Shown here piece after piece: positions 1 to 64,000 of a stretch of 64,000 nt of DNA. Source of the stretch: Bacteroidaceae bacterium (lineage in GTDB: Bacteria; Bacteroidota; Bacteroidia; Bacteroidales; Bacteroidaceae); the NCBI GenBank assembly GCA_017557635.1, contig JAFYYH010000020.1, positions 1 to 64,000 on the forward strand. Direction: 5' to 3'. Position numbers and translations under genes: made by a program. The notes beneath the pieces are model-generated. The model was not told the DNA's origin, ran no database searches, and saw only the letters and a list, made by a program, of their open reading frames with translations. Position 1 is the stretch's first letter; the number at the start of each line of letters is the position of its first letter.

Positions 1-103
<103 letters not shown>

Positions 104-104
104 G

Positions 105-137
105 AAAGAGTCTTAGGCTTTGAGTCTGAGACTCTTT
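105..137 (+). terminator. Intrinsic terminator after 5S rRNA
   Basis: A 12-bp stem (105-116 with 126-137, one G-U pair) with a 9-nt loop is followed by a run of T. It lies directly behind the 5S gene and would end the rRNA operon transcript. Confidence 0.85.
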
Positions 138-143
138 TTTTTG

Positions 144-220
144 TTGCGCAGTACCAGACCTTATTTTAGTTCCGCATACGCGGAACGGGGCAAGTGGGAG
201 AGTAGGTAGCCGCCGTTTTT
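144..220. repeat. Rearranged 5S rRNA fragment
   Basis: Positions 190-220 repeat positions 73-103 of the 5S gene exactly (31 nt). Positions 144-156 are an exact inverted copy of 64-76 (13 nt). Between them lies a 7-bp hairpin (169-175 with 180-186). This is a partial, rearranged second copy of the 5S 3' end, not a functional 5S gene, because the 5' half is missing. Confidence 0.85.
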
Positions 221-221
221 A

Positions 222-254
222 AAGAAAGCCTCGAGCATCGCTCGAGGCTTTCTT
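222..254. terminator. Strong bidirectional terminator
   Basis: A perfect 15-bp stem (222-236 with 240-254) with a 3-nt loop lies between the rRNA end and the stop codon of the convergent giant gene at 260. On the minus strand it sits just past that stop and is followed by T-rich sequence (the complement of the A run at 221-223 and the T run before it). It can separate the two convergent units. Confidence 0.8.
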
Positions 255-259
255 GTTAT

Positions 260-3200
260 TTAGGGGATTGTAGGACCAACCTGGATGTTGGCTGATTCTG
301 TAACGTCGGCGTTGTTACCGCCACCATAGACGTTACCTGTAATTGTAGCGCCGTTTACAGTCTGTGATACGGTTTGTGTGATGGTGACGTTAGCATCGCT
401 GTTGCTGGTGTATTTGACAGCGTCTGCGCTATTTACTGTGGTCTTGCTGATAGTTACCGTCTCCTTGACCTTATCGCTGTTTCCAAGCGAATTGTACAAG
501 GTTCTCATACTCTTTAACTCAACCTGATCATTGAGTTTGTCACCTATAAAGACATTGGTGCTGCCTATTACCTTGGCTGAGTTGCCGCCGCCGTAAACGG
601 TTCCTATTACGCCGTCATTTGCTAATTGCTGCGGTCTCCCTTTGTATTGACTTAATGATTGTATTGTGCCGTTGTACTCGCCGTTAATCCATCCGTGAGT
701 GATGTTTATATCGACCTTGGGATTACCTACCATCGTGGCGTGAATACCGTTTCCTCCGCCATATACGGTGCCTATGCTTACGAATGATCGCAGGTTGAGC
801 AACGGGTCGTTATACTTGCTTCCGGATTCTTTCAGACCGTAATGGGTTATATTTTCTCCGTTGATGTTGACGGTGTAGGTTGAATCCTTGTAGCCGTATA
901 CTGAATAAGGTGCGTTATCGCCTCCCAGGTACAGTTCGTCGATGGTTATGGGCAGACATCCGGTCTGTTCTATGTTGACGGTTATTGAGCCGAATATCCT
1001 TCCGCCCTTGTTGTTGCCGCCGAATACCTTATCAAAGTGACCGCTTGATATAGTCAATTCAACATTGCTTCCTACATCGGCATTCTCGGAGCCTCCGTAG
1101 ATGGCTTCCATTCCTGTCAGGCAGCCTAGCTCGACCGATGTGCGGCCTTCCATGTATGCTGCTCGGCCACCGCCGTAGATTCCGTCAATCTGGAGTTCGC
1201 AATCGCTCAGTTCGTCAAGCATTGATACTGAGGCCTCGCGGATGTTACCCTTGGTATTGCTGCCGCCGTAGACGTAGTGTATGTGACCTCCGTATATGGT
1301 GGTTGAGGCCACGCCTGAACCGTAAACCAGGTGGTTCTGCGGATCAAGGCGGTTGGCTATATCGGCATCGGTAGTTCCTCCTAACGGACCATCCACATCA
1401 TAGTAGTGATAACCTACATTGGCACCGGGGTTGTCGTCACCGGCACCGTTACCGCCGCCGTATACATACATGATCTCCTTGGCACCGCTTATGAATACCT
1501 GGGTCGCGGGAGTGGATGCCGCGTTGCCGCCTCCGTAAACACTGTGGATGGTGACATCGTTACAACCGTCTATCCTTACATCGGTACAATCTGAGTTGTC
1601 TTGACTGATCCTATAAGGAACATACTCTGCCATGTTGCCGCCTCCATATACGGCCGATATCGCATAAGTATCGGAATCGGAGTTCTTGACGGTTTTTGAG
1701 ACGTATACCAGTACATGGCCCTTGGGCGTTCCGTTTATGTTGTTACAGCCGAATATTCGGCCCGACTGGGCTATTCCGTCGGTTATTACCGGAACCAGTA
1801 CGGCTCCCAGCTGGTAAACGGTTACATCGCCGTAAACTGTGGCTTCAATATCATTTTCGGGGTTCGCGTCCTTATAACCGCGGCCGCCTCCGTAAACATC
1901 TCCATTGATGGTTGCACCGGGGTAGAGGTTGACCTCGGTAACATGAAGGTCAGTGTCGATTGTCTGTTGGTCAATGATGTTTCCTGTGTTGGTATTGGCT
2001 TTCGCGCCGCCGCCGTATACATCACCTGTGATGACTGATTTTCTGACGTTGACCGTAACGCCTCCGGCTGCATCGGCCAACTGACCTCCTCCGTATACTT
2101 CGCCTATTGTCAGGGCGCAGAGCTGGTGGTTTGGTTCGGCCTGTTCCTGGATATCCACATCTATGTCACCGTGTACCGTTCCGCTATGGTCATTGCCGCC
2201 GAATACATAGCCTATATTGCCGCCGTATATGTTTACATCGGTTCCGTCATGGGTGACATCGGCGCCGTAACCGCCTCCAAAGACGTAGCCTATGCTGCCG
2301 CCGTATACGGTCACTCCGGTGCCTCTTACCGATGCCTGGTTGCCGCCGCCGTATACGTACTCTATCGTGTTATCGCAGCCGTGTATTCTGACAACGGGAG
2401 AGCCGTCGTATGTGGCCTGATTACCGCCTCCGAATACCTTTGAGATGGCGTAGCCGGACTGGACAGGATCGGTGGCGTTGATATCAACCGTAACGGTGCC
2501 CTGCGGAGCTCCGTTCACGTTGTTGCAACCGTAAACGTCGCCGCTTATGGTACCGCCGTCAACTATGACTTGGACGTTGCCGTTCACAAGAGCTGCATGG
2601 TCTGCGTCTCCCAGACCACCGCCATAGATACTGCCGTTGATGGTACCGCTCTTGATCCAGACTTTGGTCAGGTCCGATGTATCATCATTTACGTTACCCA
2701 AGGCAGAACCGCCATAGATGTCTCCAAATATAGTTGATCCTTGCAAGGTCACGGTGACGTTGCCGCTGGTGCCGGTAAGACTACCCAAACCGCCGCCAAA
2801 GATGTTGGCTGTCAATGCCTGTGCACCTATGGTACCTCCATTGAGCCGGACGTCTGTGTAACCGCCGATATTTCCGTTCGCATTACAGCCGCCGTAGACC
2901 CCGCCACTGATAAATCCTGATGTAAGTGTGACGGTCGTATTGCCTGCTACACCGGCCTGGTTACCTCCGCCGAATACCTTGAGGATACTCTGCTGATTTG
3001 ATTGAGCGACATTGTCAATGGTAACAAGAGTGTTGCTTCCTATTGATGAAGCGTCACCGCCTCCAAAGACACCTCCTCCGGTTTCGGTCAGGAGATTGTT
3101 TACCTGGCCATTCTCATCGTAAGTGTGGATATCACCCTTGACGTATGTATTGCCTGTTACAGTCAGATTTACATTGCTGACGACACCAAGATTCGTAAGA

Positions 3201-6200
3201 ACTTCAGGAGTATAAATTACATTAACTCCATCTTGAACTGCAATGGCAGACTGGCCGCTGGTAACTGCGTGTGTGGTCCATTTATATGCCGCCGAATCAG
3301 AAATGACAGCTGGCGTAAACAAACCTGCCTTTGAATTGTAAGTCGGGGGAGTGGTGAAGCCAGCCGATACGACATCGATAGTCGGTATTGTGGCTGAATA
3401 ACCTCCGCCAAATACGCTGCCATCCACTGTACATCCGTCAAGTGTAGATGTTGCGGTACCGTCAACTACTCCCAAACTGCCTCCTCCATAGAAATCTCCC
3501 GAAATATGGCATCCGGTCAATTGTGATGTGACATCATGTACTGTCGCTTTTGAGAATGAAGCATAATTAACGTATAGACGTCCCCAGATGGTTCCTTTAG
3601 ATCCGATGAAGTATTCATATTCAAATCCGGTAGCAATACCATTGTATGCAACTTTATTGACTACGCCCAGGTATTTACCTCTGTTATTGGTGTATTCATC
3701 ATCCCAAGTTGTCCAGGGCTGACTGTTCTCTGCAGTTTTTGCTATTACTCTATTATATGAGGCACCACCATAACCTGCGCCAAAGAAACGTCTGAACCGG
3801 CAGTCCTCGGCTGCAGTTTTTACTATCTTGCCGGAACCCATATCTCCGAACTTGGGACCTCCGCAATAGACATCAACATGGCTGTTCCTGATATTGACTA
3901 TAATATCACCGGTTATGGGTTTGGCGGCATTTATACCTCCTCCGTAGAAATTATCAATATCAGCGTAGTCTATATCCCAAACTACGTTTCCTTTAATCTG
4001 CTCCTGTCCGGCTCCGGCAACCTCACCGAATGAACCTCCGCTGATGTAACACTCTGCACCATCTGTTACCGCGTTGACATTCGGCTGGTAGATTCCTGAC
4101 AGGTAGAACTTTTCAAATCTGCCGCCTGTTACCGAAATGGGGTTATGAGGAGTGGGGTTGGTCTTATCCGAGTGTGATCCGTTATTGAATTCCTTGAACC
4201 ATACATTACCGCCCAGAATCATGTAGATTGTGTGACAGGTATAATTCAGTCCGTTACCGGAGTTGTTGGATACTATCTGATCCACTTCACCGCCTAATAG
4301 AATGAGTGGAGCATTGGACTTATTTTCATGATCATACTCAACCTGACCGAAATGGATAAGAGTGGTGTTTGTCACCTCAAACCATCCGTATGGCTTAAAT
4401 GTACCTATGCCGCACATTTTTGAGGAGCCATTGGGCTTTTGTGCCATTGATGTGCCAGGTATGTTTATGAAGTCAAATCTAATAGGCGAAACCTCTTTAC
4501 GGTCTGTATGGTGATAAATAAAACTGAAATCAGGCTCATTGTCATGATCAAAGTCTGCTGACATGACTGTAAATTGTTCATTGGTTTTATTTCGTGGTAT
4601 TCCGGATTGATGGTAATTGCCTGCTAATACGATTGCATTGTCAAAAACAGTAGACCCCTTGGAAGAAATAGAATTCAGAGCGCCATCGAAATTGTTGTAT
4701 ACTTTAAGACTGATGCCGTTTATTGTCTGATTGGTGTTGTTGCCATATTGTACCACTGTTACATTGGCTCCATTGTCAAAATCGGTGGTATATGTCTTGT
4801 CTAAATAATTATCTGATATGAAAGCCGCCTTAGCCCAATAGGGTTTGATGGTGATGGCAGTTACTCCAACAGGAATATCCAGATAGGCACCTTGCGAATA
4901 AACCCTGTAATTACCGTTTTCATCCATGGTACAAGTACGGTCAGCATAGTTGTAGGGCTTTACGCTAACCTCGCCGTCGGTAATAGTTGCATCCGAGCCA
5001 CTAACGGCTTGAGTGGGTGCTGCTCCCGTCATAGATGTGACAATCCATCCTGTAACAACCCGGTTGTTGTCCTCGCCATCCTGCTTGGTATAGTTACCTG
5101 AGCCGACATCATTGAAGTAGGGCAAGCGTACTTTATAGTAGTTATAATTGTATCTTTCAACGTCTTTGTCGGTAATGGGAAGATTCAAGGATCCTGTTGT
5201 TACGAATGTTCCCGTACGGCTTCCGTTACCACTGGCGTTATCTTGAATCGTTACTGCCAAAGTTCCGAATTTGCCTCCCTTGTTACGGTCCGATTCTGAA
5301 GGCTTGCCTCCTACCAGAGTCAATAAGGATGCATGCGCATCATCAAAGTTTATTATAGATGGATATTTGCCTTGCTGCTTAAGGATGGGATAGGGCATGG
5401 GATCCTGTATACTCAAATCAGCAGTTTCCAGCACCCACTTTGCCATATCGGTGGAATTGACAGTCGTACCTGAAGTGGAGGCATACCATGCTGCCAGTTT
5501 TTTGTTGCTGTTGAGTAACAGACGGTAAAACTCGTAGTGGATCAGATATTTCTCTTCGGCAGCAAGCGCACAATTGTATTTGTTGCTTGTAATTTGATTG
5601 TTCTTGCTGTAACCGGATTCATATCTGTAGTAGTTGTAGTTGTTTAAGCCATTATTATTGTTGTTATTCTTGTCGTTGGCATTATTGATGATATTACCTC
5701 CGTATACAGGAGACTTGTTTGTTCCACCTGTTATGTCGCCATAGAAAATGCAGTTCATTACCATTGTGCGGATGTCGCTGGACAATGATGCGTAATTGTT
5801 GTATCCCACTATGCCTCCGACATCACTACCGCCTTCAATATCAGCGTAACTGAAGCAGTTGATAACGCGTGAACCCTTACCTGCTTCACCTTTGTGGTCA
5901 AGCAAGCCGACAAGTCCGCCTGTCTTGCCTGTGCCGCTAACGCTGCCGGCCAGGATACCGCAGTTGTAGATTCGGCTTTCACCTTTTGCGTTCGATGCTA
6001 TGACACCGGCATTACCTTCGGCGGTGACGGAGGCATTGCCTATGATGACGTTCTTGATGGTGGCATCCTGGATATAGTCAAACAGAGGCTTGTTCCAAGT
6101 GCCTGTGATGGTTGTCAGACCACCGTCTATGATGCCGGTAAATGGTTTGGTTTCGGTTCCTATATTCTGACCGTCGTTGGAATCGATGGCTGTACCTGTT

Positions 6201-6415
6201 GTTGAGAATGTACTGCTAAGAGTATATGAACCGGCAGGGTCAGTAATGTCACTCAAAGAGTTGATGACAGTTTGGGCAAGTGTCGTGAAGGGAGAGAATA
6301 GCAATACAAGCAGCGTGACGGTTAGTTTTCGCACTGCTCGGGATATATTAATGCTGCAGTCCTTTTGTCCTCTAAATATCAGCATTAATAATAGGTTAGT
6401 TGTTAATGCCTTCAT
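260..6415 (-). CDS. Giant secreted YGGG-repeat protein 1 (2051 aa)
   Basis: This gene encodes a very large exported protein. The start gives a long n-region, then a hydrophobic segment ending in TLAQ (about residue 48), a plausible signal peptidase I site. Residues about 90-230 contain GLUG-like motifs (GGLVG, GGIVGYNN). The C-terminal 1230 residues (DNA about 260-3960) are dozens of copies of a unit of about 20-25 residues built around V-[YF]-G-G-G-N alternating with short beta strands such as VTVNGGTI. This suggests an elongated beta-helix or beta-solenoid on the cell surface. Its C-terminal half is clearly paralogous to the protein encoded at 6568-13677. I see no sorting domain at its C-terminus. 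I do not recognise a named family; a surface adhesin is an inference from repeats and from the upstream fimbrial genes. Confidence 0.85.
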   Translation of the reverse strand: MKALTTNLLLMLIFRGQKDCSINISRAVRKLTVTLLVLLFSPFTTLAQTVINSLSDITDPAGSYTLSSTFSTTGTAIDSNDGQNIGTETKPFTGIIDGGLTTITGTWNKPLFDYIQDATIKNVIIGNASVTAEGNAGVIASNAKGESRIYNCGILAGSVSGTGKTGGLVGLLDHKGEAGKGSRVINCFSYADIEGGSDVGGIVGYNNYASLSSDIRTMVMNCIFYGDITGGTNKSPVYGGNIINNANDKNNNNNNGLNNYNYYRYESGYSKNNQITSNKYNCALAAEEKYLIHYEFYRLLLNSNKKLAAWYASTSGTTVNSTDMAKWVLETADLSIQDPMPYPILKQQGKYPSIINFDDAHASLLTLVGGKPSESDRNKGGKFGTLAVTIQDNASGNGSRTGTFVTTGSLNLPITDKDVERYNYNYYKVRLPYFNDVGSGNYTKQDGEDNNRVVTGWIVTSMTGAAPTQAVSGSDATITDGEVSVKPYNYADRTCTMDENGNYRVYSQGAYLDIPVGVTAITIKPYWAKAAFISDNYLDKTYTTDFDNGANVTVVQYGNNTNQTINGISLKVYNNFDGALNSISSKGSTVFDNAIVLAGNYHQSGIPRNKTNEQFTVMSADFDHDNEPDFSFIYHHTDRKEVSPIRFDFINIPGTSMAQKPNGSSKMCGIGTFKPYGWFEVTNTTLIHFGQVEYDHENKSNAPLILLGGEVDQIVSNNSGNGLNYTCHTIYMILGGNVWFKEFNNGSHSDKTNPTPHNPISVTGGRFEKFYLSGIYQPNVNAVTDGAECYISGGSFGEVAGAGQEQIKGNVVWDIDYADIDNFYGGGINAAKPITGDIIVNIRNSHVDVYCGGPKFGDMGSGKIVKTAAEDCRFRRFFGAGYGGASYNRVIAKTAENSQPWTTWDDEYTNNRGKYLGVVNKVAYNGIATGFEYEYFIGSKGTIWGRLYVNYASFSKATVHDVTSQLTGCHISGDFYGGGSLGVVDGTATSTLDGCTVDGSVFGGGYSATIPTIDVVSAGFTTPPTYNSKAGLFTPAVISDSAAYKWTTHAVTSGQSAIAVQDGVNVIYTPEVLTNLGVVSNVNLTVTGNTYVKGDIHTYDENGQVNNLLTETGGGVFGGGDASSIGSNTLVTIDNVAQSNQQSILKVFGGGNQAGVAGNTTVTLTSGFISGGVYGGCNANGNIGGYTDVRLNGGTIGAQALTANIFGGGLGSLTGTSGNVTVTLQGSTIFGDIYGGSALGNVNDDTSDLTKVWIKSGTINGSIYGGGLGDADHAALVNGNVQVIVDGGTISGDVYGCNNVNGAPQGTVTVDINATDPVQSGYAISKVFGGGNQATYDGSPVVRIHGCDNTIEYVYGGGNQASVRGTGVTVYGGSIGYVFGGGYGADVTHDGTDVNIYGGNIGYVFGGNDHSGTVHGDIDVDIQEQAEPNHQLCALTIGEVYGGGQLADAAGGVTVNVRKSVITGDVYGGGAKANTNTGNIIDQQTIDTDLHVTEVNLYPGATINGDVYGGGRGYKDANPENDIEATVYGDVTVYQLGAVLVPVITDGIAQSGRIFGCNNINGTPKGHVLVYVSKTVKNSDSDTYAISAVYGGGNMAEYVPYRISQDNSDCTDVRIDGCNDVTIHSVYGGGNAASTPATQVFISGAKEIMYVYGGGNGAGDDNPGANVGYHYYDVDGPLGGTTDADIANRLDPQNHLVYGSGVASTTIYGGHIHYVYGGSNTKGNIREASVSMLDELSDCELQIDGIYGGGRAAYMEGRTSVELGCLTGMEAIYGGSENADVGSNVELTISSGHFDKVFGGNNKGGRIFGSITVNIEQTGCLPITIDELYLGGDNAPYSVYGYKDSTYTVNINGENITHYGLKESGSKYNDPLLNLRSFVSIGTVYGGGNGIHATMVGNPKVDINITHGWINGEYNGTIQSLSQYKGRPQQLANDGVIGTVYGGGNSAKVIGSTNVFIGDKLNDQVELKSMRTLYNSLGNSDKVKETVTISKTTVNSADAVKYTSNSDANVTITQTVSQTVNGATITGNVYGGGNNADVTESANIQVGPTIP

Positions 6416-6434
6416 AGAGACAATGTATGCGACG

Positions 6435-6442
6435 TAAAGATA
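6435..6442 (-). promoter_or_regulatory. Possible -7 element for giant protein 1
   Basis: On the minus strand TATCTTTA lies about 20 nt before the start at 6415, one base off the Bacteroidales -7 consensus TAnnTTTG. No clear -33 element is seen. Together with the terminator at 6507-6540 it suggests that this giant gene is transcribed separately. Confidence 0.35.
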
Positions 6443-6506
6443 GCCATAATTATTCTATTGGGTTTTATTAATATACTAGTTTTTTTGCTTTTTTTGAAAC
6501 AAAATA

Positions 6507-6540
6507 AAGGAAGAAGGACCTGTAGGGGCCCTCCTTCCTT
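6507..6540. terminator. Terminator downstream of giant protein 2
   Basis: Arms 6507-6520 and 6527-6540 form a 14-bp stem with a 6-nt loop. On the minus strand the two odd pairs are G-U wobbles, so the hairpin is best as a minus-strand RNA, placed 28 bases past the stop at 6568. It is followed there by a short T-rich stretch. Confidence 0.75.
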
Positions 6541-6567
6541 GACTTTTTTGTTATTGTTCGGTATGCG

Positions 6568-9500
6568 TCAGTCCTCGCGACCTACATTGATGTAAGTCTT
6601 GCCGGTTACATCTGCCTCATTACCACCTCCGTAGATGTTTCCGGTCACTGTCGCTCCGTTTACATTCTGGATAATGGTTCTTGTCAATGCGGGTGAGTTC
6701 TGTCCAAGTACAGTGTACTTTATGCTCTTGCCATCATCTGACAGTTCAAATACCATACCACCTATAGTAAACTTTCCGGTTTGTGAAGCCTGGATCTTTG
6801 CCTTTATGGCATTGAGGCTTGCCATTTCTACGGTTGGCTCATTTGCTACATTGATGGTTGTATAACCAATTACCTTAGCCTTCTTTCCGCCTCCGAATAT
6901 TGTGTCTATTACACCGTCATTAGGCAACAACTGAGGAGCTGCATGATATATACCATATGGGTCATTATCTCCGTGGCCGCGGTACTGACCGTCAACCCAA
7001 CCGGAGGCGATGTTGGCATTGATTGTAGGATTGCCGGCAAGTGTTGCTCCGGCACCTTCACCACCTCCGAATACTGTACCGACCGTCTTGAATGACCTGA
7101 GGTTGATAACAGGATCTGCGTATTTGCGTTCTCCTGATTCAATAATGTTTCCACTGGAGTTGTAACCATAAACCGAGTAGGGGGCGTTGTTACCACCCAG
7201 GAACAACTCACCAATCTCTATCGGCAGACAACCTGTCTGCTCAATGTTGATGGTTATGGAACCGCGAATCTTACCGCCGATGTTGTTGCCGCCATAAACC
7301 TTGTTGTATTTTCCGCTTGTCAGGGTCAATACGATGTTGCTGCCTACATCGGCATTCTCGGCACCACCGTATATCTCATGCAAGCCGCTTATGCAACCTA
7401 ACTGTATATCTGTCTTTCCCTCCATGTAAGCGCTCTTTCCGCCTCCATAGAAACCGTCCAGAACCAGATTACATGAGCTTTCCTCGTCAAGCATGGCAAC
7501 TGTCGTTTCACGTACATTTCCCTTGGTGTTACTACCACCGAATACTTTATGGAGCCTACCTCCGAATATCGATGTCTTGGCTACACCGGAGCCATAAATA
7601 TAACCTGCACGGGCAGCAATCTGATCAGGACCGGAGATATTGTCCGGATAAGCGTAATAACCGACGTTGGCACCGGGGTTGCCTGTGCCGGCACCGTTAC
7701 CGCCGCCGAATACATATTCAATCTCGTAAGCACCCTCAACCGTGACATCTGTGGCAGGTGTGGATGCTGCGTTACCGCCGCCATATACGGAATGTATACT
7801 TACATCACCGCATCCGTTAATGAATACCTCGGTCGATCCGTTTGCCAGATCGTCGGGGACGTATGCGGCATGGTTACCGCCACCGAATACGGCTGCAAGT
7901 TCATAGGTGTGATCGTTTTCATCATCCGTATTGCGATCAGCGTCACTGCTGCGTTCCTGAACGCCACTGATACCTGTGGTCTTGTAAACTACCACCCTGA
8001 CGTGGCCCTTAGGCGTTCCATTTACGTTGTTGCATCCGAATATCATACCAGATGAGGGCAGACCTTCGGAATATACTGCTTTGAGTGCGGCTCCGTATTG
8101 GAGAACATCGACATCGCCATATACAATAGCCTCGGTATTATCATCTCCCAGACCGCCACCGTATACGTTTCCGTCAATTGTGCCGCCGTAGAGGTTGACC
8201 GCAGTCTTATTATATGCGTTGTTCTGGTTTTCTGTATAATTAGTGTTGACAGTACCCAGTGCTGAGCCTCCATATACATCACCATAAATTGTGGCACCTG
8301 CGGTAGAACCGCTCTGTCCGATGTTTACGGTAACATTTCCGGCTACTCCTGTCAGCTGACCATAACCGCCGCCATGGATGTTGGCATGTTTGGCATTTGT
8401 ACCTACAGTACCTCCCAATATGGTGACATAACTGTTACCGCCTATTGTTCCACTACTATTGCAACCACCGTATATGCCGCCGGTGGCATCGGTTACATCG
8501 GTATTACCTACAGTGCCTGATGTAAGTTGTACTGTTGCGTTGCCGCTTACGCCGGCCTGATTACCGCCACCGAATACCTTGGTGCGTACTGTGCTGCTGT
8601 TGCCTATTGCAACCTGTGTGTTACCGGTTACAGGTGCGGCATCACCACCGCCATATACGCTACCGTTAACAATTACGGTCTTTCCGCTGGATCCTACAGT
8701 TACCACGGGATTACCGGTAACTGTAGCACCCGGACCCTTACCGCCTCCAAATACATCAAGGCTAACTGTGCCGTTTAAAATGTTTACTTCAGGATCACCG
8801 GGATAGGGGGCGTTGTTGCCACCGCCAAATACGTTACCAACGTACCATCCGCAATTGTTATTGTTCTTGTTTATATTAACAACTATGTCTCCATAGACAG
8901 TGCCGCTGGTGTTGTTGCCGCCAAATACGTTGGCAATCATTCCGCTGTTGATATTCAGCGTAATATTGGAGTGATTTTGGGCTGTTCCGATACTTGCCTG
9001 GTTGGCTCCTCCGTAGACTGAACCGATACCCTCAAGTGTCTTACCAATGTTGCCCGGATTAGCTGCATGACCATTCTCTCCGGTTTCCAAGGCTCCGGTA
9101 CAACCTATAGTGATGCTGCTTGCATTTCCATTGGCCTTGTTACCACCTCCGTAAACCTCCTGAATGATCATGTCACAATCATCGGTTCCGGTGGCTTGGC
9201 TCTTATCAATTTCAATGGAACCGCCTTCACGTATTACACCACTGGTGTTACTGCCACCGAATACCTGATAGATAGTGCCTCCGTAGATATGCGCCTCGGC
9301 TGTGCCGGCACCGTATGAGTTTGTTGTTGTGTTACTCTTGTAGCCTACGTTAGCTGTACCACTCTCTCCATTACCTCCGGCAAATACACGGTAGATATCA
9401 CCTCCATTGATTGTAACATTCGTATAGGGTACAGCTGCTGCGTTACCTCCGCCATAAACATCCCTGATGCTTGAATTACAGCCATTAATGGTAACTGTAG

Positions 9501-12500
9501 GATAGTTGCCTGTAGTTGACGGGTCGTAGTGAGCCAGATTGCCACCTCCGTAAACGCCGTTAATTGCGTATGATTTTACTCCATCAGTTGTAACTGTGGC
9601 ATTGGTCTTGTTGACAGTCACAGAAACTGTATTTTTGGGCGAACCGGCCTCATTGTTGCAACCGAATATACTGCCCGGGTTGCCTAATGGCTTGATTACT
9701 GATCCACCATTAACAACGACAGTTACAGGACCCCAGACATTGGCTACGGCATCATCAATACCGTGACCGCCGCCGTACAGAGAGCCGTGAATGGTACCGC
9801 TGTTGAGGGTAACTTTAGTGGTTGTGTTGCCATTGCGGGCTGTACCGCCGTCATTACAGTTTGTTACGCCCTTTGCAGAACCACCATATACATCACCATA
9901 TATGACAGCATCACCAGAGGTCTGGTTTTGATTGTTGATGCTACCTATATTGACTTCGACATCACCTTTCGCACGTGTTGCAGCACCCAGACCACCACCG
10001 TAAATGTTAGCAGTTGTTGCACTTGCTCCGATTGTTCCGCCGTTTACGTTAACGGTTGTCTTGCCATTAATCTTGCTGTTTACATTACCACCTCCATAAA
10101 GACCACCCAGGACTGTTCCTCCGGTCATAGTAATATCTACGGTTTGGGTAATGTCGCAGGAATTGGAGTTTGTTCCAAAACCTCCACCATAAACTCCTTG
10201 TGTGATTGTACCTCCTGTTATGTTCATGGTTAAAGGTCCGGCTACAGTTCCTGATGCATTGGAACCACCGTAAACGCCACCGTCTATTGTACCACCCTTA
10301 ATTGTGATGTTAACAACCGGTCCTTTATTTTGATTTGATCCACCAAACACACTACCATGTATTTTACCTCCCGCAATATACATATTAGTTGATTGCTCAG
10401 CAAAACCATAGTTTCCTCCGCCATACACATTATTAAGAATATCGCAGTTGTCGGCTATGGCGATAGTGGTTCCATAAGCCATCATTCCACTCTCGGTATC
10501 ATCAGATGCTCCGGAACCTTTTCCTGCAGCGAATACTGTACCACCGGCAGAGCCGTTAATATCGCTGCTGCCTCCTACTGAAACGTTTCCACCTACGTAA
10601 ACGGATGATTTACCGTATGTTTGACCTCCTTTTGTAATATTTTCGCCGGTAACGCCATTACAGCCGGCGCCAATCCATCCATTGACAGTACCTCCAGTGA
10701 TTATCAAAGTTCTATTACCACTGGCAGGTGATGTGGCTGCTCCTCCATAAATGGCTCCTTTTACGGTACCTCCGGTCATTCTTATGGTCAGTCCCTGAAC
10801 ATTATTGTTGGCAGTCTGATTTCCAGCGTCAATTCCTCCGGCGATACTTGCCATCTCTCCACCTTGTATGGTGATTTTTCTGGCGCCAGCTTTACTGTTC
10901 TGAATGTTTGCAATACTCATGTAGATGCTATGTTCAGCTCCGGCTTCCTTCATGTTGTTTCCTAAATAGGTCAGGAATTTTCCACTCTTAACAGTCAGAT
11001 CAAAGGTCTTCTTGGTAACATCCTGATTGGATAATGTTACGGCAACACCCATATTAATTGTTCCGGTGTTTTCCAATTTATCATTATTACCGCTTGCACG
11101 GTCATAGTCACAACCCAGAACTCCCTCAACGTAATTCTCTGTTCCTGAACATGTAATACTGGTGCTCGATGAGTTACCATCGGTTTGCTGATATCCGCTG
11201 AGGTATGCGATGTATTTATAAGTACCGCTTTCCAATCGAATTTTGAAATTCAATGGATTTGTTGCGGTATTTATACCTTGGATATAATTTACGGTTCCGG
11301 TTACTCCGCGGCCAATAATGAGATTATGACCAGCTGCGCATAAGGTATTGGAGGAACCACCCAGTTTGATGTTCTCAATTTTGGTGTCAGCTGTCAGGGA
11401 GTTGTCGGAACTCATGAAAGTGGCGTTGGCATTACCGACAGTTCCGTTTGGATAGTATGCTGTTATTGTGAATGCTCTGTTATTGTCGTTGCGTATGGTT
11501 CTATTACCAGAGGCACCGATGTTGTATGTGTTGGCATCAGTTATTACAACAAAATTTCTTTCATAACCGACGTTCTGGTTTGATACAGTATAATAGTTTT
11601 GTTGATTATTGCCCTGACCTCCAGATGTAGTCAGAGTGGATGATACATATGCGCGTGCCCAGACGGCCTCAAACTCAACTTGCATGTTGTATTCGCCATC
11701 GGGGGCAAAGTAGATTTCGGTTTCGGCATTGACGATGGTGTTTGTTGCTAATGCGTTTCCGCCGCTGCTTGCACTGAAAACTTTTCCGTTGGTGACGCTC
11801 TTAAGTCTCCAGCACTGGAATCCACGCCATTTATCGTCGCCAGTCTTATACGTGGGCCTCTTTTGGAAAGGATTGGGGATTGTGGTGTAGGCGCATCGTG
11901 CCGAGGCTGTTGACTGATTGTCACTGCTGAACGTCCAATGGCTGTCTGTGCCGGCTGAACGCTCCAGTGTCTTAAGATAGACAAAGGTGTTCTGGCTTTC
12001 TGCATTTGTGACACCTACGGCTACGCTGCCTTCCCAATCATCACTATTGGATGTTATTATGTTATTGGTGTTTGCTGTGTAGTTGTCGTTATTCGTCATC
12101 ATGATACCGTTACCGTAGTAGATGATCTTGACATCCGCAGGATCCAGACTCTTGACAGGACAATCGATGTCATCATAATAACTCCAATCGTGTTTCTCCA
12201 AATCATTGAGGGTGACCACGGTGCCGGAGATTCCGGTTGGTGTGTGGTAGGTTTCGGTTGCCGGATCAGAGGCAATCATTCCGGTCTTGGCTGCTATGAC
12301 AGTAATGGTGGCGCCGTCACTTAAGTTGGTTATGGGTGTACCATTCCATGGAGTGAGTGATGTTGTGGGGGTGCTGCCATCAGTGGTGTAGTAGAATGAA
12401 GCTCCGTTTGTTGCACAACTGAATGATACACCGCTCTGATCCATAGTTATGGTAGGAGTGGCAACTTTAACAGCTGTGAATGTAACAGTTGATATGTTTG

Positions 12501-13677
12501 AGTCGTAATAGTTGTCTCTAACGGCAAACGCCTTAATTGTCTGTCCGTTGTTGACGGTAAACGGACCTGTGTACAGAGTCGATGCAGTTGTAGGATCATT
12601 CCCATTGAGAGTGTAATAAATGGATACAGGCTCAGGGGTGATAGTCGTAATAGACACCGTAGCGGTATTACCCGAGGCATCAGGTACAATCTCAAAAACA
12701 GGAGTGATACATTTGTCTTTTACTGTTATTGAAACTGATGTTGTGGCTGTGACAGTATTTCCATCCTCCTTTAATGCCTGAATAGTGATTGTGGTACTAC
12801 CGGCTATGTTGCCTGCTGTTACAACACCACTTGCATCAATGGTGGCAATGTTAGAGTTGTTGGATATATAGTTTAAGTTCTTCCATGCATTAGCCGGACT
12901 GACAGTGACTTCTATGGGGTCCGATGAATCACCTGCGCCCAAAGTGATGGTGGCAGGTGAGGCTGAGAGACTTGTTGGGTACGGCTGGAAACGGGCGTAA
13001 TAGGTTGTTACTGAAGGGTTGTTGCTAGTCTTTGATGTTGAAGTAATAGTTGCAATATATGGATTGTCTGTAGATATTATACTGCCATCTTCGGTTGAAC
13101 TCCAACCTGTGAAATGATAATTGGAATTTGCTGTCGCCGAATAATTAGAGGTAGCAGTAGCACTGGTGCTGTTCCATTTTGCTCCACGTGTTGATGTGGT
13201 TGTTGGATTTATACTGGCAGTTCCTGCTCCAGAAGGTGTTACGACGGCTGTGGCACGGAAGTAAAATAATGGTTTTTCAGCAAAAATTGCATATATATTA
13301 TTTTTTGACGCATTTTCATCGCCTGAATTGTTAGATGCATTAAATGATTTTGAGTATTGTAGAGCTTCACTCTCTATATTTCCGTTTACGTTATTAGTTA
13401 ATGTCCATCCTTTAAAATCATAATTATCTTTTGGACTGGCAGTAAATGTAAATGATACTGCCCCCCCTTGAGAGGTTGTGTTACCGCCAGCAGTACTTGA
13501 AGTTTCACTAACATTGCCATTCGATTGATTACCTTCTGCATAAACAGTTCCTGCACCTGTCGGACCTATTGCATTGGCAGTTACTTCTGCATAATAATAT
13601 CTAGTAGCCCATAGATTGGTGCTGATAGCTGATAATAGCAGTATACTGGCTATTTTATATATATGTCGTGGTCTCAT
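6568..13677 (-). CDS. Giant secreted YGGG-repeat protein 2 (2369 aa) with Ig-like and chitobiase-C-like modules
   Basis: An N-terminal signal peptide ends near residue 24 (STNLWA). It is followed by two or three segments with an F-x-G-W-[ST] motif resembling InlB B-repeats, then a Big_2-type Ig-like domain (about 235-320). Next come two modules with YYTxxGxxPTT signatures, typical of the chitobiase C-terminal-like domain (about 325-475). After a non-repetitive stretch, the last 1390 residues (DNA about 6568-10750) are tandem YGGG/FGGG units. The C-terminal part matches protein 1 in order and sequence, for example in the shared NIEQTGCLPI and NNAPYSVYGY segments. The gene starts only 10 bases after the DUF4105-like gene ends, so they are probably co-transcribed. 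The function is unknown; a surface adhesin or matrix protein is inferred. Confidence 0.86.
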   Translation of the reverse strand: MRPRHIYKIASILLLSAISTNLWATRYYYAEVTANAIGPTGAGTVYAEGNQSNGNVSETSSTAGGNTTSQGGAVSFTFTASPKDNYDFKGWTLTNNVNGNIESEALQYSKSFNASNNSGDENASKNNIYAIFAEKPLFYFRATAVVTPSGAGTASINPTTTSTRGAKWNSTSATATSNYSATANSNYHFTGWSSTEDGSIISTDNPYIATITSTSKTSNNPSVTTYYARFQPYPTSLSASPATITLGAGDSSDPIEVTVSPANAWKNLNYISNNSNIATIDASGVVTAGNIAGSTTITIQALKEDGNTVTATTSVSITVKDKCITPVFEIVPDASGNTATVSITTITPEPVSIYYTLNGNDPTTASTLYTGPFTVNNGQTIKAFAVRDNYYDSNISTVTFTAVKVATPTITMDQSGVSFSCATNGASFYYTTDGSTPTTSLTPWNGTPITNLSDGATITVIAAKTGMIASDPATETYHTPTGISGTVVTLNDLEKHDWSYYDDIDCPVKSLDPADVKIIYYGNGIMMTNNDNYTANTNNIITSNSDDWEGSVAVGVTNAESQNTFVYLKTLERSAGTDSHWTFSSDNQSTASARCAYTTIPNPFQKRPTYKTGDDKWRGFQCWRLKSVTNGKVFSASSGGNALATNTIVNAETEIYFAPDGEYNMQVEFEAVWARAYVSSTLTTSGGQGNNQQNYYTVSNQNVGYERNFVVITDANTYNIGASGNRTIRNDNNRAFTITAYYPNGTVGNANATFMSSDNSLTADTKIENIKLGGSSNTLCAAGHNLIIGRGVTGTVNYIQGINTATNPLNFKIRLESGTYKYIAYLSGYQQTDGNSSSTSITCSGTENYVEGVLGCDYDRASGNNDKLENTGTINMGVAVTLSNQDVTKKTFDLTVKSGKFLTYLGNNMKEAGAEHSIYMSIANIQNSKAGARKITIQGGEMASIAGGIDAGNQTANNNVQGLTIRMTGGTVKGAIYGGAATSPASGNRTLIITGGTVNGWIGAGCNGVTGENITKGGQTYGKSSVYVGGNVSVGGSSDINGSAGGTVFAAGKGSGASDDTESGMMAYGTTIAIADNCDILNNVYGGGNYGFAEQSTNMYIAGGKIHGSVFGGSNQNKGPVVNITIKGGTIDGGVYGGSNASGTVAGPLTMNITGGTITQGVYGGGFGTNSNSCDITQTVDITMTGGTVLGGLYGGGNVNSKINGKTTVNVNGGTIGASATTANIYGGGLGAATRAKGDVEVNIGSINNQNQTSGDAVIYGDVYGGSAKGVTNCNDGGTARNGNTTTKVTLNSGTIHGSLYGGGHGIDDAVANVWGPVTVVVNGGSVIKPLGNPGSIFGCNNEAGSPKNTVSVTVNKTNATVTTDGVKSYAINGVYGGGNLAHYDPSTTGNYPTVTINGCNSSIRDVYGGGNAAAVPYTNVTINGGDIYRVFAGGNGESGTANVGYKSNTTTNSYGAGTAEAHIYGGTIYQVFGGSNTSGVIREGGSIEIDKSQATGTDDCDMIIQEVYGGGNKANGNASSITIGCTGALETGENGHAANPGNIGKTLEGIGSVYGGANQASIGTAQNHSNITLNINSGMIANVFGGNNTSGTVYGDIVVNINKNNNNCGWYVGNVFGGGNNAPYPGDPEVNILNGTVSLDVFGGGKGPGATVTGNPVVTVGSSGKTVIVNGSVYGGGDAAPVTGNTQVAIGNSSTVRTKVFGGGNQAGVSGNATVQLTSGTVGNTDVTDATGGIYGGCNSSGTIGGNSYVTILGGTVGTNAKHANIHGGGYGQLTGVAGNVTVNIGQSGSTAGATIYGDVYGGSALGTVNTNYTENQNNAYNKTAVNLYGGTIDGNVYGGGLGDDNTEAIVYGDVDVLQYGAALKAVYSEGLPSSGMIFGCNNVNGTPKGHVRVVVYKTTGISGVQERSSDADRNTDDENDHTYELAAVFGGGNHAAYVPDDLANGSTEVFINGCGDVSIHSVYGGGNAASTPATDVTVEGAYEIEYVFGGGNGAGTGNPGANVGYYAYPDNISGPDQIAARAGYIYGSGVAKTSIFGGRLHKVFGGSNTKGNVRETTVAMLDEESSCNLVLDGFYGGGKSAYMEGKTDIQLGCISGLHEIYGGAENADVGSNIVLTLTSGKYNKVYGGNNIGGKIRGSITINIEQTGCLPIEIGELFLGGNNAPYSVYGYNSSGNIIESGERKYADPVINLRSFKTVGTVFGGGEGAGATLAGNPTINANIASGWVDGQYRGHGDNDPYGIYHAAPQLLPNDGVIDTIFGGGKKAKVIGYTTINVANEPTVEMASLNAIKAKIQASQTGKFTIGGMVFELSDDGKSIKYTVLGQNSPALTRTIIQNVNGATVTGNIYGGGNEADVTGKTYINVGRED

Positions 13678-13687
13678 ATCACAACTA

Positions 13688-14863
13688 TTATTTGTTCGAC
13701 ATTTTTGTCAGTCTGTATATATTGGCGTAGGATATTGCCAAAGCCACAGAGAGTATTATGTATGTGTTATCTGTAAGGTGATGCGGCCATAGAAGCATTA
13801 CCAAAGCCCAGATAAGAATTACAAAAGCATAGGGTATACACCATTTCTGTCTCCACTTCCAGAATATCAAGGGGAGCGGATTGAACGGGATTATGAGCCA
13901 ACTCCATTCTGTGCAAGGCAGAGAGGAGAAGAATACCAGATATATGGTTATCAAGCCCAGTATGGTTTGTGCTGCCAAGAGCACGTAATCCATTATGTTG
14001 GATTTATATGCTGCACAGAATATGGTGAGCAACAGAAGCAATATGGATAATACAAAAGGAGTAAATAGGCAGGGCTTGATAACATGATTGCCGGGAAGTA
14101 CCGTTGTGGGTAGATCCTGCATAAGAGGCTTGCCTTGAACTGTGGCGTTCTTTAACACCTCAATCAGATCAGCCGGCATAATTACTTTTTCAATCTTGCT
14201 GCATGTGGCGTCTATCTCACCATTACATATAAGATTCATAAAGCACCATGTCCACGGAACGTTCTTCATTTGGATCTCAGTCAGTTCCCTGCGTGAAAGA
14301 CTGAAGGTTTCGGGCCATGGACCGAATTCCAATCGCAGGGAGTCCATCCCTTCCATGAGAATTTTGAGCGTACTATATGCACATCCGCGTTTCATGTAGT
14401 CATATGGCAGATCCATACCCTCCATAAGGTGGTTGTCAAGTACTCGCCACAGGTTTCGTTTAACCTCTATGGGCAGATATAAATTGTACTCCTTAACTTC
14501 GCGTCCATCAGGCCTGAACATGTCCAGATAATCCTGATAGGGAATGGCGGCCATACCCATCTTTAGCTTGCCGGCAAGGAATCGTAGAACTTTTCCTTCT
14601 ACCCCCTCTGATTCGTATGAGAAGACATAGTCAAGATTGTGCTCGGGGCACTGCATGTGGATGCCTACGTGACCTACGGTGGAGTAGAGAACATCGCCTG
14701 GGTCTGCAATGATGATTGATGCTATTACAAAGTTTGAGTCAACTTCCTCGGGCACTTGCTGTGTTTGGGCGTTAACTGTACTTTGGGGCAAGAAGAGGAA
14801 TGCTATAAGCATCATAGCATACAGCAACAGCGTTGTTCTGCCTTGTACAGTCCTTATTCTCAT
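13688..14863 (-). CDS. DUF4105 (Lnb N-terminal periplasmic)-like membrane protein
   Basis: The 391-residue product has an N-terminal hydrophobic signal (cleavage near VNAQ) and a periplasmic domain of about 230 residues. That domain has a VGHVGI motif (His) and a RGCAYST motif (Cys), in the order seen in DUF4105/Lnb-N proteins, a family related to papain-like NlpC/P60 hydrolases. Four or five membrane segments follow (about 265-385). The last part, near WPHHLTDNTY, sits in a loop. It lies 50 bases after the 3831-residue giant gene and 10 bases before the next, so it belongs to the same unit. A role in processing or anchoring the giant proteins or in envelope remodelling is inference; a catalytic function is suggested only by the His and Cys motifs. 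Confidence 0.75.
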   Translation of the reverse strand: MRIRTVQGRTTLLLYAMMLIAFLFLPQSTVNAQTQQVPEEVDSNFVIASIIIADPGDVLYSTVGHVGIHMQCPEHNLDYVFSYESEGVEGKVLRFLAGKLKMGMAAIPYQDYLDMFRPDGREVKEYNLYLPIEVKRNLWRVLDNHLMEGMDLPYDYMKRGCAYSTLKILMEGMDSLRLEFGPWPETFSLSRRELTEIQMKNVPWTWCFMNLICNGEIDATCSKIEKVIMPADLIEVLKNATVQGKPLMQDLPTTVLPGNHVIKPCLFTPFVLSILLLLLTIFCAAYKSNIMDYVLLAAQTILGLITIYLVFFSSLPCTEWSWLIIPFNPLPLIFWKWRQKWCIPYAFVILIWALVMLLWPHHLTDNTYIILSVALAISYANIYRLTKMSNK

Positions 14864-14913
14864 AAATATCGGTTGCTCGTAGGTGCAAATCTTGTCGATT
14901 ACGCTTTTATAAC

Positions 14914-17900
14914 TTACTTGGTAACAGCAATCTTATTGTGGTTCACGATGTAGACGCCGCGACTGTTAACCGGAACGGTAACCTTGGTGGCAGGCTGGAT
15001 GGTGAACTGTTTGAGCAGCTTGCCTGATACGGAGGTTATGGTTACGGTTGCAGGTATGTCAAGAGTGCTCTCTATGCAGATTGCCATTCCTTGTGCGTAG
15101 GCATTCAGACCGCGGTCTACTACTATTTGCTCCATCTGGTCGTTATCGGACGGGTTGGAGATATAGAGTATGCTGGGATCAGCGGCAGCGCGGGTCTCAA
15201 GACGACGCGGAGCACCGCTTGAGGTCTTAGTCAGATATGCGCGGAACGGAACGGTAGCGGCCGATGCCTGCTGCTCGAATTTGGTTCCGTTATCAGATAA
15301 CAGGTATGCATGGTTTACAGTCTTGGTCTGATATATGGGATTGTATGCATATCCATCATTATCGGCTGTAACTATGTACTGATTGTCTGTTATTGCTATC
15401 TGCTGGCCTGCAGTTGAGACAAATGTTATTGTCTGCTTGGGAACTGTTGCCGGAGCAGTTGTTGCAGTGTTCTGGGCCGAGAAGTTACCGCTCAGGTCAA
15501 ACTCGTAGTAGCGGCTGCCCGGGAATCCGATCAGGTACGGTGTGCCTGCCTGATAGAGCGGGTAGTCAGTGTATGTGCGAGTCTGGTTATAGTAAGTCTG
15601 ATAATCATCCTGGTTGGCATCCTTCTTGGAGTTCTTGCTGTAGTAGTACTCCCAAAGGAAGGTGTTTGTAACCTCCTTATTGGTGCTGCCGGCAGACAGA
15701 GAACTGAATTCAACCTTGTTGTCCGTAGTGTTGACAGTAGAGTAGTTACGCAACCAGTACTCATGACCTATCTTGCTTCCGGTATAGAAGTGGGTTATCT
15801 CACCCTTTGTCTGAGTGGTAACAAGCTGGGCGGTGAACGGCAGGCTTATGGCCTCCCAACCTCCATCCATGCTGTTAACATACTGCTCAGGTAAGCGCTG
15901 ATACCACATATACATTCCGCTGGGGAATGAATAGGAGATAGGAGCGTTGAAGTCCTGCTTATCAACCAGGAAGTGTGATGCGTCAGCCACATACGCGTTG
16001 TTAATCTTGGTTACCAGATGTCCCTTGACTTTGTCCACATTCTGAGGTGTTACGGTTGCAATAGCCTTGTTGCCCGATGTGGGATATGTGAGTGTAGGCT
16101 CATTGTCAGAGAGGGCATCTGTCAGTACGGTATTCTGACCGGTTACATAAACCAGCAGGTTCTGGGTAAGATCCTGAACATTGAATCTCAACAGACCGTT
16201 GAAGTCAAGAATTGGCTTGTAGAAATTCTCCTGACTTGCTCCGTTAGTTGGATTGTTGTTGATGTCATAACCGCTGAAGTCAATCGCTGTCATTCCGGCA
16301 TATGCGTCTATGCCGTTATAGGTGGCGGCGAATGCAGCATTGCGGTTGTAGTATGCCTTGCCCATGACACTTGAACCATAGTATGCCGGAGCACGGTATA
16401 CGCGGTTGCCGGTCAATGCATCATCAACACGCTGGGCTCCACCTGTAATGATGGTCCTGGTTATAGCCGTAGGCTGAACATCATGTGCGGCAGAACCTGT
16501 ATTGGCAATGCCATATGTCAGTTTCTGACCAAAGTAGATGTAGTCATCCGGATAGATGGGGTAGTGCTTGCCTTCCTTATCCGAGTAACGCTCGCTCAGG
16601 CCTGAAGGTATGCTGCCGCCAGCATATACATACTGACCGTCCATGTAGTATTTCTCAACGTAGAGGGTACCATGGTTGTTTACACTGGTACGACCTTCGG
16701 TGGGTTCTGACAGTGTGTTGTCATCTTCATCAATGGTGTAATACCAGTATGGTTCGCCGTTGTTGCTCTTATCCTCGTAACGCTTGTTAAGATAGAAACC
16801 GTTCAGGTTGTAAGCAACCTCACCGTTGATGAATGAACTCATGGGCTTGGATATGGCTCCACCGCTGGCATATGCATATCCGGCATCAGTGTTCTTGGCT
16901 GACTCATCATTGTAATAACTGTTTACAATGGTACCTGAGTTCAGGATGGCTGCGTAAGAGTGCAGGTCAGCCTGAGAGTCATTGATGAGCCAGCAGTTCT
17001 GAGCATAACCGTCACCGTTATCAGCAATACCGGAGCCTGCTATAGTTCCTCGTACACCAAGGTTGAATACATCACCGCACAGGTAACCGAACAGGGACTT
17101 GTCAATTCCGCTTATGGTGTATCCGTTACCGTGAAGCGTTCCCTCAAAGCACTGGGCGCTGGTACCTACCTGCTTCCAACCGCCATTACCGGTATACTTG
17201 AGCGGCTGAACATCGCTGTTAAGTATGATCTCAAGGTTATCAAGACCCTTGATGTGTGAGTTAAGGGCATGATGCTTGTTCTTGAGTTCATTATTGCGGG
17301 TATAACTGATGTCGTAATTGTCAACCATTACATGATTGCCATTGTCGTCTGTGACAATATTACCAAGTTCATCCCTCAATTCGGTCTGGCCATGAGGCTG
17401 CAGACTCAGATCAAACAGGTCATACAGCAAGTCAAGTTTGCTCTTGGTGTTATCAGATGATGCTGCGCGGTTGTCAATGTATACACGGCTGTTGTTCTTG
17501 ATTGACGGATGGTCTATATGCAGGTGGTTGACAGTGTCGGCCATTACATCATCAATGTTATGATAGTTGGCAATGGTGAACGGTACTGCGTTACTGAATG
17601 TACGTCCCAGATAGGTCTCAGCGTAGTATGCAACATACCACTGGTTCTGGTACCAGTACATAGGAGTTACGTAGTTCTCATAAGGTACACCATTCTTGTG
17701 GGTGAGAGCGTTGTTCTCATTCTCATAGAGTTCCCATCCACCGCCTAATACCTCGAATGCACCCTTCTGTACCGAAGGCTTGGTAAGACCGATAATGCTA
17801 CCCGGCAACAGTTTTGAAGGAGCAAGCAGCTCACCGATTATAGGCTCACCGCTCTCAAAGTGTACGCGAATATTCAGGATGTGACGCTCTGAAACGTTCT

Positions 17901-20900
17901 TGTAAACACCTGTTGCATCATCTGGCTCAGAATAACTGTAACGGTAGATGATGGTGAATATACGGTCCTCGGTAAAGTCATATATGTCACAGTCACGTGA
18001 TACGTATAGAGCAGACTTTTCACGCGGGATGGAGGCTACAACTTCAAACTTCTCCTGATAGTTTACAAGGTCATTATATTCTGACTCAGGGATAAGAGTG
18101 TGGGCTTCAACGACTGTACTGCTGTTAGGCTTGGTGTAACCGTCAGTGCAGAGGTAGAATGTAACAGCACCACCGCTTGTCGGGCCGTTTACGGTCTTGG
18201 TGGCACCATCGTTGTATTGGTAACTATATATGCCGGACCCTTCTGTGTGTCTCAATGTCAGAGTAGAAATGAAATACTGCTTGTCCAGATCTTCCAGGTT
18301 GTTATAGTCAGTAGTGCTGATTACCTCACCGTAATTGTATACACGTCCAGCCTTACCGAATTCCTCGGATACAATGTACAGGGTGGTGGAGGTGGCATTC
18401 TCACCCCAATCCTGAGTATTTGTATTTAACTGAACGTACTTTCTCTTCTCGTTGGCTAACTGCTCAAACTGCTCTCGTGAATATGTTGTTCCGTTGGTTA
18501 CAGCGAGTGAGAAGCCTGTATTTCCGTAACCATACAGGGTAGTGTTGGTTCCTGTGTATATAACCTTGTAGTCAACCTGCTGTATACCAGAGTAGAGAGT
18601 GGTGTCGGCGTGGTCATAAACCCTAATGTTACCTGCATATGTAGGATCAAGCATGACATCCAAACCGTCGTAGTTGAAACTGAAGTTTGCACGCTCAGTG
18701 GGATTAAGGTTGGTGTACATTGCAGCCTGATAGTTCTGACCGCTGGTGAAGGCAGAACCGCCATACTTACCCTTCTTGGTGCAATAGTATGCTCTGGGAT
18801 ATCCGTTGAAAGTCAAGTTAGGCTCGGTTCCGGTAGTGGTTATCTGCTGCGGATAGTCATGAGCATAATCCTTGAGTTCCTCATAAGAGTAAAGCTGGTC
18901 AGAACTCAACAGCAACTTGTCTGTCAGTTTGATGGTTTCCAAACCGATGTATGCCTTTGCAAAGTATGACTTCTGGGTATTATCGGTAATTGAGTCATAT
19001 CTGCTCTGAGGAATAGCACTACGCTCAACAACGTGATAGTGTTTGTCGCCTACGGTTATATCGCAGGTTGTAAGTGCCATATAAGCAGGCTCGAATTCGG
19101 CTTGATCCTCCAGGTTGTCAGTTGCGTGACCAAGTCCAATGTATTTGTCAACAAATCCCTTGTCAATCAGATCTGATACTTCATAATCAGACTGGCCGAA
19201 AATGTATGATGTGTTAGCTGCACCGTTAAGATGATAGGTGGGGCCAAGTTTATATGTAGCCTGAGCTGCTGCATCAAGCAAACCATATGCCTTCTTACCT
19301 ATCTTAGTGGAACTGTTGGTTGCATGGGTGTAGTATTCATCCCAACGCTTGGGCTGGTCAAGTGATACTGCAAGCAGATAACCATTGTCGTGGTTAAGGG
19401 CATTGTTGAGTCTGAATGCGCGGTCCTTTTTTATCGATTCAGCCTTGTTGTCATACCAATCTGTCGCCAGTGCTGAATACTGGGTAGGTGTTAATACATC
19501 TCCCTTAGAATAGGCTGGTGTTCCGGCTGCCTCAGCGAGTGCCTCGGAGGTATAAACATCGGCTACGCAGACATAAGTTGCATCAGTAAAGTACTGCTTG
19601 TCATGTGATGACAGGTTGTAGTAGTCCCAATAACTTATGGGTGAATTGCTGTAATAGGTTATTCCATTACAGATCACACTATCCACACGTTCAGTATGGG
19701 TGTTGTCTTTGTATGGGAACTGTGTGGCATCGGCGTACATGCTGGTCTTGATATCCTCAATGAACAGCTTGGCATTACCCTGAGCCAGAATGGTAAGAGG
19801 TATGCTTACGTTCTCAATGTATGCCTGAGCAGATCCGGTATAGGCCGATATCTCCTGATTATAGACGTAGAAGTCACCCTTGATGAACCAGTAGTGAGCC
19901 TCGGAATATTCATCTGCATGATCCTCATAATAACTGTTGGCAGTGGGGAAGCACTCGTCTATGATTGTCTCGGTTGACACAAAGTTACCGGAGGTCTGCA
20001 TCCAACTGTTTGCAGTGGCAGAAGTAGAGAGTGACCGTGTATAGTCATAACCTCTGTATGTGATAGCTCCCTTGTTGGATTTAGCCAGAATCAGATGTTT
20101 CTTGTTGTTCTTGCTCTGAGTACCGTGAACGTTCTTGGCATATACATAACCGCCACCCTCACCGGTTGCAGCGGCTATAAGGTTAAGTTGTATGATACCT
20201 GTAATAGGACCGTAGTTCTTCTCATCACCTACGTAGTTACGTGAAGGCTCCTGCAGAAGTTCCAGATATACACCCGATGCCAATGCGACCTCATTATGGC
20301 TGATACCTCTGTTACGGTTCTGCTTACCTTTCTTGTCTGCTTTGAAATCATAGTAGCTGACATCGGCGGCATTCTTGCCTTCCATCTTACTGGTGAATTC
20401 CAGGTCTGATGTCAAAGCACCCAGATAGTTTACAATATTGTAAATACCAAAGTAGTTACCATGAGTTGAGTCTGCAACCATTGTCTGGTGCAAGGCAACC
20501 TCACCTACGCGGTTAATGGTATAGTTGGTGTAGTCAACCTCGGCAGGTACACGGTCACGCGCGCCCTTCATAACCATACGGCTTCCGAATACACCGCAAT
20601 AGTCAGCACGCTGTACGGTGTTCATCATACGGCCGGCATAGATACTGCAGACACCTGTTACCTCAAAACAAGCCTTGTCTTCGTCTGATAACTTTTCATA
20701 ATCCTCGGATGTTATCTTGGCGCCTACAGCATACTGGCTGGTTGCTGTCTTACATCTGTATTCCAACTGGAAATATGCTCTTTCACGGTCATTCAGTTTG
20801 ACGTAGTCACTGTAACTGATACGCTCGGTAAGGCCGTAGTAGTCGGTTCCATAGTTGGTGATGTTAAGTTCACGGTATCCGTCCACGAACGTAAGGTTAC

Positions 20901-23900
20901 CATCACCGTACAGACCGCCTATGCCCTCCTGACCAAGAGTGATAAGGTCCATGCAGTACAGGTCAACAATTGATGCTGTAGCGTTACCGAATACTGTCTT
21001 GGCCTCGGCGTACAGAAGGTCAGAACCCTGACTCACGTTACCGCCTGCAAATACCGCATTCCTGATAATGATACCGGTCTTTATGTCAATCTTGGTTGAA
21101 TCAAGATCCGATTTCTTTACGATTTTGTTCAGTACTCTAGTGGGAACATAATCGGCCGGAACGTATTTGCCGTTGACTTTACGTGCGCCCCAGTAAGTGG
21201 TGTCATCAATTACTATTGACATTCCGTCCTTGACGCGGCACCAAGGTGATACAACGACTTTACTGTCCTCGGTAAACTGTTTCTCATTTCCGGCAAGATC
21301 CCATGTCCCGTCTGCCTTTACACGGTAATAGTAACCGTCAGGCGTTTCATTTTCATTCTGGGCTACAGTCCATTTCTTGCCGACTTTGGTATATACATAA
21401 CCAATGTTACCGCCGCCGAATACATTACCCTCACCGTCAAGAAGAGTCTTGGGAGTACCGATGACACCGCCGTAAACGTTAGCCTCGGTCTGTCCGAATA
21501 CATAACCGTCAGTGTAACGCCTTGTGGTACTGTACGCGTAATTCTCAGCCTTGGTGGCACTGTATCCCTTACCGCCGCCAAATACATTCTGCTGGATGTT
21601 ACCTCCGTATATTGTGGCGCTGGCCAATCCAGCTTTGTATATGCCCTTTAGTTCACGGACAGAGTTTGCTGTTCCGCTCTCTTGGGTTTCACCACGACCT
21701 ACAGCTGCAATCTCACCGCCACCGTATACACTGTTGCGGATATAGCCGTCATATATTGTTACGATGGTGGTGTCGGCATAACTGCCGTCATCATAACCGC
21801 CCCCGAATACATTGCCATGCTCAATCAGGTAGTTGCGTCCTATTCCGTCATCTGCGGTTTCATCATCCAGTTTTTCCTGATACTTCTCATTGATATCAGT
21901 GTTAGGATTATCAACAGCGTCTGCAAAATAGCGATAACCTATATATCCATTATGTACGGTTACGTTGGCAGTACCGATAACACCGCCACGCTCGCCGGCT
22001 CCGTATGCATTCCATTCTATGGCCGGAACACCTTTGTAGAAACCGTAGTCAGTTATTCCCATAATGTCAGCCTCGGACTTTGATATACCGATGATTACAT
22101 TCGAGGTACCGAAATTATCCTGGTCCAGGATTGCCTTCAATGCGGCTGCATCGTTCAGCAATGTCTGGTCTACACTGAAAGGAAGATCTGTATGACCTAT
22201 GTTGCCCTTCCAGCCGCCGCCGTAAACACGTCTTACCTCACCGCCTTCAATAAAGGCATTTGAAACAGGTCTGAATCCGGCACCATACAGGTCACGGACA
22301 TCACCGCTCTCACCGGCTGCGTATAGGTCTTTGGATACTATACCTCCGTGCAGGCCAATGTAGGTAGCTCCGCTTACGTGTGCCTCCTTACCACCGCCGT
22401 ATGCGTATCCGCCAACATATGAACCCTTGTTGAAGTATACGTTGGTGTTGGTGATGGTATCAAGTTTGTTTGCATGGGCAAGGTCATTGTCAAGCATTGT
22501 CTGAGCAGCCTGCGTATCATAGTCGCTGCCCAGAATATCATAAATTTGAGCACCGTTGTGCTGTCCGGGATATATGGTCTTCCACTTTGTGAAAGATGCC
22601 TTGTTAAGTACGTTACCCTTATCACCGCCACCATAGACCATGTAAACGTTGGCGCCGTCATTCATGTTCACCTCAGTGTAGTATGACCATGTGTTGGCAC
22701 CTTTACCGCCTCCGTAGATGTAACCGGTGTAGTTTACGTTTTCAACTTTTTGACGAAGTTTTGACGAAATGTTGATCTGGCTGTAAAGTGTACGGCGGCA
22801 GTTGTTGTTACCTCCGTAAACAGCGCCCTTTATTACGGCATCCGGGCTGTTGTAGTTTACTACGGTCTCAATGGCATCGCAAGGAGATGTTATTGTATCT
22901 CCGTAGCCGCCACCGAATATGTTGGTCAGAAGAATGGATGAACCGTCTGGTACATTTACTATCGCACGACGGGTAACACCTTCACTGAAACTTGCTCCAT
23001 ATGCATTCAGGAACTCTCCGTTTATAAGGTCAACAACTGCTGTAACAGACTTGAGGTCATTGTGAGCCTGCTGAGCTTCAAGTCTCATACCTGTTCCGCA
23101 GTTTGCTCCACCTCCAAATATCTCGGTATTGGCAAAGTATCCCTTGTTATCCTCAACGTCTACCAGGACATAACTGCGGTCCTGCATCTTGTCCTGGACG
23201 TTATTTGCGGATGATGTACCCTCGCGACCCTCGCCGGCACCGAATATCTTGAGAACGGCATTGTTTTCTTCGTCTACAGGAATGAAGTTTACAAAGGCGT
23301 TGGCAATATACGGAGCGGTATGATCATGGTTCATCTGGTCGTAATCATATGCGCCGCATGAACCTCCAAACAGATAGTTGGCTATGTCTGCCTGCTGATA
23401 TTCAACATAAGCCGATGCATTTGTAACGTAAGGAGTTGCCTGTGCATCGGGGTTGTAAACCATAGTTCTTTTGGCTACAGGAATCCTGTTGTAGAAACTG
23501 TTGGAGCCGTTGATGCGGCCGCCAAAATCATTACCTCCGTAAACGTTACCCAATACTTTGGCAGATCCGCTCTGACCTGCACCCAGATAGGTTTGGGCAT
23601 AGCCTGTTATGTTTGCGTTGCAGGCGCCTCCGAATACGTAATATGCTGTACCTCCGTCAAGGTTAACAGTTGAATTGCCTGTTACGGGCCCTTCAAAACC
23701 ACCGCCGTAAAGTCTTCCTACAAAACTGTTTTCACCGTAAAGACTGACAGTCGTGCTGCCGTCAACAGTTCCGCCATAGCCTCCGCCGAATACCTTAAGA
23801 GCACCGCCGCTGCTTGAATTTTCACTGTCATGAATCTTGACAGTGGTGTTTCCGTGAACGGTAGCGCTTGTGCCATATCCTCCGCCGAACACGCTGAATG

Positions 23901-26409
23901 GCGTACTGAACAGGTTGCCTGCACTTGTGAGGTATGTACGGCATGCTTCTTCACTGTTAAAGTAGGTGCCGGGTATGATATCCTCCTTAAGGTCAATAGT
24001 GACGTTTCCTTCAATGATACCGCTCTCAAAGCAACCACCAAAAATGTTACCCTGATTTCCTACGAGTGCATTATCGGCGGGATTAAAGATAATGCCGTCA
24101 ATGTCAAGGTATATTTTGTCGTTATTTGCCGAATTGGGTGTGCCGGTAAATCCTCCTTCGTGGCGGTCATTATATGTGTCGGCCGCTACGAATGCAGTGT
24201 TACAACCGCCTACAAGCTTGTTTGTCAGGATGATGGGCTTGGAGAACTTGATGTCAAACAGGTTCTGTGATATCATACTGCCCACGTTACCGCCGCAGAA
24301 GAAAGAACCCACCTTGGCCAACTTGGCCTTGTCGGCTGCAGTCTGGGCACTCTGAGGATAGGAACCGTCAAAGTCAAGTGTGGGCTGACATGATACGGCT
24401 GTACCCATCATGTAGGCATCAAATGTACCATTGCCGTCCTTGAAGTTCAGGGTGCTGATGCTGTCGCCGGAATACTTTTTTAAAGTGGATTCGGTTATCA
24501 TGTTGGCACCGTTACTGCCCAGGAATATGTTTCCTATCTCTGTGTAAACTCCAATCTGCAGTTTTATATCATCGGATACCGTAGTACTGTTACCGCCTCC
24601 ATAAAGGGTCTGTACCACTGTAGGATGTTCCTCGGTACCGGCTATGTGGATGTAAGTTTTGCTGGTACTGGGACGGAATGCGTTCAGTGCGTCTATTGAT
24701 GAGCCGTTTTGGGGAACGGCATAGTAGAAGTCGCCATATACTGCACTGTTCTTAAGAGCGTCCAGGTCAGTGTAAACGTATGAACCGTTACCTCCACCGT
24801 AAACCTCACCGTTTATGGAACTGAGTATCTCAAGCGCTGTACCGCCATAAACGTTACCTGAAATATCGTTACCGCCGTAGACGTTGTTGATTGTGCCTGC
24901 GGTGATAAGGATTCGTGCCGAATATCCTGCGGGGTAGTTGTACTGTGTGCCGTTTACGGTATATGTCTGGCTGGAAATATCGTTGCCTGATGGAGCAACA
25001 TTGGCTATACGGCAACCGCCGTAGACATTGTTGACTGTAAGGTTGCTGCTGGTAAGTGCCAGGAACAGACCTGTGCTGTTGGTCATATCGCCGGCATCAC
25101 CGCCCGAGTAAAGGGCGTTAATGTTACCTTTCTCAAGATGCCAGTCAGGATGAATTGACATGGCAGCCTGCTTGTTGCCGCCGAATACACGGTCAAACTG
25201 ATATCTGAGGGTCGCGGTCTGGTTGGCGCCGGTCCCGCTAAGAGTATATGCACCTTGGTCAACATCCAGATTGATGCCCATACCGCGCAGTTTTGCGGCA
25301 TCAAGGGTAGCAAGAGTCTGTGTTGAGTTGTTCAGACATAAAACGGTCGAACCCGTAACGGTTGCCTGGTTGCCACCTCCGTAAACGTAACCAAAGTTAC
25401 CTCCGTCAAGTTCCAGGTATACTTTACCTACCAAAGGCTTGGTCGACAATGAGAACTGATATGACGGTGTAACCCAATCGTTCTGGGTATTGTCCCAGTG
25501 TCTGTCCGTGAGAGTGCTCATTGTGTAGGCACCTTCGGTCCCGCCATAGGTGTAATCACCGTTACCTCCGCCGAACAACTGGCCTACGTAGATGGTCCTG
25601 TTTGAACTGCCCGAAGCATGAACGAACGAGTTCCAGGTCTTGTCTATTCCGTATCCGCCCTCACCGATGGCAGTCGTGGCGGTCTGACTGATTACAGAAG
25701 GAACCTGAAGGTTTTGGATCCAAACCCATGTATTGTCCGTCTGTGAAGGTATGATGATTGAACCTCCAATATCATTACCTCCATATACGGCATTGATGAT
25801 GAGGTTGTTGGTTGCCTGTGCTCCGTTAATGTCCACCAGACTGTAACCGTAAATGTCTGCTACTCGTGCTCCGCCGTAAACGGTGCTTCGGATATCGCCT
25901 CCCTTAAGGATTACTTCGGTTGAACCAACCAGATTGGCCTGGTTGCCGCCTCCGTAAATATTCTGGTAAACGGTACCGCCTTCCATCGTAACACTGCTGT
26001 GTCCGAATACATATGCTGAAAGACCGTCACCGGCGCCGAATACACCACCGTGAATTGTGTTGTCCCAATCGGGATTGCCTACTGTACCGCCGCTTATGGT
26101 CACTGAGGTACTTCCGTATACACGACCGTTCTCGCCGCCGCCGAATACTGTACGGACTTCTCCGCTGTTGATGTTGATGTTTGTGGCGGTATTAGTTGAT
26201 TTGAGGCTTATATGCTTAACATTTTCTTCATCAGGATTGTTGGCATTGGCTGTACCCACTGCACCGTTGCGTCCGCCGCCGTAGATATCGCCGCCAATGG
26301 TTATGGACTGTGCGTGGGCTGCTAAACAGCCAAACAACAACATTCCTGCCAGCAGAATCATTCTGTCAGGTCTGAAAGATAATATATTGTTGCGAGTCCT
26401 CATAATCAT
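14914..26409 (-). CDS. Giant secreted YGGG-repeat protein 3 (3831 aa) with a second repeat type and a sorting-like C-terminus
   Basis: A signal peptide ends at AAHAQ (about residue 34). Residues about 35-1680 (DNA 26300-21380) are YGGG/FGGG units. A different region (DNA about 20830-18040) contains about nine copies of a short motif of the form I-S-x-x-D-Y-x-x-L-x-x-x-D-K-x-Y-F, each followed by strand-like sequence. A GLUG-like stretch follows (DNA about 17220-16850). The last 90 residues end in a segment with VTITSVSGKLLKQF and GVYIV, which resembles type IX secretion (Por) C-terminal sorting domains. Among the three giants only this one shows such an end. It begins 16 bases after the last fimbrillin gene. 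The function is unknown; an outer-surface adhesin or fimbria-associated protein is inferred. Confidence 0.85.
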   Translation of the reverse strand: MIMRTRNNILSFRPDRMILLAGMLLFGCLAAHAQSITIGGDIYGGGRNGAVGTANANNPDEENVKHISLKSTNTATNININSGEVRTVFGGGENGRVYGSTSVTISGGTVGNPDWDNTIHGGVFGAGDGLSAYVFGHSSVTMEGGTVYQNIYGGGNQANLVGSTEVILKGGDIRSTVYGGARVADIYGYSLVDINGAQATNNLIINAVYGGNDIGGSIIIPSQTDNTWVWIQNLQVPSVISQTATTAIGEGGYGIDKTWNSFVHASGSSNRTIYVGQLFGGGNGDYTYGGTEGAYTMSTLTDRHWDNTQNDWVTPSYQFSLSTKPLVGKVYLELDGGNFGYVYGGGNQATVTGSTVLCLNNSTQTLATLDAAKLRGMGINLDVDQGAYTLSGTGANQTATLRYQFDRVFGGNKQAAMSIHPDWHLEKGNINALYSGGDAGDMTNSTGLFLALTSSNLTVNNVYGGCRIANVAPSGNDISSQTYTVNGTQYNYPAGYSARILITAGTINNVYGGNDISGNVYGGTALEILSSINGEVYGGGNGSYVYTDLDALKNSAVYGDFYYAVPQNGSSIDALNAFRPSTSKTYIHIAGTEEHPTVVQTLYGGGNSTTVSDDIKLQIGVYTEIGNIFLGSNGANMITESTLKKYSGDSISTLNFKDGNGTFDAYMMGTAVSCQPTLDFDGSYPQSAQTAADKAKLAKVGSFFCGGNVGSMISQNLFDIKFSKPIILTNKLVGGCNTAFVAADTYNDRHEGGFTGTPNSANNDKIYLDIDGIIFNPADNALVGNQGNIFGGCFESGIIEGNVTIDLKEDIIPGTYFNSEEACRTYLTSAGNLFSTPFSVFGGGYGTSATVHGNTTVKIHDSENSSSGGALKVFGGGYGGTVDGSTTVSLYGENSFVGRLYGGGFEGPVTGNSTVNLDGGTAYYVFGGACNANITGYAQTYLGAGQSGSAKVLGNVYGGNDFGGRINGSNSFYNRIPVAKRTMVYNPDAQATPYVTNASAYVEYQQADIANYLFGGSCGAYDYDQMNHDHTAPYIANAFVNFIPVDEENNAVLKIFGAGEGREGTSSANNVQDKMQDRSYVLVDVEDNKGYFANTEIFGGGANCGTGMRLEAQQAHNDLKSVTAVVDLINGEFLNAYGASFSEGVTRRAIVNVPDGSSILLTNIFGGGYGDTITSPCDAIETVVNYNSPDAVIKGAVYGGNNNCRRTLYSQINISSKLRQKVENVNYTGYIYGGGKGANTWSYYTEVNMNDGANVYMVYGGGDKGNVLNKASFTKWKTIYPGQHNGAQIYDILGSDYDTQAAQTMLDNDLAHANKLDTITNTNVYFNKGSYVGGYAYGGGKEAHVSGATYIGLHGGIVSKDLYAAGESGDVRDLYGAGFRPVSNAFIEGGEVRRVYGGGWKGNIGHTDLPFSVDQTLLNDAAALKAILDQDNFGTSNVIIGISKSEADIMGITDYGFYKGVPAIEWNAYGAGERGGVIGTANVTVHNGYIGYRYFADAVDNPNTDINEKYQEKLDDETADDGIGRNYLIEHGNVFGGGYDDGSYADTTIVTIYDGYIRNSVYGGGEIAAVGRGETQESGTANSVRELKGIYKAGLASATIYGGNIQQNVFGGGKGYSATKAENYAYSTTRRYTDGYVFGQTEANVYGGVIGTPKTLLDGEGNVFGGGNIGYVYTKVGKKWTVAQNENETPDGYYYRVKADGTWDLAGNEKQFTEDSKVVVSPWCRVKDGMSIVIDDTTYWGARKVNGKYVPADYVPTRVLNKIVKKSDLDSTKIDIKTGIIIRNAVFAGGNVSQGSDLLYAEAKTVFGNATASIVDLYCMDLITLGQEGIGGLYGDGNLTFVDGYRELNITNYGTDYYGLTERISYSDYVKLNDRERAYFQLEYRCKTATSQYAVGAKITSEDYEKLSDEDKACFEVTGVCSIYAGRMMNTVQRADYCGVFGSRMVMKGARDRVPAEVDYTNYTINRVGEVALHQTMVADSTHGNYFGIYNIVNYLGALTSDLEFTSKMEGKNAADVSYYDFKADKKGKQNRNRGISHNEVALASGVYLELLQEPSRNYVGDEKNYGPITGIIQLNLIAAATGEGGGYVYAKNVHGTQSKNNKKHLILAKSNKGAITYRGYDYTRSLSTSATANSWMQTSGNFVSTETIIDECFPTANSYYEDHADEYSEAHYWFIKGDFYVYNQEISAYTGSAQAYIENVSIPLTILAQGNAKLFIEDIKTSMYADATQFPYKDNTHTERVDSVICNGITYYSNSPISYWDYYNLSSHDKQYFTDATYVCVADVYTSEALAEAAGTPAYSKGDVLTPTQYSALATDWYDNKAESIKKDRAFRLNNALNHDNGYLLAVSLDQPKRWDEYYTHATNSSTKIGKKAYGLLDAAAQATYKLGPTYHLNGAANTSYIFGQSDYEVSDLIDKGFVDKYIGLGHATDNLEDQAEFEPAYMALTTCDITVGDKHYHVVERSAIPQSRYDSITDNTQKSYFAKAYIGLETIKLTDKLLLSSDQLYSYEELKDYAHDYPQQITTTGTEPNLTFNGYPRAYYCTKKGKYGGSAFTSGQNYQAAMYTNLNPTERANFSFNYDGLDVMLDPTYAGNIRVYDHADTTLYSGIQQVDYKVIYTGTNTTLYGYGNTGFSLAVTNGTTYSREQFEQLANEKRKYVQLNTNTQDWGENATSTTLYIVSEEFGKAGRVYNYGEVISTTDYNNLEDLDKQYFISTLTLRHTEGSGIYSYQYNDGATKTVNGPTSGGAVTFYLCTDGYTKPNSSTVVEAHTLIPESEYNDLVNYQEKFEVVASIPREKSALYVSRDCDIYDFTEDRIFTIIYRYSYSEPDDATGVYKNVSERHILNIRVHFESGEPIIGELLAPSKLLPGSIIGLTKPSVQKGAFEVLGGGWELYENENNALTHKNGVPYENYVTPMYWYQNQWYVAYYAETYLGRTFSNAVPFTIANYHNIDDVMADTVNHLHIDHPSIKNNSRVYIDNRAASSDNTKSKLDLLYDLFDLSLQPHGQTELRDELGNIVTDDNGNHVMVDNYDISYTRNNELKNKHHALNSHIKGLDNLEIILNSDVQPLKYTGNGGWKQVGTSAQCFEGTLHGNGYTISGIDKSLFGYLCGDVFNLGVRGTIAGSGIADNGDGYAQNCWLINDSQADLHSYAAILNSGTIVNSYYNDESAKNTDAGYAYASGGAISKPMSSFINGEVAYNLNGFYLNKRYEDKSNNGEPYWYYTIDEDDNTLSEPTEGRTSVNNHGTLYVEKYYMDGQYVYAGGSIPSGLSERYSDKEGKHYPIYPDDYIYFGQKLTYGIANTGSAAHDVQPTAITRTIITGGAQRVDDALTGNRVYRAPAYYGSSVMGKAYYNRNAAFAATYNGIDAYAGMTAIDFSGYDINNNPTNGASQENFYKPILDFNGLLRFNVQDLTQNLLVYVTGQNTVLTDALSDNEPTLTYPTSGNKAIATVTPQNVDKVKGHLVTKINNAYVADASHFLVDKQDFNAPISYSFPSGMYMWYQRLPEQYVNSMDGGWEAISLPFTAQLVTTQTKGEITHFYTGSKIGHEYWLRNYSTVNTTDNKVEFSSLSAGSTNKEVTNTFLWEYYYSKNSKKDANQDDYQTYYNQTRTYTDYPLYQAGTPYLIGFPGSRYYEFDLSGNFSAQNTATTAPATVPKQTITFVSTAGQQIAITDNQYIVTADNDGYAYNPIYQTKTVNHAYLLSDNGTKFEQQASAATVPFRAYLTKTSSGAPRRLETRAAADPSILYISNPSDNDQMEQIVVDRGLNAYAQGMAICIESTLDIPATVTITSVSGKLLKQFTIQPATKVTVPVNSRGVYIVNHNKIAVTK

Positions 26410-26425
26410 TAATCCCTTTTACAAA

Positions 26426-27616
26426 TCATTCTTGTTCGATGGTCAGTTTCATTTCAACATCATCATCACTCAGCTGATACAGGTAGGTTGGCCCGACCGT
26501 AATCTTCAACTTGTAGTCAAAGCCTCTTTTTGCCGATGACTTGATGGATTGAAACAGGTTGTCGTTGACTGCAGTCTGATTGGCTCTGGTTATGTTTCCC
26601 TTCCTGTCACATACGTCATATGTAACCGTAAGCCTTATGGGCTGCAGTTGGGGAGTCATGGGCAGGAAGTAGAAATATCCGAATTCCTGATATTCCTTGG
26701 TAAGCGTATAGAATGTTGAATCCTGAAGGTTCAAGGTAGTGATATCCGCATCGCTGCCAAACAGGTCAACGGTTATGGGGTTACTACCTTCAAGAGAACC
26801 GTTGCCATCAGGATTGATCATGTTGTTTGAGAAAGTGTAAGTGTGCGTCCCGGACAATGTCCCGTTAGGAGTGGATATCTTCACATCCTTGATTCTTATA
26901 TCACGTATCTCCTTGTATTGGGCATCAATACAGAATGACAGGGTTGACTTGGAGTAGAGGTGATCCATAGCCAGGAAAGCCTTGGTTGTCTTTTCAACTC
27001 CTTCGACTGTCACTTTCTCTATGTTTCCTATGTTGAATTCACCCTCCTGCAGTGTGGGATATGTGTTCTGAGCAGGATTGTTGGGCAGGGTGGCGCCTGC
27101 TGCTGCTACGCACACAAGCGGATCTTGAGTGGTAAGTATATACAGGCTGTTGAATGCTAATGATGCACTACCATTCAGATAACTGAATGTGGGATTGGCC
27201 GGGCTGGGCATGGTTCTGGAGTAGACATACAGGTTGTAGTTGTATCCTTGCTCCACCTTTACGCCTGATCTCCATCCTGTTGGCTGAAGCGGAATAAAAG
27301 AACCGCCTGCGTCCTTGTCAGTGGCGCGGTCGGTTGCATTGGGCTCAAATGCAATTGCCTGAACTGCCAATGTATGACGCTGCACCTGTGCGTTATCAGC
27401 GTATTCGGCGTATTTGGAGTAGTCAATTGATGCGCGGGTCTGAACGGTGGTTTCTATCTGGCTCTCTATTACGGGATAGAGCGTTACAAGGCCATCGTCC
27501 ACAGTGTCCTTCTGACAAGAGAACATAATCAAAGCGGTAACGGTTATCGCTACTGCCTTGAGTGTGAAATGGTTGTCAAGTCCTTTCGTTCTGCCTGTCA
27601 TAGTATACACGCGCAA
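26426..27616 (-). CDS. Fimbrillin-like lipoprotein (last of the fimbrial series)
   Basis: This 396-residue lipoprotein has a signal with lipobox-like MFSC (Cys34) and a T-R-A site at residues 60-62. That matches the position where FimA-type pilins are cut by a trypsin-like protease. The body has the strand pattern of Mfa/FimA-type proteins (for example YNYNLYVYSR and YFLPMTPQ). It ends in a strand LYQLSDDDVEMKLTIEQE, without the FDAxVxxW ending found in most of its neighbours. This may mark a tip or terminal subunit. It is the last fimbrillin before giant protein 3, 16 bases away. An in-frame Met at residue 6 is an alternative start. Confidence 0.8.
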   Translation of the reverse strand: MRVYTMTGRTKGLDNHFTLKAVAITVTALIMFSCQKDTVDDGLVTLYPVIESQIETTVQTRASIDYSKYAEYADNAQVQRHTLAVQAIAFEPNATDRATDKDAGGSFIPLQPTGWRSGVKVEQGYNYNLYVYSRTMPSPANPTFSYLNGSASLAFNSLYILTTQDPLVCVAAAGATLPNNPAQNTYPTLQEGEFNIGNIEKVTVEGVEKTTKAFLAMDHLYSKSTLSFCIDAQYKEIRDIRIKDVKISTPNGTLSGTHTYTFSNNMINPDGNGSLEGSNPITVDLFGSDADITTLNLQDSTFYTLTKEYQEFGYFYFLPMTPQLQPIRLTVTYDVCDRKGNITRANQTAVNDNLFQSIKSSAKRGFDYKLKITVGPTYLYQLSDDDVEMKLTIEQE

Positions 27617-27652
27617 ATATAATAATAATTTGTTAATTATTCAAAATTTTCT

Positions 27653-28789
27653 TCACCAATTGTACACTCCTGTCGGAACGTCTTGAGTAGTCCAATTCCT
27701 TACCAGAACCGACTGCAAGTCAACTCCGCCGCCTGATGAGTCAAACTTTAGAGTGATAATGTAGGATTTTCCTGATGCGGTTTGTCCGGTCTGGACCTGA
27801 TTGTCAATCGTAGTACTCAATGTGAGTCCATTCACATTAGTAGTTATGGTTGATGATCCTCCAATTGAATAATCCACACTCAGTCCCAATTCATTCCATC
27901 CTGAACACGGAACCATGAGCCACTGGCAGATTTCGTCACTAACATAATCCTCCGGATCTATCTCATCATCAAATGATTCTGAGGATAGAGTGTGTGGGTT
28001 ATCTGAGTTGTACAGAGTGTGAGTTCCGGAGCTGCTTGGGGTGTTGCCTGTGAACCCAGCGGTTCCGGTTATTCCAAAAGGCTGTGAGTAACTGGCTTTG
28101 CCGTCGGAACTTAGGATCTTGTTTTCTGAAGGGAGACCTTTGGTCAGTCTGATGCCGGATATGCTGACGTCATTTGCCTGAACACCCACGTAGTACGCCT
28201 TGATGACCAACTTGGCCAGAATGTGGCTGAACGTAAACCTTACCTTGGTTATACCGGTCTGCTCATCGGTAAATGCACCCTGGCTGTAGTTTCCTACGCG
28301 CTCAGCAGTCATAAAGTCTGCACTTGCGGCAAGTGAGCCGTCCTGCCAGAACGGGATGTCGTGAATGGTCAGAACTTTGTTCTGCTGGGTTGCATAGGCG
28401 GCTCCGTTGACCGAAGTCTGTCCCAGGTGCGGCCAATAGGCTATGAACTGGTATGAAGCCTGCGGGTTCTTGTCCCAGTAACGGGTGGGGGCGTAAGTCC
28501 AGTTGGGGTCAGCTACATTGCTTTCGGGTTTTACCTCTACGTTGTCAAATATGAGCAGGGGATCACTACCGGTAACGCTCTTGTAACCGTACACGCCGAA
28601 TCCCATATCGCTGCTAAAGGCTTGCGATATAAGGTCAGCCTTGCTGTCAACAACGGCCTTGGTGCCCTTGTCCGATATGCCCAGGTCTATGGCGCTCTCC
28701 TGTACTATTTCTTTGTGCTTACAGCAGGAGTTCAGCCACACTGCCCCCAGTGTGACTGTTATAATCGTTATTAGTGATATTTTCCTCAT
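27653..28789 (-). CDS. Fimbrillin-like lipoprotein
   Basis: The product is 378 residues with a lipoprotein signal (LNSC, Cys22) and a T-K-A site at 43-45. The central motifs (RYWDKNPQASYQFIAYWP, FTFSHILAKLVIKA) are characteristic of the fimbrillin (Mfa_like_1) family; the WDK...FIAY stretch recurs in most paralogs in this locus. The C-terminus ends with a strand containing VRNWTTQDVPTG. It probably forms a subunit of type V pili assembled by strand exchange after lipoprotein export and protease trimming. It lies 36 bases ahead of the next gene and 23 bases after the previous one. Confidence 0.85.
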   Translation of the reverse strand: MRKISLITIITVTLGAVWLNSCCKHKEIVQESAIDLGISDKGTKAVVDSKADLISQAFSSDMGFGVYGYKSVTGSDPLLIFDNVEVKPESNVADPNWTYAPTRYWDKNPQASYQFIAYWPHLGQTSVNGAAYATQQNKVLTIHDIPFWQDGSLAASADFMTAERVGNYSQGAFTDEQTGITKVRFTFSHILAKLVIKAYYVGVQANDVSISGIRLTKGLPSENKILSSDGKASYSQPFGITGTAGFTGNTPSSSGTHTLYNSDNPHTLSSESFDDEIDPEDYVSDEICQWLMVPCSGWNELGLSVDYSIGGSSTITTNVNGLTLSTTIDNQVQTGQTASGKSYIITLKFDSSGGGVDLQSVLVRNWTTQDVPTGVYNW

Positions 28790-28812
28790 TGCTGTATTTG
28801 TTAAAAATTTTC

Positions 28813-30366
28813 TTAGATGTTCACGTCAAAGTTCTGTGAGAAAACCTCTTCCCACTGCTGAACGGTAGCGGTGAATTCAATGACTGCGTCCTCAATTTCG
28901 GCCTTGGGCTGTATAATGCCGGTGTCGGGATCTTTCTGGAGCTGGATCCATTCGTCGTCATCGTCTACGTCGCCGTCGCCGTCGCTGTCATAATGAATCA
29001 GGATGACGTCCTTGCCCTCGGGGTTGTTGGGGTTGCCGTCGCTGGGATCTTTGTCGGGATCGCCGCCGGGAACCTGCTGGGTGTCATCGTCGCCGTCAAT
29101 GTCATCAATGTGGCCGTCGCCGTCGCGGTCAAAACCTGCCTCCAGCTTGCCGTCACCGTCAACATCCTCCCATACGATGGGTACTGTAACCCATGTGTCG
29201 GGTACGTCGTCACCATCGGTATCCTCAAATACGTAAACCTGGTCGGGCTCGTCGGGATTGTACTTTACAACGCCGGGATAGGGAGTATCATCGGTCTTGG
29301 TGATGGTGTCACCGGTTGCGGGGTCTATCTGTATGCTTGCGTCGCCGTCAGCATCCCATATGCGGGTTGCTTTCTGCGGGTTGAAGGCAAGAGTGTAGTT
29401 GTAACGGTAATCGGGCTGCCAGGCCGATATGGGCTTGGTCACGGTGTTGTTTGTGCCGGTTATTCCAGCCAGACGGATGCCGTTCTTGGTGAATGTTGAT
29501 GTGGTTCCGTCCTTGTAAGTAATTTTGAATACAACATCCAGGCTTACGTCCTTGGGCTGGGAATCGGTGCTGAACAGAGTCTGCGGAATCATGAGATAGT
29601 CGCTGTAAACGGCTGTGGCAGTCTTTGTTATCTCAATGTTGTTCTTGGCAGGAATCTGCATGTAACCGCTCTGGTTGGTCCATGAACCCTGTGCGCGGTC
29701 CTGGTTCCAACCGGTCTGCCGGTAACTGCCGGTCGAGTGGATATTGTAGAACTTTATACTTTTTATTACAATGCTTTCAATGCCGGTCATATCCAGAGCG
29801 TTGCTTATCTTGGCAAAGATGTTTACGTTACTCAGAATATGGTGGAAATACATATCGACCGTATTGAACGGTGATACGTCACGTCTCTCGGATATCATCA
29901 GGTCAGTCTGATCAGCCGGAGCGTTGGGTGTGGTGTATGATGCAATGCTGATGTAACGGTTATCATCATTGCTCATGGTGTAGAGAGTCTTGGAGTAGGG
30001 GAACATGCCGTAGAACATATACTTTGAGCCGATGTTCCACAGTTTCTTGTTGTCATAAGTCCATGCTGCGCTGTCAGGCAGGTAACGTACGTCCTGGTTG
30101 TTGAATATAACGTCAATCTCGCCGTCAGTGTTCTGAATGCCCCATACGGCCATAGTGTCACCTGCAACAAATCCTCCGTTACCGGCGGTCTTTGATGCGC
30201 GGGTCATCTTGTTGACGTAGTTTCCAAACTCAATGTAGGCGTTAGATCTGTTGGCTGCAGGGTCAATCTCATGCAGGATACCGTTCTGCTGGCATGATGA
30301 AACCATCATCACGCCTGCCAACATGCTTACTTTGATAATCTCTCTCAAGTTAGTCATCTGTTTCAT
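28813..30366 (-). CDS. Fimbrillin-like lipoprotein with Asp-rich calcium-binding-type insert
   Basis: This is the longest fimbrillin here (517 aa). It has a lipobox SSC (Cys25), a T-R-A site at 55-57, and the family core (WNIGSKYMFYGMFPY, MYFHHILSNVNIF). Residues about 335-480 are an Asp/Gly-rich insert with repeated DxDGDG motifs (DTDGDDVPD, DRDGDGHIDD, DSDGDGDVDDDD). These resemble thrombospondin type 3 or dockerin-like calcium loops. The insert lies just before the final strand (AVIEFTATVQQWEEVF), the strand expected to take part in subunit exchange. Calcium binding is an inference from the loop pattern. The start at MKQMTNL is chosen; Met4 is possible. Confidence 0.85.
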   Translation of the reverse strand: MKQMTNLREIIKVSMLAGVMMVSSCQQNGILHEIDPAANRSNAYIEFGNYVNKMTRASKTAGNGGFVAGDTMAVWGIQNTDGEIDVIFNNQDVRYLPDSAAWTYDNKKLWNIGSKYMFYGMFPYSKTLYTMSNDDNRYISIASYTTPNAPADQTDLMISERRDVSPFNTVDMYFHHILSNVNIFAKISNALDMTGIESIVIKSIKFYNIHSTGSYRQTGWNQDRAQGSWTNQSGYMQIPAKNNIEITKTATAVYSDYLMIPQTLFSTDSQPKDVSLDVVFKITYKDGTTSTFTKNGIRLAGITGTNNTVTKPISAWQPDYRYNYTLAFNPQKATRIWDADGDASIQIDPATGDTITKTDDTPYPGVVKYNPDEPDQVYVFEDTDGDDVPDTWVTVPIVWEDVDGDGKLEAGFDRDGDGHIDDIDGDDDTQQVPGGDPDKDPSDGNPNNPEGKDVILIHYDSDGDGDVDDDDEWIQLQKDPDTGIIQPKAEIEDAVIEFTATVQQWEEVFSQNFDVNI

Positions 30367-30385
30367 GTTAGGACTATTGTTTTAA

Positions 30386-31468
30386 TTATTTTGAAAATGC
30401 TGAATAATTAGTCGAGTTGTCGGTCCAATCCTGAACGCCGGCGTCAAACCTTATGGGGTCGGGGCCGATGATAACGGTTATCACATAACTCTTGCCGGCC
30501 TCAAACTTGCCGAACAACTCATCTAAACTGAATATGTTATCCATGTGGCTTATATAGCCGCCTGAATTACCGATGTTGTACCAAACGCGTATGTACTGAC
30601 TACCGGTTACGCTTTGCGGAATAAGCAGTGACTCAAGCACAAATACTGCGCTGTCGGGTATGCTCACATGCTTGGCGCTGGTAACGGTATAACGTGGCAA
30701 GGTATCGACTGTAGTCCACTCGGGTGCAAGAACCTGGCTTGCGTCCTCAAGAGTCTGAACAAAATCACCCTGACTTATAAAATTGCCTATCTTAAGGCTG
30801 TCAATGCTGATGGATACGATGGAGTCGGGCAGGAAAGTGCTGCTGCGACGGACTCTGACGCATATCTTGGACAGGATATGCTGCATGTTGAAAGTAACCT
30901 CGTTGCGGGTAACTCCCTGCATGCTCTGACCTGAGCGGTCCAGCATCCAGTCAACATCGGCCACATGACCAAAGTTGGCGGGCGGTACGGGAACGCCGCT
31001 GTCAATTGTGTTGCAACCCTTCAATGTCACGCCTTTAATGCTGATGGCATGATTATCGGGATTGATTGTAGCCGTCACTCCGGGAACACTGCCTGAGTGC
31101 GGTGCGTAAGCGTAGAACCTGTAGGAACTCTTGCTGTCCCAGTACTTTAAAGGCGAATAAGTCCACTTGCCAAGGGTAGCACTGAACGTCACGTCCTGAT
31201 TAATGAACAGACGTTCAGTAGCTCCCTCTTGTGTGGTTTGCCAACCCCAGACTCCCATACTTTCCATATGTTCGCTGAGCAGGGCAAGGGCTTTGGTCGT
31301 TGGTACAGGATTGTCAATGATTCCGTTGCTGAAAGCAATAGCCAGACTTTCGTCGTCCGCCGGCTGATTACGCAGCTCGCGGACAGTGTCATCATAAGCG
31401 CAACTTACAACTGTCAGGATTATTCCCGTCAGCATTAGTTTAGCAATAATTCCGAACAGTCTGTTCAT
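30386..31468 (-). CDS. Fimbrillin-like lipoprotein
   Basis: The 360-residue product has a lipobox VVSC (Cys23), a T-K-A site at 58-60, the family core (YWDSKSSYRFYAYAP, NMQHILSKICVRV) and the typical end PIRFDAGVQDWTDNS. It is the first gene after a 190-base gap with a hairpin at 31601-31631, so it may begin a second fimbrillin sub-group. The next gene starts 20 bases downstream. A structural or accessory pilus subunit is the likely role. Confidence 0.85.
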   Translation of the reverse strand: MNRLFGIIAKLMLTGIILTVVSCAYDDTVRELRNQPADDESLAIAFSNGIIDNPVPTTKALALLSEHMESMGVWGWQTTQEGATERLFINQDVTFSATLGKWTYSPLKYWDSKSSYRFYAYAPHSGSVPGVTATINPDNHAISIKGVTLKGCNTIDSGVPVPPANFGHVADVDWMLDRSGQSMQGVTRNEVTFNMQHILSKICVRVRRSSTFLPDSIVSISIDSLKIGNFISQGDFVQTLEDASQVLAPEWTTVDTLPRYTVTSAKHVSIPDSAVFVLESLLIPQSVTGSQYIRVWYNIGNSGGYISHMDNIFSLDELFGKFEAGKSYVITVIIGPDPIRFDAGVQDWTDNSTNYSAFSK

Positions 31469-31600
31469 CTCGGTTCTATACCTCTTTTTATAATTAACCT
31501 TATTTATCGCATCGGCTAAGGTTTTGACCGAGCCCCTTCTACCTGGGCAACATTCCTTTTATAAATATCATTGGTTCTAAAGCGCTCACGTTCACTTGGT

Positions 31601-31631
31601 GGCCATCAGGGGTATCACCCACCTGGTGGCC
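31601..31631. promoter_or_regulatory. Hairpin in the gap between fimbrillin sub-groups
   Basis: Arms 31601-31610 and 31622-31631 form a 10-bp GC-rich stem (one G-U) with an 11-nt loop in the 190-base gap 31469-31658. There is no T run on the minus strand, so it is better read as a processing or attenuation hairpin than as a full terminator. Nothing else in the gap looks like a gene. Confidence 0.45.
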
Positions 31632-31658
31632 TATCTAAAGAAAAGAGTTAGCTGATGA

Positions 31659-32699
31659 TCACTGTACAGGTATGGTGGCGGCTCCAGTTCCTGTGTTGGA
31701 GAAACCAGCGATAGATGCAACATCAAACTCGATTGCTGCAGGAGCAATAGTAAGAGTATATGTGATGTGTGAATCTGTACCCCATATCTGCTGAGTGGTT
31801 ACGTGACCTACTTGTGCATTAAACGGCTCACCATCAACTGTGAAATTAATCGTAAAGGTCAGAGCGTCTGCGGCAATTGTCTGCGGAACCATAATGAATG
31901 TATTTGTTCCATTTTTAGCGCCATCTGTTCCCAATGCTGCAGTTTCTGAACTAAGTACGGTAGCACTAGCAGATGTATTGTGATTGGGAATAGTCCACTC
32001 TGTATGAGAGAGCTCGTTATTAGGAGAAGCGGTAAGGGTTTGAACAAATGTTCCATTACCACCATCCCATCCTGTCATTGTTATGCTCTGGACCTTAACT
32101 TCTCCAGTTACAGTAGCTGCTTTCTTCAAAAGGAAGTCAACCTTGGCCATAACGTGATTAAAAGTAAAATCAACATTACTCTGATCGGTTCCTTTGCGGT
32201 CTATAACACCAGCACGTGAAATGAGATAGTCTTTAGTTCCTGCAGCAGAGGCATCGCCAGAAGCTGCTCCTGTTATTGTAATTCTCATTACGTTGTTGGT
32301 TGCACCAGCAATAGAGTAAGAGCCACCGGAAGGAGCTACAGCGTAGAAGCAGTAACTTGCATTTTTGTCCCAATACTTCTTTGAGGTATAAGTCCAATTG
32401 GTCTCATTGCCACTAATATAGGTGCCAGATGAACTTGTTACATTTACACCATTAAATACTGTATATTTATCAACAGTCCAGTCCATTGTAGCCTGGTTTT
32501 TAGCTTTGTAACCCCAAACAATAAAGCCGCCTTCGCTGGCAAGATTTGCATTGCTTGTGATCTCGGCTCTAGTAGTCTTATATGTGAGAGCATCGAAACC
32601 AATTTCGTTGTTGCTTTCCTGGATGTCGTTTTTGACATCGTTGCTGGAACATGCGGCAAATATTGCCACAGTTGCCAAGAGATATAATTTCTTATTCAT
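31659..32699 (-). CDS. Fimbrillin-like lipoprotein
   Basis: The 346-residue product has a lipobox FAAC (Cys17) and a T-R-A site at 43-45. The core is YWDKNASYCFYAVAP and FTFNHVMAKVDFLLKK, and it ends with APAAIEFDVASIAGFSN. The Trp of the usual FDAxVxxW ending is replaced by Phe. It is the last of a tight group of four similar genes (31659-36355) with short gaps, probably the main shaft-type subunits. Confidence 0.86.
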   Translation of the reverse strand: MNKKLYLLATVAIFAACSSNDVKNDIQESNNEIGFDALTYKTTRAEITSNANLASEGGFIVWGYKAKNQATMDWTVDKYTVFNGVNVTSSSGTYISGNETNWTYTSKKYWDKNASYCFYAVAPSGGSYSIAGATNNVMRITITGAASGDASAAGTKDYLISRAGVIDRKGTDQSNVDFTFNHVMAKVDFLLKKAATVTGEVKVQSITMTGWDGGNGTFVQTLTASPNNELSHTEWTIPNHNTSASATVLSSETAALGTDGAKNGTNTFIMVPQTIAADALTFTINFTVDGEPFNAQVGHVTTQQIWGTDSHITYTLTIAPAAIEFDVASIAGFSNTGTGAATIPVQ

Positions 32700-32720
32700 A
32701 ACGTTGTTTGTATTTCGTTT

Positions 32721-33917
32721 TTAATATGCTTGTATAGCGCCTTCAGTAGCGTATGTGCTCCAATCAAATACCTCAGCGTCAAATTCGATTTCAGCAGGAT
32801 TGATAGTGATAGTCAACTTGTTCTGCCAACCTTCGTTGAAGGGAACAAGAGACTCATTTACATTAGCTGTCTCAGTATTATCTGCAGTTGCATTGAAAGC
32901 GGCAGCAAGGTTGTAGTAACCATAGAACTCTTCATCGTCTATAGAATACTTGAGGTAAACATAGGCCTGAGTTTCGTTGCTTGATCCTGATGCGTCGATA
33001 TTCTCCCATACAACATTCTGCGGCATAATCAGAGTCTCAAGGACATATTGCGGGGTTGTTGTCACGCCGTCGTCTTTGGTGGTTGCAGTCAAAGTAATAG
33101 CGGTAGGTACATAAGTGCCATCAACGGTCGGTGTTGCCCAACGTGCAATGGTACCTGCGGCCAGTTGCTCTGCTGTAAGACCAGTTGGCTTTTCGTTGAA
33201 TGAACCCTTATTCTTCAGGTTATAAACTTTGAGTTCTTTGAGAGAAACAACAGAATTCTGAATATTGGTTCCCTTCTTGACAAGCACATTCAGACGTGAA
33301 AGAATGTGGTTGAAGTTAAGATTAACTTTGTCAGGAGTGGTAACCTTATTGTATGCAGAACGCTCAACTGGGCAAGGAGAAGCAATCATGAGATCAAGGT
33401 CTGCTCCGCCGTTTGTCTTCCAAGATTCTGTTGCGTTGGTTGATGCGGCGGTACGAACATTGACGCCAGTCAACTTGTAGTTTGCAAGAGTAATTGTACC
33501 GTCTGACATATCTGTCGTTGATGTGAATGAAAAGCCCCAACTCTCACTTGCAGGTGCTGCTGCATAGAAGTAGTATCTTGTAGCTGTCTTATCCCAGAAT
33601 TTAATAGGGTCAGCTTTCCATTTGCTATCGCTTGTGGAATAAGTAACAGTACCAGGTGCGTCTGCTGCATATACAGCCTGATGTGTGGTGGCGTCCTTAG
33701 CTCCCCAAACCTTAAAGGTGGTGTGGTGTCCTTCCAATGCCGAATGACTGGAAGCGCCTGAATTTTCTGCTGTAGGATCTGCCTTTGTCTGCTTCTCGGC
33801 GAAGGTCTCAAATGAGATTTCAGCAGGTTCACTATAGAGATCTTGGACCATGGCCTTATCTCCGCATGCAGTCATTATCAATGCTGCTCCTGCAATCATT
33901 AAATAACTCTTTTTCAT
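32721..33917 (-). CDS. Fimbrillin-like lipoprotein
   Basis: The 398-residue product has a lipobox MTAC (Cys18) and a T-K-A site at 44-46. The core is FWDKTATRYYFYAAAP and LNFNHILSRLNVLVKK, and the end is PAEIEFDAEVFDWSTY. The signal peptide (MKKSYLMIA) and the leader before it are the same as in the next gene upstream (33955-35145), which indicates duplication. A type V pilus subunit is the likely role. Confidence 0.87.
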   Translation of the reverse strand: MKKSYLMIAGAALIMTACGDKAMVQDLYSEPAEISFETFAEKQTKADPTAENSGASSHSALEGHHTTFKVWGAKDATTHQAVYAADAPGTVTYSTSDSKWKADPIKFWDKTATRYYFYAAAPASESWGFSFTSTTDMSDGTITLANYKLTGVNVRTAASTNATESWKTNGGADLDLMIASPCPVERSAYNKVTTPDKVNLNFNHILSRLNVLVKKGTNIQNSVVSLKELKVYNLKNKGSFNEKPTGLTAEQLAAGTIARWATPTVDGTYVPTAITLTATTKDDGVTTTPQYVLETLIMPQNVVWENIDASGSSNETQAYVYLKYSIDDEEFYGYYNLAAAFNATADNTETANVNESLVPFNEGWQNKLTITINPAEIEFDAEVFDWSTYATEGAIQAY

Positions 33918-33933
33918 AATTCTCTTTTCTTTA
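33901..33933. repeat. Leader/signal duplication, copy 1
   Basis: These 33 nt are identical to 35129-35161. They span the last leader bases and the first codons of the fimbrillin gene that starts at 33917. Confidence 0.9.
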
Positions 33934-33954
33934 TTTGTTAGTATTATAGACTAA

Positions 33955-35145
33955 TTACATGCTAATGGCCTGGTTGTTAGTAGTATCCCATGCTACAACG
34001 CTAGCGTCAAACTTGATGGGCTCCGGACCAACAGTGATTGTGAGGTTGTACTCATTACCCTGGGCAAATGAGAAAGTCTCATTAACTTCAGCGTTAGCCT
34101 TCCAAATGGCAGCGAAATCATAATAAGCCTCATAGTTTTCTGTACCGATATGATAGTTGATATACAGGTACATATCATCCATTCCGGTAGCGGTAGGCTG
34201 AATGCCCTTTACTTTGCATGTTGCCGTCTGAGGGAACATGAGAGTTTCCAACCAATAATACTCACTATAGTTGGTGGTCTCATCTGTCAAGGAATAATCA
34301 GCGTCAATATCGCGGGCATATTTCTCGTCAGGATCAACAGTCCAGCCTGAAAGGTCGGTATTACCTACATAATACCCCTGCTTGTAAAGACCGTTAACCT
34401 TCAGCTCATTAACAACCAGCTCCTGGCTGCCGATATAAGAATCGCCAAGCTTGATTTTGATGTTGAGCTTTGCCAAGATATGCTTGAATTCCAAATCAAC
34501 CTCTCCAGTAAGAGCATTGCTGGCCTTGGTCTTTGTGATCTTAGAAGCAACCATGTAGTCTCTATTGAAACCGCAATATGACAGATTCTGGCTTTTGGGA
34601 ACATCATTCACAATAGCAAGATTCTTTTCAGTTGAGATAACGTAAGGTGAAGCGGCTGTTTTGATCTTTACATTATTGTCGCCAGCCTCAACTGCATATT
34701 CTCCACTTTCTACATAAGGTGCTACAGCAAAGAACTCATAGCTATCAGCCATTTTATCCCAGAATCTTACTTCTTCGTAATACCAGCCGGCTGAGAATGT
34801 CTCGTTAGCTCTAACCCATTCTGTAGAAGGCTTGCTTCCTACATAAACAGGATCTCCAGCTTTATCTTCTGCAAAATACTCGACAGGAACGTTGCCGAAT
34901 ACTGTTTCTTTCTTTTCACCATCGGCTCTTTGAACTGTCTTGAAACCATAGACGCTGAATACGTCATAGAAATCCTGAAGGCTTGCGGAGTTTTCTCCTT
35001 TTGCCTTGGTGTTCTTTCCTGCGAAAGCAGAGAAAGACAGGGGCTGCGGGTTGTTCTCAGATACGGCATCCTTGAAGGTGTCGGTCTCAGAGCATGCTGT
35101 AAACAATGCCACAGCAGCTGCGATCATCAAATAACTCTTTTTCAT
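33955..35145 (-). CDS. Fimbrillin-like lipoprotein
   Basis: The 396-residue product has a lipobox FTAC (Cys18) and a T-K-A site at 46-48. The core is FWDKMADSYEFFAVAP and LEFKHILAKLNIKIKL, and the end is PEPIKFDASVVAWDTTN. The signal and leader are shared with its downstream neighbour. The protein shares the fold of the neighbouring pilins but differs strongly in its middle, as expected for surface subunits that diversify. Confidence 0.87.
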   Translation of the reverse strand: MKKSYLMIAAAVALFTACSETDTFKDAVSENNPQPLSFSAFAGKNTKAKGENSASLQDFYDVFSVYGFKTVQRADGEKKETVFGNVPVEYFAEDKAGDPVYVGSKPSTEWVRANETFSAGWYYEEVRFWDKMADSYEFFAVAPYVESGEYAVEAGDNNVKIKTAASPYVISTEKNLAIVNDVPKSQNLSYCGFNRDYMVASKITKTKASNALTGEVDLEFKHILAKLNIKIKLGDSYIGSQELVVNELKVNGLYKQGYYVGNTDLSGWTVDPDEKYARDIDADYSLTDETTNYSEYYWLETLMFPQTATCKVKGIQPTATGMDDMYLYINYHIGTENYEAYYDFAAIWKANAEVNETFSFAQGNEYNLTITVGPEPIKFDASVVAWDTTNNQAISM

Positions 35146-35161
35146 AATTCTCTTTTCTTTA
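35129..35161. repeat. Leader/signal duplication, copy 2
   Basis: Identical over 33 nt to 33901-33933. It covers the 5' leader and start of the fimbrillin gene that starts at 35145. Confidence 0.9.
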
Positions 35162-35206
35162 AATTTTAATAGTAAATAGTCCTTTTATAAATATATTGGG
35201 CGCGAA

Positions 35207-36355
35207 TTACGGCTGTACGGGAGGTACGATGTTTGAACTTGCGTTCTTGTCTACCCATGCATCGGTTGAAGCGTCGAAGGTGATTACGTTCGGACGAACA
35301 GTCAGGAAGATGGTGTAGTTGTTACGCTCCAGGAAGTTCTCAAATACCTTGGCGTTTTCGCCGTCATCCAGCTTGAGAACGTAGTTGTAGTTCTGCTCTA
35401 TGGTGCCTGATACGATTGAGTAGTTGATTGTGAGTTTCTCAACGTTGGTCTCAATTGACTGAGGCATTACAAGTGACTCAATGAAATAGAGGAACTTGCC
35501 GGGCTTGTAGTTGTCGCCCTCGCCCTGACCCTTGAGCAGCTCAATGCCGTGAGTGTTGGCCCAAGTGAGCTTGTAGTTGGCTGCATTGGCAGATGCCTCT
35601 GAAATCCAACCGCTGGTCTGTGCTGAAGTTGACTCGGTGTATGTGCCCTTATCATCAAGACCTTCAACTGTTACGTCCTTGATCAGAACCTTTACATTAT
35701 CAAAGGTAGGATCCTTTGCGATAGCGATGTTCAGCTTGGCAAGGATGTGCTTGAACTCCAGATTTACATCGGTGATAGCGTTGGCACCGTTTCTGGTGAT
35801 CTTACCGGCTGTCATGAGGTCGGTGTCACCGTTGCCGCCTACGAAACCTACCTTAGCCTCGATGGTGTCGGGGGCATCGGTTGACTGAAGGTTCTGGCCT
35901 TTCAGAGTGTAACCGGCTGCTCTGGTTGTGTAGGTACCTGCGTTGTCTGCAACATTCAGAGGCTTGGTGTAGGTAATGATGTCTGAGTTGGGGGCTACTG
36001 CTACGAAGCTGTATGTAGCCTGCTTGTCCCAATAACGATAGGGGCTGTAAGTCCAGTTGTTGGGATCCTGCTTGGTTGCATCGTAAGTGATGATATCCTT
36101 TACTGAATCACCGCTGAATACATACTCAGCTGCTGCGTTCTCGTCGTTGTTTGACTTCTTGGTTGACCAAACTGCAAATGTCTGGTGGTAGGTCTCAAGT
36201 GACTCAGCGGCTGCTCTGGTGGCTTTCTCTGAGATGGTGTTGAAACCGATAACTACTGGCTCCTGGTTTGCCAGGAGATCGTTGCTTAACTTTTCGTTCT
36301 GTGCGCAGGATGCCATCATTGTGGCAGCTGCTGCGAAATAAAGAATCTTCTTCAT
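35207..36355 (-). CDS. Fimbrillin-like lipoprotein (first of the series)
   Basis: The 382-residue product has a lipobox MASC (Cys17) and a T-R-A site at 46-48, almost the same position as Arg46 used to mature P. gingivalis FimA. The core is YWDKQATYSFVAVAP and LEFKHILAKLNIAIAK, and the end is NVITFDASTDAWVDKN. It is preceded by an A-rich leader of about 50 bases on the minus strand, typical of strongly translated Bacteroidales genes. It is the best candidate for a major shaft subunit, which is an inference from position and leader. Confidence 0.88.
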   Translation of the reverse strand: MKKILYFAAAATMMASCAQNEKLSNDLLANQEPVVIGFNTISEKATRAAAESLETYHQTFAVWSTKKSNNDENAAAEYVFSGDSVKDIITYDATKQDPNNWTYSPYRYWDKQATYSFVAVAPNSDIITYTKPLNVADNAGTYTTRAAGYTLKGQNLQSTDAPDTIEAKVGFVGGNGDTDLMTAGKITRNGANAITDVNLEFKHILAKLNIAIAKDPTFDNVKVLIKDVTVEGLDDKGTYTESTSAQTSGWISEASANAANYKLTWANTHGIELLKGQGEGDNYKPGKFLYFIESLVMPQSIETNVEKLTINYSIVSGTIEQNYNYVLKLDDGENAKVFENFLERNNYTIFLTVRPNVITFDASTDAWVDKNASSNIVPPVQP

Positions 36356-36422
36356 AAGTCCTTTGTTTTTTTGTTTGTAATTGTTTTATTGTTTTGTTGC
36401 TTTGTTTTTGTTCTCTAGTTAA

Positions 36423-36461
36423 GGAGATTTTTTTCTCTAGTTAGCGAGCCTGAAAATCTCC
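36423..36461. promoter_or_regulatory. Hairpin between the 67-aa gene and the first fimbrillin
   Basis: Arms 36423-36431 and 36453-36461 form a 9-bp stem just 2 bases beyond the stop of the small gene at 36464. No T run follows on the minus strand. A short repeat TTCTCTAGTTA occurs twice nearby on the plus strand. It may attenuate or process the transcript before the pilin genes. Confidence 0.4.
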
Positions 36462-36463
36462 GT

Positions 36464-36667
36464 TCAGTTAACGAAACGAACAGTGGTTCCGTTGTAACGT
36501 GTGTAGCTGCCATACGTGGGCTGACCCTGCTGCTGGGTGGCCGAACTCTCCGTTTCAGCTTTAGCGCGTGTGTTTGCCAGAGTGGCCAGTGCTGCCACAG
36601 CCAGAACTGCTACAGCTGCCAGGAACATATAGCTCCATTTGCCTTTTCTAATTAATTCGGTAAACAT
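36464..36667 (-). CDS. Small membrane protein of 67 residues
   Basis: One hydrophobic segment (about residues 13-32, FLAAVAVLAVAALATLA) is followed by a polar Gln/Thr-rich tail (SSATQQQGQPTYG). The gene sits between the DUF5119-type gene and the first fimbrillin, all on the same strand. No family is recognised. It could be a single-pass inner-membrane peptide or a small secreted one cut near NTRAKAE. Confidence 0.6.
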   Translation of the reverse strand: MFTELIRKGKWSYMFLAAVAVLAVAALATLANTRAKAETESSATQQQGQPTYGSYTRYNGTTVRFVN

Positions 36668-36733
36668 ACTTATTTTTATTTTTATCTTTTTTTATTAATC
36701 TTCAATATTTGTTTCAAAATCATCGTTTCTTCA

Positions 36734-37969
36734 TCAAATGGTGATCTCGGCGTTGATTTCGTTTGACCAATCCTCAACATTTGCGTTGAAACCGCCACCG
36801 GTGCTCTGAGGACGACGATTAAACTCTTCATCAGAAACGTTGTTGGCGTCATAATATATGGTGATGACACCACCTGCGGGCTTGTTGTGCATCTGCTCGG
36901 TGATGTCAATTGTCGGCTCGTGTGAGTAACCGTTGCTGAGGGTGAATCCAATACCTATGTAGTTGTCGTCAAGCAAAGGAGCCTTGGTGCCGGCCTTTGT
37001 GGTCTCGATGGGAGTGATACCGGGAAGACCCCATGTGAGCACGCGGGCGGCAAGGATGTCGGCGTTCTCAATTGTTGTACCGTCGGCCAGGCGAACATCG
37101 TCGTGGTTCTGGATGGGCTTAACCTCATCGGTTGATACTGAGATTGTATTGTCGAATGTTCTGCGGGTGAACAGGTCAACACCCTGTGCAAGACCTGAGA
37201 TTGTGAATCCCTTGGCGCCGGTGATTACCTTCTTGCCGTCACGCTCGTTGTTCAGGATTACAACCTGATACATGTAAACGAATGAGTAGGGGCGCAGGGC
37301 TGCGTCAACCTTGTAGATGTAACTCAGGTTGCCGTACTCATCGTATTCTTTCTCATATGTTGAAGGATCCTCGCTGATCTTGAGGTTTGAAGCAAGTGAA
37401 CCGAACAGCTCATCAGGCTGGTTGTAGTTCTGGTATGTCTTGATGGTATCAGGCATCTCACTGTTCTCGCTCTCGCCGCGTGTGCGGATGTATGATGCAA
37501 GGGTGCTCATACGGGTTGAAGCAGTGTAGGTCTCGTAATCGTCACTCTGGTAGAATGAAGTGTACTCGGTACCGAAGTTGTAGAACAGCATATCGTAAGT
37601 TGAACCTGCTGTCAGAGATACACGTCCGCCGTTTGAATCAAAAATCTTGAAGAATGAGCTGTAACGCTTGCCGGTGTAGCTGTCTACGCTATAGATGGTG
37701 CCCTTAATGAGTTCGGGCTTTGTGTAACCGATGGTACCGAAATCTGCTGCGCTCTCGTTCCAGGTGTACTGCCACTCAGTCTCCCAGTCGATACCCCAGA
37801 GAAGATCCAGACGTACGTCGTAAATCTCAACCTCGATATCGATTCCGTTGACGCGGAGGTACAGATCCTTACGCTCGCAAGAGTTGCCGAACAAAAGAAC
37901 CATTGCAAAGCCCAGAATAATCTGTATCTTTGCGATAGCCTTACTGTTTAAAAATCTTCTGTTCGACAT
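36734..37969 (-). CDS. DUF5119-type fimbrial lipoprotein (Mfa2/FimB-like)
   Basis: The 411-residue product has a lipobox GNSC (about Cys31) and then an N-terminal segment rich in W/D (DLLWGIDWETEWQYTW). This is characteristic of DUF5119 proteins, which occur at the head of fimbrial clusters in Bacteroides and Prevotella. It lacks the T-[RK]-A site of the pilins, which fits a subunit that stays lipid-anchored at the base, like Mfa2/FimB. It is the first gene of the locus and has its own promoter at 38001-38008. Confidence 0.8.
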   Translation of the reverse strand: MSNRRFLNSKAIAKIQIILGFAMVLLFGNSCERKDLYLRVNGIDIEVEIYDVRLDLLWGIDWETEWQYTWNESAADFGTIGYTKPELIKGTIYSVDSYTGKRYSSFFKIFDSNGGRVSLTAGSTYDMLFYNFGTEYTSFYQSDDYETYTASTRMSTLASYIRTRGESENSEMPDTIKTYQNYNQPDELFGSLASNLKISEDPSTYEKEYDEYGNLSYIYKVDAALRPYSFVYMYQVVILNNERDGKKVITGAKGFTISGLAQGVDLFTRRTFDNTISVSTDEVKPIQNHDDVRLADGTTIENADILAARVLTWGLPGITPIETTKAGTKAPLLDDNYIGIGFTLSNGYSHEPTIDITEQMHNKPAGGVITIYYDANNVSDEEFNRRPQSTGGGFNANVEDWSNEINAEITI

Positions 37970-38000
37970 TTAAATTTGTTCTTTTCGTTTGTTTTCGATA

Positions 38001-38008
38001 CAAAGGTA
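38001..38008 (-). promoter_or_regulatory. -7 element of the fimbrial locus promoter
   Basis: TACCTTTG on the minus strand matches the Bacteroidales -7 consensus TAnnTTTG and lies 31 bases before the start at 37969. The -33 region is AT-rich without a clear TTTG. The 278-base gap 37970-38247 to the divergent regulator holds this and the regulator's own promoter. Confidence 0.6.
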
Positions 38009-38211
38009 CGCGTTATATATATGACGATTTTCCAACATCTACAATTTTGCCTACCAAAATCACAAAACGAATTTCAAACAATAGTTCAAATATCAACACA
38101 TGGTGTTCAATATGTCAATTTATAGACGAAACGACAATTCTCAAAATCTCAAAAACACAAATTTTGAGTAAAATATAGCGATATTTGGTACTCTCGTGCC
38201 ATTTTTATGCT

Positions 38212-38219
38212 TATTTTTG
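38212..38219 (+). promoter_or_regulatory. Possible -7 element of the AraC-type regulator
   Basis: TATTTTTG lies 28 bases before the ATG at 38248. A TTTG at 38184-38187 is 24 bases upstream, wider than usual. Confidence 0.4.
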
Positions 38220-38247
38220 CTGTGAATTTGAAATAAAGGACTGATTT

Positions 38248-39462
38248 ATGCTTGGAATTTTTGTTGTTCAATTGCCTTTTTCAGTTTGCGCCGTCTGGTG
38301 TCTGCTCATATTGTGCAAGAGGCACAAAACGGTCTCAGACAGGCTTATAATGTGGGTTATGGGACTTTTGGCCGCCAGTTTCTTTTGCGGTTCACACCAC
38401 ATGGATCCCAATCCGAACTACCGTTTGCTTGCCGTTTATGACATAATACTTAATTTTTCTTCGCTTGCGGTATTCCCTATTATCTGCCTTTATATAAGGT
38501 CCTGTTATGAGGACAAGGAACTTACTTGGGTGCATTATCTTTCTACGCTGCCTTCATTGGTGGTTCTGGGTTTCTCTATTTCTCTAACCTTTATGCTTGG
38601 CTTGACCAGGTCGGCAGCTCTTATTGAGGCAATTCATTCAGGATTTTTTATGCGTAGCCAGCTTACACAGCTTGAAAATGCATATATTTCACTTACTTAC
38701 CATTTCTATTACATCTTGTTCTTTATAAGCCTTTCTGTCTCTCTGGTTTATATTTTTGCAAGACTGTTTACCGGAAAGTTTAAATTTAATCATATCATAG
38801 CGTTTTTGAGAAGCGAAAAGTCATCGTTTATCGCTAATGTGATATGTTTGTTTTTCGTCATGTTCTTTATCCTTTGGGGCGTATCGGTTCTGTTCAGTAC
38901 GGTCTTCCATAATTCGCTTGTGATCTGGTCATATTTGTGGGCTTTGTTCACATCGGTTCTGTTGTTTATGGTAGGTTACGTTACTGCTGTGCCTTCTTTG
39001 CCTGGCGGATACATTAATCTGGACAGATTGCGTCATCCTTTCTCTGCTATGCGTCAGTCAACTCAGGATTTCCTTCAGGGTATTGACTCGGGTCCCATGG
39101 CGGGTGTCTCAAATTCGGGTTATGACAAGATCATGGATGCGTTCAAGCAGCATATGGAAAAGGAATTGGGCTTTCTGAATCCCTCCCTGACCATTGAGGA
39201 GATTGCACGTGTTCTTAATACAAACCGTACATATGTCTCTAAGCTGGTTAACCTTTACTACGGTATGACTTTCCGTGATTATGTCAACCTTAAACGCATT
39301 GAGTTTGCCAAGCAGCTTATGACTGATGAGCCGGATGCTTCTTTGGATTACATTTCGGCCAAGAGCGGGTTCCAGAGCTCTACCCAGTTTATCCGCAAGT
39401 TCAGAGAGATTGAAGGACTTACTCCTACCATCTGGAAGGCTACCCTCCGCCCTAAGAAGTAA
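38248..39462 (+). CDS. Membrane-bound AraC-family transcriptional regulator
   Basis: The 404-residue protein has seven hydrophobic segments (about residues 1-255) and a cytoplasmic AraC-type helix-turn-helix domain (about 295-400). That domain includes SLTIEEIARVLNTNRTYVSKLV and a second helix pair ending in GLTPTIWK. It is divergent from the fimbrial locus and shares its 278-base control region. The likely role is to sense a signal at the membrane and regulate the neighbouring surface genes; this is inferred from position, and the ligand is unknown. Confidence 0.85.
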   Translation: MLGIFVVQLPFSVCAVWCLLILCKRHKTVSDRLIMWVMGLLAASFFCGSHHMDPNPNYRLLAVYDIILNFSSLAVFPIICLYIRSCYEDKELTWVHYLSTLPSLVVLGFSISLTFMLGLTRSAALIEAIHSGFFMRSQLTQLENAYISLTYHFYYILFFISLSVSLVYIFARLFTGKFKFNHIIAFLRSEKSSFIANVICLFFVMFFILWGVSVLFSTVFHNSLVIWSYLWALFTSVLLFMVGYVTAVPSLPGGYINLDRLRHPFSAMRQSTQDFLQGIDSGPMAGVSNSGYDKIMDAFKQHMEKELGFLNPSLTIEEIARVLNTNRTYVSKLVNLYYGMTFRDYVNLKRIEFAKQLMTDEPDASLDYISAKSGFQSSTQFIRKFREIEGLTPTIWKATLRPKK

Positions 39463-39498
39463 TCTCACACAGAAATCACAGAAACCACAGAAATAATT

Positions 39499-39517
39499 TC
39501 TCGCAGAAAGCGCAGAA
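39499..39517. repeat. Inverted repeat, left end of the toxin-antitoxin cassette
   Basis: Matches the inverse complement of 40005-40023 at 18 of 19 positions. Both are made of TTCTGCG/CGCAGAA heptamers. Further CACAGAAA repeats lie just outside, at 39468-39490. Confidence 0.75.
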
Positions 39518-39521
39518 TACT

Positions 39522-39529
39522 TATATTTG
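39522..39529 (+). promoter_or_regulatory. -7 element of the toxin-antitoxin operon
   Basis: TATATTTG fits TAnnTTTG and lies 20 bases before the antitoxin start at 39550. Confidence 0.6.
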
Positions 39530-39549
39530 CAAAAACTAAAATCGTTTCT

Positions 39550-39711
39550 ATGAAAACTAATGACGCCTTGGTTGCTATTTTAAAGAAGAGCCACGCACAA
39601 GCAATGGCTGGACAGACTGTATCTATGGACGAAGTAAAAATCTTCATGAAAAACAAAGTTGATGAACTTACAAGTAAAGTGGACGCTCGTTGCGTTGCAG
39701 AGTCTATCTGA
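39550..39711 (+). CDS. Putative antitoxin of a RelE/ParE-type module (53 aa)
   Basis: This short reading frame (MKTNDALVAILKK... to ARCVAESI) lies directly upstream of, and overlaps by 50 bases, a ParE/RelE-like toxin gene, and has its own promoter. Its size, charge and position fit a small antitoxin. No DNA-binding fold can be recognised with certainty. Confidence 0.65.
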   Translation: MKTNDALVAILKKSHAQAMAGQTVSMDEVKIFMKNKVDELTSKVDARCVAESI

Positions 39712-39988
39712 AGTATTAGACTATACCTTTGAACAATTTGGAGAGAAACAGTTAAGGAAACTGACAAAACGAATTAATTCCACAGTATACAGGATTTCCC
39801 TATTTCCAAAGTCTGGTAAACCTGAAACTGATGTTTCAGATTGTATTGGTGTTGCTTTCAGGAGTGTAGTTGTTTTAAAAAAAATAAAACTGTACTATAC
39901 TTTCGGTAATGGTATCCTTTTTATTGAGTTTGTAAAGAATACCAATATGGATGACAACACCATGATCAATAAACTTCTTTTATCCTGA
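39662..39988 (+). CDS. RelE/ParE-family toxin
   Basis: The 108-residue product has the family's features: an N-terminal VKWTLVALQSL helix, a DYTFEQFGEKQL segment, a central PKSGKPE turn and C-terminal strands (FRSVVVLKKIKLYYTF, GILFIEFVKN). The start at ATG 39662 is preferred over an upstream TTG; either way it overlaps the antitoxin gene in another frame. Such toxins act on mRNA at the ribosome (RelE) or on gyrase (ParE); which applies here cannot be told from the sequence. Confidence 0.8.
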   Translation: MNLQVKWTLVALQSLSEVLDYTFEQFGEKQLRKLTKRINSTVYRISLFPKSGKPETDVSDCIGVAFRSVVVLKKIKLYYTFGNGILFIEFVKNTNMDDNTMINKLLLS

Positions 39989-40004
39989 TTTCCTTTTCTG
40001 CGTT

Positions 40005-40023
40005 TTCTGCGTTTTCTGCGAGA
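40005..40023. repeat. Inverted repeat, right end of the toxin-antitoxin cassette
   Basis: Partner of 39499-39517. Three TTTTCTGCG units occur in a row from about 39994 to 40020. Confidence 0.75.
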
Positions 40024-40030
40024 CTTTTTT

Positions 40031-40038
40031 TATATTTG
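40031..40038 (+). promoter_or_regulatory. -7 element of the V/A-ATPase operon
   Basis: TATATTTG matches TAnnTTTG and lies 31 bases before the first ATPase gene (40069). It is the same octamer as at 39522-39529, and both lie just outside the inverted repeat copies. Confidence 0.65.
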
Positions 40039-40068
40039 CGATTCATTACTGAATATCATTATTAACCT

Positions 40069-40659
40069 ATGAATACCAAAATCCAGGAACTTACCGACAT
40101 TATATATAATGAAGGTGTAGCTAAAGGTCAGGCCGAGGCTGACCAGATTCTGGCCCAGGCCAAAGAACAAGCCCAGAAACTTATTGCAGATGCCCGCAAG
40201 GAGGCCGATGCGTTGCTGGCTGCCGCCAAGAAGGAGAGCGCCGACAACGCCGAGAACGTGCGCAAGGAGCTCAAGCTCTATGCCGCTCAGGCAGTAGAGG
40301 CCCTTAAGAGCGAGATTGCCACTGTAGTGACTGACAAAATCGTCAAGGATGCTGTGAAGGGCTTTACCGCTGACCAGAAGGCCTTTAACGAGTTCATGCT
40401 CAAGATTGCCCAGGAGTGGGGTAAGAACCAGCAGATTGAAATCAAGAGTGCCGATGCTGAGGCCCTTAAGAAGTATTTCCAGGCCAACGCAAAGGATCTG
40501 CTCGACAAGGGTGTCAAGATTACCCAGGTGAACGGCCGTGCCGCTGAATTCTCAATCCAGCCCGCTGACGGTGCGTATAAGGTGAACTTCGGCACCGAGG
40601 AGTTTGAGAACTGGTTCAAGTCAATACTGCGCCCGCAGTTGGTTGAGACCCTGTTCTGA
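40069..40659 (+). CDS. atpE: V/A-type ATP synthase subunit E
   Basis: The 196-residue protein has a long charged Ala/Lys/Glu-rich N-terminal helix (about 15-90) and a compact C-terminal domain. This is the shape of the peripheral stalk subunit E that links the catalytic head to subunit I. It is the first gene of a seven-gene operon and overlaps the next by one base (TGATG). Its identity is supported by its position before DUF2764 and the A and B subunits. Confidence 0.9.
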   Translation: MNTKIQELTDIIYNEGVAKGQAEADQILAQAKEQAQKLIADARKEADALLAAAKKESADNAENVRKELKLYAAQAVEALKSEIATVVTDKIVKDAVKGFTADQKAFNEFMLKIAQEWGKNQQIEIKSADAEALKKYFQANAKDLLDKGVKITQVNGRAAEFSIQPADGAYKVNFGTEEFENWFKSILRPQLVETLF

Positions 40660-41450
40660 TGGCAAATTACTATTACATAATATCCGGACTGCCTGACATC
40701 AGCTTTGATGACAGCAAGGCCGCGTATACCGTTGAACAGTTCCGCCAGGAGGTTTTTGACGCCTTGAGCTCACAAGACCGTAAGGTTATGGATATTCTCA
40801 ATCTGGAGAATGAGTGTCGTAACCTGATTGGTTCTGAGCGTATGGAGGAACTTGTGGCTCTGGTTAAGGCAGGCGAACAGGCCCCCAAGGATGTCCCTCA
40901 GTTTATGTACACTTTTGTACAGGAGTGGGTTGACGACAGCTGGCGTCAGAAAGCGGCTTTTGCCGAGGACCGTCTGTGGAGTCTGTTCTATGAGTACGCT
41001 ATGGCATCAGGCAACGGGTTTGTACGCAAGTGGTATGAGTTCAACCTTGACATGAACAATATCATGGCGGCCATTACGGCACGTAAGTACAACCTGGACA
41101 TCCAGAAGGTGGTAGTGGGCTCCGGAGACATTGCAAACGCGCTGCGCACAAGCGGTGCACGCGACTGGGGACTGAGCCAGGAGGTGGAGTGTTTTGAGGA
41201 TGTGGCCCGTCTGACCGAGGAGGATGACCTTTCACAGCGTGAGCGTAAGGCTGATCAGATTCGCTGGCGCTGGCTTGAGGACAATACCTTCTTTAATTAT
41301 TTCAGTGTTGAGAAACTGTTCTCATACATGGTCCGCCTGAGTATGGTGGAGCGCTGGAGCAGTTTGGACCGCGAGGAGGGACAGAAACTGTTCCGTGAAC
41401 TTATTGGTACGCTTAAGGATCAGACCAGCGTGCCTGCTGAATTCAGATAA
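40659..41450 (+). CDS. DUF2764 family protein of the V/A-ATPase operon
   Basis: The 263-residue soluble protein starts MANYYYIISGLPDISFDD, typical of DUF2764. It occurs between subunits E and A in Bacteroidales and Chlamydia-type V/A-ATPase operons, which have no recognisable subunits C and F. It therefore may take the role of the missing central-stalk connector. That role is an inference from operon position. Confidence 0.85.
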   Translation: MANYYYIISGLPDISFDDSKAAYTVEQFRQEVFDALSSQDRKVMDILNLENECRNLIGSERMEELVALVKAGEQAPKDVPQFMYTFVQEWVDDSWRQKAAFAEDRLWSLFYEYAMASGNGFVRKWYEFNLDMNNIMAAITARKYNLDIQKVVVGSGDIANALRTSGARDWGLSQEVECFEDVARLTEEDDLSQRERKADQIRWRWLEDNTFFNYFSVEKLFSYMVRLSMVERWSSLDREEGQKLFRELIGTLKDQTSVPAEFR

Positions 41451-41468
41451 ACAAAAAACTAAAGATAA

Positions 41469-43226
41469 ATGGCTACAAAAGGTACAGTATGCGGAGTCAT
41501 TGCCAACATGGTTACGTTGAAGGTGGACGGACCTGTTGCACAGAATGAGATCTGCTACATAGAGACAGGAGGCGACAAACTCATGTCCGAGGTCATTAAG
41601 GTGGTAGGCGAGAACGTCTACGTACAGGTGTTTGAAAGCACCCGTGGCCTCAAGGTAGGAGCGCCCGCCGAGTTTACCGGTCACATGCTTGAGGTAACGC
41701 TGGGCCCGGGTATGCTGTCACACAACTTTGACGGTCTGCAGAATGACCTGGACAAGATGACGGGCGTATTCCTTAAGCGCGGTGAGTATACCTATCCGCT
41801 GGATAATGACCGTCTGTGGAAGTTTGAGCCTATCGTAAAGGTGGGTGACAAGGTTCAGTCATCGGACTGGCTGGGTAAGGTTGAGGAGAACTTCCAGCCG
41901 CTCAAGATCATGGCTCCGTTCCAGCTGGAGGGTGAGTACACGGTTAAGAAGATTGCCCCGGAGGGTGAGTACCGCATCATCGATGAGATTGCAGTGCTTG
42001 AGAACGCCAAGGGCGATACCGTAAGTGTGAACATGATCCAGAAATGGCCCGTTAAGGTGGCTATGACCAACTATCAGGAGAAGCCGCGTCCCTTCAAGCT
42101 GCTGGAGACAGGTGTACGTTCAATCGATACCCTGAACCCGATCGTAGAGGGCGGTACAGGATTCATTCCCGGCCCGTTCGGTACAGGTAAGACAGTGCTT
42201 CAGCACGCCATTTCAAAGCAGGCCGAGGCCGATATCGTTGTAATCGCTGCCTGCGGTGAGCGTGCCAATGAGGTTGTGGAGATCTTTACCGAGTTCCCCG
42301 AGCTGGATGACCCGCACACAGGCCGTAAGCTGATGGAGCGTACCATCATCATAGCCAACACATCAAACATGCCGGTTGCTGCCCGTGAGGCATCTGTATA
42401 TACCGCAATGGCCATCTCAGAGTACTACCGTTCAATGGGTCTGAGAGTCCTGCTGATGGCTGACTCCACTTCACGTTGGGCACAGGCTCTGCGTGAGATG
42501 TCAAACCGTATGGAGGAGCTGCCTGGTCCGGATGCTTTCCCGATGGATATCTCATCTATCATTGCAAACTTCTACGGACGTGCAGGTTACGTATACCTCA
42601 AGAACGGCCAGCCGGGCTCAATCACGTTCATCGGCACCGTATCACCTGCGGGTGGTAACCTTAAGGAGCCTGTGACCGAGAATACCAAGAAGGTGGCCCG
42701 ATGCTTCTACGCCCTGGAGCAGGAGCGTGCCGACCGCAAGCGTTACCCGGCCATCAACCCCATTGACTCTTACTCAAAATATCTGGATTATCCGGAGTTT
42801 GACAAATATATCACCGGCCGCATTGACAGCGAGTGGATTAGCAAGGTAAACGAGCTTAAGACACGTCTGCTGCGCGGTAAGGAGATATCGGAACAGATCA
42901 ACATCCTTGGTGATGACGGTGTTCCTGTTGATTATCACGTTACATTCTGGAAGTCAGAGTTGATTGACTTTATCGTTCTGCAGCAGGATGCGTTCGATGA
43001 GGTTGATGCCGTTACTCCCATGGAGCGTCAGGTAACCATCGTGGACCGCGTGATCGACATCTGCCACACTGAGTTCAAGTTTGACACTTTCCTTGAGGTT
43101 ATCGACTACTTCAAGAAGGTCATCAACCTGTGCAAGCAGATGAACTACCAGCCGTTTGAGTCAGAGAAGTATTTTGAATACGAGAAGGAACTCAAGGCCC
43201 TTCTTGCTGAACGTAAAACCGCTTAA
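41469..43226 (+). CDS. atpA: V/A-type ATP synthase subunit A (catalytic)
   Basis: The 585-residue catalytic subunit has a P-loop GPFGTGKT at residues 235-242 and the GERANEV and SRWAQALREMS signatures. Length and motif order are those of complete A subunits. It hydrolyses or makes ATP together with subunit B. It lies 18 bases after the DUF2764 gene. Confidence 0.97.
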   Translation: MATKGTVCGVIANMVTLKVDGPVAQNEICYIETGGDKLMSEVIKVVGENVYVQVFESTRGLKVGAPAEFTGHMLEVTLGPGMLSHNFDGLQNDLDKMTGVFLKRGEYTYPLDNDRLWKFEPIVKVGDKVQSSDWLGKVEENFQPLKIMAPFQLEGEYTVKKIAPEGEYRIIDEIAVLENAKGDTVSVNMIQKWPVKVAMTNYQEKPRPFKLLETGVRSIDTLNPIVEGGTGFIPGPFGTGKTVLQHAISKQAEADIVVIAACGERANEVVEIFTEFPELDDPHTGRKLMERTIIIANTSNMPVAAREASVYTAMAISEYYRSMGLRVLLMADSTSRWAQALREMSNRMEELPGPDAFPMDISSIIANFYGRAGYVYLKNGQPGSITFIGTVSPAGGNLKEPVTENTKKVARCFYALEQERADRKRYPAINPIDSYSKYLDYPEFDKYITGRIDSEWISKVNELKTRLLRGKEISEQINILGDDGVPVDYHVTFWKSELIDFIVLQQDAFDEVDAVTPMERQVTIVDRVIDICHTEFKFDTFLEVIDYFKKVINLCKQMNYQPFESEKYFEYEKELKALLAERKTA

Positions 43227-43238
43227 CCCGCTATAGCT

Positions 43239-44558
43239 ATGACAACAAAGGCATTCCAGAAGATTTACACCAAGATCAGCCAGATTACAAAGGCTACCTG
43301 CTCGCTCAAGGCGCAGGGTGTGGGTTATGATGAGCTGGCCATCATTGACGGCCGATTGGCTCAGGTGGTTAAGATTGTGGGCGAGGACGTTACCCTGCAG
43401 GTGTTTGAGGGTACCGGCGGTATCCCCACCAACGCTGAGGTTGTGTTCATGGGCAAGGCTCCTACACTTAAGGTAAGTGACAGCCTGAGCGGCCGATTCT
43501 TCAACGCATACGGTGATCCTATCGACGGCGGTCCTGCCGTTGAGGGTACCGAGGTTGAGATTGGCGGTCCGTCTGTGAACCCCGTTCGCCGTAAACAGCC
43601 GTCAGAACTGATTGCTACCGGTATCGCGGGTATCGACCTTAACAATACATTGGTATCAGGTCAGAAGATTCCGTTCTTTGCTGATCCTGACCAGCCGTTC
43701 AACCAGGTTATGGCAACCGTGGCCATGCGTGCCAAGGCCGATAAGATTATCCTGGGCGGTATGGGTATGACCAATGATGACTACCTCTACTTCAAGAACG
43801 TGTTCTCAAACGCCGGTGCGATGGACCGTATCATCGGTTTCATGAATACCACCGAGGACCCTGCCGTAGAGCGTCTGCTTGTTCCTGACATGGCTCTGAC
43901 CGCAGCCGAGTACTTTGCCGTCCAGAAGGATGAGAAGGTGCTGGTACTGCTGTCTGATATGACATCATATGCCGATGCATTGGCAATCGTATCCAACCGT
44001 ATGGATCAGATTCCTTCAAAGGACTCAATGCCTGGTTCACTCTATTCGGACCTGGCCAAGATCTACGAGAAGGCCGTACAGTTCCCCAGCGGCGGTTCAA
44101 TTACCATTATCGCTGTGACAACATTGTCAGGCGGCGATATCACTCACGCTGTGCCTGATAACACCGGTTATATCACCGAGGGTCAGTTGTTCCTGCGCCG
44201 CGACAGTGACATCGGTAAGGTTATTGTTGACCCGTTCCGTTCACTTTCACGTCTGAAACAGCTGGTTAACGGTAAGAAGACCCGTGCAGACCATCCGCAG
44301 GTTATGAACGCCGCCGTACGTCTGTATGCCGATGCTTCGAACGCCAAGACCAAGGTTGAGAACGGTTTTGACCTGACTGAGTACGATGAGCGTGCCCTGA
44401 ACTTTGCCAAGGAGTACTCTGACAAGCTTCTGGCTATTGACGTTAACCTTGACACCACCGAGATGCTTGATGTTACCTGGGGTCTGTTTGCCAAGTACTT
44501 CAAGCCCGATGAAGTCAACATCAAAGCTGCTCTTGTAGAACAATACTGGCCAAAATGA
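43239..44558 (+). CDS. atpB: V/A-type ATP synthase subunit B
   Basis: The 439-residue regulatory/nucleotide-binding subunit has the GRFFNAYGDPIDGGP and SGQKIPFFADPDQPFN segments of B subunits, and no Walker A motif, as is normal for B. It lies 12 bases after subunit A. Confidence 0.96.
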   Translation: MTTKAFQKIYTKISQITKATCSLKAQGVGYDELAIIDGRLAQVVKIVGEDVTLQVFEGTGGIPTNAEVVFMGKAPTLKVSDSLSGRFFNAYGDPIDGGPAVEGTEVEIGGPSVNPVRRKQPSELIATGIAGIDLNNTLVSGQKIPFFADPDQPFNQVMATVAMRAKADKIILGGMGMTNDDYLYFKNVFSNAGAMDRIIGFMNTTEDPAVERLLVPDMALTAAEYFAVQKDEKVLVLLSDMTSYADALAIVSNRMDQIPSKDSMPGSLYSDLAKIYEKAVQFPSGGSITIIAVTTLSGGDITHAVPDNTGYITEGQLFLRRDSDIGKVIVDPFRSLSRLKQLVNGKKTRADHPQVMNAAVRLYADASNAKTKVENGFDLTEYDERALNFAKEYSDKLLAIDVNLDTTEMLDVTWGLFAKYFKPDEVNIKAALVEQYWPK

Positions 44559-44585
44559 TACCATTGGGGACGGTTCCGTTTGGTA
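44559..44585 (+). promoter_or_regulatory. Hairpin between atpB and atpD
   Basis: TACCA (44559-44563) can pair with TGGTA (44581-44585) around an inner GGGA/TTCC stem, followed by CTGTTTTTAG. It could weaken readthrough or shape mRNA stability between the head and stalk genes. It contains the 11-mer GGGACGGTTCC (44567-44577), also found in the inverted repeat at 58193-58260. Confidence 0.4.
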
Positions 44586-44598
44586 CTGTTTTTAGATT

Positions 44599-45219
44599 AT
44601 GAGTATAAAGTTCCAATATAACAAGACTTCACTTCAGCAGATGGAGAAACAGCTGAAAGTGCGTAAGCGTACCTTACCTATCATTAAGAGTAAGGAGAGT
44701 GCGCTGCGCATGGAGGTGAAGAAATGCAAGGACGATCTGGCCAGACTGGAGGCCGAACTGGAGGAGGGCATACGCAAGCATGACTCCATGTTCGCGCTGT
44801 GGAATGAGTTCAACCCGAACCTGGTGAGCGTGAAGGATGTTCACCTGACCGTACGCAAGATTGCCGGAACACGCATTCCGGTGCTTGACGAGGTTGAGTT
44901 TGAGGTTGCTCCGTTCAGTCTGTTCAGTCAGCCCAAATGGTATTATGACGGCATCAACATACTGCAGGGACTGGCTCATGACGCTATCCTGGTGGAGTTC
45001 ACGACCGCCAAGCTGGCGCTGCTTGAGAAGGCCCGCAAAAAGACAACCCAGAAGGTGAACCTGTTTGAGAAGGTCCAGATTCCGGGTTATGAGGATGCCA
45101 TACGTAAGATAAAACGCTTCATGGAGGATGAGGAAAATTTGAGCAAGTCAAGCCAGAAGATCCTTAAGTCTCTGCTTGAGCGCCGTGAAGCCGAAAAAGA
45201 AGAGGAGGCTGAGGTATGA
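44599..45219 (+). CDS. atpD: V/A-type ATP synthase subunit D
   Basis: The 206-residue protein has two long alpha-helical, coiled-coil-prone arms (about 10-60 and 130-200), as in the rotor-shaft subunit D. It overlaps the next gene by four bases (ATGA), which indicates translational coupling with subunit I. Confidence 0.92.
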   Translation: MSIKFQYNKTSLQQMEKQLKVRKRTLPIIKSKESALRMEVKKCKDDLARLEAELEEGIRKHDSMFALWNEFNPNLVSVKDVHLTVRKIAGTRIPVLDEVEFEVAPFSLFSQPKWYYDGINILQGLAHDAILVEFTTAKLALLEKARKKTTQKVNLFEKVQIPGYEDAIRKIKRFMEDEENLSKSSQKILKSLLERREAEKEEEAEV

Positions 45220-47039
45220 TTACAAAGATGAAAAAACTCACCTTCCTGATTCATAACGGGGAGTATGAAGGGTTCCTGGAGCATCTGCGCTCACTGGGCA
45301 TAGTCCATGTGATCCAGAAGCAGCAGGGTACTGTTCAGAATGAAGAACTGCAGGATGACCTGAATCTGTTGAGCCGATGCAAGAACGCTATCCGTGAACT
45401 GGAGTCCAGTGCAAAGATGGTCGAAGAGGGTTCGGTTTCAGATTCAGTAAAGAACTTTGCGTTCGATACACCTGCCAAGGTTCTTGAAAGATACGACATA
45501 ATCTGCGCTGACAAGGTCGTTCAGGAGCAGACTCTTCAGGCTCTGTCACGTGACCGCGCACAGCTGCTTCCATGGGGCGATTTTGAGCCCTCCAAGGTGG
45601 AGCGTCTTGCTGCTGCGGGTTACAGGATTGGATTCTATACATGCCCGCTGCGCGCATTCAAGGATGAATGGGTATCCAAGTACGGCGTCATAGAGATTGA
45701 GCGTGACAAGCAGAAGGTCAACTTTGTTACGGTTACCCATACGGATGTGATTGTAGACATTGATGCAGAGCAGGTTCATCTGCCGCATATGTCGTTATCG
45801 GCCGTAGAGGAGGATATAGCAAAGACAAAGGCTGCAATTGATGCCATTCCGGCTAAACTGGCCCAGCTTGCAAAGGTGGGTATTCCGGTACTGGAGAAGG
45901 CCGTCAAGGAACTGGAGAACAATATCGACTTTGGACGTGTACGCCTGACGGGCGAGAAACTTGCAGCCGACAGTCTGCTGCTGCTTGAGGGATGGATTCC
46001 TGCAGCCGATGTGGATGAGGTGAGCAAGGCTCTTGACATGAAGGGCGTGTTCTTTGACGTTGAGGATCCTCAGCCGGATGATGACATTCCTATCCAACTG
46101 AGCAACAATAAGTTCGCAAAGTTGTTTGAGCCGCTTACCAAGCTTTACATGCTGCCTACTTATCAGGAGCTTGACCTGACGCTCTTCTTTGCGCCGTTCT
46201 TTATGCTGTTCTTCGGCCTCTGTCTGGGAGATACGGGTTACGGACTGCTTATGATTGTGGCTCTGCCCATTTTCACAAAGCTGTTCCAGCTTATCAACCC
46301 AAATTTCAGCAAATGGCTGGTAGTGCTGTTCGGTGCTAGTACGATGCTGTGCGGACTGCTTTCGGGTACGTTCTTCGGGTTCAACATGTATGACCTTGAC
46401 ATTCCGTTCGTCCAGAAGATGAAGGAAATCCTCTATACCGATAACTCAACAATGTTCACCGTGTCATTGTGCATCGGTGTCGTTCAGATTCTGTTCGGTA
46501 TGGCAATCAAGGCTGTGAACCTGAGCATCCAGTGCGGCGTCAAGTATGCGCTGGGTACGATAGGCTGGCTGGTACTCCTTATCACTGTGGGAGTAACGGT
46601 ACTGGCAGGTCTGGAGTTCAGCAATCCTGTTGTGATGGGTATTCTCATTGCTGCTGCGGTGCTGATATTCCTGTTCAACAGCCCGGGCAAGAACCCGCTG
46701 CTGAACATCGGCCTTGGACTTTGGGATACTTACAATATGGCAACCGGCCTGCTGGGCGACGTGCTCTCATACGTTCGTCTGTTCGCGCTGGGTCTGTCAG
46801 GCGGTATCCTTGCTAACGTATTCAACAGCATGGCTGTGGGTATGGCGCCCGATAATCCCGTTGCAGGATTCATCGTCATGGTGCTCATATTCGTGATCGG
46901 TCACGCTCTGAACATATTTATGAATATCTTGGGAGCCATTGTTCACCCCATGCGACTTACGTTCGTGGAGTTCTTCAAGAACTCGGGTTACACCGGTGGC
47001 GGCACTGAGTACAAACCGTTCAAGGCAATTGAGAATTGA
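45216..47039 (+). CDS. atpI: V/A-type ATP synthase subunit I (a-type membrane stator)
   Basis: The 607-residue protein has a cytoplasmic N-terminal half with coiled-coil segments and a C-terminal half with about seven or eight membrane helices. The motif LSYVRLFALGLSG holds the essential Arg (about residue 521) that faces the ion-binding site of the ring. It is complete in length for the family. Confidence 0.94.
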   Translation: MITKMKKLTFLIHNGEYEGFLEHLRSLGIVHVIQKQQGTVQNEELQDDLNLLSRCKNAIRELESSAKMVEEGSVSDSVKNFAFDTPAKVLERYDIICADKVVQEQTLQALSRDRAQLLPWGDFEPSKVERLAAAGYRIGFYTCPLRAFKDEWVSKYGVIEIERDKQKVNFVTVTHTDVIVDIDAEQVHLPHMSLSAVEEDIAKTKAAIDAIPAKLAQLAKVGIPVLEKAVKELENNIDFGRVRLTGEKLAADSLLLLEGWIPAADVDEVSKALDMKGVFFDVEDPQPDDDIPIQLSNNKFAKLFEPLTKLYMLPTYQELDLTLFFAPFFMLFFGLCLGDTGYGLLMIVALPIFTKLFQLINPNFSKWLVVLFGASTMLCGLLSGTFFGFNMYDLDIPFVQKMKEILYTDNSTMFTVSLCIGVVQILFGMAIKAVNLSIQCGVKYALGTIGWLVLLITVGVTVLAGLEFSNPVVMGILIAAAVLIFLFNSPGKNPLLNIGLGLWDTYNMATGLLGDVLSYVRLFALGLSGGILANVFNSMAVGMAPDNPVAGFIVMVLIFVIGHALNIFMNILGAIVHPMRLTFVEFFKNSGYTGGGTEYKPFKAIEN

Positions 47040-47059
47040 GAATTGAAAATTGAGAATTA
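47027..47059 (+). repeat. Short AATTGAGA-type tandem repeat
   Basis: Four near-copies of GAATTGA(G/A) overlap the last codons of atpI and continue into the gap before atpK. Such AT-rich repeats are common between Bacteroidales genes. Confidence 0.7.
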
Positions 47060-47064
47060 ATTAA

Positions 47065-48904
<1,840 letters not shown>

Positions 48905-48908
<4 letters not shown>

Positions 48909-49396
48909 TGAGCGAGCTGGTAAGGAAGGGGAGCCTTATCGTTATCCTGCATGGTGTAGGAAATACCGTCATGAGTCAATATGGAATCCCTGATTCTGGC
49001 GCTACGCGGAATACCTGAAGAGAGTTCGAATCTCAAGGTTCCATTGATGAGGTCACCATCAACCTGATGGAATATGCCTAAGGCTACAATGTCATTTACA
49101 GGCTCTCGGCCGTCCTCAACGGTGTAAGTCTTGCTCTTGGTTATGGCAACGGCGCTGTCCGTAAAGAGGAACACAGCCTCTACCTTTGATTTGTATTCGT
49201 TCTCAGTATACAGGGAATACCAGGCGGCAATGGTCTTGTCACCATAGGCTCCGGGCAGATAAGCCTCAGCCAGTTTGGTAAAACCAGTCTGTTGGGGCTG
49301 TTCTTCCTCAGTATCCAACACTTTCTCACATGATGCAAATGTAAGGTTGAGCATCAAAGCAGCTGCCATAACAGACAGCAATCCATTATTTTTCAT
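48905..49396 (-). CDS. Small lipoprotein with one AWYS-type domain
   Basis: The 163-residue product has a lipoprotein signal (FASC, Cys23) and one copy of a domain with AYLPGAYGDKTIAAWYSLY, EAVFLFTDSAVAITKSKTY and a closing strand region. The same domain occurs five times in the protein encoded at 55998-58178. The family is not recognised. It is translationally coupled to mnmA downstream and has a promoter at 49401-49430 that predicts an almost leaderless mRNA. Confidence 0.85.
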
Positions 49397-49400
49397 AGCT

Positions 49401-49430
49401 CAAAGTTAATAATGCCGTAAACTTACCAAA
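49401..49430 (-). promoter_or_regulatory. Promoter of the lipoprotein-mnmA operon
   Basis: On the minus strand TTTG (49427-49430), an 18-base spacer and TAACTTTG (49401-49408) match the Bacteroidales promoter consensus. The ATG begins only 4 bases after the -7 element, so transcription would start at or next to the start codon. Confidence 0.7.
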
Positions 49431-49446
49431 TTTTTCAATAGGTTGG

Positions 49447-49497
49447 TATGCTCTACAAAAATAGGCCGCCGTCGGCGACCTATTTTTGTGGAGCATA
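49447..49497. repeat. 24-bp inverted repeat carrying the tRNA-Ala 3' tail
   Basis: Arms 49447-49470 and 49474-49497 match at 22 of 24 positions, with a 3-nt loop. The right arm includes the GTGGAGCATA found at the tRNA-Ala 3' end. It could act as a terminator for the minus-strand genes upstream. Confidence 0.8.
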
Positions 49498-49502
49498 CGA
49501 GA
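49488..49502. repeat. Candidate attachment-site copy (tRNA-Ala 3' end duplicate)
   Basis: GTGGAGCATACGAGA is identical to 55175-55189, the 3' end of tRNA-Ala, in the same orientation. This fits a direct repeat left by integration at the tRNA gene. Confidence 0.55.
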
Positions 49503-49700
49503 ACATTTGGCAGGAAACTATCGGAATATATTTTGGGCATAAATTGTTGATATTGATAGAAATCCACAAAAACGTATTCCGAGCGTTTCCGAGCGATTAG
49601 GAAATTATTAGTACCATATTAGTACCACGTTCCAATATCTATTGTATCTATAGACGGGGCGAAAACACCTATTTAGATATCCAACAAGCTTTTTTACATA

Positions 49701-49889
49701 TTATGCATTCTGCGTGCTGTGATAATGCCATAATGCTTTTCTAAAATACCAAACAGAGAATCCGATAATAGGCAATAGAATTATGAGCATGACATAGAGC
49801 CATCTGCCGCGTTTTCTGGAATGGATTACATCAGTTATTGCCAGAATATCCATTAAAAGAATTACTAAGAGAAGAATTACTGCACCCAT
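49701..49889 (-). CDS. Small PLDc_N-type membrane protein
   Basis: From the preferred start MGAVILLL the product has 62 residues with two hydrophobic segments. An RKRGRWLYVMLIILLPIIG motif and a terminal WYFRKALW resemble the phospholipase D N-terminal (PLDc_N) domain found as short stand-alone membrane proteins in Bacteroidetes. An upstream Met would add 22 residues, but they look like leader sequence. The function is unknown. The 257 bases before it show only short hairpins. Confidence 0.6.
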   Translation of the reverse strand: MGAVILLLVILLMDILAITDVIHSRKRGRWLYVMLIILLPIIGFSVWYFRKALWHYHSTQNA

Positions 49890-50146
49890 TTTTGTTATTG
49901 TATATGTTTCTACAAAATTAATTATCAGTTTTATATTCGTCAAGGAAAAAACCATTTAGTAATACTCAATATCTCGAATCATTACTTGGGGTATTGAAGT
50001 TGGTCCCAAGTATTTTATATTGGTACGTTTTATCCAGTTTCCGTGGGAAACATACACGTATGTGTAGTCCTGTTGCACTGAATTATTATCCTTTAAACCG
50101 CGATTACGAACTAGTGTTTATATGAAAGGTAATTATTATGTTCTTT

Positions 50147-50881
50147 TCAAATAGCTATATCAAGCGATTTAGATGCGGCCCAATCCAGGACCAGTTTCTG
50201 GAATTCTTTGGTAAGCGACTGGACTTGGGGAAGTATCTCCTGAATAATGGTGTTATCATTCTTCTGTACAGCCTCTTTCATGGCTTTTGTTATATCGACA
50301 AGTTGTTTAAGTTTGCCGTCTTGGGGACTCCAGCATTCGGCAGCATAACCGTTATGGAAGAAAACAGTAGTCTCACCGTCCAATCCAATAACTGAAGCCA
50401 TTGGTGATGATGTGTTTACAGCCAAACTAATCAGCTGTTTAATGGCTGATGCCTGATTATCGGTAATAAACAGCTCTGTTTCACTGACCTTCATCTTTAA
50501 ATCAACATCTTCCCATCTGACATTGTTGCGCTCAAAGCGGATACTGTTCTCATCTTCTATCCTATCATACACTATATCGCGAGCCGCATACCAAATGTTT
50601 TTTTCGGCCCGCCGCATTACCAACTTGTAACCCGAAGCGGTTCTTACACAATAAACGCTTTCCTCCGCAGAGAAACTAGGCCTGGAGATGACACCCCAGA
50701 TCCGGCCATAAACAAGTTCATCAAACTCTTTCTCAGTTTCCTGAGGCAGAAGCATACGCTCAACCAAATATGAATAGCCATCCTTGAAATACTTGCAGGT
50801 TTGAAGAATATCTGGACGATCCTGAGCATTTGCCACTATGGCAATGAGTGTCATTACGAACAACAATAATTTCTTTCTCAT
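50147..50881 (-). CDS. Secreted protein of unknown function
   Basis: The 244-residue product has a clear signal peptide (MRKKLLLFVMTLIAIVANAQ). The mature part is mixed alpha/beta with charged surface, and its C-terminal half is helical (LKQLVDITKAMKEAVQKND). I do not recognise a family. It lies downstream of the broken sigma-factor fragment at 50943-51125 on the same strand, so it may have belonged to a sigma-controlled operon. Confidence 0.75.
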   Translation of the reverse strand: MRKKLLLFVMTLIAIVANAQDRPDILQTCKYFKDGYSYLVERMLLPQETEKEFDELVYGRIWGVISRPSFSAEESVYCVRTASGYKLVMRRAEKNIWYAARDIVYDRIEDENSIRFERNNVRWEDVDLKMKVSETELFITDNQASAIKQLISLAVNTSSPMASVIGLDGETTVFFHNGYAAECWSPQDGKLKQLVDITKAMKEAVQKNDNTIIQEILPQVQSLTKEFQKLVLDWAASKSLDIAI

Positions 50882-50942
50882 ATCGGAACCTTTTATTATA
50901 AATATTGGATAACACTGTTTGTTAAGTCATTAAGTAATTTCA

Positions 50943-51125
50943 TTAACAATTATTTATTACGGTTGGGATGGTTTGCAAAACAGGATAATAAAGATGATTA
51001 TTGTTACTGCCGATATTGCCGTCATTATGCAGGCAAAAGCGAAAGAGCTCCTGTTGCGCATCACGGTCACCGCGGATGCACCCTTGCACAAGTTCTTTCT
51101 CAGAAAGAAAGGGTTTACTCATCAC
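50943..51125 (-). pseudogene. Broken ECF-sigma-like gene fused to a DUF805 gene fragment
   Basis: The first 28 residues (SEKELVQGCIRGDRDAQQELF) look like the start of an extracytoplasmic-function sigma factor. The reading frame then runs into positions 50962-51047, which match 52877-52962 at 84 of 86 bases. That segment is the 3' end of the DUF805 gene, here read out of frame until a stop. The joint is best explained by a deletion or recombination that removed the rest of the sigma gene. Confidence 0.75.
50962..51047. repeat. 86-bp duplicated segment, copy 1
   Basis: Matches 52877-52962 at 84 of 86 bases, in the same orientation. Confidence 0.9.
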
Positions 51126-51269
51126 TCTATTCTGCCTTTCCTATAATAAGACGGCAAATTACTCAAAATGCGTCTTTGAAACAATGAAAAAAATTAAATT
51201 TGATTTGAAGACCTTGCAAAGATTTGGTGTTGCTTTTTCTTGGGTTTAGTTTTGTGGATGATGTTGACA

Positions 51270-51338
51270 GCCAACTGCCATATCAAAAAGCGGCCAACTG
51301 TCGCATCAAAAACCAGCCAACTGTCGTGTCGGATTTTT
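51270..51338 (+). repeat. Three degenerate 23-bp tandem repeats
   Basis: Units start at 51270, 51293 and 51316, each beginning GCCAACTG(C/T)C. The region 51126-51402 otherwise holds only the DUF4143 gene's leader. Confidence 0.8.
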
Positions 51339-51371
51339 GTTGAAATAATTGATTTTCAGAGAGGAATGTAT

Positions 51372-51379
51372 TATTTTTG
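51372..51379 (+). promoter_or_regulatory. Possible -7 element of the DUF4143 gene
   Basis: TATTTTTG fits TAnnTTTG and lies 24 bases before the ATG at 51403. No -33 element is clear. Confidence 0.45.
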
Positions 51380-51402
51380 TTGCAAATTTTACCTTTAAAA
51401 AT

Positions 51403-52716
51403 ATGTCAGAATATTTAAAACGTATTGCAGACCAGATGCTTACTGATAAGTTGGAGTCATCTGGAGCAGTTCTAATAGAAGGGCCAAAGTACTGCGGGAA
51501 GACTACATTGGCAAAACAGCAAGCCAAAAGTGTATTGTCTATGGCGGACCCGAATACTCTCAGCCAGAATCTTGCTATTGCCCGTACAAATATTTCCAGA
51601 CTCCTGGCGGGCGAGACGCCCAGGCTTATAGACGAATGGCAAATTGCTCCACAGTTTTGGGATGCTGTAAGGAATGAAGTTGATAACCGTGATGATGACG
51701 GGCAGTTTATGCTTACCGGCTCAGCAGTTCCTGGTAAAGCCCGTAAGGATGATAGCGGTAACAGTATTGGGGATGAACAAATATTTCATACCGGCACAGG
51801 ACGTATATCACGCCTTAAGCTACGCACAATGTCTTTGTGGGAGTCAGGGGATTCTACGGGCGATGTGAGTTTGGGGAATCTTTTTGTCAATGCAGATAAG
51901 ATTGATGGAGCGAGTCATATAGATCTGGACAGGCTGGCATATCTTACCTGTCGCGGCGGATGGCCCAAGGCTGTGTTGAAAAAGACTGTGAAGGCAGCTC
52001 TTGCCCAGGCGTTTAACTACTTTGACTCTGTTGTAAGTAATGATATAAAGCGTGTTGATGATATTGACCGCGATGAAGAACTTGCAAAACGGATTATGCG
52101 TTCCTATGCCCGGAATCAAGGTAGTCAGGCGACAGCCGGAACCATACTGGCAGATATCCGGAATAATGGAGACGAGCAGATGTCAGACGGTACCGTTTAC
52201 AGTTACATAAAGGCATTAAAGGAGATTTTTGTCATAGAGGACTCTGTGGCATGGAATCCCAATCTTAGGAGCAAGACTGCAATCCGCACATCGGATACAC
52301 GTTATTTCATTGACCCGTCCATTGCTACCGCATCATTAGGCTTGGGCCCTAACGACCTGATTAATGACATGGAAACATTTGGGCTCATTTTTGAGACCCT
52401 TGCTGTCCGTGACTTGCGTGTATATGCCGATGCGTTGGATGGTAAGGTTTATCATTACCGCGACAAGAATAATCTGGAGTGTGATGCCGTTGTTCATCTA
52501 AGAAACGGATCATACGGACTTGTTGAGATCAAGATTGGCGGTGCAGACCTTATCAATGCCGGTGCCAAGAGTTTAAAGGATCTGTCTGACAAGATTGACA
52601 CTACCAGGATGAAGAAACCTTCTTTCCTGATGGTACTGACCGGAATAGGAGATTATGCATACAAACGCCCCGAAGACGGCGTGCTGGTTGTACCGGTAGG
52701 CTGTCTTAAAGATTAG
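51403..52716 (+). CDS. AAA ATPase with DUF4143 domain
   Basis: From MSEYLKRIADQM the protein has 437 residues. It contains a Walker A motif (GPKYCGKTT), a Walker B-like LIDEWQ, a sensor FMLTGSA and the C-terminal DUF4143 part. The DUF4143 part includes LECDAVVHLRNG...LVEIKIGG, which has the D...ExK pattern of PD-(D/E)XK nuclease-like domains. Such proteins are common and mobile in Bacteroidales; their role is not established. The start at 51403 is preferred to 51349 because the upstream codons do not look conserved. Confidence 0.88.
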   Translation: MSEYLKRIADQMLTDKLESSGAVLIEGPKYCGKTTLAKQQAKSVLSMADPNTLSQNLAIARTNISRLLAGETPRLIDEWQIAPQFWDAVRNEVDNRDDDGQFMLTGSAVPGKARKDDSGNSIGDEQIFHTGTGRISRLKLRTMSLWESGDSTGDVSLGNLFVNADKIDGASHIDLDRLAYLTCRGGWPKAVLKKTVKAALAQAFNYFDSVVSNDIKRVDDIDRDEELAKRIMRSYARNQGSQATAGTILADIRNNGDEQMSDGTVYSYIKALKEIFVIEDSVAWNPNLRSKTAIRTSDTRYFIDPSIATASLGLGPNDLINDMETFGLIFETLAVRDLRVYADALDGKVYHYRDKNNLECDAVVHLRNGSYGLVEIKIGGADLINAGAKSLKDLSDKIDTTRMKKPSFLMVLTGIGDYAYKRPEDGVLVVPVGCLKD

Positions 52717-52757
52717 AGTGTGAGCAGCGGATATTAGGATTATAACCTGGTGATATG

Positions 52758-52793
52758 AAAACTGCCAGTGTCGGTATGGGCACTGGCAGTTTT
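52758..52793. terminator. Bidirectional terminator
   Basis: A perfect 13-bp stem (52758-52770 with 52781-52793) starts with AAAA and ends with TTTT. It lies between the convergent DUF4143 and DUF805 genes and serves both. Confidence 0.85.
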
Positions 52794-52856
52794 GTTGATA
52801 CAAGGAGAGATTTATAAAAATTATCCCGTCTTTTTCTCCAATAGACCCAACTAAAG

Positions 52857-53354
52857 TTATTCCTTTATGTTCTTTTGTTGGGATGGTTTGCAAAACAAGA
52901 TAATAAAGATGATTATTGTTACTGCCGATATTGCCGTCATTATGAAGGCAAAAGCGAAAGAGTAACGCGCCGGTGTGCTGGGATCCATATTGTATAGGGC
53001 CTGATCACACAGTACCAGGAATGTAAATACGCCCAACACAATTGGTATTATGAGCAGCCACGGGGTTATACCTGCATCACGCAAACGGCGCACTGATACT
53101 GTGAGAGACGGCATGAACATAACAAGCCAGAACAATCCGAATAGTGTAATACCCGCGGTAAACAAGCCCGATAATACCGGACTTTCTGAATCCCTGTACA
53201 ACAAGGAATTTATAAAAGCTATTACGCCCAATATGCATATAAACACAAATGAAACGGCAAGCATTGCCAAAGCCCACGTCCAGAACTCCTTGCGGTCCGC
53301 TCTCCCCCTAAAAAGGAAGTAGTTCTTGAAAGTTTGTACTATTAAATTCCACAT
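52857..53354 (-). CDS. DUF805 membrane protein
   Basis: From the preferred start MWNLIVQTFKNY the product has 165 residues. The FLFRGRADRKEFWTWAL opening and four membrane segments are typical of DUF805. It is the last gene of a four-gene operon and follows the previous stop within two bases. Its 3' end is duplicated at 50962-51047. Confidence 0.85.
   Translation of the reverse strand: MWNLIVQTFKNYFLFRGRADRKEFWTWALAMLAVSFVFICILGVIAFINSLLYRDSESPVLSGLFTAGITLFGLFWLVMFMPSLTVSVRRLRDAGITPWLLIIPIVLGVFTFLVLCDQALYNMDPSTPARYSFAFAFIMTAISAVTIIIFIILFCKPSQQKNIKE
52877..52962. repeat. 86-bp duplicated segment, copy 2 (inside the DUF805 gene)
   Basis: The intact source of the copy at 50962-51047. It encodes the last membrane helix of DUF805. 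Confidence 0.9.
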
Positions 53355-53355
53355 A

Positions 53356-53940
53356 TTATAAAAACTCTTTATCGGAATCACTGAATTCTCCTCTATATCC
53401 CTCTCTAATCCTAACTCTCCAGTTTTTCTGCCCTTTCTCTATCTCAATCTTATATGTAAGTATCCTGTTCTCGTTCCTCCTGTTTCTGATGATATGTTTG
53501 AACTCATAGAATTCATGCACTTGTGAACCGTAAGTGTTACCGTAATGTTTCCATGCTTTCCTGTTCTCATGTCTGGCTTTACCTGTAATTATACCCAGAT
53601 CACATAAAAAATCAAGCTTATGATAAAAATCATCACCTGGTACTTCTTCAAATTCCATGTTTCCCGTATAGCCAAGGGTTGAAAACAAACCGTCATCATA
53701 GATATCCTTATCAACTAACTTGAAAGGTGGAAAAGCAATACCGGTTTCTTGCTCAATGATATTATCTTTCTTGTCAGGACGATATTTCTGGAACGTCATG
53801 TAATTTCTTGGAGAGGAGCCGATAAGAATCAGAAGCAATAATGCGATAAAGATGCCCAGCATTGAAAAACAACCTATCCGGCATCCTTTAGGCAGCAAGT
53901 TGTCGTCGGTTAACTCAGTATTGTTCTTTACTTCTTCCAT
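53356..53940 (-). CDS. Membrane-anchored protein of unknown function
   Basis: The 194-residue product has one membrane segment near the N-terminus (MLGIFIALLLLILIG, about 28-42) and an outer alpha/beta domain. It probably has a type II orientation. No family is recognised. It follows the regulator gene by five bases in the same operon. Confidence 0.7.
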   Translation of the reverse strand: MEEVKNNTELTDDNLLPKGCRIGCFSMLGIFIALLLLILIGSSPRNYMTFQKYRPDKKDNIIEQETGIAFPPFKLVDKDIYDDGLFSTLGYTGNMEFEEVPGDDFYHKLDFLCDLGIITGKARHENRKAWKHYGNTYGSQVHEFYEFKHIIRNRRNENRILTYKIEIEKGQKNWRVRIREGYRGEFSDSDKEFL

Positions 53941-53945
53941 ATTTT

Positions 53946-54242
53946 TCAGGACTTGATGCCCAATAAGGATGTGAGTGCCTCAATATGTGCGCTGAATGCC
54001 TTCCGCCCCCCATCGGTCACCATATAAGAAGTATTTGGTTTTCGGCCGATGAACTGCTTTTGGGTCTCTATGTATCCCAAATCCTCCAAAGCACGGATGT
54101 GGCTGGCCAGGTTGCCGTCAGATACACCCAGCATCCCCTTGAGGGTGTTGAAATCGGCCTGCCCGGATGCGGTCAGCACTGACATTATGCCAAGCCTCAC
54201 GCGGCTCTCAAACGCCTTGTCAAGATTCTCGATACTTGTCAT
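53946..54242 (-). CDS. Winged-helix transcriptional regulator (HTH_34 type)
   Basis: The 98-residue protein is a single winged helix. The recognition region is LKGMLGVSDGNLASHIRALEDLGYI and the wing QFIGRKPNTSYMVT. This type is usually encoded with membrane proteins of the kind seen here. Its ATG overlaps the stop of the upstream membrane gene (ATGA). It probably binds the palindrome at 54907-54925 and represses its own operon. Confidence 0.85.
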   Translation of the reverse strand: MTSIENLDKAFESRVRLGIMSVLTASGQADFNTLKGMLGVSDGNLASHIRALEDLGYIETQKQFIGRKPNTSYMVTDGGRKAFSAHIEALTSLLGIKS

Positions 54243-54886
54243 CTCTCCTTGCGTTCAAAAACAAAATGGAACCATATTCCCCATATCAGATGAAGAACGC
54301 AGAATCCGATGGTCCAGAACATCATTCCGTACTGTGGGAATACGAGCGCAACCAGTCCGACAGCAATCTGCAGATAGCCGAAATACTGAGTGATGGATTT
54401 TCTGAAAGCCATGGGAGATATGACTACAAGTGCCAGACCGTAGAACGTCAGCATATATCCGAATATAAGTTCCCAATGTCCGTTCCCGAAACAACTGAGG
54501 CAGAACAGTCCACCTATTATCATTACCGTAAAGAAAGTACGAAACAGTTGCTTTGCTCCCGGATCAAGTTTGAACTCTATGCCTTTGCGTTTGGCTCTGT
54601 GTTTGGACATGATCCATACGGTGATGCATGATGCTATGAATGTGACAGCCAAAAAGAAAGCCGTAAATGAAAATCTATCAAATGTCATTTCCCGTAATGG
54701 AAAAACCGTACTCCCCCAGATAGGCCATAAGGAACCATAGAGGAATTCGCTGGTGAAAATAGCACCCAACAGCGCCCAGACAGCAACGATAATGCCCGAT
54801 GTCCCGTTAAGAAACATCACCTTTTGTGAGCGCTCCATCATTTCTCTGATATCTGTGAGCGTTTCTTTTATCTCCTGTTCTTTCAT
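54239..54886 (-). CDS. Multi-pass membrane protein, first gene of the regulator operon
   Basis: From MKEQEIKETLTDIREMM the product has 215 residues, with an N-terminal helix and six membrane segments. No function is known. It is the first gene of the operon with the HTH_34 regulator, the unknown anchored protein and DUF805, just behind the palindromic operator. Confidence 0.75.
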   Translation of the reverse strand: MKEQEIKETLTDIREMMERSQKVMFLNGTSGIIVAVWALLGAIFTSEFLYGSLWPIWGSTVFPLREMTFDRFSFTAFFLAVTFIASCITVWIMSKHRAKRKGIEFKLDPGAKQLFRTFFTVMIIGGLFCLSCFGNGHWELIFGYMLTFYGLALVVISPMAFRKSITQYFGYLQIAVGLVALVFPQYGMMFWTIGFCVLHLIWGIWFHFVFERKER

Positions 54887-54906
54887 ATTTATATTATCTC
54901 TAAAAG

Positions 54907-54925
54907 TACTTTGCACTACAAAGTA
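54907..54925. promoter_or_regulatory. Palindromic operator TACTTTG-N5-CAAAGTA
   Basis: A perfect 7+7 inverted repeat with a 5-base spacer lies 21 bases before the start of the four-gene operon at 54886. Its position over the promoter region and the winged-helix gene in the operon suggest that it is the regulator's binding site. Confidence 0.65.
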
Positions 54926-54971
54926 ATACTATTGTTCATCAATAACCAAATTTTTCTGAGAATAATTGAAG

Positions 54972-55052
54972 AGAATTATAGCCAGCCTTCAGGAAAAAGG
55001 TGTTATTGTTAGAAAGGGTTCTAAAAAGACAAATGGATATAATCTATTGTAA
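54972..55052 (+). pseudogene. 3' remnant of a helix-turn-helix/AAA_4-like gene
   Basis: Translation gives RIIASLQEKGVIVRKGSKK and TNGYNLL before a stop. This resembles the C-terminal winged-helix end of Bacteroidales AAA_4 (divergent AAA) regulators. A stop codon lies just upstream in frame and no start is present, so only a fragment remains. Confidence 0.4.
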
Positions 55053-55140
55053 TCAGATGGAAGATTATTTCCTGCAATTCCGCAAATTTTAAGGCATCAC
55101 TGGAAAATATAGTAACATATTAGTACCATGAGAAAAAGCG

Positions 55141-55172
55141 AAACGGCCTACAGATACCTGTAAGGCCGTTTT
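55141..55172 (-). terminator. Terminator of tRNA-Ala
   Basis: Arms 55141-55153 and 55158-55172 form a 13-bp stem with one bulged base and a 4-nt loop. They lie three bases past the tRNA 3' end on the minus strand and are followed by a T-rich run. Confidence 0.75.
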
Positions 55173-55174
55173 CA

Positions 55175-55189
55175 GTGGAGCATACGAGA
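55175..55189. repeat. Candidate attachment-site copy within tRNA-Ala
   Basis: GTGGAGCATACGAGA is identical to 49488-49502; here it is the genuine 3' end of the tRNA gene. Confidence 0.55.
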
Positions 55190-55249
55190 CTCGAACTCGT
55201 CACCTCTTGACTGCCAGTCAAACGCTCTAGCCAGATGAGCTAATGCCCC
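55176..55249 (-). tRNA. tRNA-Ala (anticodon GGC)
   Basis: A 74-nt cloverleaf can be folded by hand: acceptor GGGGCAT with ATGCTCC, anticodon loop CTGGCAG (anticodon GGC) and a T-arm with TTCGAGT loop. The G3-U70 pair is the identity mark of alanine tRNAs. CCA is not encoded. Confidence 0.95.
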
Positions 55250-55269
55250 GTTGTTGATGATTTCGGCTG

Positions 55270-55277
55270 CAAAGGTA
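55270..55277 (-). promoter_or_regulatory. -7 element of tRNA-Ala
   Basis: TACCTTTG on the minus strand lies 20 bases before the tRNA 5' end and fits TAnnTTTG. Confidence 0.6.
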
Positions 55278-55299
55278 ATGATTAGGATTGAATTATTGC

Positions 55300-55307
55300 T
55301 ATCTTTG
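55300..55307 (+). promoter_or_regulatory. -7 element of ruvC
   Basis: TATCTTTG lies 19 bases before the ruvC ATG at 55327. Confidence 0.55.
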
Positions 55308-55326
55308 GCAAAAGAAAATTTGGGCA

Positions 55327-55920
55327 ATGGCCGCGCAACTGGCAGAGAAAATAATACTTGGAATTGACCCGGGTACCAACGTAATGGGCTACGGCGTTAT
55401 CAAAGTGGAAGATAAGAAAGCCACCATTGTCACCATGGGCGTAATCGACATGCGCAAGGAGTCTGATATGTACCTGAAACTGGGCCACATTTTCCAGCGC
55501 GTAAACGGAATAATCGAATCCTATCTGCCCGACGAGATGGCCATTGAGGCCCCCTTCTTCGGCAAGAACGTCCAGTCCATGCTCAAACTGGGCCGAGCCC
55601 AGGGAGTAGCCATAGCGGCCGCCATCAACCACAGCGTACCAATCACCGAGTACGCCCCCATGAAAATCAAAATGGCCATAACCGGTACCGGAACCGCCAG
55701 TAAGGAGCAGGTAGCCGGAATGCTCCAGCGGATCCTTCATCTGGATCCGGCCGATATGCCCAAGTTCCTGGATGCTACCGATGCTCTTGCCGCCGCCTAT
55801 TGCCACTACCTCCAGATGGGTCGTCCCGACTCAGGCAAGAAAGGTCCCAAGAGCTGGAAAGAGTTTATCAGCAACAACCCGGGAAAGGTCTCCAAACGTA
55901 AAATCGCACCTGAGGAATAA
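55327..55920 (+). CDS. ruvC: Crossover junction endodeoxyribonuclease RuvC
   Basis: RuvC cuts Holliday junctions as a dimer. The four acidic catalytic residues are present: D14 (GIDPGTNVMGYG), E74 (AIEAPFF), and D149 and D152 (FLDATDALAAAYCHY). The start MAAQLAEK is chosen because it gives the usual length (197 aa) and fits the promoter at 55300; an upstream ATG at 55288 would lie inside the promoter. The gene is divergent from tRNA-Ala. Confidence 0.96.
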   Translation: MAAQLAEKIILGIDPGTNVMGYGVIKVEDKKATIVTMGVIDMRKESDMYLKLGHIFQRVNGIIESYLPDEMAIEAPFFGKNVQSMLKLGRAQGVAIAAAINHSVPITEYAPMKIKMAITGTGTASKEQVAGMLQRILHLDPADMPKFLDATDALAAAYCHYLQMGRPDSGKKGPKSWKEFISNNPGKVSKRKIAPEE

Positions 55921-55997
55921 ATTCCGTAATATTTTGCACCACTCGGCAAAATAATTCGTATGTTTACGGCATCTATTGTCTTTTTATACAACAAAAT

Positions 55998-58178
55998 ATG
56001 CTTATGAAATTTAAAGGATTATTTACAATCATGGCTGCAGCGTTAATGCTCAGCATGTCATTCACATCTTGTGAAGAATTGGATGGCTTATTTGATGATG
56101 AAAATGAATCAACAGACAATCAAGCCTTCTTCCCCAACGCTTATCGTCAAAGGACTGTAGCCGCATGGTATTCTTTAACTGAAAAAGAAGAAAACGGCAC
56201 CAGGATTGAAGCGGTATTTCTCTTTGATGACAACAGTTTTGTAACTACCAAGAGCAGGACTTATACTGACGGTCGCAGTCAGGAGCGTAAGATTCTGGCA
56301 GAAGGTGATTACACACTTACAGGTGACTATGAAAACGGTACAGCCGAAGTCAAAATCAATGGCGCACCTGAGCCCATGACCGTTGAGATCAAAGACGGAA
56401 AGATGCTGGCAATGGGAGAGACTTTCACCAAGCAAAACAACAAGAAGGTTCCAAAACCATCTGAGGAGTCCGAAGGCGGTGAAGGCGGTGGAGGCCAAGG
56501 CGGCCAGGGCCAGGGCGGCAATGACCACATTGAAGCATTCTTCCCGACCAATTTTTCAACCAAGACCGTTTCTGCATGGTATTCAGAAGCCGGAGAGATG
56601 CAGGAGCAGGGATATGATATGAAGTATAATGCATCGATCTATTTCTTCACTGATGGAATCTTTGTGGCTACTGTTCACACCGTGATAGATGGACCTCAGG
56701 GCCCCGTTACGAACAAGGCAATCTCAATATCAGGTGAATACTCAATCCTGAAAGGAGACTTCACCAATGGAACTATTAAGCTGAAGGGTTCCGATGGAAA
56801 GGAAGTGACTGTTGAACTCAAGGAAGGCAAACTGACGTACGTAGAGGTGGATGGAAAATATACCATCTATGTAAAACAGGACAACTCAAAGGTTCCCCAG
56901 CCGTCAGAACCGGACAATAATGGCCAGCAGGGCGGTCAAGGCGACGTAAGCGGCGTAGAGGCATTCTTCCCGTCATCATACGCAGGTAAGCTTTTGTTGG
57001 TATGGTACAAGTATGTTCAGGTTAAGGAAAACAGCACAAGGGTAGAGGCCGTGTTCCTGTTCGCTGACGGAACATTCGTTACCACCAAGAATAAGGTTTA
57101 CTCAAAAGAGGATGGCCGCAGTCCCGAGCGTGAAATCGTTGCCGAGGGTGCATATAGTTTGATCAGTGGTGATTACCAGGATGGTGTTTTGAGGGGTATA
57201 CTCGCAAATGGTGAAACCAGGGATATTACAATCGAGAACGGTATAATGAAGGCAAATGGTGATGATTTCGCCATGCAGGATGCAACCGAACTTCCCGAGC
57301 CTTCTGATCCTACCAATAACGGCCAGCAGGGCGGAGGAGAAGGTGATGAGGTTCTGGCATTCTTCCCCAACCAATTTGCCAACTCGACTGTTATTGCATG
57401 GTACTCATTTAAAGAGGGAGAACCTGCTGAGACAAGAGTTATGGCTGTATTCCTGTTGGATGGTAACCTGGCGGTTATTACACAAAACAAGGTCTTTGGT
57501 GAGAGTACCGGTATGAACCCCGAGCGTTATATCCTTGACTATGGTAAATATCAACTGACAGAAGGCAGTGACTACGAAAACGGTTCTGCAACAGTAATTC
57601 TTGAAAGACTGGGTGAGAAGCGTGTGACAATTACTAATGGAATTCTGAGAGTTGATGGCCTGTACGGCGATTACACCAAGCGTGACAATGCTGATGTTCC
57701 TAAGCCGCTTGATCCCACCGATCAGGGCCAGCAGGGCGGCGAAGGCGACGGCGACGATGACGGCGACGGTGATGGTGACGGTGATAGTGTTGAGTTTGAT
57801 CAGTCATTGGTGAAAGCATATCTGCCGTCAGATTTCTCCTCTGAAGCTATTGCCGCATGGTATATGTATTATGGCGAAGATAACAACAGTTGTCGCGTAG
57901 AATCCGTATTCCTGTTTAACGATAACACTCTGGTTGTAACAAAGACCAAAATCTATTCCAAGGCTGACGGAAGAGCCCCGGAATATAAGGTCACGGCTAA
58001 GGGACAATACCGTCTTACCGAGGGTAGTGATTACGAAAACGGCACTGCATCGGTCGTAACAGCGGATGGCATGACTATGGAGGTGGTAATAGAAGAGGGT
58101 GTTATGACAGCAATGGAGACAGAATTTTATTTGATACCCAATGATTTGCTCTCAAGCTTGACTACTAACGGCAAGTAA
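55998..58178 (+). CDS. Lipoprotein with five AWYS-type domains
   Basis: The 726-residue product has a lipoprotein signal (TSC, Cys25). It then has five copies of a domain of about 130 residues beginning at residues 43, 180, 322, 454 and 607 (AFFP or AYLP, then AWYS or a variant, then VFLF). They are separated by Gly/Gln-rich linkers; the last linker is Asp-rich (DGDDDGDGDGDGDS). The same domain is found once in the protein encoded at 48905-49396. The family is not recognised. The start may be MKFKG, two codons later. A surface-exposed lipoprotein with a modular rod is the best reading. Confidence 0.88.
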   Translation: MLMKFKGLFTIMAAALMLSMSFTSCEELDGLFDDENESTDNQAFFPNAYRQRTVAAWYSLTEKEENGTRIEAVFLFDDNSFVTTKSRTYTDGRSQERKILAEGDYTLTGDYENGTAEVKINGAPEPMTVEIKDGKMLAMGETFTKQNNKKVPKPSEESEGGEGGGGQGGQGQGGNDHIEAFFPTNFSTKTVSAWYSEAGEMQEQGYDMKYNASIYFFTDGIFVATVHTVIDGPQGPVTNKAISISGEYSILKGDFTNGTIKLKGSDGKEVTVELKEGKLTYVEVDGKYTIYVKQDNSKVPQPSEPDNNGQQGGQGDVSGVEAFFPSSYAGKLLLVWYKYVQVKENSTRVEAVFLFADGTFVTTKNKVYSKEDGRSPEREIVAEGAYSLISGDYQDGVLRGILANGETRDITIENGIMKANGDDFAMQDATELPEPSDPTNNGQQGGGEGDEVLAFFPNQFANSTVIAWYSFKEGEPAETRVMAVFLLDGNLAVITQNKVFGESTGMNPERYILDYGKYQLTEGSDYENGSATVILERLGEKRVTITNGILRVDGLYGDYTKRDNADVPKPLDPTDQGQQGGEGDGDDDGDGDGDGDSVEFDQSLVKAYLPSDFSSEAIAAWYMYYGEDNNSCRVESVFLFNDNTLVVTKTKIYSKADGRAPEYKVTAKGQYRLTEGSDYENGTASVVTADGMTMEVVIEEGVMTAMETEFYLIPNDLLSSLTTNGK

Positions 58179-58192
58179 CAGATAGAACAATA

Positions 58193-58260
58193 CAAAAGGG
58201 ATGGTTCCTTATGCGGACATTTTGAAAAAAAAACGTCCGCATAAGGAACCGTCCCTTTTG
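58193..58260. repeat. 26-bp inverted repeat hairpin
   Basis: Arms 58193-58218 and 58235-58260 match at 25 of 26 positions (the odd pair is G-U), with a 16-nt loop. It lies 15 bases after the lipoprotein stop and ends 9 bases before the -7 element of the glycogen synthase gene. It can end the lipoprotein transcript, and it occupies the usual -33 region of the next promoter. Confidence 0.9.
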
Positions 58261-58269
58261 ATAAATGCG

Positions 58270-58277
58270 TAACTTTG
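58270..58277 (+). promoter_or_regulatory. -7 element of the glycogen operon
   Basis: TAACTTTG fits TAnnTTTG and lies 48 bases before the ATG at 58325. No TTTG is seen at the right distance upstream because the inverted repeat fills that space. Confidence 0.6.
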
Positions 58278-58324
58278 CAGCCTGTAAAATCTGATAAAAG
58301 GGATTATTTATTTTAGAGTTTGAT

Positions 58325-59995
58325 ATGAGTAGTACCAAAAGGAAGCCGAATTATATATTCTCCGTGAGCTGGGAGGTCTGCAACAAGATAGGAGGCATTT
58401 ACACAGTGCTCTCCACTCAGGCTAAGACGCTCAAGGAGGAGAGCGGCGCGACACTCATCTATGTGGGCCCCGATGTCTGGGAGGGCAAGCACAATCCCCT
58501 GTTTGTTGAGGACAAATCTCTCTACGCAATCTGGAAGGACTACGCACGTGACACTGACGGTCTGAAGGTCAGGACCGGTTACTGGGATATTCCCGGCCGT
58601 CCCATAGTGTTCCTGGTCGATTTCATGACTATGTTCCCGATGAAGAACTCCATTTACAGCCGTGCCTGGGAGTTGTTCAAGGTGGATTCAATGCACGCTT
58701 ACGGCGATTATGACGAGGCATCTATGTTCTCATACGCCGCTGCGATGGCTGTCAAGAGTTTCTATAATTTCAACATAAGCGCCAATGACACTGTGGTTTA
58801 CCACGCACATGAGTGGATGACCGGTCTGGGTGCCATGTTCCTGAAATACTTTATTCCGCAGATATCGACCGTATTCACGACTCACGCAACGTCGATAGGC
58901 CGCTCCATATGCGGTAACGGCAAGGCGCTGTACGAGTTCTTTGACGGCTACAACGGTGACCAGATGGCCCGTGAGCTCAACATGGAGTCAAAGCACTCCA
59001 TCGAGAAGCAGACCGCGCACCATGTGGACTGCTTCACCACGGTGAGTGACATCACCGCCCGCGAGTGCACACAGCTGCTGGACAAGACCCCCGATGTAGT
59101 TACCGTGAACGGTTTCGAGAACGATTTCCTGCCTGCTCCCGATAAGTTCAACACCGCACGTTTTGAGGCCCGCCGCACAATCCTGTCGGTGGCCAACAAA
59201 CTCTTTGGAACGGAGTGGGGTGATGAGACCGTAATCCTTGCCACTGGAGGCCGATACGAGTTCCGCAACAAGGGCATAGACCTGTTCCTTGAGTCCATGC
59301 GTCACCTGCGTGACAACAACAAGTCCGATGCCCACATCCTGGCACTCATCAACGTGCCTGCATGGGTGATGGAGCCGCGTCGTGACCTGCAGGACCGCAT
59401 TCTGCAGAATGATGATGCAAAGACTCCGCTGCAAATGCCGCTTACCACGCATTGGCTGCACAATATGAGCGAGGACCGTGTGATCTGCACTCTGCAGTCC
59501 ATGGGATTCCGCAACGCTCCTGAGGATAATATCAAGGTGCTGTTCGTGCCGTGCTATCTGGACGGAAACGACGGTATCTTCAACAAGACATACTACGACC
59601 TGCTCATCGGCCAGGATATGGCTGTATTCCCGTCATACTACGAGCCTTGGGGCTATACTCCGCTGGAGAGCGCCGCATTCAAGGTTCCTACGGTGACATC
59701 GGACCTGGCGGGATTCGGCCTTTGGGTCAATACCGTGCTGGGACACGAGGCACAGCTGGAGGATGGCGTGAAGGTGGTTCACCGTACCGACAGCAACTGG
59801 CATGAGGCTGCTCAGGATATCAGCAACCAGATATTCAAGTGGGTACAGATGGATTTCCGACAGCGTGAGGAGATCCGCAAGAAGGCAGGTAAGCTGGCCG
59901 AGAAGGCACTGTGGAAACACTTTGTCAAATACTACCTTGAGGCCTATAAATATGCCGTAGACAAAACATGGACAAAGATTTACTCTAACAACTGA
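58325..59995 (+). CDS. Glycogen synthase (GT3-like, eukaryote type)
   Basis: The 556-residue enzyme transfers glucose from a nucleotide sugar to growing alpha-1,4-glucan. The N-terminal [15 protein letters not shown], the [10 protein letters not shown] and [10 protein letters not shown] segments and the C-terminal E-x7-E-type motif [17 protein letters not shown] are those of GT3 enzymes. GT3 is the family of animal and yeast glycogen synthase rather than bacterial GT5. It is followed after 19 bases by the phosphorylase, so synthesis and breakdown of storage glucan are co-transcribed. Confidence 0.92.
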
Positions 59996-60014
59996 TAAAA
60001 CATTTCGACAACAT

Positions 60015-62579
60015 ATGAAGATCAAAGCTAGCAATTCCAATCAACCCTCATGGCGTGATTTCTATGTAAAATCAAGTGTGCCTGAGGCATTGCAGAAACT
60101 TGACGAGTTGGCTCACAACATTTGGTGGGTATGGAACGAGGACGCTAAGGCCCTGTTCAAGGAGATTAACCCCGAAATGTGGACACAGGTGCGCCACAAT
60201 CCTATCATGATGCTCCAGAGCTTGGGTTATGACAAGCTGGAGGAACTGTCCAAGGATCAGCTGTTCCTGGATAAGATGAACGCTATTTATGACAAATTCC
60301 GCAAATATATAGACGTTAAACCCGACAGCAAGCGTCCGTCAGTAGCATACTTCTGCATGGAGTACGGTCTGACCCACGTGCTTAAGATTTACTCAGGTGG
60401 TCTGGGTGTTCTGGCCGGTGATTACATGAAGGAGGCCAGTGACAGTAACGTTGATATGTGCGGTGTGGGCTTCCTGTACCGTCACGGCTATTTCACACAG
60501 ACCCTCTCCATGGACGGTCAGCAGATTGCCAACTACGAGCCGCTGGATTTCAACACCCTGCCGCTGGAGCGCGTTTATGACAAGAACGGTCAGCCCATGA
60601 CTGTGGCTGTTCCCTATATCAACTACACTGTATACGCCGCTATCTGGAAGGTAAATGTAGGTCGTGTGCCTCTGTATCTGCTGGATACCGATATCGACAT
60701 GAACAGTGATTATGACCGTCCTATCACATCACAGCTTTACGGTGGTGACTGGGAGAACCGTCTGAAGCAGGAGATTCTGCTTGGCATAGGCGGTATGCTT
60801 ACCCTTGAGGCTCTTGGCATCAAGAAGGATCTGTACCACTGCAACGAGGGTCACGCTGCACTTTGCAACCTGTACCGTCTGACTCAGTACGTTAAGCAGG
60901 GCCTCACTTTCAATCAGGCTATGGAGGTGGTTCGTGCATCGTCACTCTACACCGTTCATACTCCGGTTCCCGCAGGTCATGACTACTTTGACGAGGGCCT
61001 GTTCGGCAAGTACATGGGCGGTTACGCACAGCAGTTGGGTATTTCATGGGCCGAGCTGATGGATATGGGCCGCACCAATCCGGGTGATCCGGGCGAGCGC
61101 TTCTGCATGTCAACATTCGCATGCAACACCTGCCAGGAGGTTAACGGCGTAAGCTGGCTCCACGGTGAGGTTTCAAAGAAGATGTTTGCCGGAATCTGGA
61201 AGGGTTACTACCCCGAGGAGAGCCACGTAGGTTACGTTACCAACGGCGTTCACATGCCTACATGGGCATCAAAGGAGTGGCAGGCTCTCTATGCCAAGTA
61301 TTTTGACAAGAACTTCCTCTCAGACCAGTCAAATGAGAAAATGTGGGAGGATATCTATAAGGTGCCTGACAAGGTGATCTGGGATCTGCACACAGATCTT
61401 AAGAATCAGCTTATTGAGTTCATACGCGGACAGTTCAAGGACAGCTGGCTCAAGAACCAGGGTGATCCTTCACGTATCATGTCACTGATGCAGAAGATCA
61501 ACCCGGGCGCCCTGACAATTGGTTTTGGCCGACGCTTCGCCACTTACAAGCGTGCACACCTGCTGTTTACCGATCTGGACCGTCTGGCCAAGATCGTGAA
61601 CAACCCCGACTATCCGGTACAGTTCTTCTTTACCGGTAAGGCTCACCCGCACGACGGTGCCGGTCAGGGTCTGATCAAGCAGATCATCGACATCAGCCGC
61701 CGTCCGGAGTTCCTGGGCAAGATCATATTCCTTGAGAACTATGACATGCACCTGGCACGCCGTCTTGTATCGGGCGTTGACATCTGGCTCAATACCCCGA
61801 CACGTCCTCTGGAGGCATCGGGCACATCGGGCGAGAAGGCTCTTATGAACGGTGTCGTCAACCTGTCAGTTCTTGACGGTTGGTGGTACGAGGGTTATCG
61901 TGAGGGTGCCGGCTGGGCTCTTACCGACAAGCGTACCTACAGCAACCAGACTTATCAGGATCAGCTGGATGCCGCTACCATCTACGGCCTGCTGGAGAAT
62001 GAGATCATACCTCTGTACTATAACAAGAACGCCGAGGGTATTTCCGAGGGTTGGGTATCGACAATGAAGAACTCAATCGCTCAGATTGCTCCTCACTATA
62101 CAATGAAGCGTCAGTTGGATGACTACTTCAGCAAGTTCTACAACAAGATGGCTGAGCGCTCACATGTACTGCAGGCCAATGACTATGCCAAGGCTAAGGA
62201 GATTGCAGCCTGGAAGGAGGTTGTGGCACAGCGCTGGGATGCCATCGAGGTGGTAAGTTCCAAGAAGTCAGATTCTCTGATGCAGGGTCTGTTCGAGACC
62301 GGTAAGCGTTATGACGTTGAGTACGTTATTGACGAGAAGGGTCTGGAAGATGCAATCGGAGTTGAGATGGTAGTAATGGGTTATGATGCCGACGGCAATG
62401 AGAAACTGCTCAAGGTGGTTCCTCTGGAGCTTGTGGCCCGTAACGGTAACTTCTACACCTTCCGCGGACAGGTCAAGAACGAGTTTGCCGGTTCATTCAA
62501 GGTTGCATACCGTATGTATCCCAAGAACGCAGACCTGCCTCACCGTCAGGACTTCTGCTACGTCAAGTGGTTCTATTAA
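60015..62579 (+). CDS. glgP: Alpha-glucan phosphorylase
   Basis: The 854-residue enzyme releases glucose-1-phosphate from alpha-1,4-glucan using phosphate. An N-terminal DUF3417 region ([12 protein letters not shown], about 32-43) precedes the GT35 body. The PLP-binding Lys is K608 in [13 protein letters not shown]. Length and motifs match the short bacterial GT35 type. It is the second gene of the glycogen operon and is followed by a terminator. Confidence 0.94.
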
Positions 62580-62596
62580 GAATCAGATAATCAGTG

Positions 62597-62627
62597 AAAA
62601 GCCCCGGGTGAAAGCCTCGGGGCTTTT
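62597..62627 (+). terminator. Intrinsic terminator of the glycogen operon
   Basis: A 10-bp stem (62597-62606 with 62618-62627) is rich in GC and followed by a T run, 17 bases after the glgP stop. Confidence 0.92.
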
Positions 62628-62642
62628 TTTGTGACGAAAAGA

Positions 62643-62672
62643 TTTGGTTTTGAACATTATTTTGTACATTTG
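62643..62672 (+). promoter_or_regulatory. Promoter of the SusC-like gene
   Basis: TTTG (62643-62646), an 18-base spacer and TACATTTG (62665-62672) match the Bacteroidales consensus. The 5' leader would be about 70 bases. Confidence 0.7.
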
Positions 62673-62747
62673 AACACATTTTTGAGAATAGTCCTTGCTA
62701 TAACCTTCTTTTTTTAACCAATAATTGTTTAACTATTTATCCTTTTT

Positions 62748-64000
62748 ATGAATCTTAAAAAACAAGTGGTGGGCATACTGCTTGCATTAGCTGTGCCCGT
62801 CTGTGCGCTTGCGCAGAATGTGACTGTTAAGGGACAGGTAAAGGATGGTGCAGGCGAGCCCCTTATGGCTGCCGCTGTAGCCGAGGTTGGAACATCCAAC
62901 GGCGTGGCTACAGACCTGAATGGTAATTACACCATTACGGTTGCATCAAACGCTACCCTCCAATTCTCTTTCATGGGTTACAATACAGTAACCGAGCCCG
63001 TGAGAGGACGTACTACCATCAATGTCACCCTTTCCGAGGATGTTGAACTCCTTGACGAGGTCGTTGTGGTAGGTTACGGTACCCAGCGTAAGAAACTGGT
63101 GACAACATCTACCGTGAACATTTCGGCCGATAGGATTGCGGCTACAAATTCAATCGATGCCATCGGCGCTCTGCAGAGCCAGGCCGCAGGTATCAACATC
63201 ACCTCCAACTCAGGTCAGCCGGGTGAGAGTTACAAGATCACCATACGTGGTATGGGTACCATCGGTAACTCTGAGCCTCTGTACGTTATCGACGGTGTTC
63301 CCGGCGGTTCAATTACAGCACTTTCACCTAATGACATTGAGAGCATCGACGTACTGAAGGATGCCGCATCAAGCGCCATCTACGGTGCACGTGCTGCCAA
63401 CGGCGTTATCCTGGTAAACACCAAGAAGGGTAAGGCAGGCGGCCGCTCACAGATTGTCTATGACGGATACTACGGCTTCCAGAACCCCAACACCAACGGT
63501 GTTACTCCTCTGAACGCCCAGCAGTACATGGAGATAATCAACAAGGCATACGAGATTCAGGGTACTACCCAGTATAATTTCGCCAACGAGATTCCCACCC
63601 AGTACGCTCTTATCCAGAGCGGTGCATGGAACGGTACCAACTGGCTTGAGGAGGCTACCAATCATAACGCTCCCATCATGAACCATTCACTCTCCATGAC
63701 CGGAGGTAATGACTTCAACCGTTATGCATTGGGATTCACCTACTTTGAGCAGGAGGGAACCATCGGTTATCCCGCAAATCCCTATTACGATCGTCTGACC
63801 GCACGCATGAACTCTGATTACGTGCTTTGGAAGAAGGAGGGCCGTGACATCGTAACATTCGGTGAGAACATCACTTTCACAGCTACCAACAAGGCCGGCG
63901 TGGCTATCGGCAACAACTATAACAACAACGTACGTGAGCTGCTTACAGCCACTCCGTTGCTGCCCGCTTACAACAGCGAGGGTGACTTCTATATTTACAG
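62748..64000 (+). CDS. SusC-like TonB-dependent receptor, 5' part (runs off window end)
   Basis: The signal peptide ends at CALAQ (about residue 24). It is followed by a carboxypeptidase-regulatory-like domain (TVKGQVKDGAGEPLMAA to TTINVTLSED), a TonB-box-like EVVVVGYGTQRKK, a plug domain (ALQSQAAGINI, EPLYVIDGVPGG, YGARAANGVILVNTKKGK), and the first barrel strands. This is the outer-membrane transporter of a SusCD-type uptake system. The window ends after about 417 codons, so the partner SusD and the substrate cannot be seen. Confidence 0.95.
   Translation, partial: MNLKKQVVGILLALAVPVCALAQNVTVKGQVKDGAGEPLMAAAVAEVGTSNGVATDLNGNYTITVASNATLQFSFMGYNTVTEPVRGRTTINVTLSEDVELLDEVVVVGYGTQRKKLVTTSTVNISADRIAATNSIDAIGALQSQAAGINITSNSGQPGESYKITIRGMGTIGNSEPLYVIDGVPGGSITALSPNDIESIDVLKDAASSAIYGARAANGVILVNTKKGKAGGRSQIVYDGYYGFQNPNTNGVTPLNAQQYMEIINKAYEIQGTTQYNFANEIPTQYALIQSGAWNGTNWLEEATNHNAPIMNHSLSMTGGNDFNRYALGFTYFEQEGTIGYPANPYYDRLTARMNSDYVLWKKEGRDIVTFGENITFTATNKAGVAIGNNYNNNVRELLTATPLLPAYNSEGDFYIY

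Follow-up and report, generated by a model that had tools for sequence, protein, structure and literature searches.

The window analysed here, a stretch of 64,000 nucleotides from a Bacteroidaceae bacterium, carries a gene run that on balance appears to encode a module for the tip adhesin of a type V (fimbrillin) pilus, exported by the type IX secretion system (T9SS). The run ends in three giant proteins that carry YGGG-type motifs, here called rungs. One giant (class A) starts on a rung and ends in a probable T9SS sorting domain. The other two (class B) start with a head and end on a bare rung.

Gene run with pilus genes and giants

The window begins at a contig start, and the source genome (G000) is 2.44 Mb in size and rated 89% complete. 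All genes of the run are on the minus strand. In transcript order, a DUF5119 gene is followed by eight fimbrillin-type genes (P0012 to P0005), and then by P0003, P0004, P0002 and P0001. Together they look like an operon-like run ending in giants. The run spans 37.7 kb, corresponding to 1.5% of the assembly. The coordinates, the strand and the lengths of the three giants (2051, 2369 and 3831 aa) given in the earlier note were reproduced exactly, as was the presence of eight genes (346-517 aa) and the DUF5119 gene upstream on the same strand.

The run is opened by P0013 (36734..37969), the DUF5119 protein and a possible pilus base. At its head lies a divergent plus-strand gene (38248..39462) with an AraC-type helix-turn-helix domain, which is a possible regulator. 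Pfam Mfa_like_1 was found over its cut-off in four of the six proteins scanned: P0012 (35207..36355), P0009 (31659..32699), P0008 (30386..31468) and P0006 (27653..28789). The P0006 family also matches a solved fimbrial protein (PDB 3sy6, E 0.0013). P0011 (33955..35145) and P0010 (32721..33917) were outside the Pfam scan and are included in the fimbrillin profile made in this analysis. P0007 (28813..30366; 517 aa) and P0005 (26426..27616), the latter lipoprotein-like, show no fimbrillin match in Pfam and are fimbrillin-like by position and size only. The best match of the P0005 family to a solved fimbrillin is not significant (E 0.17). Judged from the predicted products, this row of several fimbrillin-fold lipoprotein genes is a type V pilus gene cluster. 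The Bacteroidales fimbrillins (Mfa_like_1, PDB 3sy6) are matched by P0006 and others, whereas the giants match none of them.

Most gaps between pilus genes are 16 to 61 bases, with the exceptions of P0009/P0008 (190 bases) and P0013/P0012 (378 bases). The gaps are 10 bases between P0002 and P0004, 50 between P0004 and P0003, and 152 between P0001 and P0002. P0001 is probably the last gene of the run, because it is followed by a terminator-like hairpin (222..254; a pattern match only) and by a 5S rRNA (1-101; Rfam). Beside the 5S rRNA, positions 150-215 by eye repeat its end sequence and are perhaps a 5S remnant; Rfam lists only 1-101. At its other side, the run adjoins what appears by eye to be a V-type ATPase operon (window 40069-47529), and several congeners have this neighbour too.

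P0004 (13688..14863, minus strand; 391 aa) is an accessory gene. An acyltransferase called Lnb is described for Bacteroidota (PMC13103446). P0004 contains both Pfam Lnb domains over their cut-offs, and it scores 86.8 bits against NF051878, for which the cut-off is 550. It is thus regarded as a divergent Lnb (DUF4105-type) paralogue. One may guess that it acylates pilus lipoproteins. A close relative of P0004 (56%) is present in one of 36 congeners (G031), and a further Lnb-like gene of the source genome is only distantly related. Across the genus, the other Lnb-like gene (G000:C9:30179-31120, L008 and congeners) is mostly contained in frames of ~840-1140 residues; several other families have frames of ~400. 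The greater length would fit a fusion of Lnb with an additional domain.

Rungs and architectures of the giants

Strict [YF]GGG is present in 20 copies in each giant. In 300 residue shuffles, the expected number has a mean of ~0.5-0.65 and a maximum of 4. Chance and low complexity are therefore ruled out as the source of the rungs. No copy is present in P0004-P0013. The repeats seen in the earlier note are real, but its description of the giants as built mainly of a 20-25 residue unit is too strong. Even with a looser motif, the first 975 residues of P0002 and the last ~1280 residues of P0003 contain no rung. Across the family, no more than 22% of the distances from one rung to the next fall within 15-30 residues.

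The rung region belongs to no named family, as had been supposed: sequence searches against Pfam, NCBIfam, PHROGs and the PDB returned no relative of it. No paper on YGGG giants was found in the open-access PMC literature, which implies no absence elsewhere. Residues aligned on the rungs show short hydrophobic stretches between the glycines. This pattern is compatible with, and no proof of, a solenoid fold, and from it we infer that the rung region is a putative beta-solenoid.

The three giants do not represent one uniform family, as two architectures are present. Class A is defined by a core profile corresponding to residues 1775-2230 of P0003 (14914..26409, minus strand; 3831 aa). In P0003, the first rung comes just after the signal peptide. 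Of 82 distinct class A proteins, 75 have their first rung in the opening 70 residues. The first rung of class A is about as conserved as the last rung of class B, with a mean entropy of 1.42 bits.

Class B includes P0001 (260..6415, minus strand; 2051 aa) and P0002 (6568..13677, minus strand; 2369 aa). Here the head comes first. The first YGGG is at a median residue of 1074 (range 16-2672), beyond residue 200 in 39 of 43 proteins. The proteins stop 16-24 residues past the last YGGG in 43 of 45 cases. Class B numbers 45 in this count of ends and 43 in the sorting-domain count, from which frames open at the 5' end were left out. The mean entropy of the last rung is 1.56 bits, versus 2.66 ± 0.05 bits for random inner rungs. 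Among the six rungs counted from the end, conservation is highest in the last, as rungs -2 to -6 show 1.87-2.31 bits.

The heads of class B-type proteins were scanned with Pfam in a sample of 46, consisting of whole P0002 plus 45 pieces from the N-terminus, each no longer than 950 residues, chosen among 64 downstream frames at 80 loci. M26_N was found in 34, CHB_HEX_C_1 in 27, Fn3_assoc in 27, and RicinB_lectin_2 in 10. P0002 has Fn3_assoc and CHB_HEX_C_1, and P0001 has only a weak, sub-threshold match to M26_N. These domain names suggest a role of the heads in adhesion or sugar binding.

Six further giants with other ends constitute class C, and five of them share one conserved tail. The longest class C frame (G007:C104:35259-70847, loci L071 and L072) has 11,862 residues and rests on one MAG contig. 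It contains 224 loose YGGG-type motifs and is the final gene of the same pilus run. It shows a rung right after the signal peptide, and its tail is common to four other giants. Other large frames have 6,260 (G008), 6,442 (G019) and 7,949 (G021) residues. A survey of UniProtKB treats proteins of more than 5000 residues as huge, and neither Bacteroidota nor Bacteroidetes is mentioned in the portion of it drawn on here (PMC11573180). An artefact of MAG assembly is ruled out for classes A and B by their presence in the complete genome of Prevotella communis E15-14 (L163).

A smaller second version of the run is seen at G031:C93:3672-17377 and G003:C165:2312-17093. It includes P0006- and P0005-type genes, a short class A gene and a further giant. 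The class A proteins of this version have only 1859 (G031) or 1904 (G003) residues, with a sorting domain.

P0003 has a weak, putative T9SS type A sorting domain at its C-terminus. The end of the protein scores 22.4 bits against TIGR04183, just under the cut-off of 23, and the whole protein 15.2 bits. TIGR04183 matches 31 of 40 family ends, scanned from 69 usable ones and counted by E <=0.01 and not by cut-off. A sorting-domain profile of the family matches 80 of 82 class A proteins, a figure that is circular for class A because the profile was built from 40 family ends. The two proteins with no match have unlike ends; they are from L108 and L130, loci in which the gene is shortened or broken into two frames. 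None of 43 class B proteins matches this profile, and no sorting domain was detected by NCBIfam in P0001 or P0002. The host has the T9SS translocon SprA over its cut-off (G000:C11:27826-34956). In two genomes, an extra class B-type giant (G035:C72:1779-11483 and G003:C37:7629-12701) is divergent from an apparent T9SS run, which we take by eye to be PorP-K-L-M-N.

Polymorphic toxins were set aside as an explanation of the giants. The giants are constant at the C-terminus and variable at the N-terminus; the usual plan of polymorphic toxins is the reverse.

Distribution, the P0005 partner and single-chain forms

Scanning 84,980 species genomes with class A gave 263 confirmed stretches, of which the best 80 were kept. 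The best 80 of 263 loci are labelled as Prevotella, Prevotellaceae, Bacteroidaceae or Bacteroidales, and ruminants appear in many of the titles. Among these best 80 of 263, a P0005-type gene is located directly upstream of class A in 76 of 78 frames. In the two exceptions (L130 and L135) the class A gene is broken into two frames, and the first half has the P0005-type gene upstream. In two more of the 80 (L146 and L161), the DNA stops short of the core and the P0005-type gene is present, and L167 has no upstream gene. The gap between the two genes is at most 92 bases in the 78 cases measured among the best 80 of 263 loci. Within the stretches read at these best 80 of 263, a downstream gene on the same strand with at least four rungs is present in 56 of 78 loci.

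The same pairing is observed in the genus, whose genomes overlap in part with the 80 loci and are not an independent sample. All 15 genus contigs read have a P0005-type gene upstream of class A. Of 37 genomes, 14 have class A, and exactly these 14 also have P0005-type matches over 150 bits. The best P0005-type match among the other 23 congeners is a contig-end piece in G012 (85.9 bits). Fisher's test for this co-occurrence gives 1.6e-10, not corrected for kinship. P0005 is a partner gene dedicated to class A. Class B or C gives strong matches (E <1e-40) in 16 of 37 genomes, namely the same 14 plus G004 (62% complete) and G023 (82% complete), in which class B ends are present and class A was not found.

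The patchy presence in the genus cannot be taken entirely at face value. Contig breaks within the pilus run are seen in many congener assemblies. Among the 23 congeners in which class A was not found, six (G006, G010, G012, G015, G025 and G026) have a contig that stops within this pilus run. The contigs of G004 and G011 stop within ~0.5 kb of the neighbouring gene. The count of 14 in 37 for class A is therefore a lower bound. In G017, rated 100% complete, the absence of class A looks true.

In an order sample of 393 genomes, class A is strong in five, with a sixth match in G396 (E 3.6e-4). The class B end is strong in six and weaker in four (G144, G211, G237 and G385). Neighbourhoods were read in G000, G244 and G376, and not in G147, G247 and G329. 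The earlier note had tied the rungs to fimbrial neighbours. This is contradicted only in part: five of the six genomes with a strong class B end also have class A, but G376, G237 and G385 are contrary cases.

The sixth genome is G376 (rated 100% complete). Two class B genes are followed there by a gene for a class A-like protein of 3822 residues. This protein has an early rung and a sorting domain that scores 50 bits, and the class A core profile does not match it. In the stretches read, G376 shows no match to the fimbrillin profiles, which indicates that pili are not obligatory for the A/B pair. In G244, the class B gene and the pilus run are divergently oriented.

G237 encodes a single chain of 3459 residues. 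Its residues 382-1161 match residues 400-1233 of P0002 (34.6%, E 3e-94), a region of which ~575 residues are rung-free. Onward, the chain contains rungs, a Cleaved_Adhesin domain and a terminal sorting domain over its cut-off (41.4 bits). A P0002-like start of the same kind is found in G385 (E 1e-86), where the contig ends before the chain does. No pilus genes are present in the stretches read in either genome. The middle of the single chain resembles the class A core by eye; the core profile gives no match, and this likeness was rejected. Compared with the window, these proteins have the same P0002-like head followed by YGGG rungs, in one chain and not two. Since head, rungs and sorting domain are in one chain in G237, classes A and B look like a split version of it. 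The idea that A and B join rests mainly on this chain, which does not show the mode of joining.

Proposed tip adhesin and its alternatives

P0003 is similar to Mfa5 of the Mfa1 type V fimbriae of Porphyromonas gingivalis in being a large non-pilin protein that is encoded with pilins and appears to have a T9SS sorting domain. In the part of PMC7835359 drawn on here, Mfa5 is the sole fimbrial protein with a T9SS signal domain, is T9SS-dependent and is located at the tip. According to the same part (PMC7835359), Mfa5 has 1228 residues and a von Willebrand domain, whereas P0003 has 3831 residues and YGGG rungs, and Mfa5 is not described there with class B-like partners. No von Willebrand factor A domain was found in P0003 (Pfam, E <=1) or in 29 C-terminal parts (E <=0.1). 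P0003 thus works like Mfa5 at most and is not classed as Mfa5. SprB of gliding Flavobacterium is also a giant, repetitive, T9SS-exported adhesin, and in these traits would be like P0003. To our knowledge, SprB is not encoded with pilins, unlike P0003.

Because P0003 shares its genetic position and apparent signal type with Mfa5 and SprA is present in the host, P0003 is proposed to be a T9SS-exported tip carrier. The lipoprotein pilins would form the stalk, perhaps on a base made of the DUF5119 protein. P0003 would cross the outer membrane via T9SS through its C-terminal sorting domain, as Mfa5 does, and would be held at the pilus tip by P0005. P0001 and P0002, with signal peptides and no sorting domain, would also have to cross the outer membrane. 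Their bare, conserved last rung would stack on the first rung of class A, which is likewise bare, and this stacking would make the gene-split rod continuous. The lectin-type or chitobiase-type heads would face outward and bind glycans. Such end-on docking of class B on class A is put forward tentatively, from the sequences of the two ends. It is possible, at a similarly tentative level, that one class A carrier on the pilus tip displays, and perhaps exports, docked and swappable class B or class C solenoids, whose heads are exchanged by gene swap.

The idea in the earlier note of giant adhesins tied to type V pili is supported by the gene order, the co-inheritance of the P0005-type gene, the probable T9SS domain on one giant and the adhesin-type heads on the others. 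A somewhat unlikely alternative is that P0003 and class B are separate adhesins, sharing an operon and a regulator with the pilus genes and attached neither to pili nor to each other. The A/B pair of G376 and the lone single chain of G237, neither with a fimbrillin match in the stretches read, indicate that giants can manage without pili, and attachment of the giants to pili or to one another is a prediction from the genes. However, a P0005-type gene accompanies class A wherever the loci are readable, in the 80 loci and in the genus, and the 23 congeners negative for class A have no such gene or just a fragment at a contig end. The fused form in G237 is a further argument that head and sorting domain are parts of one whole.

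The same fused chain bears on whether class B exports itself, with the last rung and short tail as an undescribed secretion signal and with A and B acting side by side. The conservation of the last rung above the other five and its fixed distance from the end would fit such a signal, as would the other conserved tail in five of six class C giants. We know of no secretion signal of this kind, and the G237 chain has an ordinary sorting domain instead; self-export is considered improbable. A surface layer around the cell, also suggested in the earlier note, found no support and is very improbable. Large size and repetitive sequence are all that speak for it, while the adhesin-type heads, the location in a single gene run with pilins, and the absence of giants from some congeners, such as G017, rated 100% complete, speak against it.

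The proposed tip adhesin module would raise a question for T9SS, namely how proteins of thousands of residues with no sorting domain reach the surface. The system is open to study, as three of the best 80 of 263 loci come from records of strains without a MAG label: P. communis E15-14, Prevotella sp. tc2-28 and Prevotella sp. tf2-5. If the proposal is true, the module would represent a novel design for a very long adhesive, with the tip split over several genes. It would be a recognisable, very large attachment apparatus for Prevotella and related gut bacteria, and would account for the open frames of up to 11,862 residues found in them.
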